Positions 1-64,000 of a stretch of DNA of 64,000 nt are shown piece after piece (the stretch's first letter is position 1; every line of letters starts with the position of its first letter). Below the pieces are notes generated by a model. It was not told where the DNA came from and did no database searches. It worked only from the letters and a program-made list of their open reading frames with translations. Position numbers and translations under genes: made by a program. This DNA comes from Sulfuritalea hydrogenivorans sk43H (lineage in GTDB: Bacteria > Pseudomonadota > Gammaproteobacteria > Burkholderiales > Rhodocyclaceae), in assembly GCF_000828635.1 (NCBI RefSeq), contig NZ_AP012547.1, forward strand, positions 62,001 through 126,000, read 5' to 3'.

Positions 1-1
1 C

Positions 2-1435
2 GACCAGTTTGCCAACCGCGACTTCGCCCACTACCCGCGTGAAAAATGGTTTCAGCCCGGCGCCAATGGCGAATGGCCGGAACAGTTGCTGACGCCCGAA
101 CTGCGCGCGCTCTACAACCCCGACGGATCGATCGACGCCAATGCGCTGGTGGACCTCAATTCCGGCGACGCCGAGCGCGGCATCTGCGCCCTGCCCTACG
201 TGCGGCAACGCGATGGCGAGACGGTCTGGTTCCCGGTCAACATCATCGGCAACCTGTACGTCAGCAACGGCATGTCGGCCGGCAACACCGAGATGGAAGC
301 GCGCACCCAGGCGTTGTCGGAAATCCTCGAGCGCCACATCAAGTTCCGCATCATCAGCGAAGGGCTGTGCCTGCCCGACGTTCCCGACGAGGTGATCGCG
401 CGTTATCCGCGCATCGAAGCCGGCATCCGCGGCTTGCGCGAGGCCGGCTTCGGCATCCTGGTCAAGGACGCGTCGCTCGGTGGCGAATACCCGGTGATGA
501 ACGTCACGCTGCTGCATCCCGAGGACCAGGGCTGCTTCTCCAGCTTCGGCGCCCATCCGCGTTTCGAGATCGCACTCGAACGCGCGCTGACCGAGCTGCT
601 GCAGGGCCGCGGCCTCGATGCGCTGGCCGGCTTCCCCGAGCCCGGTTTCGACCTCGACGAAATCGCCGCCTCGCCCAACATCGAGATCCACTTTGTCGAT
701 TCCAGCGGCATCATCAGCTGGAACTTCCTGAGTGGCACGCCGGATTTCGAATTCGTCGACTGGAACTTCAGCAATACCACGGCGGAGGATTACCAGTGGC
801 TGGTGGAACGGATTCATCGCTCCGGCCACGACATCTACATCGCCGACTTCACGCACCTCGGGGTCTATGCCTGCCGCATCCTGGTGCCGGGCATGTCGGA
901 GATCTATCCGCTGGACGATCTGGAGTGGGAGAACAACAGCGTCGGCAACGCCATCCGCGAAGCCATCCTGCACCTGCCGGAACTCGACGACGAAGAATGC
1001 GCCAACCTGCTGGACACGCTGAACGACCTCGACCTGCAGGACGCCCGCCCCGTTGCGGCGCTGATCGGCCTCGCCGCCGACGAGGGCTCGCTGTGGAGCG
1101 ACCTGCGCGTGGGCGAACTGAAGACGCTGCTGGCGCTGGCCATCGGCGATGGGGATGCGATCCGCGAAGGCTGCGAATGGGTGCGCCACTTCGAGCAGCT
1201 CGATCCCGCGCGCCGCCGGATCTATCGCTGCATCGAGATCCTGCTGAAACTGGGCGGCGCCGAGGGGCATCGCGGCGCACTGGAACATCTCTACGGTACG
1301 GACACCGTGGCCACCGCCGAGGCCATGCTGCGGCGGGAGCAGCGCTTTTTCGGCCTCGATACGCCGGGCATGGGGCTCGCCGGCTGCGATCTGCATCAGC
1401 GCTTGCTGGCGGCCTACGCCAAGCTACCTCACTAG
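2..1435 (+). CDS. ycaO: YcaO-family protein, 5' end outside the window
   Basis: The open frame runs from the window edge and its start codon lies upstream; 477 codons are visible. The visible N-terminal residues (DFAHYPREKWF) and the block MSAGNTEMEARTQALSEILE, with its spaced Glu residues, fit the ATP-binding YcaO fold. The long C-terminal helical region and the overall length match E. coli YcaO rather than the shorter azoline-forming cyclodehydratases. Known for the family: E. coli YcaO helps RimO methylthiolate ribosomal protein S12, and YcaO domains use ATP to activate amide carbonyls. No precursor-peptide gene is seen downstream, which argues against a RiPP role, but the upstream side is not visible. 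The family is clear; the exact role is inferred. Confidence 0.85.
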   Translation, partial: DQFANRDFAHYPREKWFQPGANGEWPEQLLTPELRALYNPDGSIDANALVDLNSGDAERGICALPYVRQRDGETVWFPVNIIGNLYVSNGMSAGNTEMEARTQALSEILERHIKFRIISEGLCLPDVPDEVIARYPRIEAGIRGLREAGFGILVKDASLGGEYPVMNVTLLHPEDQGCFSSFGAHPRFEIALERALTELLQGRGLDALAGFPEPGFDLDEIAASPNIEIHFVDSSGIISWNFLSGTPDFEFVDWNFSNTTAEDYQWLVERIHRSGHDIYIADFTHLGVYACRILVPGMSEIYPLDDLEWENNSVGNAIREAILHLPELDDEECANLLDTLNDLDLQDARPVAALIGLAADEGSLWSDLRVGELKTLLALAIGDGDAIREGCEWVRHFEQLDPARRRIYRCIEILLKLGGAEGHRGALEHLYGTDTVATAEAMLRREQRFFGLDTPGMGLAGCDLHQRLLAAYAKLPH

Positions 1436-1477
1436 GAGCGATCGACAGGCCGCCCTCCTAACAGCTATTCTTCCGGC

Positions 1478-2242
1478 ATGACACTCCCGCTCTCCGTTGC
1501 CACCTGGAACATCCACAAGGGTTTTTCGCAGTTCAATCGGCGCATGATGGTGCACGAGCTGCGCGAGCGTCTGCGCGAACTGTCGGCCGACATCGTCTTC
1601 CTGCAGGAAGTGCAGGGCCTGCATCTGGGGCATGCCGAGCGGCATCCGGACTGGCCCGCGACGCCGCAGCACGAATTCCTCGCCGAGGACGTCTGGGGCA
1701 ACCACTCCTACGGCCGCAACATGGTCTATGACCACGGCCATCACGGCAACGCGATTCTTTCGCGCTTTCCCATCCTGCACGAACACAACCAGGATGTGAC
1801 CCACCTGCGTTTCGAGAAACGCGGCCTGCTGCATTGCGCGATCGAGCTGCCGCGACTGGCGCAGCCGCTGCACTGCGTCTGCGTGCATCTGTCGCTGTTT
1901 GCGCGCTCGCGGCGGCGGCAGATGGACGCGCTGGGGAGCCGGATCGAGAACCTGGTGCCGGCGGATGCACCGCTGCTGATCGCCGGCGACTTCAACGACT
2001 GGCGCAACCACGCCGACGACCTGCTGGCGGATCGTCTCGGCCTGGTCGAAGTGTTTGCCGGCGAAGGCCGGCGACCGTCGCGCAGTTACCCGGCCGCGCT
2101 GCCCATGTTCCGCCTCGACCGCATTTACCAGCGCGGCCTGCAGGTGGCTGCGACGGAAGTCCATGCCGGGCCGCCGTGGTCGAGCATTTCCGATCACGCC
2201 GCGCTTTCCGCCGAACTTCAGGTCAGGATCGACGTACCGTGA
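1478..2242 (+). CDS. ybhP: Endonuclease/exonuclease/phosphatase family protein, YbhP-like
   Basis: A 254-residue protein with the full EEP (DNase I-like) signature: ATWNIHKG near the N-terminus, VFLQEVQ (metal-binding Glu), GNAILSRFP, the GDFND block (residues about 170) and the closing SDH (SISDHAALSA). This fold hydrolyses phosphodiesters or phosphomonoesters with a divalent metal. Its stop overlaps the GTG start of the cardiolipin synthase that follows, so the two are probably translationally coupled. The same pair (ybhP next to clsB) occurs in E. coli, which points to a membrane-phospholipid role rather than DNA repair. The true substrate is not known from sequence. No signal peptide is seen. 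Confidence 0.85.
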   Translation: MTLPLSVATWNIHKGFSQFNRRMMVHELRERLRELSADIVFLQEVQGLHLGHAERHPDWPATPQHEFLAEDVWGNHSYGRNMVYDHGHHGNAILSRFPILHEHNQDVTHLRFEKRGLLHCAIELPRLAQPLHCVCVHLSLFARSRRRQMDALGSRIENLVPADAPLLIAGDFNDWRNHADDLLADRLGLVEVFAGEGRRPSRSYPAALPMFRLDRIYQRGLQVAATEVHAGPPWSSISDHAALSAELQVRIDVP

Positions 2243-3432
2243 GCGCCGACCGGGGGGATGCCGCTTCGCATGACTTTCTTGCCGGCAATCGACTGTCTTT
2301 GCTCAACTCGGGAGGCGAGTATTTTCCCGCGCTGATCGCCCAGATCGATGCAGCAGTGCACGAAGTGCATCTGGAAACCTACATTTTTGCCGACGACGCC
2401 ACCGGACGCCTGGTGGCTGCCGCGCTGAATCGTGCCGCGCAGCGGGGTGTCGCCGTGCGCGTGCTGGTGGACGGTTTCGGCGCGCGCGAGTTTGCGGCGG
2501 GTCTGGGCGTCGAGCTGGAGGCCGGCGGCGTCGAGGTGATGACCTATCGTCCGGAGGTGGGAAACACCCGCTTCAGGCGCCATCGCCTGCGCCGGTTGCA
2601 CCGCAAGCTTTCCGTTTTCGACGGCCGCGTTGCTTTTGTCGGCGGCATCAATGTGATCGACGATTTCGATGACGGCAAGGCGGAGTCGGCGCGTTTCGAT
2701 TATGCGGTACGCATCGAAGGTCCGCTGGTGCCGCGCATCCATGCGGCCATGCGCCACGTCTGGCGGCTGGTGCGCTGGGCCCGTCTCGGGCGCCGTCCGC
2801 CGCCGCCTGCTGCGTTGCCGGTCGTGCCGGCCGCGAGCGGCACGACGAAGGCCGCGCTGCTGGTCCGCGACAACCTGCGCCATCGCCGCGACATCGAGAA
2901 CGCCTATCTGGCGGCCATCCATTCCGCCCGCGAGGAGATCGTGATTTCCAACGCCTACTTCCTTCCGGGCCGCCGTTTTCGCAATGCCCTGCTGGCGGCG
3001 GCGAAGCGTGGTGTCAGCGTCAAGCTGTTGCTGCAAGGCCGCGTCGAGCATGTCCTGCAGCACTATGCGACGCAGTCGCTCTACGACCGCATGCTGGCAG
3101 CGGGCGTCCGCGTTTTCGAATACGAGAAGGCCTTCCTGCATGCCAAGGTCGCGGTGATCGACGGCGACTGGGCCACCGTCGGCTCCTCGAATATCGATCC
3201 TTTCAGCCTGCTGCTGGCACGCGAAGCGAATGTCGTGGTACGCGATGCCGAGTTCGCCGGGCAACTGCGGGCCAGCCTCCTGACCGCCATCGAAGGCGTT
3301 GCCATCGAAATCCGGGCGGAGGATCAGCGCAGCCGTTCGTGGCTGGTGCGCCTCGCCAGCGCCGCCGCCTACGGCCTGGTGCGCTTCATGATCGGCGTCA
3401 CGCGCTACGGCGGCAAGCAGTACGCCGACTAG
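2239..3432 (+). CDS. clsB: Cardiolipin synthase B, phospholipase D family
   Basis: A 397-residue protein with two HKD phosphodiesterase motifs: HRKLSVFDGRVAFVGGIN in the first half and HAKVAVIDGDWATVGSSNID in the second. Two such motifs and the lack of N-terminal membrane helices fit ClsB, which makes cardiolipin by phosphatidyl transfer. I chose the GTG at 2239 because it overlaps the upstream TGA (GTGA) and the translation becomes family-like straight after it. An open frame continues further upstream but is only the ybhP gene read in another frame. The C-terminal amphipathic stretch (LASAAAYGLVRFMIG) may help membrane contact. Confidence 0.9.
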   Translation: MSADRGDAASHDFLAGNRLSLLNSGGEYFPALIAQIDAAVHEVHLETYIFADDATGRLVAAALNRAAQRGVAVRVLVDGFGAREFAAGLGVELEAGGVEVMTYRPEVGNTRFRRHRLRRLHRKLSVFDGRVAFVGGINVIDDFDDGKAESARFDYAVRIEGPLVPRIHAAMRHVWRLVRWARLGRRPPPPAALPVVPAASGTTKAALLVRDNLRHRRDIENAYLAAIHSAREEIVISNAYFLPGRRFRNALLAAAKRGVSVKLLLQGRVEHVLQHYATQSLYDRMLAAGVRVFEYEKAFLHAKVAVIDGDWATVGSSNIDPFSLLLAREANVVVRDAEFAGQLRASLLTAIEGVAIEIRAEDQRSRSWLVRLASAAAYGLVRFMIGVTRYGGKQYAD

Positions 3433-3509
3433 GAATCCGGGATGCCAGTCGGTGAATGATTGGCCTACAATCCAATCGAGATACGACAGTATGGGATTGG
3501 GAATTTGTC

Positions 3510-5255
3510 ATGTGGTCCCGCATAGCAGGCTTCATTCTTTTGCTGACGATTGGCTGCGCCTGTGCCGCGGAGCGCAATGTCACGGTCAGCCGTGTCGATG
3601 CCGCCGCCAGCGGCAAACGCGTGGCCCTCGTCATCGGCAATGGCAAATATCCCGGCGCTCCGCTCAGGAACCCGGTCAATGATGCTCGCGACATCGCGGC
3701 CGCACTGAAGAAGCTCGGCTTTGAGGTGATCGAGAGATTCGATGTTCCGCAGAAGGAGATGAATCGCGCCATCACTCAGTTTGGCGCCAGGCTTTCGGGC
3801 GACACTGCGGCCCTGTTCTATTACGCTGGTCATGGCATTCAGGTAAGAGGAAAGAATTACCTCGTCCCCATCGATGCCCAGATAGCCACGGAAGCATCGG
3901 TACGCAGCGAAACCGTCGACGTGGATGCCCTGCTCGAACAACTGGGCACCAGCCCGCTCAACATCGTCATCCTCGACGCTTGCCGCAACAACCCGTTCGA
4001 ACGCAGGTTCCGCGGCACCGGTGGCGGTCTCGCGCAGATGGACGCGCCCAAGGGCACGCTGATCGCCTACGCCACGGCGCCGGGCAAGGTCGCCTTGGAT
4101 GGCGAAGGCAGAAACGGCCTCTATACCCAGGAACTCCTCAAGCAGATGCAGACGCCAGGACTTTCGGTGGAAAGCATGTTCAAGCGCGTGCGTGCCAGGG
4201 TGGCCAAGGCGACAGGAGACAACCAGATGCCGTGGGAGGCGTCATCCCTGACTGGCGAGTTCTATTTCAATCCGGCAGCGGGCCGAACCGAAGTGGCGAT
4301 TGCCGCTCCCGCATCGGCGATCCATGTTCAAAGCCCGGAGGAAATCGAGCAGGACTACTGGGATCGGGCCAAAGGATTACCCGGCACAACGGGTTATGAA
4401 GAATATTTGAAGCGATATCCGGAAGGAAGATTTGAAGCCATAGCGAAACTTGAAATTGCGAAGCTCGGTCAAGGCGCCGCGATCAGGCATCCCCACGATG
4501 GCATCTGGGCGGGCGAGGTGGAAACCAGTGGCGATCTGTTCGGCAGGGGCGCGACAACGCGCGTCCAGATCAGGGTCGAGCAAAGCCGTCTCGTCGGCAG
4601 CGCCACCATCACGAACGACAACCGCGTCTTCTCCGGGACCGTGGATCGCGAAGGCAATCTCGTGGATGCGCGCATCACTGGAAAGTCACAGACATACCGG
4701 CTTGCCGGAAAGCTTTGGGACGCGTCCGGCGACGGATCAGGCGGGTGGAAACTCAAGATGCGTCTGAAACCCCAGGGCGCGGTGATTGCCGGCCAGGGCA
4801 CAAGGTCCGGGCCGCCGGAATCGATGATCAGAGGGGCGCTGGTCCGCACCCAGGGCGACGGAAAACGATGGCTGATAGTCGTCCAGGAGCCCAACTGCAA
4901 GTATTGCAAGAAGCAGGAAGAAGAGCTTGCGAAGATGCAGAATCTGACAATCTATACGCACATCAAGACGTTTACCGATGATGCCAGACGCAGGCGAAAG
5001 GACATTCTTTGCGCCATCGATCCGGTGAGTGCGTGGGCCGGCTGGATGCTTTCAGGTATCGCACCGGTCGGCAGGCCGGATTGTGACGGTCAGGAAGCGT
5101 CGCCACCGGAAGATTTGCGGAGTTGGCTCGATTCGCTTGCCGCGACGCCAACCATTTTGCTGCCCGACGGGCAGGTCGTCACCGGGTATCTTGCGCACCC
5201 GGCTCTTGAAAGCCGTCTCGGCCAGGCTTGGTCGTCGAGCAACGCGGGACGTTAA
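3510..5255 (+). CDS. Secreted caspase-like (peptidase C14) protein with a C-terminal DsbC-like thioredoxin domain
   Basis: A 581-residue protein started at the ATG that gives a clean signal peptide (WSRIAGFILLLTIGCACAAE); an earlier in-frame ATG at 3456 would bury it. Residues 36-255 are a caspase-like domain with the catalytic His in YYAGHG (H108) and Cys in LDACRNNPF (C158). Residues about 330-425 look like a beta-rich segment (GIWAGEVETSGDLFG). Residues about 450-570 resemble the DsbC/DsbG thioredoxin fold: a redox CKYC pair (463-466), a second pair of Cys at 501 and 525, and the cis-Pro loop ATPTILLPDGQVVTGY (546-560). Caspase homologues with WD or SEL1 repeats are common in bacteria; this pairing with a disulfide isomerase-like domain is one I do not recognise. 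Periplasmic location is inferred. Confidence 0.85.
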   Translation: MWSRIAGFILLLTIGCACAAERNVTVSRVDAAASGKRVALVIGNGKYPGAPLRNPVNDARDIAAALKKLGFEVIERFDVPQKEMNRAITQFGARLSGDTAALFYYAGHGIQVRGKNYLVPIDAQIATEASVRSETVDVDALLEQLGTSPLNIVILDACRNNPFERRFRGTGGGLAQMDAPKGTLIAYATAPGKVALDGEGRNGLYTQELLKQMQTPGLSVESMFKRVRARVAKATGDNQMPWEASSLTGEFYFNPAAGRTEVAIAAPASAIHVQSPEEIEQDYWDRAKGLPGTTGYEEYLKRYPEGRFEAIAKLEIAKLGQGAAIRHPHDGIWAGEVETSGDLFGRGATTRVQIRVEQSRLVGSATITNDNRVFSGTVDREGNLVDARITGKSQTYRLAGKLWDASGDGSGGWKLKMRLKPQGAVIAGQGTRSGPPESMIRGALVRTQGDGKRWLIVVQEPNCKYCKKQEEELAKMQNLTIYTHIKTFTDDARRRRKDILCAIDPVSAWAGWMLSGIAPVGRPDCDGQEASPPEDLRSWLDSLAATPTILLPDGQVVTGYLAHPALESRLGQAWSSSNAGR

Positions 5256-5288
5256 TCGCGGGCCATCACCCTCGGGCTCGCGCAGTCA

Positions 5289-6017
5289 TTAGTGATGCAG
5301 GATGCGGGCGAGAAAGGTCTTCGCCCGTTCGCTCGCCGGGGCCTCGAAAAACTGCGCGACCGGCGCGTCCTCGACGATCTCGCCGTGGTCCATGAACACC
5401 ACGCGTTTCGCCACCTTGCGCGCAAAGCCCATCTCGTGGGTGACGACCATCATGGTCATGCCTTCCTGCGCCAGCTCGACCATGACATCGAGCACCTCGC
5501 CGATCATTTCCGGGTCGAGCGCCGAGGTCGGTTCGTCGAACAGCAGGCAGATCGGGTCCATCGCCAGGGCGCGGGCGATTGCCACGCGCTGCTGCTGGCC
5601 GCCGGACAACTGGCCGGGAAACTTGCTCGCGTGCGCGCGCAGGCCGACGCGGTCGAGCAGCGCGATGCCGCGCGCGGCGGCTTCGTCAGGGCTGCGGCCG
5701 AGCACCTTGACCTGCGCCAGCGCCAGGTTCTGCACCACGCTCATGTGCGGGAACAGTTCGAAGTGCTGGAACACCATGCCGACGCGGGCGCGCAGCTTCG
5801 GCAGGTCGGTCTTCGGGTCGCCAACCGAAATGCCGTCGACCGTGATCGTGCCCTGCGTGAAGGGTTCCAGGCCGTTCACACATTTGATCAGCGTCGATTT
5901 GCCCGAACCCGACGGGCCGCAGACCACCACCACTTCGCCCTTGGCGACATGGGTGCCGCAGTCCTTCAGCACCTGGGTGTGGCCGTACCACTTCGACACG
6001 TTCTGAATTTTGATCAT
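5289..6017 (-). CDS. gltL: Glutamate/aspartate ABC transporter ATP-binding protein
   Basis: A 242-residue polar amino acid transporter ATPase. It shows Walker A GPSGSGKST, the Q-loop in FQHFELFPH, signature LSGGQQQRVAIARAL, Walker B LLFDEPTSALD and the switch His in VVTHEMGFA. It is the last gene of a minus-strand gltI-gltJ-gltK-gltL set and powers import of acidic amino acids through GltJK. The 117 bases between gltK and this gene carry a large CGCAGATT-type palindrome, which could set the relative amount of ATPase made. The symbol follows the GltI match two genes upstream. Confidence 0.9.
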   Translation of the reverse strand: MIKIQNVSKWYGHTQVLKDCGTHVAKGEVVVVCGPSGSGKSTLIKCVNGLEPFTQGTITVDGISVGDPKTDLPKLRARVGMVFQHFELFPHMSVVQNLALAQVKVLGRSPDEAAARGIALLDRVGLRAHASKFPGQLSGGQQQRVAIARALAMDPICLLFDEPTSALDPEMIGEVLDVMVELAQEGMTMMVVTHEMGFARKVAKRVVFMDHGEIVEDAPVAQFFEAPASERAKTFLARILHH

Positions 6018-6024
6018 TCTATTT

Positions 6025-6105
6025 TCCGCAGATGACGCAGATTTTCACAGATTACAGCGCGCCAAGCTATTCGATCCATCTGCGCAAATCTGCGAAATCT
6101 GCGGA
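6025..6105. repeat. CGCAGATT-armed palindromic repeat, copy 1
   Basis: The left arm at 6025-6045 reads TCCGCAGATGACGCAGATTT and the right arm at 6078-6105 is its approximate reverse complement, built from tandem TCTGCG(A/C)AA units and ending in CTGCGGA. The RNA would fold into a long hairpin. It sits inside the glt operon between gltK and gltL. Two relatives lie at 24269-24339 and 28873-28959. Confidence 0.8.
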
Positions 6106-6134
6106 CCAACTGCATTTATTGGTCATGTCCAATT

Positions 6135-6797
6135 TCATCGCACGATGGCGACGCGCTTCTGCAATTGTTTCACGGCGAGCGACAGGCTGAAGCAGATGGC
6201 GAAGTAGATCAGTGCCGAGAGCACGATCATTTCCACCGGCCGGTTGTAATTCTTGCCCACCACGTCGGCCGCCTTGAGCATGTCCTTGGCGCCGATCGCA
6301 TAGACCAGCGAGGTGTCCTGGAACAGCACGATGGTCTGCGTCAGCAGCACCGGCAGCATGTTGCGCACGGCCTGCGGCAGTATCACATGGATCATGGTCT
6401 GGGCCTGGCCGAGGCCCAGCGCGAAGGCGGCATTGACCTGGCCGCGCGGCACGCTCTGGATGCCCGAACGCATGATCTCGCAATAGAAGGCCGCTTCGAA
6501 GGCGGTGAAGGTGATGATCGCCGAGGTCTCGGCGCCGACCGGCGCGCCGGTGAGGAAGGGAATGACGAGGAAGAACCAGAGGATCACCAGTACCAGCGGG
6601 ATCGAGCGCATCAGGTCCACATAGGCGCCGGCAATGCGCGCCAGCGGCACGATCGGCGACAGCCGCGCCAGCGCCAGCAGCGTGCCGATGACGATGCCGC
6701 CGGTCATTGCCACCAGCGTCAGGCGCAGCGTGAACAGCAGGCCGTCGCGGATGAAGGGCAGGCTCGGGCCCCAGACGGAAAAATCGAACTCGCCCAT
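6135..6797 (-). CDS. gltK: Glutamate/aspartate ABC transporter permease
   Basis: A 220-residue inner-membrane permease of the His/Glu/Gln family. The N-terminus leads into a transmembrane helix (LLFTLRLTLVAMTGGIVIGTL), and the EAA loop that contacts the ATPase appears as EIMRSGIQSVPRGQVNAAFALG. Its ATG lies one base past the stop of gltJ, so the two permeases are probably made together as a heterodimer. Confidence 0.9.
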   Translation of the reverse strand: MGEFDFSVWGPSLPFIRDGLLFTLRLTLVAMTGGIVIGTLLALARLSPIVPLARIAGAYVDLMRSIPLVLVILWFFLVIPFLTGAPVGAETSAIITFTAFEAAFYCEIMRSGIQSVPRGQVNAAFALGLGQAQTMIHVILPQAVRNMLPVLLTQTIVLFQDTSLVYAIGAKDMLKAADVVGKNYNRPVEMIVLSALIYFAICFSLSLAVKQLQKRVAIVR

Positions 6798-6798
6798 C

Positions 6799-7536
6799 TC
6801 AGCCGGTCCGCGCGATGAGGCCGGGCACGCGGCTCTTCGCCTCGATCCACGCCATGCCGCGGTTGGCGGCGAAGGCGCAGATGAAGTAGAGCAGCGTCAC
6901 CGCCAGATAGGTCTCGATGCCCTGCTCCGAATCCTCCTGCATTTGCCGCGCCTGGAAGGTCAGCTCCAGCACGCCGATGGCGAAGGCCACCGAGGAATTC
7001 TTGAACACGTTCATGAACTCCGAGGTCAGCGGCGGGATCACGATGCGCAGCGCCTGCGGAAGGATCACGTGGCGGTAGGTTTGCGGCAGGGTGAAGCCCA
7101 GCGCCAATGATGCATCACGCTGGCCGCGCGGCAGGCTGCCGACGCCGGCGCGCACCTGCTCGGCGACGCGCGCCGAGGTGAAGAAGCCGAGGCACAGCGC
7201 GGCGGTGACGAATTCCTTGGCCGGCATGTCCTGCTTGACCCACAGCGACCAGTCGCGCGGCAGGAATTCCGGCACGACGAAGAACCAGAGGAACATCTGC
7301 ACCAGCAGCGGGATGTTGCGGAACAGCTCGACCCAGGCAGTGGCCAGCAGCGCCAGCAGGCGCGAAGGCGTGGTGCGCAGCGCGCCGACCGCGATGCCGA
7401 TGCAGAGCGCCAGCAGCCAGGCGGTCAGCGACACCGCCAGCGTCCAGCCGAGGCCGGTGATCAGCCAGTCGAGATAGGTTTCGTCGCCCGACTTGACCTG
7501 TTCGAGGAAGATACCGAAGTTCCAGTGGTAGTTCAT
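6799..7536 (-). CDS. gltJ: Glutamate/aspartate ABC transporter permease
   Basis: A 245-residue permease partner of GltK with several hydrophobic helices and the EAA-type loop (AEQVRAGVGSLPRGQRDASLALG). The longer N-terminal part, with the GDETYLDWLITGLGWTLAVS segment, is typical of GltJ. It follows gltI after 42 bases that contain one copy of the 24-base dispersed repeat. Confidence 0.9.
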   Translation of the reverse strand: MNYHWNFGIFLEQVKSGDETYLDWLITGLGWTLAVSLTAWLLALCIGIAVGALRTTPSRLLALLATAWVELFRNIPLLVQMFLWFFVVPEFLPRDWSLWVKQDMPAKEFVTAALCLGFFTSARVAEQVRAGVGSLPRGQRDASLALGFTLPQTYRHVILPQALRIVIPPLTSEFMNVFKNSSVAFAIGVLELTFQARQMQEDSEQGIETYLAVTLLYFICAFAANRGMAWIEAKSRVPGLIARTG

Positions 7537-7553
7537 CCCGGGTGCGTCAGCTG

Positions 7554-7577
7554 GTCGCCGTACCGCCAGCGCCGACT
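7554..7577 (-). repeat. 24-base dispersed repeat, gltI-gltJ gap
   Basis: It matches the AGTCGGCGCTGGCGATACGG-CGAA consensus at 22 of 24 positions by eye, on the minus strand. It begins one base after the gltI stop codon and fills most of the gap to gltJ. Confidence 0.8.
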
Positions 7578-7578
7578 T

Positions 7579-8481
7579 TTACTTCTTGTTGAAGCTCTCG
7601 GCCGGCGCGTCGCTCGGCGCCTTGATCAGCTTCTTCAACTGCTCGCTCATCGGGAAATTCATACTGACATTTTTCGGCGGGATCGGCGAGAGGAACCAGC
7701 GCGTGTACAGCTTGTCCAGCTCGCCGCTTTTCATGAGGCCGATCACGGCCGCGTCGACTAGCTTCTTGAACGCCGGATCGTCGCGGCGCAACATGATGGC
7801 GATCGGTTCGACGTTGAGCACCTCGCCGACGATGGCGTAATCGGCCGGCGATTTCGAGCTGACGATGAGGCCGGCGAGCAGGTTGTCGTCCATGACGAAA
7901 GCCACCGCGCGGTCGGTCTCCAGCATCAGGAAGGCATCGGCGTGGTCCTTGCCATAGACCTCCTTGAAGTCGATGCCCTTGCCCTTTTCGTGGGCGCGCA
8001 TCAGCTGCACGCTGGTGGTGCCGGTGGTGGTGGCCACCGGCTTGCCGCCAAGTTGGGCCAGACCGGTGATGCCGGAAGCCTTCTTCACCGCCATGCGCAC
8101 GTTGGTGACGAAAGTGGTCGGTGCGAAGGCGACCTGCTTCTGCCGCGCCTCGTTGTTGGTGGTCGAGCCGCATTCGAGGTCGACCGTGCCGTTTGCCACC
8201 AGCGGGATGCGGTTCTGCGAAGTCACGGCCTGGTGCTGCAGCTTGAGCGCCGGCAGCTTCAGTTGCGCCTTGACCGCATCGACGATGCGATTGCAGACGT
8301 CGATGTGGTAGCCCACGGGCTGCTGCTTGTCGTCGAGGTAGGACAGCGGATAAGACGATTCGCGGATGCCGAGCGTGATGCTGCCGTTGTCCTTCACTTT
8401 CTTCAGCGTGCCTGTTTCTTGCGCCAATGCGGGCGCGGCGGCGATGACGATGGCGACGAGCAGTGCGGTGCGATGGTTCAT
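7579..8481 (-). CDS. gltI: Glutamate/aspartate-binding periplasmic protein
   Basis: A 300-residue periplasmic binding protein with a clear signal peptide (HRTALLVAIVIAAAPALAQ). The mature start (TGTLKKVKDNGSITLGIRES, then SYPLSYLDDKQQPVGYHIDV) and the ligand-loop segment VDLECGSTTNN follow E. coli GltI closely. It captures L-glutamate and L-aspartate and delivers them to GltJK. It is the first gene of the set; the Atm1-type exporter gene ends only 15 bases upstream, so read-through from that gene is possible. No separate promoter was identified. Confidence 0.92.
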   Translation of the reverse strand: MNHRTALLVAIVIAAAPALAQETGTLKKVKDNGSITLGIRESSYPLSYLDDKQQPVGYHIDVCNRIVDAVKAQLKLPALKLQHQAVTSQNRIPLVANGTVDLECGSTTNNEARQKQVAFAPTTFVTNVRMAVKKASGITGLAQLGGKPVATTTGTTSVQLMRAHEKGKGIDFKEVYGKDHADAFLMLETDRAVAFVMDDNLLAGLIVSSKSPADYAIVGEVLNVEPIAIMLRRDDPAFKKLVDAAVIGLMKSGELDKLYTRWFLSPIPPKNVSMNFPMSEQLKKLIKAPSDAPAESFNKK

Positions 8482-8496
8482 GGCGGTCTCCTTGGC

Positions 8497-10332
8497 TCAG
8501 GCTTCGATCATATTCTGTTGCTGCTGCAAAGCCCACATCTGGGCATACAGGCCGTTCTGTTCGAGCAGGGCGCGATGCGCGCCACGCTCGACGATATGCC
8601 CGGCGTCGAGCACCAGGATCTCGTCGGCGTTCATCACTGTAGACAAGCGGTGGGCAATGATCAATGTGGTGCGGCCGATGGCAGCCTGTTCCAGTTCGGC
8701 CTGGATGGCCTTTTCGGTCTTGGAGTCGAGCGCCGAGGTGGCCTCGTCAAAAATCAGGATCGGCGGATTCTTCAAGAGCGCGCGGGCAATCGCCACGCGC
8801 TGCTTCTCGCCGCCGGAAAGCTTGAGGCCGCGCTCGCCGACGCGCGTGTCGTACCCGTCAGGCAGGCGTTCGATGAAGTCGTGGATGTGCGCCGCCTTTG
8901 CCGCGGCGATCACTTCCTCGCGCGGCGCCGTCGGACGGCCGTACTGGATGTTGTAGAAAATCGTGTCGTTGAACAGCACCGTATCCTGCGGCACGATGCC
9001 GATCGCGGCGCGCACCGAGGCCTGCTGCAGGGCGCGCAGGTCCGAGCCGTTGATCTTCACCGAACCGGTCGTCGTGTCGTAGAAGCGGAACAGGAGCCGC
9101 GCCAGGGTCGACTTGCCCGAGCCGCTGTGGCCGACCACGGCCACCGTCTCGCCAGCGCCGACTTTGAAATCGACATCGAACAAAATCTGCCGGTTGGCCT
9201 CGTAGGCGAAGCCGACGTTCTCGAATTCGATCTCGCAGGGGCCCGACTCGCCAGAGGCAAACAACGGCCGCGCATCCGGCGCATCCTGGATTTCGCGGTT
9301 CTTGTCGAGCAGCGAGAACATGCGCTCGATGTCGGTCAGCGACTGGCGAATCTCGCGATACAGCACGCCGAGGTGGTTGAGCGGCATGTAGAGCTGGATC
9401 AGGAAGGCATTCACCAGCACGATGTCGCCGACCGTCATGTTGCCGGAGGCAACGCCGACCGCGGCGCGCCACATCATCAGCGTCACGCCGGCGGCGATGA
9501 TCAGCGACTGGCCGAGGTTGAGCCACGACAGCGAAACCTGGCTCCTGATCTGCGCGGTTTCCCACTTCTGCATCTGCTCGTCGTAGCGGTCGTGTTCCCA
9601 GCGCTCGTTGTTGAAGTACTTCACCGTCTCGAAGTTGATCAGGCTGTCCACCGCGCGTACGTTGGCCGCCGAATCCAGCTCGTTCACTTCGCGCCGCAGC
9701 ACGGTGCGCCAGTTGGTGACGACGATGGTGAAGATGACGTAGATCGTCAGCGTGGCGCCGGTGATCAGCGTGAAGTCCCAGGCGTAGCGCGCGGCCAGTA
9801 TCCCGATCACCAGCGCGATCTCGACCAGCGTCGGCAGGATCGAATACAGCGTGTAACTGATCAAGGAGCCGATCGAGCGCGTGCCGCGTTCGATGTCGCG
9901 CGTCAGGCCGCCGGTCTGGCGGTCGAGGTGGAAGCGCAGCGAGAGCGCATGCAGGTGCTCGAACACCTGCAGCGTGATGGTGCGCACCGCGCGTTGCGTC
10001 ACGCGGGCGAAGAAGATTTCGCGCAGCTCGGTGAACAGCACGGTGGAAAAGCGCAGCGCGCCGTAGGCCGCCAGCAGGCCCAGCGGCACCAGCAGCACGG
10101 CCTGCTCCAGCTTGTTGGCGCCCGGCAGGGTGAAGGTGTCGATGATGTCCTTGAACACCATCGGCACCGCGACGTTGGTCAGCTTCGCCAGCAGCAGGCA
10201 GCAGAGCGCGAAGACGACGCGGCCCTTCCATGCCCACAGGTAGGGCAGCAGGGTCTTGATGGTTTGCCAGTCGTGGCGCGTTTCGGGGATCGGGCCCGGC
10301 AGGGCCATGGTGGGGGGGGTGCGACGCATCAT
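8497..10332 (-). CDS. Atm1-type ABC exporter, fused membrane and ATPase domains
   Basis: A 611-residue half-transporter. The first part holds about six membrane helices with the Atm1-like segments RFHLDRQTGGLTRDIERGT and NFETVKYFNNE. The ATPase follows: Walker A GHSGSGKST, Q-loop GIVPQDTVLFNDT, signature LSGGEKQRVAIARALL, Walker B ILIFDEATSALD and H-loop AHRLST. Bacterial Atm1 homologues export glutathione-linked metal or sulfur species; the substrate here is not shown. Two starts are possible: the ATG-ATG at 10332/10329, or the ATG at 10308. A run of eight C (G on the plus strand) lies between them, so the longer form would be exposed to slippage. Confidence 0.88.
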   Translation of the reverse strand: MMRRTPPTMALPGPIPETRHDWQTIKTLLPYLWAWKGRVVFALCCLLLAKLTNVAVPMVFKDIIDTFTLPGANKLEQAVLLVPLGLLAAYGALRFSTVLFTELREIFFARVTQRAVRTITLQVFEHLHALSLRFHLDRQTGGLTRDIERGTRSIGSLISYTLYSILPTLVEIALVIGILAARYAWDFTLITGATLTIYVIFTIVVTNWRTVLRREVNELDSAANVRAVDSLINFETVKYFNNERWEHDRYDEQMQKWETAQIRSQVSLSWLNLGQSLIIAAGVTLMMWRAAVGVASGNMTVGDIVLVNAFLIQLYMPLNHLGVLYREIRQSLTDIERMFSLLDKNREIQDAPDARPLFASGESGPCEIEFENVGFAYEANRQILFDVDFKVGAGETVAVVGHSGSGKSTLARLLFRFYDTTTGSVKINGSDLRALQQASVRAAIGIVPQDTVLFNDTIFYNIQYGRPTAPREEVIAAAKAAHIHDFIERLPDGYDTRVGERGLKLSGGEKQRVAIARALLKNPPILIFDEATSALDSKTEKAIQAELEQAAIGRTTLIIAHRLSTVMNADEILVLDAGHIVERGAHRALLEQNGLYAQMWALQQQQNMIEA

Positions 10333-10365
10333 GGTTTAGATTTTAACAACTTGGTGGCGTGGCTT

Positions 10366-10389
10366 ACCGCCGTGGTGTCAGCGCCGACT
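10366..10389 (-). repeat. 24-base dispersed repeat, diverged, outer end of the left long repeat
   Basis: About 18 of 24 matches to the consensus, minus strand. The terminal nine bases (GCGCCGACT on the plus strand) are intact and run directly into the long inverted repeat. Confidence 0.55.
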
Positions 10390-10719
10390 TTCTCACTTCG
10401 CCTCCACGCCCGCGCCGGGTCTCGCCCCGGCGGGCGACCTACTTTCTTGCTCGTGCAAGCAAGTAGGCAAAGAAGCACGCCCCGCCTCCCCGGCCTTTTG
10501 GCGGAGGGCTCGCCAGAGTCTCGCCCGTTCGCGCGGCGCAAGGCCAATCAATTGGCCTTGCGAAACCCCGCGCTCACCCCTCGCTGCGGAAGGCCCGCCG
10601 GGCCGGTCGCTAAACTAGCCGGCCAAAAGCGGCCAGCGTCGGACAACGCGACCGGACTACTCCCGGCGAACCTCCCTCGCTCGGCGGGTCAGAGGGGAAG
10701 GCAAACCGTCGCGCGTGGA
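10366..10719 (-). repeat. Long inverted repeat, left copy (about 350 bases)
   Basis: This stretch is repeated in inverted orientation at 11774-12054. Shared blocks include CGCGCCGGGTCTCGCCCCGG, GGGCGACCTACTTTCTTG, AGTAGGCAAAGAAG, CGGTCGCTAAACTAGCCGGC and CTCGGCGGGTCAGAGGGGAA. Near 10496-10578 the left copy has about 80 bases where the right has about 11; that insertion holds a perfect hairpin, arms 10537-10547 and 10552-10562 with loop TCAA. I see no protein-coding support; open frames across it are typical spurious GC-rich translations. Its outer end is a 24-base dispersed repeat. Confidence 0.9.
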
Positions 10720-10956
10720 GCGACACGCTTGCGAAAATGCCGGATAAATCGTTTAATCCATTTCAGGTAGCGGGCGCCGGTAGCGGTTCCCAACCTTAGG
10801 CGCCACTAAAACGAGGCAGCATGCTGATGAAAAACGACTTTTCTATACACCGGAAGTGGAAAGCGGCGCGCCTGATGGGTTGCTTACCATCTTTTAGGCA
10901 GCTGGCTTGACTTTAGCCGTCTACAGAATTACCCACACTCGCTTTGAGAGAAATCT

Positions 10957-11700
10957 ATGCCATTCCATACTATTGCCATCCTGTCTGGAGATAGGCAGAA
11001 AACAATTCCGAATCGTTCAGAAAGCGAAGTTCTCTCGGAGATCGTGCTTCCCTTTATTGCAAATGGCGTTATCACCGCTAAGTGGGGACAGAAAGTTCAG
11101 TCCTATCAAGTCCTGGAACTTAGGATTTACGAAACCAAAACTCCATGGAACAAGAAGAGCGGAACTGTTATTGCGGACATTATCAAGGGCAAGAAGAATC
11201 TGTATGGCCGCTTTGCCGCCAAAGCCGAGTCGCTCTTGTCAACAAAGAAGCCAAAGGTTTTTGTTATCACCCCGATTCAAGGCGAAAAGCATGGGGATCA
11301 GGACCAACAGAGAATATTCAAAGAGTATGACCAGAGATTCGAGGCCGTTGAGCAAGTGATCTCTGAGGCAGGCGCTGTAGCGATCAGAATTGATAAAGAA
11401 CACGCCCTAGAAGATCTTGTCGGAAGAATCAAAAAGGAAATTCGGAGCGCTCAGTTCGTCGTGGCAGACCTTACGGACGAAAGGCCATCGTGCTACTTCG
11501 AAGCAGGTTACGCTGAGGCATTGGGGAAGAAGGTTATTTACATAGCCAGCAAACAAAGTGTGGCCAAGCCTGGCACCAAGACGGTCATACATTTCGATAT
11601 TCATATGAACATGAACTATTTCACCAATCACGAAGAGTTGAAAGAGAAGCTGTCCAGTGCCATCGAAAAGAACAGAGAATCACTGTTTGAAGAAGGCTAA
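10957..11700 (+). CDS. Predicted effector with C-terminal TIR / nucleoside 2-deoxyribosyltransferase-like domain
   Basis: A 247-residue protein in clearly AT-rich DNA with codon use unlike its neighbours (many AGA, AAA, ATA-type codons). The C-terminal half has the Rossmann-like pattern of the TIR/deoxyribosyltransferase superfamily: KVFVITPIQ, then IRSAQFVVADLTDERPSC, then YFEAGYAEALGKKVIYI, whose Glu (FEAGYA) sits where such enzymes keep a catalytic Glu. Known relatives include NAD-consuming or nucleotide-binding defence effectors. The N-terminal 90 residues (with ETKTPWNKKSGTVIADIIKG) are a domain I cannot name. A purine-rich GAGAG precedes the ATG. It stands alone between the long inverted repeats; no sensor or partner gene is next to it. 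A defence role is inference. Confidence 0.7.
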   Translation: MPFHTIAILSGDRQKTIPNRSESEVLSEIVLPFIANGVITAKWGQKVQSYQVLELRIYETKTPWNKKSGTVIADIIKGKKNLYGRFAAKAESLLSTKKPKVFVITPIQGEKHGDQDQQRIFKEYDQRFEAVEQVISEAGAVAIRIDKEHALEDLVGRIKKEIRSAQFVVADLTDERPSCYFEAGYAEALGKKVIYIASKQSVAKPGTKTVIHFDIHMNMNYFTNHEELKEKLSSAIEKNRESLFEEG

Positions 11701-11773
11701 CCCTGCGGCGCAGCGCCGGTTATGTCAGACATCGGGAAGGGGTCGGCTTCAAATTAGTTTTCGTCAACTCCGG

Positions 11774-12054
11774 CCACACGCGACGCCTTGCCTTCCCCTC
11801 TGACCCGCCGAGCGAGGAAGGTTCGTCGGGGGAAGTCCGGTCGCGTTGTCCGACGCCGGCCGTTTTTGGCCGGCTAGTTTAGCGACCGGCCCGGCGGGCC
11901 TTCCGCAGCGAGGGCAGCCCGCAGGGCCGGGGAGGCGGGGAGCGCTTCTTTGCCTACTTTCTTGCGCGAACAAGAAAGTAGGTCGCCCGCCGGGGCGAGA
12001 CCCGGCGCGGGCGCGGAAGCGAAGAAAGAAAGTCGGCGCTGGCGATACGGCGAA
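11774..12054 (+). repeat. Long inverted repeat, right copy (about 280 bases)
   Basis: Reverse complement of the left copy at 10366-10719 with scattered substitutions and without most of the left copy's internal 80-base insertion. It ends at 12031-12054 in a perfect copy of the 24-base dispersed repeat. The region 11701-11773 before it holds only the tail after the effector gene and nothing I recognise. Confidence 0.9.
12031..12054 (+). repeat. 24-base dispersed repeat, perfect copy at the right module end
   Basis: 24 of 24 matches to the consensus. It forms the outer end of the right long inverted repeat, which links the dispersed short repeat to a larger element. Confidence 0.9.
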
Positions 12055-12072
12055 ATCCACATCCATCGCCCC

Positions 12073-12134
12073 GACTATTTTCCAGTCAATTGGAAAATAG
12101 TCTTGACTTTCTTCCAGTCAACTGGAAAATAGTC
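12073..12134. promoter_or_regulatory. Two tandem palindromes in front of the DUF4143 ATPase gene
   Basis: Palindrome 1 (12073-12102) has arms GACTATTTTCCA and TGGAAAATAGTC; palindrome 2 (12105-12134) shares the TTCCAGT / ACTGGAAAATAGTC core. The second ends three bases before the ATG at 12138. A possible promoter TTGACT (12104-12109), 17 bases, AAAATA (12127-12132) lies within it and would start transcription at about the ATG. The layout fits an autoregulatory operator or an RNA hairpin hiding the ribosome site. Confidence 0.6.
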
Positions 12135-12137
12135 GGA

Positions 12138-13271
12138 ATGGAACGCGCGCTTGCTCCCTTCATCCGGGCCGATCTGGGCCGCAAGATGGTCTTTCTTTCC
12201 GGTCCCCGCCAGGCCGGCAAGACCACGCTGGCGCGCGCCCTGGCCGAAGCCTGGCCGAACGCACAGGTGCTCAACTGGGATGTCGCGGCGGATCGGCGCG
12301 TGATGCTCGAACAGAGCTGGTCGCCGGCGGCGGGGCTGCTGGTGTTCGACGAGCTGCACAAGATGGCGGACTGGAAGGCCTGGCTGAAAGGCGTGTTCGA
12401 CGGCCGGCGCGAGGGACAGGCGATCCTGGTCACGGGCAGTGCGCGGCTCGACGCTTTTCGCCAGGCCGGCGAGTCGCTGGCCGGCCGCTACTTTTCCTGG
12501 CGCCTGCATCCGGTCACGGTGAAGGAATGGGTCGCGGTGTCCGACGCCTCGCCCGAGGTGGCCCTGGCGCGCATCCTCGAACGTGGCGGCTTCCCCGAGC
12601 CCTTCCTCGCCGACGAGGCGACGGACGCCGCGCGCTGGCGAACCCTGTACCTCGAAGGCGTGATTCGCGAGGATATCCTCGAGTTTTCCCGCGTTGCCGA
12701 GATTCGCGCCATGCGCGTGTTCGTCGACATGCTGCGCAGCCGCGTCGGCTCGCCGCTGTCGCTGGCCTCGCTGGCGCGCGACCTGCAGATTTCGCCGACC
12801 ACGCTCGGCCGCTATCTGGAAATCCTCGAAGCCTTGCACATCGTGTTTGCGCTGCGGCCCTTCCACCGCAACATCGCGCGCGCCCTGCTCAAGGAGCCCA
12901 AGGTCTATTTCTTCGACACCGGCCTGGTACAGGGTGACGACGGCGTCCGCTTCGAGAATGCCTGCGCCGCGATGCTGCTGCGCCATGCCCACTTCCTGCA
13001 GGATTCCGCCGGCCGCGCCATGAGCCTGCACTATGTGCGCGACAAGGAAGGGCGCGAAATCGACTTCGTGCTCTGCGAAAACGGCGAACCGCTGGGGTTC
13101 GCCGAATGCAAGCTCAGCGATCCGGCGGTGCCGCCCTATCTCGCGGCGATCGCCGAGCGCTTTCCCGCCGCCGGTGCCAGCCTGCTGGTGCGCCACTTGC
13201 GCCAGCCGGAACAGCGCGGGCGTGTTGCCGTCGAGCGCGCCGCGGATTGGCTGGCGCAACTGGCCGCCTGA
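12138..13271 (+). CDS. AAA ATPase with C-terminal DUF4143 domain
   Basis: A 377-residue protein of the ATP-binding/DUF4143 family. Walker A is GPRQAGKTT (about residues 21-29), Walker B LLVFDELH, followed by the sensor-like VTGSARLD. A winged-helix-like segment (SLASLARDLQISPTTLGRYL) and the conserved FFDTGLV follow. The C-terminus EIDFVLCENGEPLGFAECK has the D...ECK spacing of a PD-(D/E)XK nuclease-like fold. These proteins are widespread, often beside repeats or in accessory DNA, and their job is not established. I start at 12138; the longer frame from 12090 translates the palindromes and is unlikely. Confidence 0.88.
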   Translation: MERALAPFIRADLGRKMVFLSGPRQAGKTTLARALAEAWPNAQVLNWDVAADRRVMLEQSWSPAAGLLVFDELHKMADWKAWLKGVFDGRREGQAILVTGSARLDAFRQAGESLAGRYFSWRLHPVTVKEWVAVSDASPEVALARILERGGFPEPFLADEATDAARWRTLYLEGVIREDILEFSRVAEIRAMRVFVDMLRSRVGSPLSLASLARDLQISPTTLGRYLEILEALHIVFALRPFHRNIARALLKEPKVYFFDTGLVQGDDGVRFENACAAMLLRHAHFLQDSAGRAMSLHYVRDKEGREIDFVLCENGEPLGFAECKLSDPAVPPYLAAIAERFPAAGASLLVRHLRQPEQRGRVAVERAADWLAQLAA

Positions 13272-13284
13272 GGCGCAGGCTCGC

Positions 13285-14343
13285 CTATCCCTCTGCCGGC
13301 GGCGCCGCCGCTTCCGTCGTCCATTCGGTGGAGAGCCGGTAGCCCACCGCCAGCAGGGTCGGGCCGAGGAAGGCGCCGATCACGCCGAAGGCCAGGACGC
13401 CGCCCAGCACGCCGAGGAAGACGATGGCGAAGGGCAGGTTGGCGCCGCGGCTGATGATGAATGGCTTGATGACATTGTCCACGGTGCTGACCACGAAGAA
13501 GCCCCAGATGGCGACGAAGACCGCCCAGCCCGGCTGGCCCTGCTGGAACAGCCAGATCGCCGCGCCGCCCCAGACCAGCGGCGGCCCGACCGGCACCACG
13601 GAGAGAAAGAAGGTTGCGCCGCCGAGCAGCACCGCGCCGGGCACGCCGGCGATGACGAAGCCGATCGCGGCCAGCACGCCCTGGGCCAGCCCGGTGCCGA
13701 GGATGCCGTAGATCACTCCGCTTACGGTGTCGTGCATGATGCCGAGCAAGTGCGTGGCGCGCACGCCGGTCAGCCGTTCGAGGGCGATGCGCAGGCGCCT
13801 GGCCAGCGCTTCGCCGTGGAGGAAAAAGAAGAAGGCGAGGAACACCGACAGGCCCATGTCCAGCACGCCCCGGCCGACCATGCGGCCGCCGGCGATGGCT
13901 GCCACCTGCGCCGGCTTGGCGAGTTTTTCCAGCTCTGCCTTCAGGCGGTGGCCGTCGTGCACGAATTGCTGCCAGTAGTCGTGGAGCGTCTGGCCCAGCA
14001 AGGGCAGGCTCGCCAGCCAGTCCGGCGCATCGGGCAAACCGTCCTGCGCCAGCGCGGTCGCCGCGCGGCCCAGCTCGGCCACGTTGTCGGCCAGGGCCAG
14101 CGCCACCGCCGCGATCGGCCCCAGCAACACCACGGTGACCAGCAAGGTCATCAGAGTGGCGGCGAGGGTGCGGCGTTCTCCCAGCAGTTGGTCCAGCCGG
14201 CGAAAGGCCGGCCAGCTGGTCGAGACAAGAATGGCCGCCCAGATCAGCGCGGTGAGGAAGGGCCACAACACCAGCACGCAGCCCGCCCCCAGCAGCGTCA
14301 GGGCAAGAATGGCGAGGAAGCGGTCGGAACGGGGACTCAGCAT
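13285..14343 (-). CDS. AI-2E family transporter (PerM/YdiK-like)
   Basis: A 352-residue membrane protein with about seven or eight hydrophobic helices. It carries the family's paired N-terminal helices (FLAILALTLLGAGCVLVLWP), a long central cytoplasmic or periplasmic stretch (residues about 90-170) and the C-terminal GVLGGVLAFGVIGAFLGPTL block. Family members have been linked to autoinducer-2 export or Na+/H+ exchange; which applies here cannot be told. The gene ends 14 bases from the converging ATPase gene. Confidence 0.85.
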   Translation of the reverse strand: MLSPRSDRFLAILALTLLGAGCVLVLWPFLTALIWAAILVSTSWPAFRRLDQLLGERRTLAATLMTLLVTVVLLGPIAAVALALADNVAELGRAATALAQDGLPDAPDWLASLPLLGQTLHDYWQQFVHDGHRLKAELEKLAKPAQVAAIAGGRMVGRGVLDMGLSVFLAFFFFLHGEALARRLRIALERLTGVRATHLLGIMHDTVSGVIYGILGTGLAQGVLAAIGFVIAGVPGAVLLGGATFFLSVVPVGPPLVWGGAAIWLFQQGQPGWAVFVAIWGFFVVSTVDNVIKPFIISRGANLPFAIVFLGVLGGVLAFGVIGAFLGPTLLAVGYRLSTEWTTEAAAPPAEG

Positions 14344-14429
14344 GGCGGATACGGGAAAGGTGGCGGATGAACTTTACAACGATATCGTGAAGCGGCCCCT
14401 TGTGCGGTGTTGGGCTTGCGCCCGCGGGA

Positions 14430-14453
14430 ATCGCCGTAGCGCCGGCGCCGACT
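14430..14453 (-). repeat. 24-base dispersed repeat, intergenic
   Basis: 21 of 24 matches to the consensus, minus strand, in the divergent gap between the AI-2E transporter gene and the tetR operon. It lies about 30 bases upstream of the tetR -35 element. Confidence 0.75.
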
Positions 14454-14481
14454 TTCGGCTTCCTGCCGAGCCGTGCAGGGA

Positions 14482-14524
14482 TTGACATTTCCTGCCTCAT
14501 TGAGCAGAATTAAAACGATCGTTT
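14482..14524 (+). promoter_or_regulatory. Promoter and palindromic operator of the tetR-thiolase-maoC-fadJ operon
   Basis: TTGACA (14482-14487), a 17-base spacer and CAGAAT (14505-14510) make a plausible sigma-70 promoter. Just downstream AAACGATCGTTT (14513-14524) is a perfect 12-base palindrome over the expected start site, as expected for a TetR repressor blocking its own operon. Confidence 0.65.
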
Positions 14525-14556
14525 GAAACTGCTGTTTATCAAAGGTTTGCCCGCCC

Positions 14557-15228
14557 ATGGAACCCGATACCCGCTCCCGCATCCTCGACGCCGCCGAAAA
14601 CCTGTTCGTCGAACACGGCCTCGACGCGACCACGCTGCGCATGATCACCGCCGAGGCGAAGGCCAATCTGGCCGCGGTGAACTACCACTTCGGCTCGAAG
14701 GAGGCGCTGATCGAGGCGGTGTTCCGCCGCCGCCTGAGCTGGCTCAACGAGCAGCGCATTGCCGTGCTCGACGCGCTGGAAGCCGAGGCCGGGGGCGCGC
14801 CGCTGAAGCCGCGGCAGATCGTCGAATCCTACTTCGGCGTGACGATCCGCATGGCGGCATCGAGCCCCGGCGGCAAGACCTTCATGCGCCTGCTGGGCCG
14901 CACCTATACCGAGCCCTCGGAATTCGTGCGCAACTTCCTGGCCGAGGAGCATGCGGAACTGATCGCCCGCTACAAGGCGGCCTTCTTCAAGGCCCTGCCC
15001 GACGTGCCGCAGGAAGAATTCCTCTGGCGCTTCCATTTCATGATGGGCGCCCTGGCCTACGCGGTGTCCGGCGCGGACGCGCTGCGCATTCTCGGCCCCA
15101 TCGACGATTCCGATCCCGAGGCGCTTTACGCCCGGCTGATGAGCTTCCTGATCGGTGGCCTGCGCGCGCCGTTGCCCGAAATTCGCACCAAGTCCGCCCG
15201 CAAATCGGGCACGAAGAAGGCGGCGTGA
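14557..15228 (+). CDS. TetR/AcrR family regulator
   Basis: A 223-residue regulator. The N-terminal helix-turn-helix (residues about 8-52) reads ILDAAENLFVEHGLDATTLR then AEAKANLAAVNYHFGSKEAL, a standard TetR head. The C-terminal part, with EFLWRFHFMMGALAYAVSG, resembles TetR proteins placed with beta-oxidation genes. It is the first gene of an operon, two bases before the thiolase gene, and sits behind the palindrome AAACGATCGTTT, so autorepression released by an acyl-CoA-type ligand is the likely logic. Confidence 0.85.
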   Translation: MEPDTRSRILDAAENLFVEHGLDATTLRMITAEAKANLAAVNYHFGSKEALIEAVFRRRLSWLNEQRIAVLDALEAEAGGAPLKPRQIVESYFGVTIRMAASSPGGKTFMRLLGRTYTEPSEFVRNFLAEEHAELIARYKAAFFKALPDVPQEEFLWRFHFMMGALAYAVSGADALRILGPIDDSDPEALYARLMSFLIGGLRAPLPEIRTKSARKSGTKKAA

Positions 15229-15230
15229 CC

Positions 15231-16532
15231 ATGACCCAATTTGCTCCCGTGTATATCGTGGATGGCGCGCGATCGCCCTTCCTCAAATCGCGCAACGTAC
15301 CGGGGCCGTTTTCGGCGTCCGACCTTGCCACGATATCCGGCCGTGCCCTGCTGGCGCGCCAGCCTTTCGCCCCCGAGCAGCTCGACGAGGTGATCGTCGG
15401 CTGTGCCGGGCCGAGCGTGGACGAAGTCAACATCGGCCGCGTCATCGCGCTGCGCCTCGGCTGCGGCCACAAGGTGCCGGGCTGGACCGTGATGCGCAAC
15501 TGCGCCTCGGGCATGCAGGCCATCGATTCGGCCATCGCCAACATCCAGAACGGACGCTCGCAGCTGGTCATGGCGGGCGGCGTCGATGCGCTGTCGCGCA
15601 CGCCGCTGTTGTATTCCGACAGCATGGTGCTGTGGTTCTCGAAGATGGCGCAGGCGCGCACGCTCGGCGCCAGGCTCGGGATGTTTGCCAAGCTGCGGCC
15701 GGCGATGCTGCTGAGTCCGGTGATCGGCATCGTCAAGGGCCTCACCGATCCGGTGGTGAACCTGATGATGGGCCAGACGGCGGAAAACCTGGCCTGGAAA
15801 TTCGGCATCTCGCGCCGGCAGATGGACGCGTTTTCCGTCGACAGCCACAAGAAGGTGGCCGCCGCGCAGGCCGCCGGCCGCTTCGACGAAATCGTGCCGC
15901 TGATCGACACGGACGGCAAGGTGTATGCGGCGGACGACGGCGTGCGCCACGATTCGAGCGAGCAGAACCTGGCCAAGCTGAAGCCCTTCTTCGACCGCAA
16001 GTACGGCAAGATCACGCCGGGCAACAGCTCGCAGATCACCGACGGCGCGGCCTGGCTGTTGCTGGCGTCAAGCGAGGCCGTCGAGAAATACGGGTTGCAA
16101 CCGATCGGAAAGATCACCGACACGCAATGGGCCGGCCTCGACCCGGCGCAGATGGGCCTCGGCCCGGTACATGCCGCGACGCCCATCCTGCAGCGCCACG
16201 GCCTGGGCGTGAATGACCTCGACGCCTGGGAAATCAACGAAGCCTTCGCCGCGCAGGTGATGGGCTGCATCAAGGCCTGGGAAGATCCGGCCTATTGCAA
16301 GGAACAGCTCGGCCTCGAGGCCCCACTCGGCACGCTCGACCCGGCGAAGCTGAATGTCGATGGCGGCGCCATCGCACTGGGCCATCCGGTCGGCGCCTCG
16401 GGCGCGCGCATCGTGCTGCACCTGCTGCACATCCTGCGCCGCGACCATGATGGCAAACGCGGCAAGCGCGGCATCGCCACCATCTGCATCGGCGGCGGGC
16501 AGGGCGGCGCGGTGCTGGTGGAAACGGTGTAG
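15231..16532 (+). CDS. fadI: Acetyl-CoA C-acyltransferase, FadI-like thiolase
   Basis: A 433-residue thiolase that cleaves 3-ketoacyl-CoA in the last step of beta-oxidation. The acylated Cys is in RNCASGMQA (about residue 95), the His in IALGHPVGASGAR and the second Cys in TICIGGGQGG. The insert between the halves (KMAQARTLGARLGMFAKLRP) and the 430-residue length point to FadI rather than the shorter FadA type. The start is the ATG two bases after the tetR stop. It works with the FadJ-like enzyme two genes on; the symbol is by family resemblance. Confidence 0.85.
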   Translation: MTQFAPVYIVDGARSPFLKSRNVPGPFSASDLATISGRALLARQPFAPEQLDEVIVGCAGPSVDEVNIGRVIALRLGCGHKVPGWTVMRNCASGMQAIDSAIANIQNGRSQLVMAGGVDALSRTPLLYSDSMVLWFSKMAQARTLGARLGMFAKLRPAMLLSPVIGIVKGLTDPVVNLMMGQTAENLAWKFGISRRQMDAFSVDSHKKVAAAQAAGRFDEIVPLIDTDGKVYAADDGVRHDSSEQNLAKLKPFFDRKYGKITPGNSSQITDGAAWLLLASSEAVEKYGLQPIGKITDTQWAGLDPAQMGLGPVHAATPILQRHGLGVNDLDAWEINEAFAAQVMGCIKAWEDPAYCKEQLGLEAPLGTLDPAKLNVDGGAIALGHPVGASGARIVLHLLHILRRDHDGKRGKRGIATICIGGGQGGAVLVETV

Positions 16533-16543
16533 CCCGGAACGCC

Positions 16544-17437
16544 ATGCGCACACCGGTTCGACTTTCGTATCGCGCCAAGCCGTCCGTCATCGGCTTCATG
16601 ACGAATATCGCGCGTCCGGCGCCGCGGGCGCCGCGTGACGGCCCCCTGCCCGACATGCAGGCGCACTGGCGCGGCCAGCGGATTTCACCACGCGACCTCG
16701 CCGGTTTCTTCGAGCTGTCCGGCCTGCCGGCAAGCGAAACCCTGCCGATCCTGTATCCGCACACCATCAGCTTTCCCATGCTGATGGCGGTGCTGAGCCA
16801 TCCGCGCTTTCCCGTTCCGATCTGGAACGTGCTCCAGGTGCGCAACCGTTTGATGCAGCACGCGCCGATCGCACCGGATGCGGCGCTGGATTTCAGCGTG
16901 CGCACGGGCGAGCGGCGCGTGCTGGAAAAGGGCCTCGAGATGGACCTGCTGGTCAGTGCCGAAGCCGGCGGACGGGTGGTGTGGGAGGCCGTCGATACCT
17001 TCTATGCGCGCGGCCGCTTCGGCGTCGCACAGGCGGCGGTTTGCCCCAGCCCGAACGTGGCGGGGACGACGGTCGCCGAGTGGCGCCTGCCCGCGCATGG
17101 CCGCTGGCGCTACGGGCGGCTTTCCGGCGACCTCAATCCCCTGCACATGAGCGACGGCTACGCGCGCCGCTTTGGCTACTCCGGCGCCTTCACCCATCCG
17201 CAGCGGATCATCGGCCAGTGCCTCGGCCATCTCGGTGCCATTGGTGCATTGGGGCATGTGCCGATGCAACTCGAAACCTGGATCAAGGGCCCGGTGTTCT
17301 ACGGTGCCCGGCTGAGCCTGCGTGCCGAAGCGCGGGCGGCGGAACAGCTTTTTGCATTGCACGTGGATGACGACGCGCGGCCGGCCATCGTCGGCCGCTT
17401 CGTCACCCCAAACATCGATCGGGAAACTTCGACATGA
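16544..17437 (+). CDS. MaoC-like acyl dehydratase (hot-dog fold)
   Basis: A 297-residue protein. The C-terminal half has the hydratase-2 motif GRLSGDLNPLHMSDGYARRF followed by GYSGAFTHPQRIIGQCL, with the Asp and His used to hydrate 2-enoyl-CoA. The N-terminal half is probably a degenerate second hot-dog fold. It lies between thiolase and fadJ, and the next gene starts inside its stop (ATGA). A later start at 16598 is possible. It may hydrate R-specific enoyl-CoA or handle branched intermediates; the substrate is not known. Confidence 0.82.
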   Translation: MRTPVRLSYRAKPSVIGFMTNIARPAPRAPRDGPLPDMQAHWRGQRISPRDLAGFFELSGLPASETLPILYPHTISFPMLMAVLSHPRFPVPIWNVLQVRNRLMQHAPIAPDAALDFSVRTGERRVLEKGLEMDLLVSAEAGGRVVWEAVDTFYARGRFGVAQAAVCPSPNVAGTTVAEWRLPAHGRWRYGRLSGDLNPLHMSDGYARRFGYSGAFTHPQRIIGQCLGHLGAIGALGHVPMQLETWIKGPVFYGARLSLRAEARAAEQLFALHVDDDARPAIVGRFVTPNIDRETST

Positions 17438-19395
17438 GCAACTTCAAGCACTGGCGCCTCGAACGTGAAGCCGACGATTCAGGCGTAGCCTGGGCCATCC
17501 TCGACACCGCCGATTCCTCGACCAATACGCTGGGCGCCGACGTCATGGCCGAACTGGGCCTGATCCTCGACGAATGCGCGAAGCATCCGCCCAAGGGGCT
17601 GATCTTCACGTCGGCCAAGGAGGCCGGCTTCATCGCCGGCGCCAACATCGAGGAATTCGTTGCGTCCGATACCCCGGAGAAGGCGCTCGCCCTGGTCAAG
17701 CGCGGCTGGGACTTGTACAACCGACTCGCCGCCGTGAGCTATCCGACGCTGGCGCTGGTGCGCGGCCACTGCATGGGCGGCGGCACCGAACTGGCGCTGG
17801 CCTGCCGCTACCGCATCGCGGTCGATGAACCCGGCACCAGGTTCGCGCTGCCGGAAGTCATGCTCGGCATCGTGCCGGGCTGGGGCGGCATGTTGCGCCT
17901 GCCGCAAATCGTCGGCCCGGCGGCGGCCTTCGACATGATGCTGACCGGCAAGAACATTGATGCGAAGCGGGCGAAGAAAATGGGCCTGGCCGACGAATGC
18001 TTGCCGCCGCGCGTCATGGAAAATGCCGCGCGCATGCTGGTGCTGTCGGGCAAGCCGATGCGCCAGTCGCAACTGCTCTTGATGCAGAGACTGATGAACG
18101 GTCCGCTGAAAGGTTTCGTCGCCAGCGGCGCGAAGAAGCAGGTGGCGAAGCGCGCGCGACGGGAACACTACCCCGCGCCCTACGCGATCATCGACCAGTG
18201 GCAGAACCACGGCGGCAACACGCTGGCCGTGCCGGCCGGCGCGCCGATCTCGCTCGATGCGCTGGTGACGCACCCGACCACGCGCAACCTGATCCGCGTG
18301 TTCTTTTTGCAGGACCGGCTCAAGGGCTTCGGCAAGCTCAGTGGCCAAACCGGGAAGGATTTCGCTCCGCGCCATGTGCATGTGGTCGGCGCCGGCGTCA
18401 TGGGCGGCGACATCGCGGCATGGTGCGCGCTGCGCGGCATGACGGTGACGCTGCAGGATCAGTCCGTGGAGCGCATCGCCCCGGCCGTCGGCCGCGCCGC
18501 GAAATTCTTCGAGAAGAAGCTGCGCGACAGGAAGCTGGCGCGCTTCGCGCTCGATCGCCTGATCGCCGATCCGCGGGGCGATGGCGTGCGCCAGGCCGAT
18601 GTCATCATCGAGGCGATTTTCGAGAACCTCGAGGCCAAGCAGGCGCTGTTCGCCGACATCGAGGCGCGCGCCAAACCGGAGGCACTGCTGGCCTCCAACA
18701 CCTCGTCGCTGAAGCTCGCCGACATCGCTGCGAAGTTCAAGGATCCTTCGCGCCTGGTCGGCATCCACTTCTTCAATCCGGTGGCGATGATGCCGCTGGT
18801 GGAAGTGGTGGCCGGCGCCGGCACCGCACCCGAAGCGGCGCAGAAGGCCGCCGCCTTCGTGCGCAAGATCGACAAGCTGCCGCTGCCGGTGAAGGACGCG
18901 CCGGGCTTTTTGGTCAATGCCGTGCTCGCACCCTATATGAACGAAGCCATGAAGTGCGTGGACGAAGGCATCGCACCCGAAACCATCGACGCGGCCATGC
19001 TGGCCTTCGGCATGCCGATGGGACCGATCGAACTGGCCGACACGGTCGGCCTCGACGTTGCCGTCGCGGCGGGCCGGCAGCTGGTCGGTGACGCGAATCC
19101 GCCGCAAAAGCTGGTGGAACTGGTGGAGGGCAAGAAGCTCGGCAAGAAGTCCGGCCAAGGCTTCTACACCTGGATCGATGGCAAGGCGCAGAAATCGAAA
19201 GTCGGCGCTGGCGATACGGCGAATCAGGCGCTGGCGCAGCGCCTGATCACGCCCCTGCTTGACGCCACGCAAAGGCTGGTGAAGGACGGCGTGGTCGCCG
19301 ATGCCGAACTCGCCGATGCCGGCGTGATCTTCGGCACCGGCTTTGCGCCCTATACGGGCGGCCCGATGAACTACCTGCAGACGCACCGCGCTTGA
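17434..19395 (+). CDS. fadJ: Fused enoyl-CoA hydratase / 3-hydroxyacyl-CoA dehydrogenase, FadJ-like
   Basis: A 653-residue bifunctional beta-oxidation enzyme. The hydratase half (1-200) shows FIAGANIEEF and CMGGGTELALACRYRI for the oxyanion hole and LPEVMLGIVPGWGG with the catalytic Glu. The dehydrogenase half starts at about 314 with the NAD-binding VVGAGVMGGDIAAW, then SNTSSLKL and GIHFFNPVAMMPLVEVV with the catalytic His. Near the end, residues 590-597 (VGAGDTAN) come from a perfect copy of the 24-base repeat, between the two C-terminal helical domains where an insertion may be tolerated. It forms a pathway with the thiolase upstream. Confidence 0.88.
   Translation: MSNFKHWRLEREADDSGVAWAILDTADSSTNTLGADVMAELGLILDECAKHPPKGLIFTSAKEAGFIAGANIEEFVASDTPEKALALVKRGWDLYNRLAAVSYPTLALVRGHCMGGGTELALACRYRIAVDEPGTRFALPEVMLGIVPGWGGMLRLPQIVGPAAAFDMMLTGKNIDAKRAKKMGLADECLPPRVMENAARMLVLSGKPMRQSQLLLMQRLMNGPLKGFVASGAKKQVAKRARREHYPAPYAIIDQWQNHGGNTLAVPAGAPISLDALVTHPTTRNLIRVFFLQDRLKGFGKLSGQTGKDFAPRHVHVVGAGVMGGDIAAWCALRGMTVTLQDQSVERIAPAVGRAAKFFEKKLRDRKLARFALDRLIADPRGDGVRQADVIIEAIFENLEAKQALFADIEARAKPEALLASNTSSLKLADIAAKFKDPSRLVGIHFFNPVAMMPLVEVVAGAGTAPEAAQKAAAFVRKIDKLPLPVKDAPGFLVNAVLAPYMNEAMKCVDEGIAPETIDAAMLAFGMPMGPIELADTVGLDVAVAAGRQLVGDANPPQKLVELVEGKKLGKKSGQGFYTWIDGKAQKSKVGAGDTANQALAQRLITPLLDATQRLVKDGVVADAELADAGVIFGTGFAPYTGGPMNYLQTHRA
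19200..19223 (+). repeat. 24-base dispersed repeat inside the fadJ-like gene
   Basis: 24 of 24 matches, in sense orientation and in frame, giving VGAGDTAN at residues 590-597 of the encoded enzyme. Confidence 0.9.
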
Positions 19396-19420
19396 CGACC
19401 ACTTTGCACTAAACCATAAT
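19392..19420 (+). promoter_or_regulatory. Promoter of the toxin-antitoxin pair
   Basis: TTGACG (19392-19397), a 17-base spacer, CATAAT (19415-19420): five of six matches to each hexamer. It overlaps the stop of the fadJ-like gene. Downstream the segment CATGATCATAACG (19427-19439) contains the palindrome ATGATCAT, a possible antitoxin operator. Confidence 0.6.
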
Positions 19421-19453
19421 GACCAGCATGATCATAACGATTGTGAGGGCCGC

Positions 19454-19747
19454 ATGATTACCGAAACCAATGCCGTCAGCTTCCGCCAGAACCTCGGCGA
19501 AATGCTCAATCAGGTCCAGTTTCGCCATGACAGCGTGGTGATCAACAAGGACGGCAAGCCCGTCGCGGCACTGGTCGATGCCCGCCTGTTCGAGCGCATC
19601 CGCCGCATGCAGGGCCGCTTCGACGCGCTCTGTCAACGCATCGAGGCGGGATATGCGGGTGTGCCTGAAGCGGACGGGCTTGCCGAAATCGACGCGATGG
19701 TGGGCAAGGAGCGGGCGCGGGCGCGCCGGGCGGCTGGCAAGGCTTGA
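19454..19747 (+). CDS. Type II antitoxin, Phd/YefM family
   Basis: A 97-residue protein with the Phd/YefM pattern ITETNAVSFRQNLGEMLNQV followed by VVINKDGKPVAALVDARLFERI. It would bind the operator in its own promoter with the N-terminal domain and cover the PIN toxin with its C-terminal helices (residues 55-97). Its TGA overlaps the TTG start of the toxin gene, the usual coupling for such pairs. Confidence 0.85.
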   Translation: MITETNAVSFRQNLGEMLNQVQFRHDSVVINKDGKPVAALVDARLFERIRRMQGRFDALCQRIEAGYAGVPEADGLAEIDAMVGKERARARRAAGKA

Positions 19748-20184
19748 CCGCCGTGGCGGCGTTGCGCGTGGTGCTCGACACCAATGTCCTGTTGTCCGGT
19801 ATTGCCTATCCCGCCAGCGTGCCGGGGAAGATACTGGCTGCCTGGCGCCATGGTTCGGTCGAGGTGTTGCTCTGCGTGTACATCCTCGACGAATTGCGCC
19901 GGGTATTGCCGCGTTTGCGCCAGCGCCACGGCCTGACTTCGGCGGAGATCGAGGACCTGGTCGACATCCTGTCAATCCAGGCCGAAATCGTCGAGCCGAT
20001 GGATGGCGACGAACCGGAATTGCGCGATGCAGCCGACCAGCCCGTGCTCGGTGCCCTGCTTGCGGCAAGAAAAGGCGGCGGCGCGGATTATCTGATTACC
20101 GGTGACAAGGACTTGCTGGCGCTGGCTGATCGATATTCCATCATCAGTCCGGCCCGGTTCTGGACTGCGCATGGTGGACTGTGA
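19744..20184 (+). CDS. PIN-domain toxin (predicted ribonuclease, COG1569-like)
   Basis: A 146-residue PIN domain. Metal-binding acids are visible in VVLDTNVLLSG (first Asp), LDELRRVL (Glu) and the DYLITGDKDLLAL segment (C-terminal Asp residues), after which comes IISPARFW, typical of this subgroup. PIN toxins cut tRNA or mRNA when the antitoxin is lost. TTG at 19744 overlaps the antitoxin stop; GTG at 19753 is the alternative start. Partner of the upstream Phd/YefM antitoxin. Confidence 0.85.
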   Translation: MTAVAALRVVLDTNVLLSGIAYPASVPGKILAAWRHGSVEVLLCVYILDELRRVLPRLRQRHGLTSAEIEDLVDILSIQAEIVEPMDGDEPELRDAADQPVLGALLAARKGGGADYLITGDKDLLALADRYSIISPARFWTAHGGL

Positions 20185-20206
20185 ATCGTTCCGTCTGTCA
20201 CTCCGC

Positions 20207-21085
20207 TCAACCAGCGGCGTCAGGTAAGCGTCCCAGCTCCCAGGCGCGCAGCGCCAGCTTGCGCTCGACGCCCCAGCGGTAGTTGCTGTTGCTGCCGTCA
20301 TCGCGGATCACGCGGTGGCAGGGGATCAGGTAGCCAATGCTGTTGGCGGCGACCGCCGAACCCACGGCGCGCGCGGCGCGCGGCATGCCCAGATGGGCGG
20401 CGAGCTGGCCATAGGACAGCAGCGTCGCCGGCGGAATTTTCAGCAGGGCTTCCCAGACCTTGATCTGGAAGTTGGTGCCGCGCAGCAGCAGGTGCAGTTT
20501 TCCCCGCGCTGGCGTGCCCGGAAAAACGCGCGCGGCCAATGCCCGGGCGCCCTCCTCGTCGCGGCGGAATGTGGCGGCCGGCCAATCCTTGCGCAAAACG
20601 GCGAGCCTGGCCTGGCGGTCGTCGTCGCAAAAGGCGAGATGGCAAACGCCCCGCGCTGTCCAGCCGAACAGCGCGTCGCCCAGCGGCGTGGCGGCGTGGC
20701 CGTGGCGCAGTTCGACGCCGGCGCCTTGCGCGCGGATCTCGCCCGGCGTCAGCGCTTCGCAGCTCACCATCAGGTCGTGCAGGCGTCCGGGGCCGGAGAG
20801 GCCGGCGTCCAGCGCCGCATCGAGCACGCCGGCCGAGGCGCGCAGGGCTTCGCGCGCATGTTCCTTGGTCAGGTATTGCAGGAAACGTTTGGGCGACAGC
20901 CCGGCCCAGGCCGAGAAAACGCGCTGCAAATGGAATTCGCTCAAGTGCGCGGCGGCCGCGATTTCGGCCAGTTCCGGTTGCCGCGCGGCGTTGGCGCGGA
21001 TGAAGGCGATGGCCCGCGCCACCGCGTCGTATTGCCGCCGCCATTCGCCATCCGCGGGCAAGGTGTCGAGCAGTGGATCAGGCAT
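20207..21085 (-). CDS. AraC-type regulator fused to O6-methylguanine-DNA methyltransferase
   Basis: A 292-residue protein. Residues about 20-110 are an AraC DNA-binding domain (LAEIAAAAHLSEFHLQRVFS ending in KRFLQYLT). Residues 195-285 are the alkyltransferase with NFQIKVWEALLKIP, the DNA-reading helix and active-site IPCHRVI. The zinc-binding phosphotriester-sensing domain of full-length Ada is missing, so it can repair O6-methylguanine but would not sense phosphotriesters as Ada does. It overlaps the end of the upstream EamA gene by 8 bases, so the two are probably cotranscribed. Confidence 0.88.
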   Translation of the reverse strand: MPDPLLDTLPADGEWRRQYDAVARAIAFIRANAARQPELAEIAAAAHLSEFHLQRVFSAWAGLSPKRFLQYLTKEHAREALRASAGVLDAALDAGLSGPGRLHDLMVSCEALTPGEIRAQGAGVELRHGHAATPLGDALFGWTARGVCHLAFCDDDRQARLAVLRKDWPAATFRRDEEGARALAARVFPGTPARGKLHLLLRGTNFQIKVWEALLKIPPATLLSYGQLAAHLGMPRAARAVGSAVAANSIGYLIPCHRVIRDDGSNSNYRWGVERKLALRAWELGRLPDAAG

Positions 21086-21986
21086 GGGCGGCCGCCTTGC
21101 GCGGAACCAGCAGGCGCGGCGAAAAACCGGTGACCAGCGCGGTTCCCGCGATCACCACGGCGCCCCCGGCCAGCGTGTGCCAGCCGACCGGCTCATCGAG
21201 GAAGAGCCAGCCGAAGAAGGTGCCGAACAGCGGAATCAGGAAGGTCACGGTCAGGGCCGGCGCGGCGCCGATGTCGTCGATGAGGCGGAAGTAGAGCAGG
21301 TAGGCGACGCCGCTGCAGACCACGCCGAGGGCTCCGACAATGGCGATGATGTCCGCCGTCGGCGGCGCGGCCGGTGGAAAGGCCAGCAGCGCCGGTGCCA
21401 TCAGCAGGCTGGCGGCCCACATGCTGCCGTGGGCGTTGGCGAAGGGTTCGACGGTCCTTGCGGACTTCGTGTAATTGCTCGCCACGGCATAGCAAAGCGC
21501 CGCCGCCAGCGAGGCGGCGATGGCGAATCCCGCGCCGGGTTTCAGGGCGATGCGGTCGAAGCCGACCAGCAGGGCGACGCCGGCTACGCCCAACGCCAGG
21601 CCGGCAAGCGCGCGGCGGTCCAGCGGCGCGCGTCGCCAGACGGCGGCGATCAACGCGGCCCACAGCGGCGAGGTGGCGTTGAGGATGGACAGCATTCCGG
21701 CGGATAGGGTGAGCGCCGCGTAGCCGAAGAGCAGGAAGGGCAGGGCGGAATTGAACAAGCCGATGAACAGGTAGTGGCGCCGATGCGCGCGCCAGGCCAG
21801 CGGCCGGCGCAGCAGCAGCGCGACGGCGGCGAGGAACACCGCCGCGAGCAGCACGCGCGCCTCCATCAGCGCGACGGGGCCGAGCGCCGGTGCGCCGATG
21901 CGGATGAACAGGAAGGAGGCGCCCCAGATGGCGGAGAGCAGCAACAGGCGGAAGAGGTTGGTGGGGCTGGCGGTGGTCATGGGCAC
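21078..21986 (-). CDS. EamA/DMT-family transporter
   Basis: A 302-residue inner-membrane protein with about ten hydrophobic helices in two repeated EamA halves; the N-terminal FRLLLLSAIWGASFLFIRIG and the later SGVAYLLYFRLIDDIGAAPA and FLIPLFGTFFGWLFLDEP are typical. Members export amino acids or other metabolites; the substrate is unknown. Its stop lies inside the start region of the AraC-Ogt gene. Confidence 0.88.
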   Translation of the reverse strand: MPMTTASPTNLFRLLLLSAIWGASFLFIRIGAPALGPVALMEARVLLAAVFLAAVALLLRRPLAWRAHRRHYLFIGLFNSALPFLLFGYAALTLSAGMLSILNATSPLWAALIAAVWRRAPLDRRALAGLALGVAGVALLVGFDRIALKPGAGFAIAASLAAALCYAVASNYTKSARTVEPFANAHGSMWAASLLMAPALLAFPPAAPPTADIIAIVGALGVVCSGVAYLLYFRLIDDIGAAPALTVTFLIPLFGTFFGWLFLDEPVGWHTLAGGAVVIAGTALVTGFSPRLLVPRKAAAHA

Positions 21987-22070
21987 ACAGTATCGGGGAT
22001 GAGGCCGGGCCGCGCCACCCGATTCTTGCGCACCCTATACTGTCGGCCTGGACAGCGAGGGAGGAAGGCC

Positions 22071-22466
22071 ATGGGCCACGAAGGAGTGAAGATTTCCGGG
22101 CGCGAGCCCGTGCTGCGGGTGATGCCGATGCCGGCCGACATGAACGGCAACGGCGACATTTTCGGCGGCTGGGTCATGGCGCAATGCGACATCGCCGCCG
22201 CGATTCCGGCCATGCGCCGCGCGCGCGGCCGCATCGCCACCGTGGCGGTGAACTCCTTCCTGTTCAAGCAGCCGATCTCGGTCGGCGATATCGTCAGTTT
22301 CTACGCCGAGATCGTCAAGGTCGGCCGGACCTCGATTAGCGTCGATGTGCAGGTGTTTGCCGAGCGCAACCCGAGCCATCCGGTGGTGGTCAAGGTGACC
22401 GAAGCGCAATTCACCTATGTGGCGATCAACGACGACGGCAGCAAGCGCGAAGTGCCTGCGCCTTAA
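22071..22466 (+). CDS. yciA: Acyl-CoA thioesterase, YciA-like
   Basis: A 131-residue hot-dog thioesterase with the YciA pattern MPADMNGNGDIFGGWVMAQC, where GGW and the following Asp belong to the active site, then TVAVNSFLFKQPISVGDIVS. It hydrolyses short to long acyl-CoA to free CoA. The ATG at 22071 follows a good ribosome site (GGGAGGAAGG); upstream in-frame codons belong to non-coding sequence. Confidence 0.88.
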   Translation: MGHEGVKISGREPVLRVMPMPADMNGNGDIFGGWVMAQCDIAAAIPAMRRARGRIATVAVNSFLFKQPISVGDIVSFYAEIVKVGRTSISVDVQVFAERNPSHPVVVKVTEAQFTYVAINDDGSKREVPAP

Positions 22467-22502
22467 GGCGCTTCGTCCTGCCTCGGCGATCGGCGTGCAA
22501 CG

Positions 22503-23036
22503 CTACTTTTGCATCCACTGCCGCTTTTCGTTCAGCCACCACCAGCCCGGCCGCCCTTGCTTGATCCATTCCGTGCCGAAGGTATGCGAGGCGTAGGGCA
22601 GCCAGATGTCCAGATCCTCGCCGCCGTGGCCCACGGCGATCGACGCCTGATTGAGCAGCAGCGCCCGGTCGCGGTTTTCGGCGCGCAGCAGGTCGCGCAC
22701 CTGTTCGCGCCGGGTTGTGTCGCGCAGGGCGACGAAGCCGCTCGCGGTGTTGCCGATGACGCCTGCGTCCAGCCAGGGCTTCAGTTGCGGATAGCGGTCG
22801 CGCAGGCGCTTGATGGCGCGAGTGAGGTCGCCGCCGGAGTAGGGCAGCCTGTCGATTTCAGTGTCCGGCGCCTGGGCGTAGACCAGGGCCGCGACCTTCT
22901 GCGCCTCGACTTTTGTGCCGCCGGCGCCGGTATAGACCTCGATGTTGCCGCAGGCGCTCAGCAGCAGCGCGGCGGCGCCGGCTCCCAGCAGGCGGCGCAG
23001 AACATGAGTAACAGCAGCATTGATCGGTCCGGACAT
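22503..23036 (-). CDS. Small lipoprotein, possibly DUF1318 (YdbL-like)
   Basis: A 177-residue protein with a lipoprotein signal (RRLLGAGAAALLLSACG, lipidation Cys about residue 29). The core KRLRDRYPQLKPWLDAGVIG and NTASGFVALRD recalls DUF1318/YdbL proteins that accompany YdbH-type envelope proteins, and the end (EKRQWMQK) is like YdbL, but no YdbH is next to it. The C-terminal part (DLDIWLPYASHTFGTEWIKQ) is not one I recognise. It follows metK on neither strand's operon clearly; a good GAGGGAG ribosome site supports the start. Confidence 0.7.
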   Translation of the reverse strand: MSGPINAAVTHVLRRLLGAGAAALLLSACGNIEVYTGAGGTKVEAQKVAALVYAQAPDTEIDRLPYSGGDLTRAIKRLRDRYPQLKPWLDAGVIGNTASGFVALRDTTRREQVRDLLRAENRDRALLLNQASIAVGHGGEDLDIWLPYASHTFGTEWIKQGRPGWWWLNEKRQWMQK

Positions 23037-23070
23037 GTCGCTCTCCCTCTCGTGAGGATTGATGCCGCCG

Positions 23071-24249
<1,179 letters not shown>

Positions 24250-24268
24250 TCCAAAAATCTCAGGTCAG

Positions 24269-24339
24269 TCCGCAGATTACGCAGATTTACGCAGATTAAA
24301 TTCGTAGTCATCTGCGTAAATCTGCGAAATCTGCGGATA
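24269..24339. repeat. CGCAGATT-armed palindromic repeat, copy 2
   Basis: Left arm 24269-24297 (TCCGCAGATTACGCAGATTT then ACGCAGATT), right arm 24310-24339 (ATCTGCGTAAATCTGCGAAA then TCTGCGGATA). Arms are nearly perfect inverted repeats with a loop of about 12 bases. It lies between adh and metK, both on the minus strand. Confidence 0.85.
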
Positions 24340-24363
24340 AATGTTTTTTCACTGGTGCATGGC

Positions 24364-25494
24364 TCAGTCAAACAAAATCACTTGGCGCACGGCCTCTCCG
24401 GCGGCGAGGCGATCGAAGCCTTCGTTGATCTGGTCGAGCTTCAAACGGTGCGTGATCAGCTTGTCCACCGGCAGCCGGCCGGCCTTGAACAAGTCGATGT
24501 AATGCGGAATGTCGCGCGCCGGCACCGCCGAGCCGAGGTAGCTGCCTTTCAGCGTGCGTTCTTCGGCGACCAGATTCACGGCCGGCACGTTGAACGTATG
24601 CGACGGCGGCGGCAGGCTGCAGGTGATGGTGGTGCCGCCGCGCCGGGTCATCCTGTAGGCGAGGTCGAGCGCCGCCACCGCGCTCGCCGCCTCGATGGCG
24701 ACATCGACGCCACCCCGGGTTGCGGCCTTGACCTGCGCCACGAGGTCGGGATCGTCGGCACGGAAGGCTCGCGTCGCACCGAGCGCCAATGCGGTTTCGA
24801 GTTTCGCCGGCAGGGTATCGATGGCGATCACTTCGCGGGCGCCGGCAGCGAGCGCGCCGAGCACGGCGGAGAGGCCGACGCCACCGAGGCCGATCACCGC
24901 CACGGTCTGCCCGAGCCTGACCTGCGCCGAGTTGATCGCCGCGCCGACGCCGGTCAACACGGCACAGCCGAAGATCGCCGCGACATCGGGCGGCAGGTCG
25001 GGGGCGACCTTGACCAGCGAGCCGCGATTGCACACGGCATATTCGGCGAAGCAGGAAACGCCGACCTGATGGTTGAGCGGCGTGCCGTCGACGCGCGACA
25101 GATGGCGGTGGCCGCCGACCATGGTGCCGGCGGTGTTGGCGGCGGCGCCCGGCTCGCACAGGGCGGGGCGGCCTTCGAGGCAGGGTAGGCAGTGGCCGCA
25201 ACTGGGCACGAAGACCAGCGCCACGCTGTCGCCGCGCTTGAGATCCGTCACGCCGGGGCCGGTTTCCTCGACGATGCCGGCGGCTTCGTGGCCCAGTGCC
25301 ATCGGCATCGGCCGCGGCCGGTCACCGTTGACGATGGACAGGTCGGAGTGGCACAGGCCGGCAGCCGTGATCCGCACCAGCACTTCGTTCGGACCCGGCC
25401 CGGCGAGATTGACGGTCTCGATGGCGATCGGGCGGGTCTGCGCATAGGGGCGCGGTTGCTCCATCTGGCTGAGGACGGCGGCGCGGATTTGCAT
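24364..25494 (-). CDS. Zinc-dependent alcohol dehydrogenase, class III-like
   Basis: A 376-residue medium-chain dehydrogenase. Catalytic zinc ligands: Cys in AAGLCHSDLS, GHEAAG with His-Glu, and the later FGCAVLTG Cys. The structural-zinc loop has four Cys (SCGHCLPCLEGRPALC). NAD binding is through VIGLGGVGLSAVLG. The class III-like layout allows alcohols or thiol adducts as substrates; which one is not shown. No partner gene lies adjacent; metK is downstream across the palindrome. Confidence 0.85.
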   Translation of the reverse strand: MQIRAAVLSQMEQPRPYAQTRPIAIETVNLAGPGPNEVLVRITAAGLCHSDLSIVNGDRPRPMPMALGHEAAGIVEETGPGVTDLKRGDSVALVFVPSCGHCLPCLEGRPALCEPGAAANTAGTMVGGHRHLSRVDGTPLNHQVGVSCFAEYAVCNRGSLVKVAPDLPPDVAAIFGCAVLTGVGAAINSAQVRLGQTVAVIGLGGVGLSAVLGALAAGAREVIAIDTLPAKLETALALGATRAFRADDPDLVAQVKAATRGGVDVAIEAASAVAALDLAYRMTRRGGTTITCSLPPPSHTFNVPAVNLVAEERTLKGSYLGSAVPARDIPHYIDLFKAGRLPVDKLITHRLKLDQINEGFDRLAAGEAVRQVILFD

Positions 25495-25553
25495 GAAATT
25501 TTCTGCCTTGCTTGGGTTAATCGGAACCAGTCTACAGGATTAGATTTGCTCCC

Positions 25554-26099
25554 ATGGCAAATCCCCGCTATTCGCTTGCCGCACTGCTTGCCAGTTCGAC
25601 GCTGGTGCTCGGCGCCTGCGGCGTCCTGCCCTACGGCACGCAGTCGCCGGCGCCGGTGGTTTCGTCGCGAGCCGGCGCAGAGGCGCAGGGAGTCGGCGCT
25701 GGCGACACGGCGAATATCAACGACAAGGCCAACGACGTCGTGCTGTTCGCGCTGGGGCTGATCGAAACCGGCTACCGTTTCGGCGGCAAGAACCCGGAAG
25801 CCGGGCTGGATTGCAGCGGCATGGTCAGCTACGTCTACCAGAAGTCGGCCGACATGCGCTTGGCCGGCTCGGCAGCCGATCTCGCCCGACAGGGCAAGCC
25901 GGTACCGCCGGATCGACTGCGTCCCGGCGACCTGGTCTTCTTCAACACGCGCAACAAGGCCTATTCGCACGTCGGCATCTACATCGGCGACGACCGCTTC
26001 GTGCATGCGCCGAACAGCCGCGGCAAGGTGCGCACCGAGAGCCTGAGGAACGGCTGGTTTGCGGCGCGCTTTGAGGAAGGCCGCACCTATTTCGACTGA
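25554..26099 (+). CDS. NlpC/P60 family peptidoglycan hydrolase, lipoprotein
   Basis: A 181-residue protein. The N-terminus carries a lipobox (LASSTLVLGACG), so it is probably lipid-anchored. The NlpC/P60 domain starts at about residue 60 with YRFGGKNPEAGLDCSGMVSY (catalytic Cys) and continues with the His in KAYSHVGIYIG and DRFVHAPNS. It cuts peptide bonds in the cell wall. Residues 47-54 (VGAGDTAN) between the lipid anchor and the catalytic domain come from the 24-base repeat and probably act as a linker. Confidence 0.9.
   Translation: MANPRYSLAALLASSTLVLGACGVLPYGTQSPAPVVSSRAGAEAQGVGAGDTANINDKANDVVLFALGLIETGYRFGGKNPEAGLDCSGMVSYVYQKSADMRLAGSAADLARQGKPVPPDRLRPGDLVFFNTRNKAYSHVGIYIGDDRFVHAPNSRGKVRTESLRNGWFAARFEEGRTYFD
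25691..25714 (+). repeat. 24-base dispersed repeat inside the NlpC/P60 gene
   Basis: 23 of 24 matches, sense and in frame, encoding VGAGDTAN in the linker before the catalytic domain. Confidence 0.9.
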
Positions 26100-26257
26100 G
26101 GCCGTTCCTACCCGGAACCCGGTAGTCAAAATACGAGCTTGCCGGTATTCCACGCCTTCTCCGGCCGCCTTATTCTTTGCCGCAATGCAGGGCAATCCTG
26201 GTGGTTGTCCATCCAGCAATCCGCTACTCCTGCCTCACGCAATGTGGGGCTTTCGAC

Positions 26258-26290
26258 TCCGGCCTGAGCAATCTCGCCGGATCTTTTTTT
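26258..26290 (+). terminator. Possible intrinsic terminator between the NlpC/P60 and nitroreductase genes
   Basis: Six-base stem TCCGGC / GCCGGA (26258-26263 and 26276-26281) followed closely by a run of seven T. The loop is long (12 bases), so strength is uncertain. The rest of 26100-26350 shows nothing I recognise. Confidence 0.45.
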
Positions 26291-26350
26291 GTTGACCCGG
26301 CTCTCGCGCCGGATGCAACATTCCTGCATCGGCAATCAGGGAGGACCGCA

Positions 26351-27001
26351 ATGAACACCTTGACCAAACTTGCGCTCGGCATGATGGGGGCCATGCGGCC
26401 GAAGCCCGCCACGGGCGATTCGGCGACGTCGATCTCACTGCCGCCGCCGGAACGGCATGGCGGGCTGCCCTTGATGGAAGCGCTGGCCCGGCGTCGCTCG
26501 TCGCGCGATTTTGCGCGCGACCCCTTGCCGTTGCCGATGCTGTCGAACCTGCTCTGGGCCGCCTGCGGAATGAACCGGGCCGAAGGCGGGCGCACCGCAC
26601 CTTCGGCCTTGAATGCCCAGGAAATCGATGTGTACGTCGCCTTGCCGTCGGGCGCCTATCGCTATGAAGCCACGGCCCATGAATTGCATCTGGTGGCCGC
26701 GAGCGACCTGCGAAGCGTCACGGGCTACCAGGATTTCGTCGATGAGGCGCCGCTGGACCTGGTGTATGTGGCCGATCACCGGCGGATGGGCATGGTGCCG
26801 GTGGCGCAGCGCGAGTCCTATGCCTCAACCGCGGCCGGCGCGATTGCGCAGAACGTGTACCTGTTTGCCGCCAGTACCGACTTGGCTACGGTAATCCGCG
26901 CCTGGATCGATCGCGCGGCGATTGCGGATGCGCTCGGTCTGTCACACGACCAGCAGGTCCTGCTGGCCCAGACCGTCGGCTATACGAAGCCGGCGGCTTA
27001 G
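26351..27001 (+). CDS. Nitroreductase-family protein, SagB/ThcOx-type
   Basis: A 216-residue FMN-dependent oxidoreductase. The RRSSRDFARDPLPLPMLSNL opening and LLWAACGMNRAEGGRTAPSA are typical of the SagB-like branch, and YASTAAGAIAQNVYLFAAST and LGLSHDQQVLLAQTVGY close the fold. SagB homologues oxidise azolines in RiPP pathways, but no azoline cyclase lies here, and standalone members reduce quinones or nitro compounds. The ATG at 26351 follows AGGGAGGA; codons before it are non-coding. Its last bases overlap the end of the converging next gene. Confidence 0.8.
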   Translation: MNTLTKLALGMMGAMRPKPATGDSATSISLPPPERHGGLPLMEALARRRSSRDFARDPLPLPMLSNLLWAACGMNRAEGGRTAPSALNAQEIDVYVALPSGAYRYEATAHELHLVAASDLRSVTGYQDFVDEAPLDLVYVADHRRMGMVPVAQRESYASTAAGAIAQNVYLFAASTDLATVIRAWIDRAAIADALGLSHDQQVLLAQTVGYTKPAA

Positions 27002-27381
27002 TCGAAAATCTTCTTGAAAATGCTCTTCTGGTCCCAGTCGCAGAGCTTCTTGCCGATCGGGTAGAGCTCTTCGCCGGCGATCAGCCGGGAGGGCGGGGTG
27101 TTCTGGCCGTTCACCACGCTGACGATTTCGCGGGTGTCGCAGTTGATCATGTAGCGGCCGGCCTCATCCGGCACGGACGGGCTGCTGGAGCGGTAGAGCG
27201 TGAAGGAACGAACCGCGTCATTGCTCTGCACCTTCTCCGGTTCGTAGTACAGCTTCATGCCCTCGATGCTCTGGCGTGCCGCGGCCTTGTCCGAGCTTCC
27301 CCATTGCACGGCTTGCTGGGCGAAGGCGGCAGACTGAAGAAAAAGGGCAGCGACGAATGTCAATGCGAGTTTCAGGATCAT
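26998..27381 (-). CDS. Small secreted protein, surface-adhesin E-like at most
   Basis: A 127-residue protein with a clean signal peptide (ILKLALTFVAALFLQSAAFA) and start chosen there because AGAGGAG precedes that ATG. The mature part (GMKLYYEPEKVQSNDAVRSF, then INCDTREI and IGKKLCDW) has the short beta-rich look of small periplasmic or outer-membrane proteins described as surface-adhesin protein E or CNP1-like. The match is weak and no function is claimed. Two Cys may form a disulfide. It converges on the nitroreductase gene. Confidence 0.6.
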   Translation of the reverse strand: MILKLALTFVAALFLQSAAFAQQAVQWGSSDKAAARQSIEGMKLYYEPEKVQSNDAVRSFTLYRSSSPSVPDEAGRYMINCDTREIVSVVNGQNTPPSRLIAGEELYPIGKKLCDWDQKSIFKKIFD

Positions 27382-27496
27382 GCTGGTTTGCTCCTCTGGT
27401 CCGTGATGGCAACGCGCGGTCATGCAAGCGACGCGGAATCGAAGTATAGATGAATCGATTGGCCCGCGATTCCGCAGGCGAACGCTGCGAGCCTGC

Positions 27497-28108
27497 CTAC
27501 GCGCGGCGCGGCTTGCCGATCACGAAATCCGCCAGCTGGCGCGCCAGCTGGTCGATGTTGCGCGAGCCCTCCGGGCGATACCACTGCACCGTCCAGTTCA
27601 TCGCTCCCAGCAGGAACAGCCGCGCCACGGGGCTGTCGTCGGCGATCAGGCCGGCACCCTTCAGGTCCTTCAGGACCTTCTGCCACATGGCTTCGTAGCG
27701 ATCCTTGCGCACCACCAGTTCGGCCAGCACCTCGGGATCGAGGTGGCGGCTTTCATGCAGCAGCGTGGCGGCGAAGTTGCGCCCTTCCGCTTCCAGCAAC
27801 TGGCCCAGGTGGGCGCGCAGCATGGCCTCGAACGTGGCGCGCGGCGATTTGCCGGTTTGGGCGGCGCGCGCCACCGCATCGCCGATCGCATCCAGGCCTT
27901 CCAGCACGACCGCGCGCAGCATGTCGTGCTTGGTCTTGAAGTGGTAGAAGGGCGAACCCGAACGCATGCCGACAGCATTGGCGATGTCGCGGATGGTGGT
28001 GGCCGAATAGCCTTTTTCGTGGAACAGCTGCCCGGCGGCGCGCACGATGTCGCCGCGGCGGTTGGGTTCCTCCGTCGTGGCGACGGCCTTACTTTTCGAA
28101 GCGGCCAT
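27497..28108 (-). CDS. TetR/AcrR family regulator near acyl-CoA genes
   Basis: A 203-residue regulator started at the ATG at 28108, which overlaps the end of the enoyl-CoA hydratase gene by 20 bases; a longer frame reaches 28180 but only by reading that gene in another frame. The head IVRAAGQLFHEKGYSATTIR then SGSPFYHFKTKHDML is a typical TetR DNA-binding domain. Position at the end of a beta-oxidation gene string suggests it senses an acyl-CoA and could bind the ACCAAGC...GCTTGGT palindrome at 31361, but this is inference. Confidence 0.82.
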   Translation of the reverse strand: MAASKSKAVATTEEPNRRGDIVRAAGQLFHEKGYSATTIRDIANAVGMRSGSPFYHFKTKHDMLRAVVLEGLDAIGDAVARAAQTGKSPRATFEAMLRAHLGQLLEAEGRNFAATLLHESRHLDPEVLAELVVRKDRYEAMWQKVLKDLKGAGLIADDSPVARLFLLGAMNWTVQWYRPEGSRNIDQLARQLADFVIGKPRRA

Positions 28109-28859
28109 GGCGTCCCTCGCCTTCGCGGAATTTGTCGGCGCCGGATCGCGCATCGCCGCTGGCGAGCGAAATGCGGCCATGGCGGCATTCGTTCCGCAGC
28201 GCTTCCTGCAGCGGCAGGCCCCATTGCTCGTAGCTGGAAAGCCGGTCCTGGCGCATGCAGGTCTGCGGAAAGGCGGCGATCTGCGCGGCCAGGGCTTCCG
28301 CCGCGGCGCGCGCCGTGCCGTCCGCCACCACGCGATTGGCGAGGCCCATGGCCAGCGCCTCGTCGGCGCCGACCGGCCGGCCGGTGAGGATCAGGTCGAG
28401 CGCGCGCGAATGGCCGATCAGGCGCGAGAGCCGGATCGTGCCGCCGTCGATCAGCGGCACGCCCCAGCGCCGGCAGAAGACGCCGAAAGTTGCCGATTGT
28501 TCGACCACGCGCAGGTCGCACCAGAGCGCGAGCTCCAGGCCGCCGGCAACTGCGTAGCCCGAGACGGCAGCGATCACGGGTTTGCTCAGCAGCATCCGGG
28601 TCGGGCCCAGCGGCGCATCGCCCTCCTCGCTGAGCTGCCATTCATCGGGGTTGGCGACAAAGGATTTCAAGTCGGCGCCGGCGCAGAAGTGGCCTTGCGC
28701 GCCGCACAGCACCGCGACGGAGGCATCGGGATCGGCATCGAAGGCGCGGAAGGCATCGGCCAGCGCTTCCGCCGTGGCGCGGTCGATTGCATTGCGCGCG
28801 GCGGGGCGGTCGATGATGACCGTGGTTACCGCGCCGTTTCGCTGGATGTGAATTGTCAT
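28089..28859 (-). CDS. Enoyl-CoA hydratase/isomerase (crotonase) family protein
   Basis: A 256-residue crotonase. FCAGADLKSF and YAVAGGLELALWCDLRV give the oxyanion hole, and FCRRWGVPLIDGGTIRL follows. The usual catalytic Glu of enoyl-CoA hydratases is replaced in this segment (PLIDGG), so the reaction may be isomerisation, hydrolysis or hydration of a non-standard substrate. It precedes the tetR gene on the same strand and lies downstream of the acyl-CoA dehydrogenase and transglutaminase genes, separated by a CGCAGATT palindrome. Confidence 0.85.
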   Translation of the reverse strand: MTIHIQRNGAVTTVIIDRPAARNAIDRATAEALADAFRAFDADPDASVAVLCGAQGHFCAGADLKSFVANPDEWQLSEEGDAPLGPTRMLLSKPVIAAVSGYAVAGGLELALWCDLRVVEQSATFGVFCRRWGVPLIDGGTIRLSRLIGHSRALDLILTGRPVGADEALAMGLANRVVADGTARAAAEALAAQIAAFPQTCMRQDRLSSYEQWGLPLQEALRNECRHGRISLASGDARSGADKFREGEGRHGRFEK

Positions 28860-28872
28860 CGGGGAAAAGATC

Positions 28873-28959
28873 TATCCGCAGATTACGCAGATTTCCGCAG
28901 ATTCAGATCCGGCAACCACATGCAGTTCAATCTGCGCGAATCTGCGTAATCTGCGGATA
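28873..28959. repeat. CGCAGATT-armed palindromic repeat, copy 3
   Basis: Left arm 28873-28902 (TATCCGCAGATTACGCAGAT then TTCCGCAGATT), right arm 28928-28959 (AATCTGCGCGAATCTGCGTA then ATCTGCGGATA). It fills the gap between the transglutaminase stop and the start of the crotonase gene, both on the minus strand. Confidence 0.85.
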
Positions 28960-28975
28960 AATTGGTTTTCCTGTG

Positions 28976-29650
28976 TCACGTCGGCCTCAGCACCGATTCA
29001 TGGTCGAAGTCGCCGGTCTTCCCTTCGCTGACGGCGACCAGCTGGGGGTACATGCGCACCATGTCGGCCACCAGTTCGTCGTAGGGCAGGTCGTCGAACT
29101 CGCCGCGCTGCTTGACGTATTCCATGTGGCGCTGGTTGGCCGAGTTGTAGGGGTGCATCTGCGAGTCGTGCTCGCCGTCGAAATCCAGTGGCAGCACGCC
29201 GAAACGCCGGCACATTTCGATGTTGAAGGCCGGCGTTGCCTTGACCCATTTGCCGTCGAGCCACAGGCTGACATAGCCGTGCCAGGCGTAGATGTCGGTG
29301 CCGACCAGGCGCGCCAGCTTTTCGGTGGAGAGGTGGTTCTTCACGTCGGCAAAGCCGGGCCGCGCCGGGATGCCGACCGCGCGCAGGCAGGCGGCATACG
29401 CCAGTGCCTTGTTCACGCAATAGCCGACGCCCTTTTCCAGCGTGGTACTGGCGCGCAGCGCTTCCCGTTGCATGCTGGCGCTGTAGGGGTCGTAGCGGAT
29501 GCCGTCGCGCACCGCGTAGTAAAGGCACAAGGCCTGCTCTTTCGGCGTGTCACCAGCGCCGACTGTTGCGGCAACGAACTCGCGGATCGCGGGATGCTCG
29601 TGATCGATGAATTCGGTGGCAGCCAGCCAGGCGGGATTGATCGCCGTCAT
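28976..29650 (-). CDS. Transglutaminase-like cysteine protease family protein
   Basis: A 224-residue protein of the bacterial transglutaminase-like superfamily. The catalytic Cys is in GVGYCVNKALAYAACLRAVG and the His in YAWHGYVSLWLDGKW, followed by KATPAFN, the form seen in this branch. Members are peptidases or amidases; the substrate is unknown. The ATG shares one base with the TGA of the upstream acyl-CoA dehydrogenase (TGATG), so translation is coupled. Residues 30-36 (VGAGDTP) come from a 24-base repeat copy, before the catalytic Cys. Confidence 0.82.
   Translation of the reverse strand: MTAINPAWLAATEFIDHEHPAIREFVAATVGAGDTPKEQALCLYYAVRDGIRYDPYSASMQREALRASTTLEKGVGYCVNKALAYAACLRAVGIPARPGFADVKNHLSTEKLARLVGTDIYAWHGYVSLWLDGKWVKATPAFNIEMCRRFGVLPLDFDGEHDSQMHPYNSANQRHMEYVKQRGEFDDLPYDELVADMVRMYPQLVAVSEGKTGDFDHESVLRPT
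29541..29564 (-). repeat. 24-base dispersed repeat inside the transglutaminase-like gene
   Basis: 21 of 24 matches on the minus strand, sense for the host gene and in the usual frame, encoding VGAGDTP near residue 30. Confidence 0.75.
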
Positions 29651-31305
29651 CAGGTTTGACCCGGCCAGGCGCGATCGAGCAGCGTCCTGAAATCCGTCGT
29701 TGCCGCCAGCGTGCCGAAGGCCGCGCCCCAATGATTGGGCGCCAGGCGCGAGGCACAGAAGGCCTCGCTCACCGGAGCCGGCGCGTGGCGCAGCAGCAGC
29801 GCGCCCTGCATCGCCAGCGCGATGCCCTGCGTCAGTTCGCGGCCGCGGGTTTCGATGTCCTGCGGGTTGGCCAGGCCGTCCTTCAGCTTCGCGGCGAAGG
29901 CGTCGAAGGCGCGGTTCTTTCCCAGTGCCGGCGCGATCTCGGCCGCCAGCACGTCGACGCTCTTCGGATGGCGCCCCATGGCGCGCAGCGTGTCGAGGCA
30001 CATGACGTTGCCCGAGCCTTCCCAGATGGAGTTGAGCGGACTCTGCTTGAACAGGCGCGGCATCGGGCCTTCATCGACGTAGCCGTTGCCGCCGTGCACC
30101 TCCATCGCCTCGGCCACCATGGCCGGGCAGCGCTTGCAGATCCAGAACTTGGCCACCGGCGTCAGCAGGCGGCGCAACAGGTTTTCCGACTCATCCTCCT
30201 GCGCGTCGAAGGCGCGCGCCAGGCGCATCGACAAGGCGGTGGCCGCCTCGGTTTCCAGCGCCAGGTCGGCCAGCGTGTTTATCATCAGCGGCTGGTCGCG
30301 CAGCAGCTTGCCGAAGGCCGAGCGCAGGCCGACATGGTGCATCGCCTGCGACAGCGCGCCGCGCATGATGCCGGTGCTGCCGATCGCGCAATCCAGCCGC
30401 GTATACACGCCCATTTCCAGCACGGTCGGAATGCCGCGTCCTTCCTCGCCCACCAGCCAGCCCTGCGAGCCCCAGAACTCGGCCTCGGTGCCGGCGTTCG
30501 AGCGGTCGCCCATCTTTTCCTTGAAGCGCTGGATGCGCAGTTCGTTGAGGCGCCCATCGGGCGTCCAGCGCGGCACGAAGAAGCACGACAGGCCCTTGGG
30601 CGATTGCGCCGTGACGAGGAAGGCGTCGCACATCGGCGCCGAGAGAAACCATTTGTGGCCGGTGATGCGCCAGGAGCCGTCGTCCATACGCTCGGCGCGT
30701 GTGGTGTTGGCGCGCACGTCTGAACCGCCCTGCTTTTCGGTGAGGCCCATGCCGATCAGCACGCCGGTCTTCTGCGCCGCCGGAATGAAGCGCTTGTCGT
30801 AGTCGCGCGAGAGCAGTTTCGGCATCCAGTCGCGGGCGATCTCCGGCACATGTTTGAGCACCGGCACCGCGCCGTAGGTCATGGTGGTCGGGCACAGCGA
30901 GCCGTCCTCGATTTCGGCGAACATGACGTAGGCCGCTGCGCGCGCGACATGCGCGCCCGGTTTCGGATCGGCCCAGGGCCCGGTGTCGCAGCCGTGGCGC
31001 TTGAGCCAGCCCAGGCATTCGTGCCAGGACGGATGGAACTCGACTTCGTCGCGCCGGTTGCCGTAGCGGTCGAACAGCCGCAGTTGCGGCGGATTGGCGT
31101 TGGCCAGACGGCCATGCTCGATCCATTCCGCGCTGCCGGTTTCGGCGCCGCGCGCGATCAACCAGTCCTGCGCCCAGCCGGCGCCTTGCTGCGCCACGGC
31201 TTCCTGCAGCGGGACGTTGTTGAGATAGGCGTTGTAGTTCTCCAGCGCATGGGCCTGGTTGAGGACTTCATGCGTAACACTGAGTATCGGCGGGGTCGGG
31301 ATCAT
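29650..31305 (-). CDS. Acyl-CoA dehydrogenase, AidB-like
   Basis: A 551-residue flavoprotein, longer than ordinary acyl-CoA dehydrogenases. GLTEKQGGSDVRANTT and WRITGHKWFLSAPMCDAFLV form the substrate and FAD region, and MEVHGGNGYVDEGPMPRLFK, then SIWEGSGNVMCLD, are hallmarks of the AidB/isovaleryl branch. AidB is an alkylation-response protein in E. coli, but here it lies with beta-oxidation genes and shares a start region with the divergent acyl-CoA dehydrogenase gene, so a catabolic role seems more likely. Start at 31305; the upstream in-frame extension is promoter DNA. Confidence 0.87.
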   Translation of the reverse strand: MIPTPPILSVTHEVLNQAHALENYNAYLNNVPLQEAVAQQGAGWAQDWLIARGAETGSAEWIEHGRLANANPPQLRLFDRYGNRRDEVEFHPSWHECLGWLKRHGCDTGPWADPKPGAHVARAAAYVMFAEIEDGSLCPTTMTYGAVPVLKHVPEIARDWMPKLLSRDYDKRFIPAAQKTGVLIGMGLTEKQGGSDVRANTTRAERMDDGSWRITGHKWFLSAPMCDAFLVTAQSPKGLSCFFVPRWTPDGRLNELRIQRFKEKMGDRSNAGTEAEFWGSQGWLVGEEGRGIPTVLEMGVYTRLDCAIGSTGIMRGALSQAMHHVGLRSAFGKLLRDQPLMINTLADLALETEAATALSMRLARAFDAQEDESENLLRRLLTPVAKFWICKRCPAMVAEAMEVHGGNGYVDEGPMPRLFKQSPLNSIWEGSGNVMCLDTLRAMGRHPKSVDVLAAEIAPALGKNRAFDAFAAKLKDGLANPQDIETRGRELTQGIALAMQGALLLRHAPAPVSEAFCASRLAPNHWGAAFGTLAATTDFRTLLDRAWPGQT

Positions 31306-31360
31306 GGCGGGTCCTCTGTTTTCTGAGCGAACATTTTTGCCCCGCCCTGCCGGCTTGTCA

Positions 31361-31378
31361 ACCAAGCGCTTGCTTGGT
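31361..31378. promoter_or_regulatory. Palindromic operator between divergent acyl-CoA dehydrogenase genes
   Basis: ACCAAGC-GCTT-GCTTGGT, a perfect 7-base inverted repeat with a 4-base centre, midway in the 112-base divergent promoter region. It has the form of operators used by TetR-family regulators of fatty and branched-chain acid degradation, so one site could repress both directions. Confidence 0.6.
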
Positions 31379-31417
31379 AGCATGGCCACCCTTCTGATCG
31401 AAGACGGAGACCCAGTC

Positions 31418-32560
31418 ATGATGTCGATTCCGCGTACCCTGTTTGAAGAAGATCATGAAGCGTTTCGCGACACCGTGCGCCGCTTCATGGAGCAGGAAGT
31501 CGCCCCCCACCATGCGCGCTGGGAGGAACAATCGCATGTCGATCGCGACATCTGGAACAAGGCGGGCGCCGCCGGCCTGCTCTGCGCGACCATGCCCGAG
31601 GAATATGGCGGCGTCGGCGTGGACAAGCGCTTCTCGGTCATCGTCATGGAGGAAGCCGCGCGCATCAACGCCACGGGCCTCGGCTGGGGTTTGCATTCGG
31701 AAATCGTCGCGCCCTACCTGTTGCATTACGGCAGCGAGCACCTGAAGCAGAAATACCTGCCGAAGATGGCCAGCGGCGAAATGGTCGGCGCCATCGCCAT
31801 GACCGAGCCGGCCGCCGGTTCCGACCTGCAGGGCGTGCGTACCACGGCAGTGAAGGACGGCGACCACTACATCGTCAACGGCTCGAAGATCTTCATCACC
31901 AACGGTTACCTCTGCGACCTCGTCATCGTCGTCGCCAAGACCGATCCGGCCAAGGGCGCCAAGGGCACCAGCCTCTTGGTGGTCGATACCTCGATGCCCG
32001 GTTTCACCAAGGCCAAACCCCTGCACAAGGCCGGGATGAAGGCACAGGACACCTGCGAGCTGTTCTTCGACAACGTGCGCGTGCCGGCGGAAAACCTGCT
32101 TGGCGAAGAGGGCAACGGCTTCGTCTACCTGATGCAGGAACTGCCCTGGGAGCGGCTGCAGATCGCCGTGATCGCGATGGCCTCGGCCGAGGCGGCGATC
32201 GACTGGACCGTGGCCTACACCCGCGAGCGCAAGGCCTTCGGCCAGGAGATCATGAAGTTCCAGAACACCCGCTTCAAGCTGGCCGAGCTCAAGACCGAGG
32301 TGCAGATCGGCCGCGTCTTCGTCGATCGCTGCGTCGAACTGCTGCTGAACAACAAGCTCGACCCGGCAACCGCCTCGATGGCCAAGTACTGGTGCACCGA
32401 TTTGCAGTTCAAGGTGATGGACGAATGCGTGCAACTGCACGGCGGCTACGGCTACATGTGGGAATATCCGATCACCCGCGCCTGGGCCGACGCCCGCGTG
32501 CAGCGCATCTACGGCGGCACCAATGAAATCATGAAAGAACTCATCAGCAGGAGCCTGTAA
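31418..32560 (+). CDS. Acyl-CoA dehydrogenase
   Basis: A 380-residue FAD-dependent dehydrogenase that makes 2-enoyl-CoA and passes electrons to ETF. MTEPAAGSDLQGVRTTAVKD and YIVNGSKIFITNGYLCDLVI are the flavin and substrate loops; QLHGGYGYMWEYPITRAWAD and RIYGGTNEIMKELI close the fold. Two ATG codons (31418, 31421) are possible; the first is at good distance from GGAGA at 31406-31410. It begins a four-gene plus-strand operon whose next start overlaps its stop (TAATG). Confidence 0.9.
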   Translation: MMSIPRTLFEEDHEAFRDTVRRFMEQEVAPHHARWEEQSHVDRDIWNKAGAAGLLCATMPEEYGGVGVDKRFSVIVMEEAARINATGLGWGLHSEIVAPYLLHYGSEHLKQKYLPKMASGEMVGAIAMTEPAAGSDLQGVRTTAVKDGDHYIVNGSKIFITNGYLCDLVIVVAKTDPAKGAKGTSLLVVDTSMPGFTKAKPLHKAGMKAQDTCELFFDNVRVPAENLLGEEGNGFVYLMQELPWERLQIAVIAMASAEAAIDWTVAYTRERKAFGQEIMKFQNTRFKLAELKTEVQIGRVFVDRCVELLLNNKLDPATASMAKYWCTDLQFKVMDECVQLHGGYGYMWEYPITRAWADARVQRIYGGTNEIMKELISRSL

Positions 32561-33768
32561 TGACCGAAGCCTTCATTTTCGACGCCGTGCGCACGCCGCG
32601 CGGCAAGGGCAAGCAGGGCGGCGCGCTGAACCAGGCGACGCCGATCTATCTGGCCGCCACCGCCTTGCGCGCGCTGCGCGACCGCAACGCGCTGGACACC
32701 TCGAAGGTCGACGACGTGGTGCTCGGGTGCGTCGAGCCGGTGGGCGAGCAGGGTGCCGACATCGCCCGCGTCGCCGCCTTGTATGCCGACTACGCCACCA
32801 GCGCGCCGGGCGTCACCGTCAGCCGCTTCTGCGCCTCGGGGCTGGAGGCCTGCAACCAGGCCGCGGCGCAGATCATGTCCGGCCAGGCCGACCTCGTCGT
32901 CGGTGGTGGCGTCGAGTCGATGTCGCGCGTGCCGATGTTCTCCTCCGGCGGCGCCTGGCCCATCGATCCACAGGTGGCGGCGAAGACCGCCTTCGTGCCG
33001 CAGGGCATTTCGGCCGACCTGATCGCGACCAAATGGGGCTTTTCGCGCGCCGACGTCGACAGCTATGCCCTCGAATCGCAGCGCCGCGCCAAGGCCGCCT
33101 GGGATGCGGGTCACTTCAAAAAGTCCATCGTGCCGGTGAAGGACATCAACGGCCTCAACATGCTCGACCGCGACGAATACATGCGGCCGGAAACCACCCT
33201 GGAATCGCTGGCCTCCCTGAAGCCGGCGTTCCAGGAACAGGGTGAAAACTACGGCTTCAACAGCGTGATGCTGCAGCGCTACCCGGAAGTTGAGCGCATC
33301 AACCATGTGCATCACGCCGGCAACAGTTCGGGCATCGTCGATGGCGCGGCGGCGGTGCTGTTCGGCACCAAGGAAATGGGCGCGGCGCTGGGCTTGAAGC
33401 CGCGCGCGCGGATACGCTCCTTCGCCTCGATCGGCTCCGAGCCGTCGATCATGCTGACCGGCCCTTCGTATGCCGCGGAAAAGGCGCTCAAGCGCGCCGG
33501 CATGAAGGTGGGCGACATCGACCTGTTCGAACTCAACGAAGCCTTCGCCGCGGTGGTGCTGCGCTTCATGCAGGTGCTCGACGTCTCGCACGACAGGATG
33601 AACGTCAATGGCGGCGCGATCGCCATGGGCCATCCGCTGGGCGCCACCGGCGCCATGATCCTCGGCACCCTGCTCGACGAGCTGGAACGCCGCGATCTTT
33701 CCACCGGCCTCGCCACGCTCTGCGTCGGCGCCGGCATGGGTACGGCAACCATCATCGAGCGAGTCTGA
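32560..33768 (+). CDS. fadA: Acetyl-CoA C-acyltransferase (thiolase), FadA-like
   Basis: A 402-residue thiolase. The acyl-accepting Cys is in SRFCASGLEACNQAAAQIMS, the His in AIAMGHPLGATGAM and the second Cys in TLCVGAGMGTA. This is the second thiolase in the window and the shorter FadA type. It directly precedes the FadB-like gene by one base, making a FadAB-like pair for 3-ketoacyl-CoA cleavage. The symbol is by resemblance. Confidence 0.88.
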   Translation: MTEAFIFDAVRTPRGKGKQGGALNQATPIYLAATALRALRDRNALDTSKVDDVVLGCVEPVGEQGADIARVAALYADYATSAPGVTVSRFCASGLEACNQAAAQIMSGQADLVVGGGVESMSRVPMFSSGGAWPIDPQVAAKTAFVPQGISADLIATKWGFSRADVDSYALESQRRAKAAWDAGHFKKSIVPVKDINGLNMLDRDEYMRPETTLESLASLKPAFQEQGENYGFNSVMLQRYPEVERINHVHHAGNSSGIVDGAAAVLFGTKEMGAALGLKPRARIRSFASIGSEPSIMLTGPSYAAEKALKRAGMKVGDIDLFELNEAFAAVVLRFMQVLDVSHDRMNVNGGAIAMGHPLGATGAMILGTLLDELERRDLSTGLATLCVGAGMGTATIIERV

Positions 33769-33769
33769 C

Positions 33770-35932
33770 ATGCTGAATTACACCGTAGATGCAGAAGGCA
33801 TCGCCACCGTCGAATTCGATTACCCGGAAAAGTCGCAGAACATCCTCAACGCCAAGTCGATGGGCGCCTATGCCGACGCCATGCAGAAGGCGCTGGCCGA
33901 TCCGGCCGTGAAGGGTATCGTCGTCGCCTCGGCGAAGAAGGACTTCATCGCCGGCGGCGATCTTGCCGAACTCGGTGCGGCGACCGACGCCGCGGCCTTC
34001 CATGCCAGCATCAGCGCCTGGCACAAGCTGATGCGCGCCATCGAACTCGGCGGCAAGCCCGTCGCGGCGGCGCTGAACGGCACCACGCTGGGCGGCGGCA
34101 TGGAAGTCGCGCTCGGCTGCCATTACCGCGTCGCGGCCGACAATCCGAAGGCGCGTTTCGGCTTCCCCGAAGTCACGCTGGGCCTCTTGCCCGGCGCCGG
34201 CGGCACGCAGCGCCTGCCGCGCCTGGCCGGCATGATGGCGGCCGCGCCCCTGCTCATGGAAGGCAAGCGCATCAAGGCGGCCGAGGCGCAGAAGATCGGC
34301 ATGATCCACGCCGTGGTGACAGTCGGCGCTGAGCGCACGGCGGCACGGCAGTGGGTGGCGGACACCCTGGCGGCCGGCACCAAGCCGCTGCAGCCCTGGG
34401 ACATGAAGGGTGCCAAGATTCCCGGCGGCGGACCGAATACGCCCAACGGCATGCAGATGCTGATGGCGGCCAACGCCATGCTGCGCGAGAAGACCTGCGA
34501 CAACTATCCGGCGCCCAAGCACATTCTTTCCTGCGTCTATGAGGGACTGTCGACCAACATCGACACCGGCCTCGCCATCGAGGCGCGCTACTTCACCAAC
34601 CTGGTGATGTCGCCGGTCTCGAAGAACATGATCCGCAGCCTGTTCTTCGGCATGCAGGAAGCCAACAAGCTGGCTTCGCGGCCGGCCGGTGTGCCGACCC
34701 AAAAGTATTCGAAGATCGGCATGCTCGGCGCCGGCATGATGGGTGCCGGCATCGCGATGTCGACCGCGACGGCCGGCATGGCCATCGTGCTGCTCGACAC
34801 CACGCAGGAGGCGGCAGAGAAGGGCAAGGACTACGCGCGCAAGCAGTGGAGCAAGCAGGTGGCGAAGGGCCGCATGACGGCCGACGCCATGGAGGCGCTG
34901 CTGGCCCGCATCCATCCCACCGCAGACTACGCCGATCTCAAGAGCTGCGAACTGGTCATCGAAGCCGTGTTCGAGAAGCGCGAGATCAAGGCCGACGTGA
35001 CGAAGAAGGCCGAGGCCGTGCTTTTGGCAGACCCGGCGCCGGATGCGATCTTCGCCTCCAACACCTCGACCCTGCCGATCACCGGCCTGGCCGAAGCCAG
35101 CGCACGCCCGGCCAACTTCATCGGCCTGCATTTCTTCTCGCCCGCCGAAAAGATGCCGCTGGTGGAAATCATCGTCGGCAAGGCCACCAGCGACGCGACC
35201 CTGGCGCGCTCGATGGACTACGTGCGCGCCATCGGCAAGACGCCGATCGTGGTCAATGATTCGCGCGGCTTCTACACCAGCCGCGTGTTCGGCACCTATG
35301 TTTCGGAAGGCATGGCACTGCTCGAGGAAGGCGTGCCGCCGGCGCTGATCGACAAGGCCGGCCTGATCGCCGGCATGCCGGTCGGCCCGCTGGCGCTGGC
35401 CGACGAGGTCTCGATCGAACTGGTGCACAAGATCGCGCAGCAGACGCGAGCCGACCTCGGCAGCGCCTATGTCGAACGCGCCGCCGATCGCGTCGCGGCG
35501 AAGATGGTGGCCGACCTCGGTCGGCTCGGCCGCAAATCGGGCGCCGGCTTCTACGACTACCCGGCCGACGGGCCGAAGCATCTGTGGTCCGGACTGGCTC
35601 AGCACTTCCCTGTAAGAGTCGGCGCCGACGGCACGGCGGCATTGACGCTGGAACAAATCGTCGAGCGCCTGATCCTGGTGCAGTCGGTGGAAACCGTGCG
35701 CTGCCTGGAAGAAAAGGTGCTACGCGCGCCGATCGACGCCGACGTTGGCGCGATTCTCGGCTGGGGCTACCCGCCCTTCCGCGGCGGTCCGATCGGCTGG
35801 CTGCACACGCTCGGCTCGGCAAAATCCGTGGCCGCGCTGGACCGCTTGGCGGAACAAAACGGCCCGCGTTTCACGCCGCCGAAATTGTTGCGCGACATGG
35901 CCGCAAGGGGTGAAAACTTCTACCCGGCTTGA
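33770..35932 (+). CDS. fadB: Fused enoyl-CoA hydratase / 3-hydroxyacyl-CoA dehydrogenase, FadB-like
   Basis: A 720-residue multifunctional enzyme. Hydratase half: IAGGDLAELGAATD, LNGTTLGGGMEVALGCHYRV and FPEVTLGLLPGAGGTQRLP with the catalytic Glu. Dehydrogenase half from about residue 320: KIGMLGAGMMGAGIAM (NAD site), ASNTSTLPITGLA and GLHFFSPAEKMPLVEIIVG (His). Two stretches, VGAERTA (185-191) and VGADGTA (617-623), come from weak repeat-like sequences. It and the thiolase upstream are the second beta-oxidation set in this window. Confidence 0.9.
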   Translation: MLNYTVDAEGIATVEFDYPEKSQNILNAKSMGAYADAMQKALADPAVKGIVVASAKKDFIAGGDLAELGAATDAAAFHASISAWHKLMRAIELGGKPVAAALNGTTLGGGMEVALGCHYRVAADNPKARFGFPEVTLGLLPGAGGTQRLPRLAGMMAAAPLLMEGKRIKAAEAQKIGMIHAVVTVGAERTAARQWVADTLAAGTKPLQPWDMKGAKIPGGGPNTPNGMQMLMAANAMLREKTCDNYPAPKHILSCVYEGLSTNIDTGLAIEARYFTNLVMSPVSKNMIRSLFFGMQEANKLASRPAGVPTQKYSKIGMLGAGMMGAGIAMSTATAGMAIVLLDTTQEAAEKGKDYARKQWSKQVAKGRMTADAMEALLARIHPTADYADLKSCELVIEAVFEKREIKADVTKKAEAVLLADPAPDAIFASNTSTLPITGLAEASARPANFIGLHFFSPAEKMPLVEIIVGKATSDATLARSMDYVRAIGKTPIVVNDSRGFYTSRVFGTYVSEGMALLEEGVPPALIDKAGLIAGMPVGPLALADEVSIELVHKIAQQTRADLGSAYVERAADRVAAKMVADLGRLGRKSGAGFYDYPADGPKHLWSGLAQHFPVRVGADGTAALTLEQIVERLILVQSVETVRCLEEKVLRAPIDADVGAILGWGYPPFRGGPIGWLHTLGSAKSVAALDRLAEQNGPRFTPPKLLRDMAARGENFYPA
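34321..34344 (+). repeat. 24-base repeat-like sequence in the fadB-like gene (weak)
   Basis: About 17 of 24 matches, with the first 11 perfect, sense and in the usual frame (VGAERTA). Confidence 0.35.
35617..35640 (+). repeat. 24-base repeat-like sequence in the fadB-like gene (weak)
   Basis: About 18 of 24 matches, sense and in the usual frame (VGADGTA), between the dehydrogenase core and the second C-terminal domain, the same relative place as the perfect copy in the fadJ-like gene. Confidence 0.45.
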
Positions 35933-36012
35933 TGCATAATCGGCCCCTCAAGCAAACTCGGCAGACTCGCAAAGAGCGCCAATAAGTAAATTTCTCCCGG
36001 AGGAGATATCGG

Positions 36013-36903
36013 GTGTTGCAGCTCCTGCAATTGATCGTCAGCGGGGCAGCGATCGGTTGCATTTATGCGCTGATCGCGCTCGGCTTCGTGCTGATTTACA
36101 AGGCGACCGAAACCGTCAATTTCGCCCAGGGCGATCTGATGATGATCGGCGGCTTCATCGGCTTGACGGCCATGACCGTGGCCGGTTTGCCCTTTGCCCT
36201 TGCCTTCCTTCTGACCATCGTCGCCATGGCGCTGTTCGGCATGGGTACCGAACGCCTCGTGCTGCGCCCGCTGCTCGGCCAGCCGGCCTTCACCGTGGTG
36301 ATGATGACCATCGGCCTGGGCTACCTCGCGCGCGGCCTGGTGACCATGATTCCCTACTGGGGCACGGAAACCCACACGCTGCCGGTGCCCTACAAGGACG
36401 AGGTGATCTGGCTCGGCGGCGAAGGCACCGGCCTGGTGGTGTCGGTGGAGCATCTGGTGATCATCCTCGCCACGGTCGCCCTGGTCGCGCTGCTTTATCT
36501 TTTCTTCCGCTACACGCGCCTCGGCATTGCCATGCAGGCGACTTCGCAGAACCAGCTCGCGGCCTTCTACATGGGCATTCCGGTGCGCCGCGTGAACATG
36601 CTGATCTGGGGCCTGTCGGCCGCCATCTGCGGCGTCGCCGGCCTGCTGCTGGCGCCGATCACCTTCGTCCATGCCAACATGGGCTTCGTCGGCCTCAAGG
36701 CCTTTCCGGCGGCGGTGGTCGGCGGCTTCGGCAGCATTCCCGGCGCGCTGGTCGGCGGCCTGGTGATCGGCATCGTCGAGTCGCTGTCCGGCTTCTACCT
36801 GCCGGAAGGTTTCAAGGACATCGCGGCCTATGTCGTCGTGCTGATCATGCTGGTGGTCAAGCCCAATGGCCTGTTCGGCGACAACCTGACGAAGAAGGTG
36901 TAG
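36013..36903 (+). CDS. livH: Branched-chain amino acid-type ABC permease, LivH-like
   Basis: A 296-residue permease with about eight membrane helices. YALIALGFVLIYKATETVNF then AQGDLMMIGGF is the family opening, and AVVGGFGSIPGALVGGLVIG is the conserved C-terminal loop. The start is GTG at 36013 after a strong ribosome site (GGAGGAGAT). It begins livH-livM-livG-livF, followed by an acyl-CoA ligase and a binding protein, so the system may import an organic acid rather than a branched-chain amino acid. Confidence 0.88.
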   Translation: MLQLLQLIVSGAAIGCIYALIALGFVLIYKATETVNFAQGDLMMIGGFIGLTAMTVAGLPFALAFLLTIVAMALFGMGTERLVLRPLLGQPAFTVVMMTIGLGYLARGLVTMIPYWGTETHTLPVPYKDEVIWLGGEGTGLVVSVEHLVIILATVALVALLYLFFRYTRLGIAMQATSQNQLAAFYMGIPVRRVNMLIWGLSAAICGVAGLLLAPITFVHANMGFVGLKAFPAAVVGGFGSIPGALVGGLVIGIVESLSGFYLPEGFKDIAAYVVVLIMLVVKPNGLFGDNLTKKV

Positions 36904-36908
36904 CCGCC

Positions 36909-37985
36909 ATGCACTTCATTTTCAAGACCCGTTACGAGCAGGACATTTCGCTGTTCAAGCACGGCGGCCAGCGCTTCTGGTACGCCGCATTGGCGCTGGC
37001 ACTGCTGGCGGCGCCCTGGCTGCTTTCGGAATACACCCTGTCGCAGATCACCTTCATCGGCATCTATGCCATCGTCTGCCTCGGCCTGATGCTGCTGGCC
37101 GGCTTTACCGGGCAGGTCTCGCTGGGCCACGCCGGTTTCCTCGCCATGGGCGCCTACACCGAAGCCTACCTGCAGGGCCTCGGCTGGCCTTTCCTGATCT
37201 CCCTGCCGATGTCGGCGCTGGTGGCCGGCATTACCGGCATCATGATCGGCCTGCCGGCCTTGCGGGTGAAGGGCATGTACCTGTCGATCGCGACGCTGGC
37301 CTTCGGTTTCATCCTCGAGGAAGTCGTGGTGCGCGCCGAGCACATCACCGGCGGCAATGCCGGGCGCCAGCTCGGCAACCTGACGATTGCCGGCATCAAC
37401 TTCGACGACGGCACCCACTTCTATTACCTCGTCACCGGCATTGCGGTGCTCTGCATCCTCGGTGCGCTGAACCTGCTGCGCAGCCCGACCGGCCGCGCCT
37501 TCGTCGCGATCCGCGATTCGGAAGTGTCGGCGCAGAGCATGGGCATCAACCTGGCGCACTACAAGACCACGGCCTTCGCCCTGTCGGCGGCGCTGGCCGG
37601 CATTGCCGGGGCGCTCTACGCGCACAAGATCCGTTTCATCACCCCGGATCAATTCGGCTTCCTGCAATCCATCGAACTGCTGATGATGGTGGTGATCGGC
37701 GGCCTCGGCTCGATCCAGGGCGCGATTTTCGGCCCGGCCTTCTGGTTCCTGGTGCAGCAGCTGATCGTCACCGGCAAGGACTGGCTGCCGCCCGCGCTGG
37801 GCCAGCAGACCGGATTGCAACCGACGATTTTCGGTTTCATCCTGATCGCCATCGTGCTGTTCGAGCCGCTCGGCCTGTATGGGCGCTGGCTCAAGTTCCG
37901 CACCTTCCTCGAAATCTTTCCCTTCTACCGCAAGGGCATGTTCAAGCGCCAAAAGAGCTACATGAAGTCGGAGAGGATGAAATGA
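36909..37985 (+). CDS. livM: Branched-chain amino acid-type ABC permease, LivM-like
   Basis: A 358-residue permease partner of LivH. It shows LMLLAGFTGQVSLGHAGFLA, LRVKGMYLSIATLAFGF and MMVVIGGLGSIQGAIFGPAF, all LivM hallmarks. The start is the ATG just after the livH stop; the longer upstream frame is livH read out of phase. Its end overlaps the start of livG (ATGA). Confidence 0.9.
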   Translation: MHFIFKTRYEQDISLFKHGGQRFWYAALALALLAAPWLLSEYTLSQITFIGIYAIVCLGLMLLAGFTGQVSLGHAGFLAMGAYTEAYLQGLGWPFLISLPMSALVAGITGIMIGLPALRVKGMYLSIATLAFGFILEEVVVRAEHITGGNAGRQLGNLTIAGINFDDGTHFYYLVTGIAVLCILGALNLLRSPTGRAFVAIRDSEVSAQSMGINLAHYKTTAFALSAALAGIAGALYAHKIRFITPDQFGFLQSIELLMMVVIGGLGSIQGAIFGPAFWFLVQQLIVTGKDWLPPALGQQTGLQPTIFGFILIAIVLFEPLGLYGRWLKFRTFLEIFPFYRKGMFKRQKSYMKSERMK

Positions 37986-38758
37986 CCACGCCGATGCTGC
38001 AGGCCGTGAACCTGTCGGTCCAGTTCGGCGGCCTGAAGGCGGTGAATAACGTCTCTTTCGACGTCTGGCCCAACGAGGTGTTTTCGCTGATCGGTCCCAA
38101 CGGCGCCGGCAAGACGACGATATTCAACCTGATCTCGGCGCTCTACCGGCCGACCTCGGGCGAGGTGCGTTTCGAGGGCGAGGTGATTTCGCGCATGCCG
38201 CCCTATGTTGTCGCCCGTCACGGCATTGCCCGCACCTTCCAGAACATCGAACTGTTCGAGCACGCCACCGTATTGCAGAACCTGCTGGTCGGTCGCCATT
38301 GCCACCGCCACACGGGATGGCTCCAGGACATGCTGTTTACCGGTTCGGTGCGCCGCGCCGAACTCGAATTCCGCCGTCAGGTGGAGGAAGTCATCGAGTT
38401 CCTCGACCTCCAGCATTATCGCGACAGCATGGTCGCCGGCCTGCCCTACGGCGTGCGCAAGGTGGTCGAACTGGCGCGCGCGCTGTCGATGCGGCCGCGC
38501 CTGCTGCTGCTGGACGAGCCCTCGTCGGGACTCAATACCGAAGAGACGGAGGACATGGGTTTCTGGATCGAGGACATCAAGAATGATCTTGGCATCACGG
38601 TGATCATGGTCGAGCACGACATGGGGCTGGTGTCGCGCGTCTCCGACCGGGTGCTGGCGCTGAACCTGGGCGAAGTGCTGACGCTGGGCACGCCCGCCGA
38701 GGTGCAATCGCATCCGGGAGTGATCGAGGCCTATCTGGGCGGGGTGGACGATGTCTGA
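37982..38758 (+). CDS. livG: Branched-chain amino acid-type ABC ATPase, LivG-like
   Basis: A 258-residue ATPase. Walker A is GPNGAGKTT, Q-loop ARTFQNIELFEHATVLQNLL, Walker B LLLLDEPSSGLN and switch MVEHDMGLVS. The signature is degenerate (LPYGVRKVVELARAL), as often in LivG proteins. It ends inside the start of livF with an 8-base overlap. Confidence 0.9.
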   Translation: MTTPMLQAVNLSVQFGGLKAVNNVSFDVWPNEVFSLIGPNGAGKTTIFNLISALYRPTSGEVRFEGEVISRMPPYVVARHGIARTFQNIELFEHATVLQNLLVGRHCHRHTGWLQDMLFTGSVRRAELEFRRQVEEVIEFLDLQHYRDSMVAGLPYGVRKVVELARALSMRPRLLLLDEPSSGLNTEETEDMGFWIEDIKNDLGITVIMVEHDMGLVSRVSDRVLALNLGEVLTLGTPAEVQSHPGVIEAYLGGVDDV

Positions 38759-39539
38759 AACCGCTCAGCCGATTCTCCAGCTCCACAATGTCGAAGCCGC
38801 CTATGGCGCGGTCAAGGCCATCCGCGGCGTCTCGCTCGACGTGGCGCCGGGTTCCATTGTCACCGTGCTCGGCTCCAACGGTGCCGGCAAGACGACGATC
38901 CTGAAAACCATTTCCGGCATCCTCGATCCGCAGAAGGGCAGCCTCCTCTTCCGGAGCGACAAGCTGGAAGGCCGCGATCCGGCGTGGATCGTGCGCCAGG
39001 GCCTGGTGCATGTACCGGAAGGCCGCGAGATATTTCCCCTGCTGACGGTGCGCGAGAACCTGCTGATGGGCGCCTACACACGGCCTGCGTCGGACAAGGA
39101 TGCGGTGGCAAAGGACATCGAGGACGTCTTCGCCTATTTCCCGATCCTGAAGGAGCGCCAGAACCAGCCGGCGGGCCAGCTTTCCGGCGGCCAGCAGCAG
39201 ATGCTGGCGATCAGCCGCGCGCTGCTGGCGAAGCCGACCATGATGCTGCTCGACGAACCGAGCCTCGGCCTGTCGCCGAAGCTGACCAAGGAGATTTTCG
39301 AGATCATCGTGCGCATCAACCGCGAGCGCGGCGTGACGCTGCTGGTGGTCGAGCAGAACGCGCACATCGCCCTGCAGTACGCCGACTACGGCTACGTGCT
39401 GGAAATCGGCCGCATCGTGATGCACGACACCTGCGCCGCGCTGCGCGAGAAGGACGACATCAAGGAGTTCTACCTCGGTGTAAAAGAGGAGGGAGTTCGC
39501 GAGGGCCGACGTTGGAAGAAGAAGAAGACATGGAGATAG
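38751..39539 (+). CDS. livF: Branched-chain amino acid-type ABC ATPase, LivF-like
   Basis: A 262-residue ATPase. Walker A GSNGAGKTT, signature LSGGQQQMLAISRALL, Walker B MMLLDEPSLGLSP and switch VVEQNAHIAL. A basic tail (REGRRWKKKKTWR) follows the core; such tails are typical of the LivF type placed beside acyl-CoA ligases. The ligase gene starts three bases after it. Confidence 0.9.
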   Translation: MSETAQPILQLHNVEAAYGAVKAIRGVSLDVAPGSIVTVLGSNGAGKTTILKTISGILDPQKGSLLFRSDKLEGRDPAWIVRQGLVHVPEGREIFPLLTVRENLLMGAYTRPASDKDAVAKDIEDVFAYFPILKERQNQPAGQLSGGQQQMLAISRALLAKPTMMLLDEPSLGLSPKLTKEIFEIIVRINRERGVTLLVVEQNAHIALQYADYGYVLEIGRIVMHDTCAALREKDDIKEFYLGVKEEGVREGRRWKKKKTWR

Positions 39540-39542
39540 ACC

Positions 39543-41411
39543 ATGTGGCAGCTTGACGGCAAACGCTACTGGGCCGAGCACGACATCGTCGTCCCCGGCG
39601 ACAACCTGCCCGAGATGTTCTGGAACGCCGTGGCCAAGCGCGGCGACGCGACGCTGTTCCGCCAGAAGAAGTACGGCCTGTGGCAGAGCCTGTCGTGGGA
39701 CGAGGTGGGCGCGATCGTGCGTGAAGCCGGCATGGGCCTGCTCGAACTCGGTTTCGAAATCGGCGAGACCGCATCGATCCTCGGCAATACGCGGCAGGAA
39801 TGGCTGTTTTCCGATCTGGCGGTGCTCTCTTGCGGCGGCATCAGTTCGGGCATTTATCCCACCGACGCGGCGAGCCAGGTCGAATACCTGACGCAGGATT
39901 CGAATTCGGTGATCCTGTTCGTCGAGGACGACGAGCAGCTCGACAAGGCGCTGGAAGTGCGCGAACGCCTGCCGCAGCTGCGCAAGATCGTGGTCTGGGA
40001 CATGGACGGCCTGCGCGAACTCGATGACCCCGGCGTGATGAGTTTCGAGGCGCTGCGCGAACTGGGTCGGCAACGGCTGGCCCGGCTCGGCGCCGAACCG
40101 GCCGCCGCCGAGTGGCGCGCCCGCGTGAGCTCGCGCCAGTCGGAGGAACTGGCGATCCTGATCTACACCTCCGGCACCACGGGCAAGCCCAAGGGCGCCA
40201 TGCTCTCGCATCGCAACATCCTGCAGACCGTGCGCAGCTTCAACATGGTGATCGCCCAGAACGAGGACGACGAGCGCATGTGCTTCCTGCCGCTGTGCCA
40301 CGTCGCCGAGCGCAACGGCGGCGCCTACTATTCGATCTATACCGGCACCAAGCTGAACTTCGTCGAGAATCCCGAGACCATTCCCGAGAACGTGCGCGAG
40401 ATCGCGCCGACGGTGTTCGTCGCCGTGCCGCGCGTCTGGGAAAAGTTCTACTCGGGCGTCAGCATCGCGCTCAAGGAGTCCAATGCCTTCGAGCAATGGG
40501 CCTATCGGCTGGCGATCGGCATCGGCCTGGAGAAGGTCAAGCGCTACGAGGCGCGGCAGCCGATCGGCAGCGGACTCAATTTCGCGCACTGGCTGGCGCG
40601 TGTGTTGGTGCTGAACAATGTCAGGAAGCTGATCGGCATCCATCGCAGCCGCATGCTGATCACCGGCGCGGCGCCGATTTCGCCCGACCTGGTGCGCTGG
40701 TACATGGCGCTCGGCGTGCCGATGCTGGAAGTCTGGGGCATGACGGAGACCGGCGGCGGTTCGACCGCGATGCCGATCGAGCGCATCAAGCCGGGTTCGA
40801 TCGGCGTACCCGGCACCATGAACGAGGTCAAGCTCTCCGCCGAGGGCGAGATCATGGTGCGCGGCCCGAACGTCTTCATGGGCTACCTCAACCAGCCGGA
40901 AAAGACCGCCGAGACCATCGATGCCGAGGGCTGGCTGCACACCGGCGACGTCGGTACCGTCGATGACGAGGGCTTCTACCGCATCTCCGACCGCCTCAAG
41001 GACATCATCATCACCGCCGGCGGCAAGAACATCACGCCCTCCGAGCTGGAAAACCAGCTCAAGTTCTCGCCCTATGTCACGGACGCCGTGGTGATCGGTG
41101 ACAAGCGGCCCTACCTGGTCTGCCTGATCATGATCGATCAGGAGAACGTCGAAAAGTTTGCCCAGGACAACGACGTGCCCTTCTCCAACTATCTGAGCCT
41201 GACCCGTTCGGCGGAAGTCCAGAAGCTGATCGAAGGCGAGATCGAGCGGGTCAACAAGCAGTTCGCCCGCGTCGAGCAGATCAAGAAATTCCGCCTGCTC
41301 GAGAAAAAGCTGGGCGCCGAGGACGAGGAGTTGACCCCGACCATGAAATTGAAGCGTAAGCTAGTGAGCCAAAAATACGCCGAGCTGATCGAGTCGATGT
41401 ATCGCGACTAG
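39543..41411 (+). CDS. AMP-dependent acyl-CoA synthetase (long-chain type)
   Basis: A 622-residue ligase that makes acyl-CoA from acid, ATP and CoA. The AMP-binding loop is LIYTSGTTGKPKGAMLSHRN; EVWGMTETGGG and TGDVGTVDDEGFYRISDRLK, then KNITPSELENQLK, follow in the standard order. The long N-terminal part and the EKFYSGVSIALKESN segment are those of long-chain or aromatic acid-activating enzymes. Being inside the liv operon it probably activates whatever LivHMGFK brings in, trapping it in the cell. Confidence 0.9.
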   Translation: MWQLDGKRYWAEHDIVVPGDNLPEMFWNAVAKRGDATLFRQKKYGLWQSLSWDEVGAIVREAGMGLLELGFEIGETASILGNTRQEWLFSDLAVLSCGGISSGIYPTDAASQVEYLTQDSNSVILFVEDDEQLDKALEVRERLPQLRKIVVWDMDGLRELDDPGVMSFEALRELGRQRLARLGAEPAAAEWRARVSSRQSEELAILIYTSGTTGKPKGAMLSHRNILQTVRSFNMVIAQNEDDERMCFLPLCHVAERNGGAYYSIYTGTKLNFVENPETIPENVREIAPTVFVAVPRVWEKFYSGVSIALKESNAFEQWAYRLAIGIGLEKVKRYEARQPIGSGLNFAHWLARVLVLNNVRKLIGIHRSRMLITGAAPISPDLVRWYMALGVPMLEVWGMTETGGGSTAMPIERIKPGSIGVPGTMNEVKLSAEGEIMVRGPNVFMGYLNQPEKTAETIDAEGWLHTGDVGTVDDEGFYRISDRLKDIIITAGGKNITPSELENQLKFSPYVTDAVVIGDKRPYLVCLIMIDQENVEKFAQDNDVPFSNYLSLTRSAEVQKLIEGEIERVNKQFARVEQIKKFRLLEKKLGAEDEELTPTMKLKRKLVSQKYAELIESMYRD

Positions 41412-41457
41412 GTGGGTTACGGTGGTCGTCTTAACCGGCAAAACAGAGGAGAGAGCA

Positions 41458-42636
41458 ATGAAGGGCTACACCAAACTGGCAGCGGCACTGTTCGCGGCCG
41501 CGGGAGTCGGCGCTGGCGCCACGGCGATGGCCGCCGAGCAGATGGGCGTCAGCAAGAACGAGATCGTCATCGGTACCATCCAGGATTTGTCCGGCCCGCT
41601 GGCCGGCTTCGGCAAGGCGCTGCGTTTCGGCATGCAGATGCGGGTCGACGAGGTCAATGATCAGGGCGGCATCAACGGCCGCAAGCTCAAGTTCATCGCC
41701 GAGGATTCCGGCTACGACCCCAAGAAAGGCCTGCTCGCGGCACAGAAAATGGTGCAGCAGGACAAGATTTTCGCCATGGTCGGCACCATCGGCACGGCGG
41801 TCAATGTGGCGACCTTCCCGACCCTGTTCGACAAGGGCGTGATGAACCTCTTCCCGCTGACGGCGGCACGCGAAATGTACGAGCCGCTGCACAAGCTGAA
41901 GTTCTCCTTCGCTGCTCCCTACTACAACCAGATCCGTACCGGCGTGAAGTGGATGGTCAAGGAGCGCGGCGCGAAGAAGTTCTGCGTCATCTATCAGGAC
42001 GACGACTTCGGCACCGAAGTGCTGAAAGGCGCCGAGGACGGCCTCAAGGACATCAACATGACCTTCGCCGAGAAGACCTCCTTCAAGCGCGGCGCCACCG
42101 ATTTCTCGGCCCAGGTATCGAAGATGAAGGCGGCGGATTGCGATACCGTCGTGCTCGGCACCATCATCCGCGAAACCATCGGCACCATCGGCACGGCGAA
42201 GAAGATGGGCTGGAACCCGAACTTCATCGGCTCCTCGGCGGCCTATACCGACCTGATCCACAAGCTCGGCGGCAAGGCGATGGACGGCCTGTATGCCCTG
42301 CACCAGGTCGCGGTGCCCTATGCCGACGACTCGTCGAAGAACGTACGTGACTGGTTTGCCAGCTACAAGGCCAAGTTCAACGAAGATCCCGGCCTGTTCG
42401 CTGCCTATGGTTACGTGGCGATGGACATGTTCGTGCAGACGGCGAAGAAGACCGGCGCCAACCTGACCACCGACAACTTCATCAAGACGCTGGAGAGCAC
42501 CACCTTCTCGCGCGACATGTTCGGCAGCCCGGAATACAAGTTCACGCCCAAGCAGCATCTGGGCAACGACAAGTCCAAGGTCGGCCAGATCCAGAACGGT
42601 CGCTGGGTGGCGGTGACCGATTACATGGCCCAGTAA
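41458..42636 (+). CDS. livK: Periplasmic substrate-binding protein of a LivK-type ABC transporter
   Basis: A 392-residue binding protein (Peripla_BP_6 type) with signal peptide and mature start EQMGVSKNEIVIGTIQDLSG; GRKLKFIAEDSGYDPKKGLL and GTIGTAVNVATFPTLFDKGV are family blocks. It delivers the substrate to LivHMGF. The start at 41458 follows AGAGGAGAG; the in-frame GTG/ATG upstream is leader. Residues 17-23 (VGAGATA) lie in the signal peptide and come from a 24-base repeat copy, just before the expected cleavage site. A good terminator follows the gene. Confidence 0.9.
   Translation: MKGYTKLAAALFAAAGVGAGATAMAAEQMGVSKNEIVIGTIQDLSGPLAGFGKALRFGMQMRVDEVNDQGGINGRKLKFIAEDSGYDPKKGLLAAQKMVQQDKIFAMVGTIGTAVNVATFPTLFDKGVMNLFPLTAAREMYEPLHKLKFSFAAPYYNQIRTGVKWMVKERGAKKFCVIYQDDDFGTEVLKGAEDGLKDINMTFAEKTSFKRGATDFSAQVSKMKAADCDTVVLGTIIRETIGTIGTAKKMGWNPNFIGSSAAYTDLIHKLGGKAMDGLYALHQVAVPYADDSSKNVRDWFASYKAKFNEDPGLFAAYGYVAMDMFVQTAKKTGANLTTDNFIKTLESTTFSRDMFGSPEYKFTPKQHLGNDKSKVGQIQNGRWVAVTDYMAQ
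41505..41528 (+). repeat. 24-base dispersed repeat inside the livK signal peptide
   Basis: 21 of 24 matches, sense and in the usual frame (VGAGATA). Its insertion lengthens the hydrophobic part or cleavage region of the signal peptide. Confidence 0.75.
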
Positions 42637-42664
42637 GCCTGTCTTCGGGCACAATGCTTCACCG

Positions 42665-42695
42665 ACGGGCGTCCCGGAAGGGGCGCCCGTTTTTA
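42665..42695 (+). terminator. Intrinsic terminator after livK
   Basis: Stem ACGGGCG(TCC)...(GGG)CGCCCGT with loop around GGAA, followed directly by TTTTT. It ends the livHMGF-ligase-livK operon about 30 bases after the stop. Confidence 0.8.
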
Positions 42696-42824
42696 TGTCT
42701 CCGAGCGAAGGCGAGAAGACGGTATCCCCAGGTGGGATATGTCTCCGAGCGAAGGCGAGAAGACGGTATCCCCTGGTGGGATATGTCCGCGGCACCGAGT
42801 CGCGGACGGCGTCCCCGGCGGGAT
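42695..42824 (+). repeat. Tandem 44-base repeat (two near-identical copies, one diverged)
   Basis: Copies start at 42695 and 42739 with ATGTCTCCGAGCGAAGGCGA; they differ only at a base of CCCC(A/T)GGTGGGAT. A third, diverged unit at 42783-42824 has a hairpin GTCCGCG...CGCGGAC. Each unit ends near GGTATCCCC or GGCGTCCCC. The inverse sequence GGGGATACC...GGAGACAT reappears at 50787-50818 before the DUF3501 gene. Open frames crossing it are not supported by any domain. Confidence 0.8.
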
Positions 42825-42865
42825 TTCTGCCGTGCGCGGCCGTTTGATCAGTGAGTGGAAAACCC

Positions 42866-43447
42866 ATGCCGAACACCATCGACGAACTGCTGGCGCGCAT
42901 TCGGAGCTTGCAGGACGAACTCGAAGAAGAGTATCGCAAGGCCCGCGACGAGTTCGGGCAGAAACGGGCCCGGCTGGCGGACGAGCTGCTGCGTCAGCAG
43001 CGCGAGTACAAGATCGGCCTGTTCAGCTTCCTCGCCCGTACCCGGCCACTGGTGGCGCTGACCGCGCCGCTCGTCTACGCCGGCTGGATACCGTTCCTTC
43101 TGCTTGACCTGTTTGTCACGCTCTACCAGATCATCTGCTTCCCGATCTACCGGATTCCCAAGGTGCGCCGCGCCGACTATCTGGTGTTCGACCGGGCCGG
43201 GTTGCCCTATCTCAACATCATCGAGAAATTCAACTGCTTCTATTGCTCATACGGCAACGGCGTCGCCGCCTATGCCCGCGAAGTCGCGGCGCGCACCGAG
43301 CAGTACTGGTGTCCGATCAAGCATGCGCGAAGAATCCATGCTGCGCACGGGCGGTATCCGCAGTTTTTCGAATATGGCGACGCCGAGGCTTTCCGTCTCG
43401 GCATGGAAAGATTGCGCCAGCAGTATCAGGATACGAACCGCACGTAG
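42866..43447 (+). CDS. Conserved hypothetical membrane-associated protein
   Basis: A 193-residue protein. Residues 5-45 are likely helical and charged (coiled coil), residues about 50-85 are hydrophobic (PLVALTAPLVYAGWIPFLLL) and probably cross the membrane once or twice. The C-terminal half is strongly patterned: NIIEKFNCFYCSYGNGVAAY and AARTEQYWCPIKHARRIH, with three to four Cys that could bind metal. I have seen similar sequences in other proteobacteria but no function is known. The start is uncertain: GTG at 42851 is the alternative, neither has a strong ribosome site. Confidence 0.7.
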   Translation: MPNTIDELLARIRSLQDELEEEYRKARDEFGQKRARLADELLRQQREYKIGLFSFLARTRPLVALTAPLVYAGWIPFLLLDLFVTLYQIICFPIYRIPKVRRADYLVFDRAGLPYLNIIEKFNCFYCSYGNGVAAYAREVAARTEQYWCPIKHARRIHAAHGRYPQFFEYGDAEAFRLGMERLRQQYQDTNRT

Positions 43448-43476
43448 CGCCTGTCTTGGCGCGGGGCAATCCGGCT

Positions 43477-44055
43477 TTACCGGCAGCGGGCGATTTCGGC
43501 GTCGGTCATGACCGACTTGATCACGCAGCGCTGCTCGGCCGCCGCCTGCTGACGCAGCTGTTCCTTCTTCTTCTTTTGCTCGGCGAGTGCAATTTCCTTT
43601 TGCTTGCGCTCTTCCTCGGCCTGTTTCGCCAGGTGCTCGATCTCCTCGCGCTTGCGCTGTTCCTCGGCCTTGCGCTTGTCGTCGGTGATCTTCGACAGTT
43701 CCATCTGCTGCGCCTGCTTTTCCGCAAGGCGTTGCTGTTCTTCGGCGGACAGCTTGGCCGCCGCGGCCGATCCGGCGACTGATCCGGCAGCCACGCCGAC
43801 CGCCGCGCCGGTGGCCATTGCGGCTGCGGTCGAGGCGCCGCTCGACGGCGAACTGCCACCCGACGAAACATTGATGCTGATGCCTTTGCTCGCGGAGGAG
43901 GCGACCTCGTCCTTGTCGGTCTTCTTGGCTGCTGTAGAGCCTGTCGTGGATTTCGACGAGGACGACGAAGATCGGCTGCCGCCGCGCCCGGCTTCGCTAA
44001 CCGTGGAAAATGCCACCAGCAGCGTGGCGATCAGAAAGTGGGTTGTTGTCTTCAT
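43477..44055 (-). CDS. Secreted low-complexity protein with coiled coil
   Basis: A 192-residue protein: signal peptide (TTTHFLIATLLVAFSTVSEA), a Ser/Gly-rich stretch (residues 24-75), an Ala/Gly stretch (about 75-100) that could form a membrane-close segment, then a Glu/Lys/Gln-rich coiled coil (residues 103-175), ending in QRCVIKSVMTDAEIARCR. Two Cys in the tail may form a disulfide. No domain is recognised and function is unknown. It converges on the preceding hypothetical gene. Confidence 0.6.
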   Translation of the reverse strand: MKTTTHFLIATLLVAFSTVSEAGRGGSRSSSSSSKSTTGSTAAKKTDKDEVASSASKGISINVSSGGSSPSSGASTAAAMATGAAVGVAAGSVAGSAAAAKLSAEEQQRLAEKQAQQMELSKITDDKRKAEEQRKREEIEHLAKQAEEERKQKEIALAEQKKKKEQLRQQAAAEQRCVIKSVMTDAEIARCR

Positions 44056-44110
44056 GGAGCGTCGGGAATCGGTACGGGAATTCGAAGGCTAGCCCGAATG
44101 GCGCGACTGT

Positions 44111-45628
44111 TCAAGTAGCCAGCAGGCAGCTTCGTTCATCGGCGTCTGGCGGCTCGAACCACGTCAGCTGCTTTTCGAGCACGGCGACGGTGGCTTCCGA
44201 GGCGTCGCCGCTGCGTGCGCCGAGGCGCCGGCGCAGTTCCTCCGGCGGCGCTGCGGTGGCGAGGATGCCGAAGACCGCGCCGAGTTCGGCCGCCAATGCA
44301 CGGAACTCCTCGCGTTCGGCGCGCTTCAGAAAGGCCGCATCGACGATCACCGGCCAGCCGGCGGCCAGCAGGTCCCGCGCCAATGCGCGCAGCCGCGCAT
44401 AGGTGCGGGTCGTTGCCTCGATCGTGTAGATTCCGCCGTCCTGCGCCGAATGGCTGCTTTCCCGTGGCGCCAGGCCGAACAGGCGCTTGCGCTCGACGTC
44501 CGAGCGCAGCCGGACGATGCTGCCGGCACCCGCCACGGCCGGGTCCAGCAGGCGCGCCGAACTGACCGTGGTCTTGCCCGAACCCGACAGCCCGCAGGTG
44601 ATGGTGAGAGTCGGCGCTGGCGGGACGGCGATTTGCTGTGCCAGTTGCAGGTAGGTGCGCGCCGAATCGAAGCCGGCCGGTTTCTGCTCCGCGTCTTCCT
44701 GTCGGGCACGCAGTGCTGCAATCTTGGCGCGCACCACGGCGCGGTATACGGCGTAAAAGCGCAGCACGGCGAGCGCCTGGAAATCGCCGCCGGTTTCCAG
44801 CCAGGCGTTCAGCAGCCACGCGGCCAGCCCCGGCTGGCGGTGGTCGAGCAGGTCGATCCAGACGAAGGCGATCTCGCTGGCTGTGTCGTTCCAGCGGAAA
44901 TCCTCGTTGAACTCGATGCAGTCGAAGGGCGTCACGCGGCCATCGATCAGCACCAGGTTTCCCAGATGCAGGTCGCCGTGGCCTTCGCGGACAAAGCCGT
45001 CCGCCTTGCGCGCAGCGAAGTCGCCGGCTCGCCGCGTGAATTCGTCGTCGGTCCAGCGCGCCAGCTGCTCCACCTGCGGCTGGTCGGCTTGCGGCAGGAG
45101 CTGGCGCAGTTCGACGAAGTTTTCCCGCGCCGCCGCCAGGACCTGTTCCGGCGCACCGAAGCGCGTGCCGGGCGCCGCCACGGCCGCCGCCTGCTGAAAC
45201 GCGCACAGCGTGGCGGCGAGCTGGGAAAGCTGGGCCGGTTGCAGTTCGCCGCGCTTCGCGACCCGATCGAGCCGCCCGCTTTCGTCGAAGCGGCGCATGC
45301 GTACCGCCCACTCGATGGCTGGCATCGCGCCGAGCCGGGGTTGTTCGGGCGTCCCGCCAATCGGCACCACGTCGAGATACAAGCCCGCGGCGAAGCGGTG
45401 GTTGAGCACCAGTTCCGCGCGACAAAATGCCTCGCGTCGCGCCAGCGTGCCGTAATCGAGAAAGGGCAGCGTGATCGGCTTCTTGATCTTGTAGGCGAAA
45501 TCGCCCGCCAGCAGCAGCCACGAGGCATGCGTCTGGATCAGATCGACGCGCCCGGCCGGATGCGGATAAGCGTGCGGGTCGAGCAGGGCGGCGATCAGGG
45601 GCGGCAGAGGGTTTCCCATGCGATTCAT
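44111..45628 (-). CDS. Aminoglycoside phosphotransferase-like domain fused to a P-loop kinase
   Basis: A 505-residue protein. The N-terminal part has an APH-type kinase core: AGDFAYKIKKP and the catalytic loop EGHGDLHLGNLV, with FDCIEF as the metal site. From about residue 355 a second domain starts with GLSGSGKTT (Walker A) and ends with WPVIVDAAFLKRAEREEF, as in zeta-toxin or AAA_33 kinases. This fused family is widespread but its substrate is not known. ATG at 45628 is chosen; 45619 is also possible. The segment AVPPAPTL just before the P-loop comes from a 24-base repeat lying antisense. Confidence 0.82.
   Translation of the reverse strand: MNRMGNPLPPLIAALLDPHAYPHPAGRVDLIQTHASWLLLAGDFAYKIKKPITLPFLDYGTLARREAFCRAELVLNHRFAAGLYLDVVPIGGTPEQPRLGAMPAIEWAVRMRRFDESGRLDRVAKRGELQPAQLSQLAATLCAFQQAAAVAAPGTRFGAPEQVLAAARENFVELRQLLPQADQPQVEQLARWTDDEFTRRAGDFAARKADGFVREGHGDLHLGNLVLIDGRVTPFDCIEFNEDFRWNDTASEIAFVWIDLLDHRQPGLAAWLLNAWLETGGDFQALAVLRFYAVYRAVVRAKIAALRARQEDAEQKPAGFDSARTYLQLAQQIAVPPAPTLTITCGLSGSGKTTVSSARLLDPAVAGAGSIVRLRSDVERKRLFGLAPRESSHSAQDGGIYTIEATTRTYARLRALARDLLAAGWPVIVDAAFLKRAEREEFRALAAELGAVFGILATAAPPEELRRRLGARSGDASEATVAVLEKQLTWFEPPDADERSCLLAT
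44609..44632 (+). repeat. 24-base dispersed repeat, antisense inside the kinase-fusion gene
   Basis: 21 of 24 matches on the plus strand, opposite to the host gene, where it encodes AVPPAPTL in the linker between the two kinase domains. It is the only clear intragenic copy that is not sense. Confidence 0.75.
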
Positions 45629-45744
45629 TATCACCCCCGGCAACCCGCAATCGCCGAGCATCTTTCGCCCGATGCCCCGAATGCTCAATACCTCGGGAGC
45701 ATCGTGACGATAGCGGCAGCAGTCTGTGTCGAGGATGGGAGGGG

Positions 45745-45773
45745 TTGACATTAACGAACGATCGTTCTATAAA
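45745..45773 (+). promoter_or_regulatory. Promoter with embedded TetR operator
   Basis: TTGACA (45745-45750), exactly 17 bases, TATAAA (45768-45773): close to consensus. The spacer contains the perfect 12-base palindrome GAACGATCGTTC (45756-45767), so a bound repressor would block RNA polymerase. The expected start site (about 45780) coincides with the ATG of the tetR gene. Confidence 0.75.
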
Positions 45774-45779
45774 GTCGCC

Positions 45780-46385
45780 ATGGGCAAAGGCGAACACACA
45801 CGGCAGGCAATCCTTGACGAGGCGCTCTCGATGGCAAGTTGTATCGGCCTCGGCTCGCTCAGCATCGGCGTGCTGGCCGAGCGTACCCACATGTCGAAGA
45901 GCGGGCTGTTCGCGCATTTCGGCTCCAAGGAGGAATTGCAGCTGGCCGTCCTGCGCGAATCGCAGCAGCGGTTTGCCGAAGTGGTGGTCCGGCCGGCCTT
46001 GCGTCTGCCGCGCGGCCTAGCCCGGTTGCGCGCCATCGTGGTCAATTGGCTCGACTGGACCCGGACCTGCAATCTGCCGGGAGGCTGCGTGATCAATGCC
46101 GCTGCCGCCGAATTCGACGATCAGCCCGGTCCGCTGCGCGACGAGGTCAGGAACGGCTTGCTGGCCTTGCGCCGCACTTTGGCCGAGACGGTGACCAAGG
46201 CCGTCGCTACCGGCGAATTGCGCGCCGATACCGATGTCGAGCAATTCGTCTTTGAATTGAATGGAATCTACCAGGTGACACAGCAGAGTCGACGATTGCT
46301 CAACGACCTGGATGCAGATCGCCGGGCGCTCGCTGCATTCGATCGCCTGATTCGCGACAACGCCGTTACTGAGGAAGGGAAATAG
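45780..46385 (+). CDS. TetR/AcrR family regulator
   Basis: A 201-residue regulator with the head RQAILDEALSMASCIGLGSL then TEHM-like MSKSGLFAHFGSKEELQLAV. The C-terminal part (LPGGCVINAAAAEFDDQPGP) is that of a TetR_C branch often next to hydrolases. The start at 45780 is set by the HTH position and a near-consensus promoter that would begin transcription at this ATG, so the mRNA may be leaderless. The hydrolase gene follows after two bases. It most likely represses itself and the hydrolase. Confidence 0.85.
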   Translation: MGKGEHTRQAILDEALSMASCIGLGSLSIGVLAERTHMSKSGLFAHFGSKEELQLAVLRESQQRFAEVVVRPALRLPRGLARLRAIVVNWLDWTRTCNLPGGCVINAAAAEFDDQPGPLRDEVRNGLLALRRTLAETVTKAVATGELRADTDVEQFVFELNGIYQVTQQSRRLLNDLDADRRALAAFDRLIRDNAVTEEGK

Positions 46386-46387
46386 AC

Positions 46388-47287
46388 ATGGAACTGAATC
46401 TCAAGCCCGCTTTTTTTTGGCTAACTAATAGCACGACCGTTCGTTCCGCAACATTCTCGGCGAAGCTGTTCTGGCGGCGCGCGATTTTCCGAGCGCTGTG
46501 GGAGGTGTCGCCGCGGCGTGCCATCGACAAGGCCGTCCGTGTGTTGCTGACGCCGCCGCGACAGCGGTTTTCCGACGACGAACTGGCGGTGCTGGAAGAA
46601 GCCAGCCTGTTGCCGGTACCCATGATCTCGGGCCGGCTGGTCGCCTGGCGCTGGGGTCGCGCCGCCGATCCGGCGGTGGTCCTGGTGCATGGTTGGGGCG
46701 GGCGCGGCACCCAGTTGCGCGCTTTCATCGATCCGCTGCTCGAACGCGGCTTTTCGGTGATCAGTTACGACGCGCCCGGCCACGGCATGACGGGCGGCGA
46801 GGAATCGTCCCTGCCTCATATTTTGCAGGGACTCAATGCGCTGCTGGACCATGTCGGCCCGGTAGAGGCGATCATCGGTCATTCCGTCGGCGGCGCCATG
46901 ACCGCCAAGGCATTGGCGAAGCGGCCGGCAATCAAGCGCGGTGTCCTGATCGCGCCGCCGGCCAGTTTGATCGGGCATACGCGCCGGATCGCCGCCGCAT
47001 TGCGCTGGCCCGAGGCCCTGCGTGCCGCCACCCAGCGCCGGATCGAGTATCGCTTCGGCGTCGGCTGGAACGAGTTCGAAGCCGAAAGTGCGCGCGGCGA
47101 ACAACCCTTGCTGGTGATTCATGACGCCCGGGATCGCGAGGTCGCCTTGGGCGAAGGCCAGCGCCATGCACGCCATTGGCCCCGTGCCCGCATGCTGGAG
47201 ACTTCCGGCCTCGGCCATCGGCGGATTCTCGAAGACCGGCTTGTCATCGAAGCCGCCGCCGACTTCATCGCCGGAAACCGGCCATGA
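46388..47287 (+). CDS. Alpha/beta hydrolase
   Basis: A 299-residue hydrolase. LVHGWGGRGTQLRAFIDPLL marks the oxyanion region, IGHSVGGAMTAK carries the nucleophile Ser, and GLGHRRIL near the C-terminus the His; the acid is probably in IHDARDREV. The substrate is unknown. It has a strong ribosome site (GAGGAAGGGAA) inside the tetR end and its stop overlaps the start of the GNAT gene. Likely derepressed through the upstream TetR. Confidence 0.85.
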   Translation: MELNLKPAFFWLTNSTTVRSATFSAKLFWRRAIFRALWEVSPRRAIDKAVRVLLTPPRQRFSDDELAVLEEASLLPVPMISGRLVAWRWGRAADPAVVLVHGWGGRGTQLRAFIDPLLERGFSVISYDAPGHGMTGGEESSLPHILQGLNALLDHVGPVEAIIGHSVGGAMTAKALAKRPAIKRGVLIAPPASLIGHTRRIAAALRWPEALRAATQRRIEYRFGVGWNEFEAESARGEQPLLVIHDARDREVALGEGQRHARHWPRARMLETSGLGHRRILEDRLVIEAAADFIAGNRP

Positions 47288-47916
47288 CCGCGCGGCCGCC
47301 GTGGATGGGGGAAATGCAGGAATTTCGCCTGCGTTCGGCAACCCCAGCCGATCGCAGTCTGATAGAGCGATTTCTGGCGACGATGGATCGGGCAGGGCTG
47401 TACGAGCGACACTTTTCGCATGGCGAGGGACCCAATCTGGCCTTGCTGCAGCGTGTCGATCGGATCGACCATCGGGATCGCGTCACGATTCTTGCGCTCG
47501 GACACGATGGCGAGGTGGTCGGACACGGCGAATATGTCGCGCAAGACGGCGCGGCGGAATTCGCCTTGATGGTGCTGCCCCGGTTTCGCGCCCGCGGCAT
47601 CGGCCGGCGATTGCTGCGGGCCCTGCTCGACATCGCCACCGCGACCGGACAGCGCACTCTGCACGGAATGATCCAGGCCACCAACGCGCGGGCCCTGAAG
47701 CTTGCCGCCGACTGCGGGCTGCGGCCGCAGCCAAGCGGCGACCGCACGGTCGTGATAGTCTCCCGGGCGTTGATCGCGAGTGCCGCTGCTACAGCTCCTG
47801 CCGGACTCGCCGCCATTGCCGCCGGGAATCCGATTCCAATAGTCCGCCATGACCCTGACCGAACTCCGCTACATCGTCGCACTGGCCCGGGAGCGCCACT
47901 TCGGGCGCGCGGCTGA
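47284..47916 (+). CDS. GNAT-family N-acetyltransferase
   Basis: A 210-residue protein with the acetyl-CoA pyrophosphate loop in LPRFRARGIGRRLLRALLDI and the following NARALKLAADCGLRP. The ATG overlaps the hydrolase stop (ATGA). The acceptor is unknown. The last 68 bases overlap the start of the oxyR gene in another frame, so either a shorter translation product ends earlier in vivo or the overlap is real; the C-terminal residues (about 170-210) have no family match. Confidence 0.78.
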   Translation: MTARPPWMGEMQEFRLRSATPADRSLIERFLATMDRAGLYERHFSHGEGPNLALLQRVDRIDHRDRVTILALGHDGEVVGHGEYVAQDGAAEFALMVLPRFRARGIGRRLLRALLDIATATGQRTLHGMIQATNARALKLAADCGLRPQPSGDRTVVIVSRALIASAAATAPAGLAAIAAGNPIPIVRHDPDRTPLHRRTGPGAPLRARG

Positions 47917-48760
47917 CAAATGCAACGTATCCCAGCCGACACTCTCGGTAGCCGTCAAGAAGCTCGAAGATGAGCTGGGTATAGCGCTATTTGAAAGAAG
48001 TTCGGGGGATGTTCGTGCAACTCCGATCGGCGCCCAGGTGGTGGCGCAGGCCGAGCGGGCGCTGGCCGAAGCGGCGCGCGTGGCCGAAGTCGCGGCCGCG
48101 GGCAAGGACCCGCTGGCCGGGCCGCTGCGCCTCGGGGTGATCTACACCATCGGTCCCTGGCTCCTGCCGGCGCTGGTGCCCCGGGTGAAGGCACTGGCAC
48201 CGCAGATGCCCCTGTTCATTGCCGAGGGCTACACCGAAAACCTGCTGGAAAGGCTGAAGTCCTCCGAACTCGATGTGCTGGTGCTGGCCCTGCCTATCGA
48301 CGAGCCCGGTCTGGTCGCCCAGCCGGTCTATGACGAGGCCTTCCGCACCCTGGTCCCCGTGTCCCACCCCTGGGCCAAACTGAAATCGCTGCGGCCGGAG
48401 CAGCTGCTCGACGAACCCTTGCTGATGCTGGGCGCAGGCAACTGCTTCCGCGACCAGGTGCTTGATTTGTGCGCCCGCGCCAGCAGCGGCGAATCGCCGC
48501 AGGTGCTGGAAGGCAGTTCGCTGGAAACCATTCGCCACATGGTGGCGTCGGGCGTCGGAGTCACCGTGATGCCGGCCAGCAGCGTCGATGGCATTCCTCC
48601 CGACGATGCCCTGTTGCGCGTGAAATGCTTCGTCGAGCCGACGCCGACACGGCGCGTGGGCCTGGTCTGGCGCTCCAGTTTTCCCCGCCACAAGGCCATC
48701 GACGTCATGCGCCAGGCCGTGCTCGACTGTCACCTGCCGGGTACCCGTCTGGCGAAGTGA
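47849..48760 (+). CDS. oxyR: Hydrogen peroxide-sensing LysR regulator
   Basis: A 303-residue LysR protein. The HTH TELRYIVALARERHFGRAAD then CNVSQPTLSVAVKKLEDELG is typical. The redox pair is exact: Cys199 and Cys208 in GNCFRDQVLDLC, at the same numbers as E. coli OxyR, whose disulfide forms on peroxide. It would activate peroxide-defence genes; the rubrerythrin and Fe-S oxidoreductase genes just downstream are plausible targets. A small hairpin (CGATAG/CTATCG) follows the stop but has no T run. Confidence 0.93.
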   Translation: MTLTELRYIVALARERHFGRAADKCNVSQPTLSVAVKKLEDELGIALFERSSGDVRATPIGAQVVAQAERALAEAARVAEVAAAGKDPLAGPLRLGVIYTIGPWLLPALVPRVKALAPQMPLFIAEGYTENLLERLKSSELDVLVLALPIDEPGLVAQPVYDEAFRTLVPVSHPWAKLKSLRPEQLLDEPLLMLGAGNCFRDQVLDLCARASSGESPQVLEGSSLETIRHMVASGVGVTVMPASSVDGIPPDDALLRVKCFVEPTPTRRVGLVWRSSFPRHKAIDVMRQAVLDCHLPGTRLAK

Positions 48761-48918
48761 TGCGATAGTCGCCGGCTATCGGGCCGGTCGGAAAATCCAA
48801 TTGGAAATCGGCGGATCGCCGGACTAGAGTTTGTTCAGGTCCGCAGGCGCCAAAGCCCTGCGACTCGGTATTGCGCGACGGCGCGGTACCCCCAATACCA
48901 ACGCAGAGGAGTCCAAGC

Positions 48919-49338
48919 ATGCAACTCAAGGGATCCAAGACCGAAGGCAACCTGAAGGCCGCGTTCGCCGGCGAATCGCAGGCCAACCGCCGCTACCTGT
49001 ATTTTGCGAACAAGGCCGACATCGAAGGCTTCAACGACGTTTCCGCCGTGTTCCGCTCCACCGCCGAGGGTGAGACCGGCCACGCCCATGGCCACCTCGA
49101 GTATCTCGAAACCTGCGGCGATCCGGCTACCGGCCTGCCCTTCGGCGATACCGCCGCCAACTTGAAGACCTCCATCGCCGGCGAAACCCACGAATACACC
49201 GACATGTACCCGGGCATGGCCAAGACCGCGCGCGACGAAGGCTTCGACGAAATCGCCGACTGGTTCGAGACGCTGGCCAAGGCCGAGCGCTCGCACGCCA
49301 ACAAGTTCCAGAGAACGCTGGACAGCCTCAACGGCTGA
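48919..49338 (+). CDS. Rubrerythrin-like ferritin-fold protein, short form
   Basis: A 139-residue diiron protein. The Glu-rich helices are visible in AFAGESQANRRYLYFANK, AEGETGHAHGHLEYLE, AGETHEYTDMYPGMA and AKAERSHANKF, giving the ligands of a non-haem diiron site that reduces hydrogen peroxide. The C-terminal rubredoxin domain with its CxxC pairs is missing, so an outside electron donor is needed; the Fe-S oxidoreductase and DUF3501 genes downstream are candidates. Start at 48919 after GCAGAGGAG. Confidence 0.88.
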   Translation: MQLKGSKTEGNLKAAFAGESQANRRYLYFANKADIEGFNDVSAVFRSTAEGETGHAHGHLEYLETCGDPATGLPFGDTAANLKTSIAGETHEYTDMYPGMAKTARDEGFDEIADWFETLAKAERSHANKFQRTLDSLNG

Positions 49339-49369
49339 TAAAGGCCAGCGGACGGCGGCAGGCAAGCCC

Positions 49370-49393
49370 GCCGCCGTACCGCCAGCGCCGACT
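49370..49393 (-). repeat. 24-base dispersed repeat, intergenic
   Basis: 21 of 24 matches, minus strand, between the rubrerythrin and Fe-S oxidoreductase genes. Its left end joins an imperfect hairpin (ACGGCGGC...GCCGCCGT). Confidence 0.75.
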
Positions 49394-49443
49394 CCTGACC
49401 CCGACGCCCTACCCCATTCCGTATAACGCAAAGGAAGGACGCC

Positions 49444-50778
49444 ATGCGCGAAGGCAATCTCGAAGCCCCCACCCGTCACGCGATCGACTGGAAAAATCCG
49501 GACTTCTACGATGAAGCCGCGTGCGAGAAGGAACTCGAACGCATCTTCGACATCTGCCACGGCTGCCGCCGCTGCGTGTCGCTGTGCAATGCCTTCCCTA
49601 CCCTGTTCGACCTGATCGACGAGGCGGGCGACGCCGAGACCGCCGGCGTGCCGAAGGAAAAATTCTGGAAGGTGGTCGACCAGTGCTACCTGTGCGACGT
49701 CTGCTACATGACGAAGTGTCCCTATGTGCCGCCGCACCAGTGGAACCTCGATTTCCCGCACACCATGCTGCGCGCCAAGGCGATCCAGTACAAGACCGGG
49801 AAAATGAAATTCCGCGACAAGCTGTTGACCTCGACCGAACTGGTGGGAACTTTGTCCTCGATTCCGGTGGTGGTGCATGCAGTGAATGCCGCCAACAAGT
49901 TCGGCCCGGCGCGCGCCGTGCTGCAACAGGTGCTCGGCGTGCAGAAGGAGCGCCAGCTGCCGGAATTCGACAGCGCCCACTTCCGCGCCAACGCGACGCC
50001 CAGCCACAACCATCCGGTACGGGACGGCGCAAAGTCGCCGGGCAAGGTGGCGGTGTTCTCGACCTGCTACGTCAATTACAACGAGCCCGGCCTCGGCCAC
50101 GACCTGCTCAAGCTGCTCGACCACAACGAGATTCCCTATGTCGTGGTGCAGGGCGAAACCTGCTGCGGCATGCCCAAGCTGGAACTGGGCGACCTGAACA
50201 CCGTCGAGAAGTACAAGGAGCGCAACATCCCGCTGATGCACGAGCTGGCGCAAGCCGGCTATGCCATCGTGACGCCGGTGCCGTCGTGCACGCTGATGTT
50301 CAAGAGCGAAATTCCGCTGTTGTTCCCGGAAGATGCGCGTTGCAAGGAAGTTTCGCTGGCCATGTACGACCCCTTCGAGTACTTCGTCCTGCGCAACAAG
50401 GACGGCCTGCTGAAGACCGACTTCAAGGTGCCGCTGGGCAAGGTTTCGTACCACATCCCCTGTCATTCGCGGGTGCAGAACGTCGGCCGCAAGACCGAGG
50501 AAATGCTGAAAATGACCGGCGCCACGGTGAATACCGTTGAGCGTTGCGCCGGCCACGACGGCACCTGGGGCGTCAAGGAGGAGTACTACGAACTGTCGAT
50601 GAAAATCGGCAAGCCGGTGTTCAAGGCCATGGCCAAGGACGAACCCGACTACGTGAGTTCCGACTGCGCCATCGCCGGCCGCCACATCCTGCAAGGCATG
50701 AACGAGGCCGGTGCCACGGGAAGGAAGGAAAAGCAGCATCCGCTGACGCTGCTGCGCATCGCCTACGGACTTGAATGA
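49444..50778 (+). CDS. Fe-S oxidoreductase with two 4Fe-4S clusters and two CCG domains (heterodisulfide reductase-like)
   Basis: A 444-residue protein. Two ferredoxin-type motifs lie near the N-terminus: CHGCRRCVSLCNAFP and CYLCDVCYMTKCPYVPP. Two CCG-type domains follow: TCYVNYNEPGLGHDLLKLLD with GETCCGMPKLELGD, and HIPCHSRVQNVGRKTEEMLK with ERCAGHDGTWG. This GlpC/HdrB-like architecture moves electrons between clusters. Known from family context: such genes recur between rubrerythrin and DUF3501 genes. A good AAGGAAGG site supports the start. Likely electron donor to the short rubrerythrin, which is inference. Confidence 0.85.
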   Translation: MREGNLEAPTRHAIDWKNPDFYDEAACEKELERIFDICHGCRRCVSLCNAFPTLFDLIDEAGDAETAGVPKEKFWKVVDQCYLCDVCYMTKCPYVPPHQWNLDFPHTMLRAKAIQYKTGKMKFRDKLLTSTELVGTLSSIPVVVHAVNAANKFGPARAVLQQVLGVQKERQLPEFDSAHFRANATPSHNHPVRDGAKSPGKVAVFSTCYVNYNEPGLGHDLLKLLDHNEIPYVVVQGETCCGMPKLELGDLNTVEKYKERNIPLMHELAQAGYAIVTPVPSCTLMFKSEIPLLFPEDARCKEVSLAMYDPFEYFVLRNKDGLLKTDFKVPLGKVSYHIPCHSRVQNVGRKTEEMLKMTGATVNTVERCAGHDGTWGVKEEYYELSMKIGKPVFKAMAKDEPDYVSSDCAIAGRHILQGMNEAGATGRKEKQHPLTLLRIAYGLE

Positions 50779-50786
50779 TCCTGCAA

Positions 50787-50818
50787 GGGGATACCGTCTC
50801 CGCGTCCCGCGGAGACAT
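50787..50818 (+). repeat. GGGGATACC hairpin element over the DUF3501 ribosome site
   Basis: GGGGATACC is followed by the perfect hairpin GTCTCCGCG-TCC-CGCGGAGAC (50796-50816), then ATAAATGG. Read in the other direction it matches the tandem repeat at 42695-42782 (13 bases at one end, 8 at the other). The right arm contains GGAGA, the likely ribosome site of the next gene, so folding could hide it. Confidence 0.7.
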
Positions 50819-50820
50819 AA

Positions 50821-51411
50821 ATGGAAACCGCCATGACCATCACCCGTGACTCCCTGATGACCCTCGAAGCCTATGCCAAGGCCCGCACCGCCATGCGCGA
50901 CGAAGTCATGGCGCAAAAAAAGCTGCGCCGCGTCAAGCTGGGCGAGCACATCCTGCTGATATTCGAGAACGAACTGCTGATCCGCTACCAGATACAGGAA
51001 ATGCTGCGCGTCGAAAAGATCTTCGAGGAAGACGGCATTCGCCACGAACTGGAATCCTATGTGCCGTTGGTGCCGACCGGCAGCAACTTCAAGGCCACCA
51101 TGCAGATCGAGTACGCCGACGAAGCGGAGCGCCATCGCATGCTGGGCCTGCTCAAGAGAGTCGAGGACCGGGTCTGGGTGCGTATTGCCGGTTTCGACCC
51201 GGTGTTCGCCATCGCCGACGAGGACCTGGAGCGCGAGAACGAGCACAAGACCTCGGCCGTGCATTTCCTGCGCTTCGAACTGACCGCCGGCATGCTGGCC
51301 GCCGCCAAGGGGGGCGCCGCAATTTCGGTGGGCGTCGACCATCTCCACTACAGCAGCATGGTTACCGTTGACGAGGCTACCCGCGCCTCGCTGGCCACCG
51401 ATCTGGCTTGA
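50821..51411 (+). CDS. DUF3501 family protein
   Basis: A 196-residue protein with the DUF3501 pattern RDSLMTLEAYAKARTAMRDE and RRVKLGEHILLIFENELLIR then YQIQEMLRVEKIFE. Function is not established. Genes of this family are repeatedly placed with rubrerythrin and Fe-S oxidoreductase genes, as here, suggesting one oxidative-stress or low-oxygen redox unit. Start at 50821 is 5 bases after a GGAGAC site that lies in a hairpin; the ATG at 50833 is an alternative. Confidence 0.8.
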   Translation: METAMTITRDSLMTLEAYAKARTAMRDEVMAQKKLRRVKLGEHILLIFENELLIRYQIQEMLRVEKIFEEDGIRHELESYVPLVPTGSNFKATMQIEYADEAERHRMLGLLKRVEDRVWVRIAGFDPVFAIADEDLERENEHKTSAVHFLRFELTAGMLAAAKGGAAISVGVDHLHYSSMVTVDEATRASLATDLA

Positions 51412-51425
51412 CAGATAGGCTCCAA

Positions 51426-51467
51426 TTGACGCGGATCAACTGATTCCGCCAGAGGCTCCACTACACT
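51426..51467 (+). promoter_or_regulatory. FNR-type (class II) promoter of ubiUVT
   Basis: TTGACGCGGATCAA (51426-51439) matches the FNR/ANR box TTGAT-N4-ATCAA at nine of ten positions. A -10-like TACACT (51462-51467) puts the start at about 51474, so the box is centred near -41.5, the standard activating position. Confidence 0.75.
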
Positions 51468-51497
51468 GCCCGTCTGTTTTGATGGGGGTGGTACGCA

Positions 51498-52502
51498 GTG
51501 GCAAAACCTCAACTGGTGTGTCCGGCCGGCAGTCTGGCGGCGCTCAAGGCGGCGGTGGATAACGGCGCCGATGACGTCTATCTGGGCTTTCGCAACGACA
51601 CCAACGCGCGCAACTTCGCCGGGCTGAACTTCGACGAGAAGAGCCTCGCCGAAGGCATCCGCTACGCCCATCAGCGCGGGCGCAAGGTGCTGGCGGCGAT
51701 CAATACCTACGCCCAGGCCGGACGCTTCGCCGACTGGACGGCCTCGGTCGACAAGGCCGCCGAGCTCGGCATCGACGCGGTGATCATCGCCGATCCCGCC
51801 GTGCTCGACTATGCGACCAAGACGCATCCCGGCATGCGCCGCCACCTCTCGGTGCAGGCCTCGGCCACCAGTTACGAGGCCATCAATTTTTGCCGCGAGA
51901 AGTTCGGCATCCAGCGCGCCGTGCTGCCGCGCGTGCTGACGCTGGCGCAGGTCGAGAACGTGATCCGCCATACCGACGTGGAAATCGAGGTGTTCGGTTT
52001 CGGCAGTTTGTGCGTGATGAACGAAGGCCGCTGCTGGCTGTCCTCCTACGCCACGGGCGAATCGCCCAACACGGTCGGCGCCTGTTCGCCGGCGAAGTTC
52101 GTGCAATGGGAAAAGAAACCGAACGAGATGGACGTGCGCCTCAACGGCATCCTCATCGACCGCTACGGCAACGACGAGAACGCCGGCTACCCGACCATCT
52201 GCAAGGGCCGCTTCGAAGTGGCAGGCGAGACCTACTACGCCATGGAAGAACCTGCCAGCCTCAACGTGCTGGAAATGCTGCCGGAGATCATCCGCATCGG
52301 GGTTTCCGCGATCAAGGTCGAGGGCCGCCAGCGCAGCCCGACCTATGTCGCGCAAGTCACGCGCAACCTGCGCCAGGCGCTCGATGCCGCGGTCGCCGCG
52401 CCAGACAAATTCAGCGTCAAGCCGGCCTGGGCCGCGGAACTGGGCAAGGTCTCCGAGGGCTCCCAAATTACGCTGGGCGCCTACAACAGGCCGTGGCGCT
52501 GA
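51498..52502 (+). CDS. ubiU: U32-family Fe-S protein of anaerobic ubiquinone synthesis
   Basis: A 334-residue U32 peptidase-family protein. It opens with [20 protein letters not shown] and has the cluster region [20 protein letters not shown], then VGACSPAKF and TICKGRF, giving the four Cys of the UbiU 4Fe-4S cluster. In E. coli UbiU with UbiV hydroxylates the ubiquinone ring without oxygen, using prephenate as the oxygen donor. The start is GTG at 51498; the long leader carries the FNR box. Its TGA shares a base with the ATG of ubiV. Confidence 0.92.
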
Positions 52503-53383
52503 TGCAGATCACGCTGGGCCCATTGCTGTTCTTCTGGCCGAAGGCCGAGGTCATGGAGTTCTACGCCCAGGCCGCGCAGCATCCGGCGATCGACCGGATA
52601 TACATCGGCGAAGCGGTCTGTTCGCGCCGCCAGCAACTGCGCACGGCGGACTGGATCGGTCTGGCCAAGGACTTGCGCGAGGCCGGCAAGGAAGTCGTGC
52701 TCACGGCACAGGCCCTGCTCGAATCCGAGAGCGACCTCAAGGCCATGCGCCGCCTGATGGCCGATGCCGGTGGCCTGGTCGAGGCCAACGACCTCGGCGC
52801 GGTGAAGATGGCCCAGGACCAGGGCCTCGGTTTTGTCGCCGGGCCGCACCTCAACATCTACAACGAACACACCCTGGCTTTCTTCGCCGCGCAGGGCTGC
52901 AAACGCTGGCTGCCGCCGCTCGAGGTTTCCGGCAGCGTGGTCGAATCCCTGCACGCGACGCGCCCGGCCGGCATGGAGACCGAAGTGTTCGCCTTCGGCA
53001 AGTTGCCGCTGGCTTTTTCGGCGCGCTGCTTTACCGCGCGCCACTATGGCCTGAACAAGGACGACTGCCAGTTCAAGTGCCTCGACCATCCCGAAGGCAT
53101 GCTGGTGAACACCCGCGAAGGGCAGCACTTCCTGACCCTGAACGGCATCCAGACCATGTCCGCGCAGACCGAGAGCCTGCTGGCACAGATGCCGGAGTTG
53201 CTGGCACAGGATATCGACGCCGTGCGCATCAGCCCGCAACCGGCGCACACTTTCGATATCCTTGAGGCTTTCGACCGGGCGCGCCGCGGCGAAGCCGTGA
53301 CGGACAAGGAGGAATGGGCGCCGGCCGGCCTGGTCAATGGTTTCTGGTTCGGCCGTGCCGGTACGGCGCATCAAGTCGCCTGA
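52502..53383 (+). CDS. ubiV: U32-family Fe-S protein of anaerobic ubiquinone synthesis
   Basis: A 293-residue U32 protein that forms a complex with UbiU. Opening [20 protein letters not shown], then [11 protein letters not shown] with the first cluster Cys (about 40) and [20 protein letters not shown] with the other three (about 180-197), as in E. coli UbiV. Translation is coupled to ubiU (TGATG). Confidence 0.92.
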
Positions 53384-53394
53384 GGGGTTTTGCG

Positions 53395-53868
53395 ATGAAA
53401 AACAGTCTGGGCTTGCCGACGATTCCCGCCTTCACCTTGCCGCCGCTGATCGCGCGGGTCGGCGCGCGCTTGCCGCAATGGCCGCATTCGGTGAATCTGG
53501 CGCTGGCCCTGAATGCCGCGAAGAAGCTGGGCGTGTTGCCCGAGGATACCTTGCAGGAACTGGAAGGCCGGCGCTTTCGCGTGACCGTGCAGGACACCGG
53601 CGTGGTGGTGGACTTCACCTACAGCGCCGGGGCGTTCCGGCCGATTTTCATCGTTGCCAACGAGCCCGACCTGCACTTCACGGCACGCCTCTCGGCCTTC
53701 CTGCAAATGGTCAGCCGCCAGGAAGACCCGGACACGCTGTTCTTCAATCGCAGCCTGTCGATCGAAGGTGATACCGAGCTGGGCCTGCGCGTCAAGAACA
53801 TGCTCGATGCGCTGGAATGGCCGCGTCTGTCCTGGCAGGGGCTGCGCCCGACCTTCCTCAAGCAGTAG
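53395..53868 (+). CDS. ubiT: SCP2-type lipid-binding protein of anaerobic ubiquinone synthesis
   Basis: A 157-residue SCP2 sterol-carrier fold protein ([20 protein letters not shown], then [20 protein letters not shown]). UbiT is thought to bind the hydrophobic quinone precursors for UbiUV under low oxygen. It is the third gene of the ubiUVT operon, 11 bases after ubiV. A 24-base repeat starts one base after its stop codon. Confidence 0.88.
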
Positions 53869-53892
53869 AGTCGGCGCCGGCGATACGGCGAA
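53869..53892 (+). repeat. 24-base dispersed repeat after ubiT
   Basis: 23 of 24 matches, immediately after the ubiT stop codon. The rest of the 245-base gap before rhlE shows nothing I recognise. Confidence 0.85.
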
Positions 53893-54113
53893 GTTCGCGG
53901 CGCGAGGTAAGCGAAAGAAATTCAGGGGATCGCCGGCGGGCTGTGTTACAGTCCGCCCCGCTTCACCTCCTTAGCGACCGCGCTCCAGTCTGCCGGTCGT
54001 GCCTGAATGGCGACATCGAGCTTGTCTCGGTCCCCTCGACGGTTACACCCCAGAGAAGTTTCCGCCCAGATTGGCTCGCAGCATTGCGGGGGTCGGCTTC
54101 AGAGGTAATCAAC

Positions 54114-55439
54114 ATGCAGTTTTCCGAACTCGGCCTGTCGGCCGAGCTCCTGCGCGCCGTTGGCGAGCAGGGCTACACCACGCCCACCCCTGTCCAGCAA
54201 CAGGCCATCCCCCACATCCTCGCCGGCCGCGATCTCGAAGCCCTGGCCCAGACCGGAACCGGCAAGACCGCCGCCTTCGTGCTGCCGATCCTGCAACGCT
54301 TGACCGCTGCCGCGGCCAGTCCGCTGCAGAAAGTCACCCACACCGCACCGCGCGTGCTGGTGCTGGTGCCCACGCGCGAGCTCGCCGCGCAGGTGCTGGA
54401 AAGCGTGCGCACCTATGGCGCCCACACCGGCCTGCGCAGCCTCGCCGTGTTCGGCGGGGTCGGCATCAACCCGCAGATCCAGACCATGCGCCGCGGCATC
54501 GACATCCTGGTCGCCACCCCCGGCCGCCTGCTCGACCACCTCGGCCAGCGCACCGTCGACCTCTCGAAGGTGCAGATGCTGGTGCTTGACGAAGCCGACC
54601 GCATGTTCGACATGGGCTTCATCCGCGACATCCGCCGCATCATCGAGCGCCTGCCGAAGGAACGGCAGAACCTGATGTTCTCCGCCACCTTTGCCGCCGA
54701 GGTGCGCGAACTTGCCCACACCGTGCTGCGCAATCCGGCCATGGTCGAAGTCGCCCGCCGCAATGCGCCGGCCGAACTGGTGACGCACACGGTGATCAAG
54801 GTCGACCAGGACAGGAAGCGCGATCTGCTGTTGCACTTGTTCGCCGCCCACGGCTGGCATCAGGTGCTGGTGTTCTGCCGCACCAAGCACGGCTCCGACG
54901 CGCTGGCGAGGAAGCTTGAACAAGCCGGCGTTCGCACCGCGGCCCTGCACGGCAACAAGTCGCAGAATGCCCGTACCCGCGCCCTGGCCGACTTCAAGTC
55001 GGGCAAGCTGGCGGCGCTGGTCGCCACCGACATCGCCGCGCGCGGCCTCGACATCGATTCCCTGCCGCGCGTGGTGAATTTCGAACTGCCCAACGTGCCG
55101 GAAGACTACATCCACCGCATCGGCCGCACCGGCCGAGCTGGCGCCAGTGGCGAAGCGCTCAGTCTCGTGAGCAGCGACGAGCGCATCCAGCTGCGCGACA
55201 TCGAGCGCCTGTTGAAACGCGAGATCGAAACCTCGATCCTCCCCGGTTTCGAGCCGCAGCACAACCACTCGGTGCCGCGTCCCGCCGCCGGCCGCACACC
55301 GGCGGCCAAGCCGGCCCAGGGCCGCTCGCGCACGGGTGCGGGGAACCGCAGCGGCGCGCCGCGTCCGGCCCGTTCGGGCGGTGGTGGCGGGGGCGGCGCC
55401 AAGCCGGCCAGCCATCACAGCGGCCAGCGGCACCGCTGA
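54114..55439 (+). CDS. rhlE: DEAD-box RNA helicase, RhlE-like
   Basis: A 441-residue helicase. Motifs in order: Q motif [20 protein letters not shown], Walker [24 protein letters not shown] in [20 protein letters not shown], then [12 protein letters not shown] and [10 protein letters not shown]. The C-terminus is basic and Gly/Pro/Arg-rich (RNA-contact tail). It unwinds RNA in ribosome assembly or decay. The start at 54114 is fixed by [16 protein letters not shown]; the upstream in-frame codons are intergenic. Confidence 0.92.
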
Positions 55440-55473
55440 GATCGGCATCAAGCTCTCCGCGGGTCCAAATTTT

Positions 55474-55493
55474 TCCCCGATCGGGGAGTTTTT
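55474..55493 (+). terminator. Intrinsic terminator after rhlE
   Basis: Perfect palindrome TCCCCGATCGGGGA (55474-55487) followed by GTTTTT, and preceded by a T run. It could serve both rhlE and, on the other strand, the chemotaxis receptor gene. Confidence 0.7.
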
Positions 55494-55556
55494 GAGTCGG
55501 ACCCGTGTTGAGGGCTTGAACAGGCCCGCTATCGGCGGGCGCGGGCTGATCCGCCG

Positions 55557-57203
55557 TCAGACGCGAAAGCGCGCGACCGACTGTTCGAGGCCTCGAGCCA
55601 GACCGTGCAGGCGCTCGGCGGCGGCCGAGGTTTGGCGCACGCTGGCGCTGTTTTCTTCCGCCATGGTGGCGATGCGCTCGACGCCACGGGCGATTTCCTG
55701 GGTGGCGGCGGCTTGCTCGTCAAGCGCGCTGCCGATGTCGACAACCGCTTTGCCGACGCGGTCCGCGCTTGCCTGAATGCCCACGATCGAGTCGCCGGCC
55801 TGATGCGCCAGGCTGACGCCTTCATTGACGCGAGTGACGCTGCTTTCGATTTCCTGCGCCGCGCGCCGTGCGCCGGCCTGCACCTTGTCGATGACATTGG
55901 CAATGGTGTGGGTTGACTCGGAAGTACGTTCGGCGAGTTTGCGGACTTCATCGGCGACGACGGCGAATCCCCGTCCCTGCTCGCCCGCCCGCGCCGCCTC
56001 GATGGCCGCGTTCAAGGCCAGCAGGTTGGTCTGGTCGGCCACTTCGCGGATGACATTGATGACGGCGGAAATTTCGTTCGAGTAGGTTTCGAGCTCGCGG
56101 ATCGTGCTCGCGGCTTCGTTGACGGCGGCGGACACCTTGCCCATTTCGTCGGCGCTCGAATGCACCACCTGGCCGCCGCTGCGGGATTCCTCGCCGGCAC
56201 TGGCCGCTATGCCGCGGGCATCACGGGCATGGTCGCGCACCTGATCGATGGATACCGACATCTCTTCCACCGACGCCGCCATGCTCGAAGCGGCCTCGCT
56301 TTGCGCTTCGGTGGCGCGGGTTGCCTGACGGGAGGCAGCGGTCAGTTCCTCGGCGGAGCGGGACAGTTCCTGCGCGCTCTTTTGCGAGGCGCTGACCATG
56401 CCGTGCAAGCCTTCCCGCATCAGCGCAAAAGCCGCAAGCAGGCGACCGCCTTCGTCCCGACCGCCGAGTGGTACCGGACGGGTCAGGTCGCCGTTGGCGA
56501 TGGCTTCGGCGACATCGACCGAAGCGTTGATCGGGCCGGTGATGGCGCGGGTGAGAAACCAGGCAAAGCCGGCGGCGGCGGCCAGCCCGCCGCCGACGAT
56601 CAGCAGAAACAGCGCCGTGCCCGTGGTGTGCGTGACGACGGCTTGTTCGAAAGCCTCGCGGGCAACCTTTTCCTGGTAGGCCGACAGTTTGCTCAGCGCT
56701 TCGATGGTGGCCACCGAATGCTGATTGCGCGCGGCCAGCAAGTCCTTGACCAGTCCGGTCGAATAGTCGCCGCCCTTGATGCGATTGATCAGGTTCGAGG
56801 CTTGTTCTGCCCAGGTTTTGCGCTTGACGGTCAAATCGGCCGCCAACTGCTTCTCCTCCTCGGTCAGATAGGTGGCCATGTATTTGGTCCACAGGGTGTC
56901 GATTTCGGCGCGTCGCTTGTCGAATCTTTCCAGATGGACGTCCACCGGGTGATCGTGGGCAGCAGCCAGCTGTCCCTTGGGGTCGTGCTGGATGGTCAGC
57001 AACAACTCGGTCGTGTTGTCACCCAGCAGTTCGCCGATCCTGGCCAGGTCGCGCAAGGGCACCACCCTATCCTCGAACACCGATTTGAGCGTGGCGACGG
57101 CGCGGTTTTGGTTGTTCCAGCCGATGCCGGCAACGGTCAGCAACAGCACGCCGGCCGCTGCCAGGAGGATGAAAATGCGCTTGCCGATGGAAAGATGGTT
57201 CAC
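55557..57203 (-). CDS. Methyl-accepting chemotaxis protein
   Basis: A 548-residue transducer. One membrane helix near residues 10-32 and one at about 190-212 enclose a helical periplasmic sensor domain of the four-helix-bundle type ([20 protein letters not shown]). HAMP follows, then the signalling hairpin [20 protein letters not shown], with methylation helices on both sides. It lacks the C-terminal CheR-binding pentapeptide. The ligand is unknown. No chemotaxis genes lie next to it. Confidence 0.92.
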
Positions 57204-57375
57204 CGTGTTTCTCCGAAGTTATTGACGATAGCCGGCGCATTGTGGCGCGCGCCGCCCGTTGAGAAGCGGGATGGAAAGGAACATTATTCCTCCAGTTCGA
57301 TCGCTGCCGCGCAGTTTGACGTGGACCTCATGACATACGCTTGATCCCGCACAAGTCGATCGGGTTCGGCTCGCC

Positions 57376-57966
57376 TCAGAACGACGAGCCGGCTTGCTTG
57401 AGGAACTCGATTTCCTCGGGTGTCGATGCCCGGCCAAGGATGGCATTGCGGTGGGGAAAGCGGCCGAAGCGGGCGATCACCTCGCGATGCCGGATCGCAT
57501 AATCGTAGGCGCTGTCGAAAGCCGCGGTTTTCATTTCGCGGCGCAGGCCGGCGAAGAGGGCCACGGCGCGCTCCTGATCTAGCAGCGACTCGCCGTGTTC
57601 GAAGGGCAGGTAGGCGAACCAGCGCTGAAAGGGCGACAGGTTCTTGTCGCGGCCGGCGCCGACCAGGGTTTCCGCCAATCCCAGAGCCTGCGCGTCGCCG
57701 GTGAAGGCGCGCGGCGTGTCGCGGAAAATGTTGCGCGTGAATTGGTCGAGCAAAAGGATGCGCGCCAGCAGCGCTTCGTCAGGCCCTGCGTCGAGGGTAG
57801 TGTTCAGCGCCGCTTCGACAGCCGCGCCGAAACGGTCGCGGATCGTCGCATCGAACGCGGCATCCTTGCGGAACCATTCGGGGCGGTAGGTGCCGTGGCC
57901 GGGGTGGTCCGGCAGCAGGAACCAGAAATCGAGAACGGCGAGGGCTTCAGGCGCCACGCCGGTCAT
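57376..57966 (-). CDS. DUF924 family protein
   Basis: A 196-residue DUF924 protein: VLDFWFLLPDHPGHGTYRPE, then ILLLDQFTRNIFRDTPRAFT and LSPFQRWFAYLPFEHGESLL. The fold is TPR-like and function unknown. Its ATG overlaps the end of topB by four bases (minus strand), so it may be read through from topB. Confidence 0.9.
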   Translation of the reverse strand: MTGVAPEALAVLDFWFLLPDHPGHGTYRPEWFRKDAAFDATIRDRFGAAVEAALNTTLDAGPDEALLARILLLDQFTRNIFRDTPRAFTGDAQALGLAETLVGAGRDKNLSPFQRWFAYLPFEHGESLLDQERAVALFAGLRREMKTAAFDSAYDYAIRHREVIARFGRFPHRNAILGRASTPEEIEFLKQAGSSF

Positions 57967-60674
57967 ACGGCTTTCTTGGCAGCGGGCTTCTTCGTTGCGG
58001 GCTTGGCGGCCGCCTTCTTCGCAGCGGGTTTTTTGGCCGCAGGTTTCTTTACTGCAGCCTTCTTAGCTACGGCCGCTTCGCTTAACGCCGATGAATCCGG
58101 CGTTAGCCTTCTCTGAAACTTCGTTTTCGCCGTGTCGTCAGCGCCGACTGTCGGCGCAGCCTTGGCCTTCGCCGGTTTCGCCTCGTCGGCCTTGGCGGCC
58201 GGCTTGGCCCCGGCTTTCGGCGCCCTCGGTTCGAACTCGAAGCCCACCTTGCCGGTCTTCGCATCGCGCACCAGATAGGCGGAAAACTTGCGTCGCGTCT
58301 TGTTCGAGATGAAGCCCTTGAGCAGGTCGGTCTTGCCGGTGGCCAGCAGCTTCTGCATGTCGGCGCGTGCCACCTCTTGCTGCAGGATTATCTTGCCGGA
58401 GCGGAAATCGCAGGTCTTTCCCGCGCCCACGGCCTTTTCGCAGACATAGGCCATGCCGTGCTCGAAGACGCGCGCGCCGCATTTCGGGCAGGCGCCGAGC
58501 GATTCCTGCGTCGAGAAATCGACTTCTTCGCCATCGGCGTCGGCGTCCGACTGGCCGAAATCGAATTCCGGTGTGTGGTCTTCCTTGAGCTTGATCATCG
58601 CCGCGAAAGGACGCCCCATCTTGCTGCGGAAGCCCTGCAGGGGGCCGATCACGCGCTTCGTGAGCAGCTCGTCCATTTCTTCCGGCTCCCATTGCCGGCT
58701 GGCGACGATCTTCCACAGGCTGTAGTCGCAGGACTTGCACTGGAACTTCTTGTAGTTTTCCTGGATCACGCCGCCGCAGCGCGGGCAGGGCGTCTTCAGC
58801 GTGGAGAAGGCGGCTTCGGGCAGCTCGCCGGTCTTGATGCGCTCGACCATCTCGCGCGTCTTGTCCACGATGTGGCTCATGAACTCGTCGCGCGCCAGCC
58901 GTCCGTGTTCCATTTCCTTGAGCTTGTATTCCCATTCGCCGGTCAGTTCGGGCGAGCGGATTTCATCGACGCCGAGGTTTTCCAGCGCAAACAGCAGCGA
59001 GAAGGCCTTGGCCGTCGGTTGCAGTTCGCGGCCGTTGCGATGCAGGTATTCCTCGGCCAGCAGGCCTTCGATGGTCGCGGCGCGCGTGGCCGGCGTGCCG
59101 AGGCCGCGTTCGGACATCGCCTCGCGCAACTCCTCGTCCTCGATCAGCTTGCCGGCGCCTTCCATGGCGGTCAGCAGCGTGGCTTCCGTGAAGCGCGGCG
59201 GCGGCTGGGTGGCCTTGGTCTTGACCTCGACATCCTTGGCCCAGACGCGTTCGTTCTTTTCCAGCGGCGGCAGGGTCAGGTTCTCGCCGGCTTCCTCGCG
59301 GGTTTCCTGCGATTCCTTGCCATACACGGCGAGCCAGCCCGGCGTCACCAGCACCTTGCCTTCGGTCTTGAAGGCTTCCTTCTCGATGCGGGTGATGCGC
59401 GTGGTGATGTTGTACTCGGCCGACGGATAGAAGATGGCGAGGAAGCGCTTGGTGACGAGGTCGTAAATCTTCTGTTCCGGCTCGGACAGGTTCTTCGGCG
59501 CGGCACCGGTGGGGATGATGGCGAAGTGGTCCGAGACCTTGGCATTGTTGAAAATGCGCTTGTTCGGATGCACCCAGCCGTTCTTGATGATGGCGCCGGC
59601 AAAGGTGGCGTAGGGCGTGCCGGCCATCGATGCCAGCGTTTCCTTGACCGTGCCGATGTAATCCTCGGGCAGGTGGCGGCTGTCGGTTCGCGGGTAGGTC
59701 AGCGCCTTGTGCTTTTCGTACAGCGCCTGGGCAATGCCCAGCGTGTTCTTGGCGCTGAAGCCGAAGCGGCCGTTGGCCTCGCGCTGCAGCGAGGTGAGGT
59801 CGTAGAGCATCGGGCAGGCTTCGGTCTTGGGCTTGCTGTCCTCATCCACCGTGCCGTGCTGGCCGAGGCATTTCTTGCGCAGCGCGTCGGCCTTGGCCTT
59901 GTCCCACAGGCGCTCGGCGCGGGCGTGCTCATCGTCGGCCTTCTTGAACTTCTCGTCGAACCAGCGGCCCTTGTAGGTTCCGGCGACGCACTGAAATTCG
60001 CCTTCGACTTCCCAGTAATCGCGCGAAACAAAGTTGCGAATGCGGCTTTCGCGTTCGACCATGATCGCCAGCGTCGGCGTCTGCACGCGGCCCACCGGCG
60101 TCTTGTAGAAGCCGCCTTCCTTCGAATTGAAGGCGGTCATGGCGCGCGTGCCGTTGATGCCGATCAGCCAGTCGGCTTCCGAGCGGCAGCGCGCGGCATC
60201 GGCCAGCGGCAGCATTTCCTCGTCGGTGCGCAAGTGGGCGAAGCCGTCGCGGATCGCGGTGGTGGTCATCGATTGCAGCCACAGGCGGCGCACGGGTTTT
60301 TGCTTGGCGCCGAGGGCGTGCTGCGCCACGTAGCGGAAAATCAGTTCGCCCTCGCGTCCCGCGTCGCAGGCATTGACCAGGCCGGTGACGTCCTTGCGCT
60401 TGATCAGGCGCGTCAAGAGACGCAGGCGTTCCTGCGTCCGCTCGATGGGATTCAGCGCGAAATGCGGCGGAATCATCGGCAGGTGGGTGAAGCTCCACTT
60501 GCCGCGCTTGACGTCGTATTCCTCCGGCACCGTCAGTTCCAGCAGGTGGCCGATGGCGGAGGACAACACGTAGTCGTCGCTCTCGAAGTAGTCGCCGGTC
60601 TTGGTAAAGCCGCCCAGCGCCTTTGCGATGTCATTGGCGACGGAAGGTTTCTCGGCGATGATCAACTGCTTCAT
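57963..60674 (-). CDS. topB: DNA topoisomerase III with a Lys/Ala-rich tail
   Basis: A 903-residue type IA topoisomerase. The TOPRIM domain opens it (KQLIIAEKPSVANDIAKALG) and the catalytic Tyr is in ALTYPRTDSRHLPEDY. Two zinc-binding segments follow (CPRCGGVIQENYKKFQCKSC and CPKCGARVFEHG). After residue about 800 comes a tail rich in Lys, Ala and Pro with KKPAAKK repeats, probably DNA-binding and disordered. In this tail VGADDTA (843-849) comes from a 24-base repeat copy. It relaxes negative supercoils and resolves recombination or replication intermediates. Start at 60674. Confidence 0.92.
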   Translation of the reverse strand: MKQLIIAEKPSVANDIAKALGGFTKTGDYFESDDYVLSSAIGHLLELTVPEEYDVKRGKWSFTHLPMIPPHFALNPIERTQERLRLLTRLIKRKDVTGLVNACDAGREGELIFRYVAQHALGAKQKPVRRLWLQSMTTTAIRDGFAHLRTDEEMLPLADAARCRSEADWLIGINGTRAMTAFNSKEGGFYKTPVGRVQTPTLAIMVERESRIRNFVSRDYWEVEGEFQCVAGTYKGRWFDEKFKKADDEHARAERLWDKAKADALRKKCLGQHGTVDEDSKPKTEACPMLYDLTSLQREANGRFGFSAKNTLGIAQALYEKHKALTYPRTDSRHLPEDYIGTVKETLASMAGTPYATFAGAIIKNGWVHPNKRIFNNAKVSDHFAIIPTGAAPKNLSEPEQKIYDLVTKRFLAIFYPSAEYNITTRITRIEKEAFKTEGKVLVTPGWLAVYGKESQETREEAGENLTLPPLEKNERVWAKDVEVKTKATQPPPRFTEATLLTAMEGAGKLIEDEELREAMSERGLGTPATRAATIEGLLAEEYLHRNGRELQPTAKAFSLLFALENLGVDEIRSPELTGEWEYKLKEMEHGRLARDEFMSHIVDKTREMVERIKTGELPEAAFSTLKTPCPRCGGVIQENYKKFQCKSCDYSLWKIVASRQWEPEEMDELLTKRVIGPLQGFRSKMGRPFAAMIKLKEDHTPEFDFGQSDADADGEEVDFSTQESLGACPKCGARVFEHGMAYVCEKAVGAGKTCDFRSGKIILQQEVARADMQKLLATGKTDLLKGFISNKTRRKFSAYLVRDAKTGKVGFEFEPRAPKAGAKPAAKADEAKPAKAKAAPTVGADDTAKTKFQRRLTPDSSALSEAAVAKKAAVKKPAAKKPAAKKAAAKPATKKPAAKKAV
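58126..58149 (-). repeat. 24-base dispersed repeat in the topB tail
   Basis: 22 of 24 matches, minus strand, sense for topB and in the usual frame (VGADDTA). A hairpin AACGCC...GGCGTT lies about 20 bases further on (58084-58104). Confidence 0.8.
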
Positions 60675-60817
60675 GGTGTGGGCTTTCCCCCCGGCCCCCT
60701 TTCCGGGAAAGGGAGTGACGGAGGTTCGCTATGCTCGAAATGGAACAATCTGGACACGGTAGTCCGGCGGCAGCGGCGCATCATAAGCGCGCCTCTCCCA
60801 ATTACGCAAGCCGGGGT

Positions 60818-61306
60818 TTAATTCAGCAGGATGCGCGCGACATCGTCGCCGGCGCCGAAATCCTCGTCGTCGCTGTCTTCGGCGAGGAGTTCCTCGAGGA
60901 TCAGGGCATCGACTTCGTGGCGGTAGCGCCAGACCACGGCGAGCACGATGACCTTGAGCCGGTCGAGGCTGATCTGCTCGTCGGGCAGGGCCATGGCGCG
61001 TTCGATGATGGCTTCGCGCAGCGGCGCATCGACCGCGTCGTGCTGTTCGAGGAAGGCGATGAAGCCACGGCAGGCGACGGGCAGCCGCTCCTGTTCTTCC
61101 TCGTCGTAAATACGTACGGCGCCGGCGTTTGCCGGGCTGCGGCAGCGCCCGCTTTCTTCGCCGGCGAGTCCATCCAGCCAGGACAACGCGGCGCTGATGT
61201 CGGCGTTGCCGAAGCCCGCCGCCGACAGTTTCCTGGCCAGCACCGCGGGTTCCGGGCAGGCATCGGGCAGGTAATTTTCGAACAGGTAAACCAGGATATC
61301 GATCAT
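60818..61306 (-). CDS. smg: Smg family protein (DUF494)
   Basis: A 162-residue acidic protein: IDILVYLFENYLPDACPEPA, then SAALSWLDGL and SLDRLKVIVLAVVWRYRHEV. Smg sits next to dprA in many beta- and gammaproteobacteria; its role is not settled. Its ATG overlaps the dprA stop (ATGA). Confidence 0.9.
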   Translation of the reverse strand: MIDILVYLFENYLPDACPEPAVLARKLSAAGFGNADISAALSWLDGLAGEESGRCRSPANAGAVRIYDEEEQERLPVACRGFIAFLEQHDAVDAPLREAIIERAMALPDEQISLDRLKVIVLAVVWRYRHEVDALILEELLAEDSDDEDFGAGDDVARILLN

Positions 61307-62409
61307 GAATGTGAATGTAGCCTTTGGTAGAGACCGCCGGGCAACTGGGCAACGCGGCCGGCGAGTTCCATGGGCAACAGCATGGCAAGAAGGTCGGCGG
61401 GCGTCAAGCCGCTGCGCGCAGAAAGCGTGTCGATCGCACAGGGGGCGTCACCCAAAAAAGCGAGCACTTGCTCTTCGTTGTAGTTCCCTGGCGCGGATTT
61501 TCGCGCGGGAGCGGTGGATGCGGCGGGGGCCGCTCCCCAGCGCAATTCTTCGAGGATGTCCTGTGCCGACTCGACCAGCTTGGCGCCCTGGCGAATCAGC
61601 TGATGACAGCCGCGCGACAGCGGCGAGTGGATCGAGCCGGGAATGGCGAATATCTCGCGTCCGCTTTCCGCGGCGAGCCGCGCCGTGATCAGCGAGCCGC
61701 TCTTCGGCGCCGCCTCGACCACCAGGCAGCCCAGGCCGAGGCCGGCAATGATGCGGTTGCGGCGCGGAAAGTTGGAGGCCAGGGCCGGGGTGCCGAGCGC
61801 AAACTCGCTGAGCACCACGCCGTGTTCCGCAATGGCGCGGGCCAGGGTTTCGTTCTTCGCCGGATAGAGACGGTCGGCGCCAGTGCCGATCACGGCCACC
61901 GTGCCGGCGGGTGTCGCCAGCGCGCCGCGATGGGCGGCCGCATCGATGCCCAGCGCCAGGCCGCTGACGATGGTCAGCCCGGCGTGGCCGAGTGTCTTGG
62001 CGAAGGCTTCGGCATCGCGTTCGCCCTGCGCGGTCGCGTTGCGGCTGCCGACCACGGCCAGCATCGGCCAGTTGAGCAGGGCGGTGTCGCCCTTGGCGTA
62101 GAGCAGCACCGGTGGATCGTCCGCCGTCAGCAGGCTTTGCGGGTAATCGGCGTCGGCCAGGGTCAGCAGGCGATTGCCCGGCTGACTTGCCCAGTCCAGC
62201 GCCGTCGCGATTTCGGCGGCGCAATCGTGGGTCAGCAGGCGTTCGGCCAGCGCCGGGTCGACGACTGCCGCGAGGGCGCGCCGACTCGCTTCGAAAATCG
62301 CGTGCGGAAGCCCGAAAGCCTTGAGCAGGGTGCGCCGGGCTTCGCCGCCGACGCCCGGGATCAGCGTGAGACGGAGCCAGGAAGCGAGTTCTTGGCGCTC
62401 TTCCGTCAT
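61303..62409 (-). CDS. dprA: DNA-processing protein DprA
   Basis: A 368-residue protein. The Rossmann core shows GSRNATAQGERDAEAFAKTL, VSGLALGIDAAAHRGAL and GTGADRLYPAKN, and the C-terminal winged helix is NYNEEQVLAFLG, then LPGGLYQRLH. DprA loads RecA onto single-stranded DNA during natural transformation. Start at 62409; the in-frame codons further upstream lie in a hairpin-rich intergenic stretch with no family match. Confidence 0.92.
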   Translation of the reverse strand: MTEERQELASWLRLTLIPGVGGEARRTLLKAFGLPHAIFEASRRALAAVVDPALAERLLTHDCAAEIATALDWASQPGNRLLTLADADYPQSLLTADDPPVLLYAKGDTALLNWPMLAVVGSRNATAQGERDAEAFAKTLGHAGLTIVSGLALGIDAAAHRGALATPAGTVAVIGTGADRLYPAKNETLARAIAEHGVVLSEFALGTPALASNFPRRNRIIAGLGLGCLVVEAAPKSGSLITARLAAESGREIFAIPGSIHSPLSRGCHQLIRQGAKLVESAQDILEELRWGAAPAASTAPARKSAPGNYNEEQVLAFLGDAPCAIDTLSARSGLTPADLLAMLLPMELAGRVAQLPGGLYQRLHSHS

Positions 62410-62533
62410 GGTTAACGCGATACAACTCGTTCGGAGCGATGGGTGATTGTCGAGCGAAGCGAGCTGAACTGTAGCCCCGCCCTGGGGCGGGGACGGGAGT
62501 GGGGGGCCATCAATTTGCCTTTCGCGTGTTTTA

Positions 62534-62559
62534 TCTGCGGTGGGTGCTGCCACCGCAGA
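62534..62559. repeat. Hairpin beyond the LysM gene
   Basis: Perfect 9-base stem TCTGCGGTG / CACCGCAGA with a loop of 8 bases, between the LysM gene stop and the dprA start, both on the minus strand. No T run on either side, so a terminator role is doubtful. Another small hairpin (CCCCGCC/GGGCGGGG) lies near 62475. Confidence 0.5.
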
Positions 62560-62566
62560 ATGAGCG

Positions 62567-63583
62567 TTAAGGAGTGCGAACGGTATCGCCGACGACGACC
62601 GGATGGGTCGCGTTCATCACCAGGGCGTAGGAAACCCGGTTGAACACGCGGAACACGAACACCAGGCCATTGCGGGCATCGGGCAGCTTGTAGTCGGTCC
62701 GTTCGCCCTGATAGCGGTTGCTGACTTCGGCCCCCGCCAGGTCGGCGGCCAGCACATGGCCGGGCTCCAGGCCGTCGGCCTTGCCGCGATTCAGCGTGAT
62801 CACGAATTGCGGACCGCCGTAGTTCACCCCGCTGTAGATGCCGAGCACCTTGGCCTTGATCATCTTGTCCGGGGCGTGCGGCAGGTAATTCACCACGTCC
62901 TGGCGTGGCGCGGACAACAGGCGGTCGTCGCGCACGATTTCCATTTTCGAGGTCAGCACCAGGAAGCTCGAGGGCACGCCGGTTTTGGTCAGGCGGGCGG
63001 TGCCGATATACACCGCCTCATGTCCGAGCGTTTCCTTGGTGTCGGGGTCGATCAGGGCCTTGCCGGGGCGGAACAGCTGCCAACCCTTTTCCTGGGTGGT
63101 GACTTCGGTGGTGAAAATGGTGTCGCCGGCGCCGGCGATGACGCGGTCGCCCTGCAGGGCGACGACGCGCGGCGCGGGATCCATGCCCGCGGCATCAAGG
63201 ACGCGCTGTTCGCTGAGGAAGGGTTCGATGTCCTGCGGCGGGATCGACGGAATGCCCTTCCGCAGCGGCTCGACGTACTCGCGGCGCGGCTCGGTCACCG
63301 TTACCAGTTTCAGGCGGGGCTGATTGCCGCTCTTGTCGAGCACGATGACCTGGCCCGGATAGATGCGCTGCGGATTCTTGATCTCTTCCGCGTTGAGCTT
63401 CCACAACTCGCCCCAGCGGTAGGGATCCTTGAGGAATTTGGCGGCAATGCCCCACAGCGTGTCACCCGGGGTCACGATGTGCCGGTCGGGCGCGCCGTCG
63501 GCCAGTTCGATGGGCTTGGCACCCTGTGCAAGCACCACGGTGCTTGAAATGCTGATGAGCAGCGCAGATATAATGCGACGCAT
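62567..63583 (-). CDS. LysM-domain secreted protein
   Basis: A 338-residue exported protein. Signal peptide RRIISALLISISSTVVLAQG, then a LysM domain HIVTPGDTLWGIAAKFLKDP followed by RWGELWKLNAEEIKNPQRIY and PGQVIVL, which binds peptidoglycan. The rest is a conserved beta-rich domain of unknown role. It is the usual neighbour of def and dprA in betaproteobacteria. The start at 63583 matches the signal peptide; the longer frame to 63655 is promoter DNA shared with def. Confidence 0.88.
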   Translation of the reverse strand: MRRIISALLISISSTVVLAQGAKPIELADGAPDRHIVTPGDTLWGIAAKFLKDPYRWGELWKLNAEEIKNPQRIYPGQVIVLDKSGNQPRLKLVTVTEPRREYVEPLRKGIPSIPPQDIEPFLSEQRVLDAAGMDPAPRVVALQGDRVIAGAGDTIFTTEVTTQEKGWQLFRPGKALIDPDTKETLGHEAVYIGTARLTKTGVPSSFLVLTSKMEIVRDDRLLSAPRQDVVNYLPHAPDKMIKAKVLGIYSGVNYGGPQFVITLNRGKADGLEPGHVLAADLAGAEVSNRYQGERTDYKLPDARNGLVFVFRVFNRVSYALVMNATHPVVVGDTVRTP

Positions 63584-63689
63584 GGCGTGATCTCCTGGCC
63601 GAGTGTCCGTGTGGATGGCGAACCATCCGGGTATCGGCCTGATTCTGCCCGACAATTACCCCAGCATCAATTCTTTCAAGAGCGGTTTC

Positions 63690-64000
63690 ATGGCCCTATT
63701 GCCGATTTTGCGTTACCCCGATCCGCGGCTGCACAAGAAGGCGGCACTGGTCGCCAATGTGGATGCGCGCATCCGCCAACTGGCCGCCGACATGGCCGAG
63801 ACCATGTATGCCGCGCCCGGCATCGGCCTCGCCGCCTCGCAGGTGGACCAGCATGTGCGCCTGATCGTGATTGACATCTCCGAAGACAAGTCGCAGTTGC
63901 AGACCTTCATCAATCCCGAGCTGCTGGAAAAATCCGGCGAATGCGAAGGCGAGGAAGGCTGCCTCTCGCTGCCCGGCATCTACGAGACGGTGGCACGCGC
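63690..64000 (+). CDS. def: Peptide deformylase, 3' end outside the window
   Basis: The first 103 codons. [13 protein letters not shown] opens it; the active-site block [20 protein letters not shown] and the metal-binding EGCLSLPG (Cys) are present; the HExxH helix lies past the window. It removes the N-formyl group from new proteins. Transcribed away from the LysM gene from a shared promoter region. Confidence 0.95.

Follow-up and report, generated by a model that had tools for sequence, protein, structure and literature searches.

The window analysed here, a stretch of 64,000 nucleotides, contains a word of about two dozen bases that recurs on both strands, between genes and inside them, which raises the question of what such a word is for. 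It is, with a probability of roughly 0.8, a DNA uptake sequence of the DUS/USS kind, i.e. a tag of self-DNA that a DNA receptor on the cell surface would read during natural transformation. The original prediction had listed 11 copies with no more than three mismatches each, and all of them (11/11) were confirmed at the starts given for them, whereas 100 dinucleotide shuffles of the window gave 0 (Table 1). Three of the four weaker copies named with them (10366, 23064 and 35617) were also confirmed, and the one at 34321 does not rise above the background by mismatch count alone. The 15 copies are distributed as first described, with eight on the plus and seven on the minus strand; about half were said to lie in gaps, and five of the 11 stronger ones are intergenic (7554, 12031, 14430, 49370 and 53869) and six are in predicted genes. 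A further match with four mismatches at 9140 on the minus strand, in an ABC-transporter gene, was set aside, since relatives keep this site as codons and it is not clearly a copy. A search of the 64-kb window against Rfam returned no match.

Table 1. Copies of the word in the window (positions counted from its first base).
Feature	Position	Strand	Mismatches	Context and remarks
Copy	7554..7577	-	2	Intergenic; one base past a stop codon
Copy	12031..12054	+	0 (consensus exact)	Intergenic
Copy	14430..14453	-	3	Intergenic, between divergent genes
Copy	19200..19223	+	0 (consensus exact)	Inside fused enoyl-CoA hydratase/3-hydroxyacyl-CoA dehydrogenase gene (17434-19395); reads KVGAGDTAN
Copy	25691..25714	+	1	NlpC/P60 gene, before the domain; reads VGAGDTAN
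Copy	29541..29564	-	3	Predicted gene, sense; same site in genome G069 is AGTAGACGC
Copy	41505..41528	+	3	Close to start of periplasmic binding protein gene (Peripla_BP_6)
Copy	44609..44632	+	3	Antisense to a predicted minus-strand gene
Copy	49370..49393	-	3	Intergenic
Copy	53869..53892	+	1	Intergenic; immediately 3' of a TAG stop codon
Copy	58126..58149	-	2	Predicted gene, sense, close to its 3' end
Degenerate copy	10366..10389	-	6	Reversed control 0 at this level
Degenerate copy	23064..23087	-	6	Reversed control 0 at this level
Degenerate copy	35617..35640	+	6	Reversed control 0 at this level
Possible degenerate copy	34321..34344	+	7	First nine bases exact; background present at this level

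The profile of 145 copies yields a consensus of about 26 bp, RARAGTCGGCGCYGGCGNNACGGCGA, at the end of which conservation stops sharply; the flanks are without conservation and carry no repeats. The first 9-12 bases, described earlier as the best conserved, are indeed so, but they are closely followed in strength by a second block, ACGGCG at positions 17-22, and the conserved stretch opens three bases (RAR) before the start of the 24-mer first noted. The whole genome of the organism contains 419 copies at ≤3 mismatches, 214 on the forward and 205 on the reverse strand, and 0 copies of the reversed word. A sample of 804 kb (21% of this genome) contains 125 copies at ≤4 mismatches, a count that, like the 80 in-gene copies given below, still includes the doubtful match at 9140; the density is approximately one per 6 kb. 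When six mismatches are allowed, the same sample gives 164 copies of the word and 0 of the reversed word, which reaches 19 only at ≤7. The genome-wide count is far above the reversed-word control and not at the level of random sequence. In a viral collection, 36 stretches have one match each to the word.

The 125 copies of the sample comprise 80 in genes, 44 between genes and one on a gene edge, with non-coding bases making up 13% of the sequence and gene calls taken from our own codon-usage script rather than a standard annotator. Convergent gaps are the richest in copies. Inside genes both strands and all six frames are used, with 52 copies in sense and 28 in antisense orientation, and the better-tolerated frames are favored: the commonest readings are VGAGDTA (41/80) and FAVSPAPT (19/80). 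The peptide VGA[GDS].TA was observed 31 times against 0.18 expected. In these peptides the rare alanine codon GCT occurs in 26 of 31 cases (5.1% genome-wide) and the codon ACG in all 31 (34% genome-wide). The constraint within genes acts on the DNA and not on the peptide, and the copies are not ordinary codons. Three of the 37 sampled 20-kb stretches are without a copy at ≤4 mismatches, namely one with a conjugative element (L175), one with IS66 (L177) and a metabolic region (L168). Copy number correlates with GC content (rho 0.46, p 0.004), to which base composition may contribute.

Within the family, at least 40 copies were found in 13 of 150 genomes, representing six of 68 genera, and sister species have copies at orthologous places. 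The spelling differs among the carriers: most have AGTCGGCGC, three have AGTTGGCGC, and one genome, G069, has a mixture of AGTAGACGC and AGTCGGCGC. Among the 31 genomes compared, AGTAGACGC occurs 125 times in G069, once in G167 and 0 times in the remaining 29; AGTTGGCGC occurs 233-285 times in its three genomes and 0-9 times in the other 28. All three dialects are present inside one genus, and the site orthologous to the copy at 19200 occurs in three spellings in the sister species. Eight AGTAGACGC sites of G069 could be aligned to the genome under study, where seven are AGTCGGCGC and one is without the word; likewise, at AGTTG-type sites with alignable relatives at least one relative has AGTCGGCGC. 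As these alignments show, genomes have switched spelling in place, at the same sites, and the respelling of hundreds of sites across genomes implies a trans-acting reader. Another member of the genus, G172, has only 10 copies, yet it keeps ComEC and pilins. Hairpin elements of another family were seen to insert inside the word. An exact copy is carried by a genome named Sulfuritalea hydrogenivorans, a species isolated from a lake.

On the uptake reading, a surface DNA receptor would recognise the word during natural transformation, and DNA bearing it would be preferentially taken up and then recombined into the chromosome, so that alleles matching the receptor would spread. The word would accumulate wherever proteins tolerate it, in gaps, linkers and gene ends, and a shift in receptor preference would lead to sites being rewritten in place to the new dialect. 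The reader would then be the DNA-uptake machinery, and the bacterium is presumably competent. This role was one of three proposed originally and fits most of the evidence gathered; taken as a whole, the original interpretation is partly supported. Counting against uptake are the low density and greater length of the word in comparison with Neisseria, the rarity of inverted pairs, the length changes at one locus and at several linkers, the few copies in G172, and uptake genes shared by motif-free genomes.

The other two roles, and some further ones, have to be weighed against it. A short mobile element of the REP, MITE or Rickettsia-palindromic-element type, inserted at hundreds of places including genes, could account for locus L157:17553 and its orthologues, which show clean presence/absence with a change in length, for the several linker sites with the word that vary in length, and for the hairpin elements mentioned above. 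The 595 site-by-genome comparisons are redundant in that one orthologous locus is counted from several genomes, and alignment artefacts and interrupted copies fall into their 'absent' class. In 379 of them the word is present without any change in length, and clean insertion-type polymorphism is seen in eight (seven from one locus, one an alignment artefact). At three distinct loci the word was gained or lost through substitutions, with the length unchanged, and spelling changes in place. Like REP/BIME and MITE repeats, the word is dispersed in hundreds of copies; unlike them, it lacks terminal repeats, is not limited to gaps, and showed no hairpin in the two single copies folded, neither of which was better than shuffles. 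With the sharp end of conservation, the use of six frames in genes and clean insertion polymorphism in so few comparisons, the end of a mobile repeat is a poor fit and improbable; the length variation of linkers is not explained thereby. Inverted pairs are rare (one in 804 kb), and the single pair, located between convergent genes, folds into a strong hairpin. This pair and the 41 VGAGDTA-like copies are what a feature of RNA or protein (a terminator or a repeated peptide) would predict, but the use of both strands and all six frames, codons fixed to the DNA word and the unremarkable folding of single copies make such a feature practically negligible.

A chromosome-organising or nucleoid-protein binding site, with an intracellular reader, would agree with hundreds of copies and with their fairly even spread in the 804-kb sample (variance/mean 0.71 per 20 kb, p 0.10, not significant), and a reader of changing specificity would likewise yield dialects. 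However, strand polarity by the sign of the GC skew is not significant (22+/29- versus 44+/30-, Fisher p 0.10) and within the one family the word is patchy from genus to genus. A switch of dialect at hundreds of sites is unexpected for such a site, as it would need selection at each of them, whereas uptake bias with recombination would drive the rewriting; this role, too, is considered improbable. Chi words are short and strand-polar. A Chi-like recombination or repair word would be abundant, dispersed and found in genes, as this one is, but about 26 bp and no significant polarity render it very unlikely. Finally, the reader may belong to an undescribed chromosome-wide recognition system other than uptake, whose shifting specificity rewrites hundreds of sites in place and which has been caught in G069 with two spellings; this is unlikely.

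For the uptake sequence favored here, candidate readers were sought among the genes of the uptake machinery. ComEC was found in all 31 genomes tested, also in those that lack the motif, and the presence of the machinery thus does not discriminate carriers; GspH/FimT (30/31 genomes) and PF07963 pilins (18/18 genomes among the matches listed) were rejected as discriminating genes in the same way. A type IV minor-pilin operon is present, and its first gene (G000:C1, ~3,023,878) matches PF16732 (ComP_DUS) with 43.9 bits. As a demonstrated receptor this pilin was rejected, better matches being found in the word-free G020 (48.5 bits), G062 (46.6) and the nearly motif-free G172 (51.1). The pilins of G161 and G069 are 83% identical, although G069 has the second spelling, and those of G000 and G161 are 44% identical despite their common spelling; judged by these identities, the PF16732 pilin does not appear to track the dialect. 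Compared with solved structures at E ≤0.1, the G000 pilin matched 20 distinct sequences, which are named as pilins, pilin-like subunits or uncharacterised, and none is named ComP.

A 2025 article (PMC12616744) states, in the part available, that no families other than Neisseriaceae and Pasteurellaceae are known for self-specific DNA uptake; it also describes a coevolution analysis for PpdA. For the Neisseriaceae, excerpts of two reports describe eight DUS dialects and one genome with two (PMC3630211), and, for Neisseria, one DUS per 400-1100 bp, with islands low in copies (PMC7371117). As far as these excerpts go, the word resembles the DUS in its many genic and intergenic copies, its several spellings among related species and its single two-spelling genome, and differs in its length (about 26 bp in two blocks, against about 12 bp), in its lower density, and in that the ComP-type pilin is here only a candidate reader. 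USS have an extended motif around a strong core. In the passages available, the Pasteurellaceae core is given as AAGTGCGGT, with mention of an eUSS (PMC12616744), and one orientation is commoner in genes (PMC2346458). The word likewise has an extended motif around a strong core and favors one orientation in genes, but its sequence differs from that core, its inverted pairs are rare and its host belongs to a different bacterial class. Compared by eye, the sequences quoted in these passages (PMC12616744, PMC2346458) have no core in common with AGTCGGCGC, and the word appears unrelated in sequence to the tags of both families. In the open literature searched, no earlier report of an uptake sequence in Rhodocyclaceae was among the matches listed, and those listed for AGTCGGCGC are all unrelated.

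Should the uptake reading hold, the word would represent a third, independent case of self-specific uptake, in environmental betaproteobacteria, and could guide the search for new DNA receptors. Gene exchange between these relatives might then also face a barrier. With three spellings in one genus and a genome that has two, the origin and change of uptake specificity would become testable in close relatives.

The repeat itself is real and strong. Its 24-base consensus AGTCGGCGCTGGCGATACGGCGAA, at up to 3 mismatches, matches exactly the 11 places listed for the window, while 100 shuffled windows gave no match. The genome-wide excess was confirmed as well: the own genome (G000; 3,802,648 bp, one contig) contains 214 matches on the forward strand and 205 on the reverse, with none to the word written backwards. 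The anatomy was described on 804 kb, comprising the window and 37 stretches of 20 kb across the chromosome. In this sample, 21% of the genome, 125 copies were found at up to 4 mismatches, which extrapolates to about 590 in the whole genome. The reversed word gave no match at up to 6 mismatches (164 for the word) and 19 at up to 7 (209 for the word), which marks off the family clearly at its lower end. When 145 copies with no more than 5 mismatches are combined, their profile is RARAGTCGGCGCYGGCGNNACGGCGA. Its first block, AGTCGGCGC, is strong and is separated from a second one, ACGGCG, by a stretch in which two positions are nearly free; conservation drops to background within 1-2 bases on both flanks. 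Two single copies (12031 and 19200) folded no better than their shuffles. Only one inverted pair was found in the 804 kb, between convergent genes in stretch L155, and it folds into a strong perfect hairpin. The copies at 10366 and 12031 have about 45 further upstream bases in common (ggtcgcccgccggggcgagacccggcgcgggcg...), which seem to belong to a longer repeat distinct from the word.

Of the 125 copies, 80 are wholly inside predicted genes, 44 are intergenic and 1 lies on a gene edge; about 13% of the bases in the sample are non-coding. Convergent gaps are the richest per base (17 copies in 13.3 kb), compared with tandem (16 in 50.3 kb) and divergent gaps (9 in 26.7 kb), 2 intergenic copies of unassignable gap type being left out. 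Neither orientation was clearly preferred in tandem gaps (9 copies same, 7 opposite), and strand was not significantly associated with the sign of GC skew (22 plus and 29 minus against 44 plus and 30 minus; Fisher p 0.10). Copies within genes are sense in 52 cases and antisense in 28, with all six frames represented. Their commonest readings are VGAGDTA (41 of 80) and FAVSPAPT (19 of 80); stretches of small residues, or of proline and alanine, such as these should be tolerated in linkers.

The common spelling AGTCGGCGCYGGYGNNACGG is present in all 31 genomes of the genus, with counts between 10 (G172) and 454 (G001); the own genome has 435 copies. A second spelling, AGTAGACGCYGGYGNNACGG, occurs 125 times in G069, which retains 200 copies of the common one, once in G167, and in none of the other 29. 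The third, AGTTGGCGCYGGYGNNACGG, has 285 copies in G163, 233 in G153 and 264 in G171, against only 33, 38 and 43 copies of the common spelling in these three; the remaining 28 genomes have 0-9 copies of the third spelling. G172 has neither of these two spellings but possesses ComEC and pilins; it may have lost the word or may use an unrecognised spelling. Still other spellings may exist outside the genus, to judge from small samples: AGTCGGTGC in G008 and AGTCGACGC in G045. In the family survey, 47 of 150 genomes had any match, and at least 40 copies were found only in 13, which represent 6 of the 68 genera; in most of the rest there were 0-2. The exact word was found in 86 stretches of a named genome collection. 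Among the 80 listed, the labels are Sulfuritalea (Sterolibacteriaceae in the NCBI taxonomy), Rugosibacter, Sulfurisoma and Rhodocyclaceae/Rhodocyclales, with a few labelled betaproteobacterium, Burkholderiaceae and, once, Gammaproteobacteria.

The possibility that the sites are ordinary conserved codons is countered by codon choice. The peptide VGA[GDS].TA was searched in 233,061 residues of predicted proteins, so that copies were not chosen by DNA, and gave 31 matches against 0.18 expected from composition (200 scrambled peptides: mean 0.33, largest 6). GTC encodes valine in 31 of 31, compared with a genome-wide share of 41% among valine codons, and GCT encodes alanine in 26 of 31, compared with 5.1% among alanine codons; ACG is used in 31 of 31 (34%) and GCG in 30 of 31 (36%). 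The codons of these peptides follow the DNA word. As a separate observation, the ABC-transporter codons at 9140 read AGTTGGCGCTGG in two AGTTGGCGC genomes (L132, L210), closer to the dialect of those genomes. In syntenic regions of same-genus genomes, 80 query sites were compared (595 redundant site-by-genome comparisons). The word was found in 501, of which 379 showed no change in length. The 94 without it comprise 22 of the same length, 34 that are shorter, 30 that are longer and 8 clean losses; of these losses, 7 come from a single locus and 1 is an artefact. Gain or loss by substitution alone was seen at three distinct loci (table). At one locus, L157:17553, presence or absence is accompanied by a length change, and linker sites, 19200 and 25691 among them, differ in length between genomes. 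In-place change is thus clearly seen across orthologous sites, and small insertion may have given rise to the word at some of them. For eight G069 sites reading AGTAGACGC, an alignment with the own genome was possible; seven read AGTCGGCGC there and one is without the word. Among 21 sites of the AGTTG type, relatives could be aligned for 8. Two of the 8 are the ABC-transporter codons, and at each of the other six (four loci) at least one relative reads AGTCGGCGC. Among 18 genomes aligned at site 19200, 12 have the uninterrupted word in three spellings, another insert breaks it up in 4, and it is missing from 2. In the comparison of the AGTTG-type sites, G069 reads AGTAGACGC at site 19200, and L128 and L129 are without the word. 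In 4 of 6 distinct regex matches the word contains a hairpin element of about 27 bp (CCCCGAAGGNAGTCCCC...), always at one position, and related or other hairpin-like inserts interrupt the word in L134, L125 and L131; REP-like repeats may use the word as a landing site.

Loci, copy-free stretches and other features (G, genomes; L, genomic stretches)
Feature	Position	Strand	Description
Substitution-only locus	L154:2012		Word absent in G168
Substitution-only locus	L164:1318/L154:7634		Degenerate copy in most genomes, absent in G069
Substitution-only locus	L161:8480		Word in G117; five of the aligned genomes lack it
Zero-copy stretch	L175, G000:C1:1900001-1920000		Conjugative element, low GC; F-type transfer genes TraN, TraU; HipA
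Zero-copy stretch	L177		IS66 transposase and phosphonate transport
Zero-copy stretch	L168		Metabolic region
Copy with common upstream bases	window 10366-10430	-	
Copy with common upstream bases	window 11980-12054	+	
ABC-transporter codons	window 9140-9163	-	Resemble the word
Gene	window 3456-5255	+	Caspase-like domain (Peptidase_C14), then thioredoxin-like domain
Hairpin element (~27 bp)	L140:15200 (own genome)	-	
Hairpin element (~27 bp)	L127, L135, L163		
Repeat of ~200-300 bp	L154 16219-16535 and 17840-18053	opposite	Many relatives in ten genus genomes searched
Two short dispersed repeats	L197 14640-14749 and 15594-15645		Many copies in three genomes searched

Copy number per segment rises with GC (rho 0.46, p 0.004), a trend to which the GC-richness of the word itself may contribute, and three sampled stretches, with part of their genes scanned, carry no copy. 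This points, not decisively, to depletion of the word in newcomer DNA; low DUS (DNA uptake sequence) density has been described for islands in PMC7371117. Dialects at fixed places would be produced by a trans-acting, sequence-specific reader with a shifting preference, and the process known to have this effect is biased uptake followed by recombination. As precedents, PMC3630211 reports eight DUS dialects in the Neisseriaceae, two of them carried by Simonsiella muelleri. A preferred orientation of uptake sequences within genes is described in PMC2346458. ComEC is present in the own genome and in 31 of 31 genomes tested. The own-genome minor-pilin operon encodes a PF16732 (ComP_DUS) pilin, GspH/FimT, an unassigned gene, PilW, a PilX-like protein (below cut-off) and PilY1. 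Since the PF16732 pilin is also found in two motif-free genomes and does not track dialect (G161 and G069 83% identical, G000 and G161 44%), and ComEC is found throughout, these genes represent the expected machinery and not proof. The word most likely represents a third family of uptake sequence, one whose sequence is independent of the two already known.
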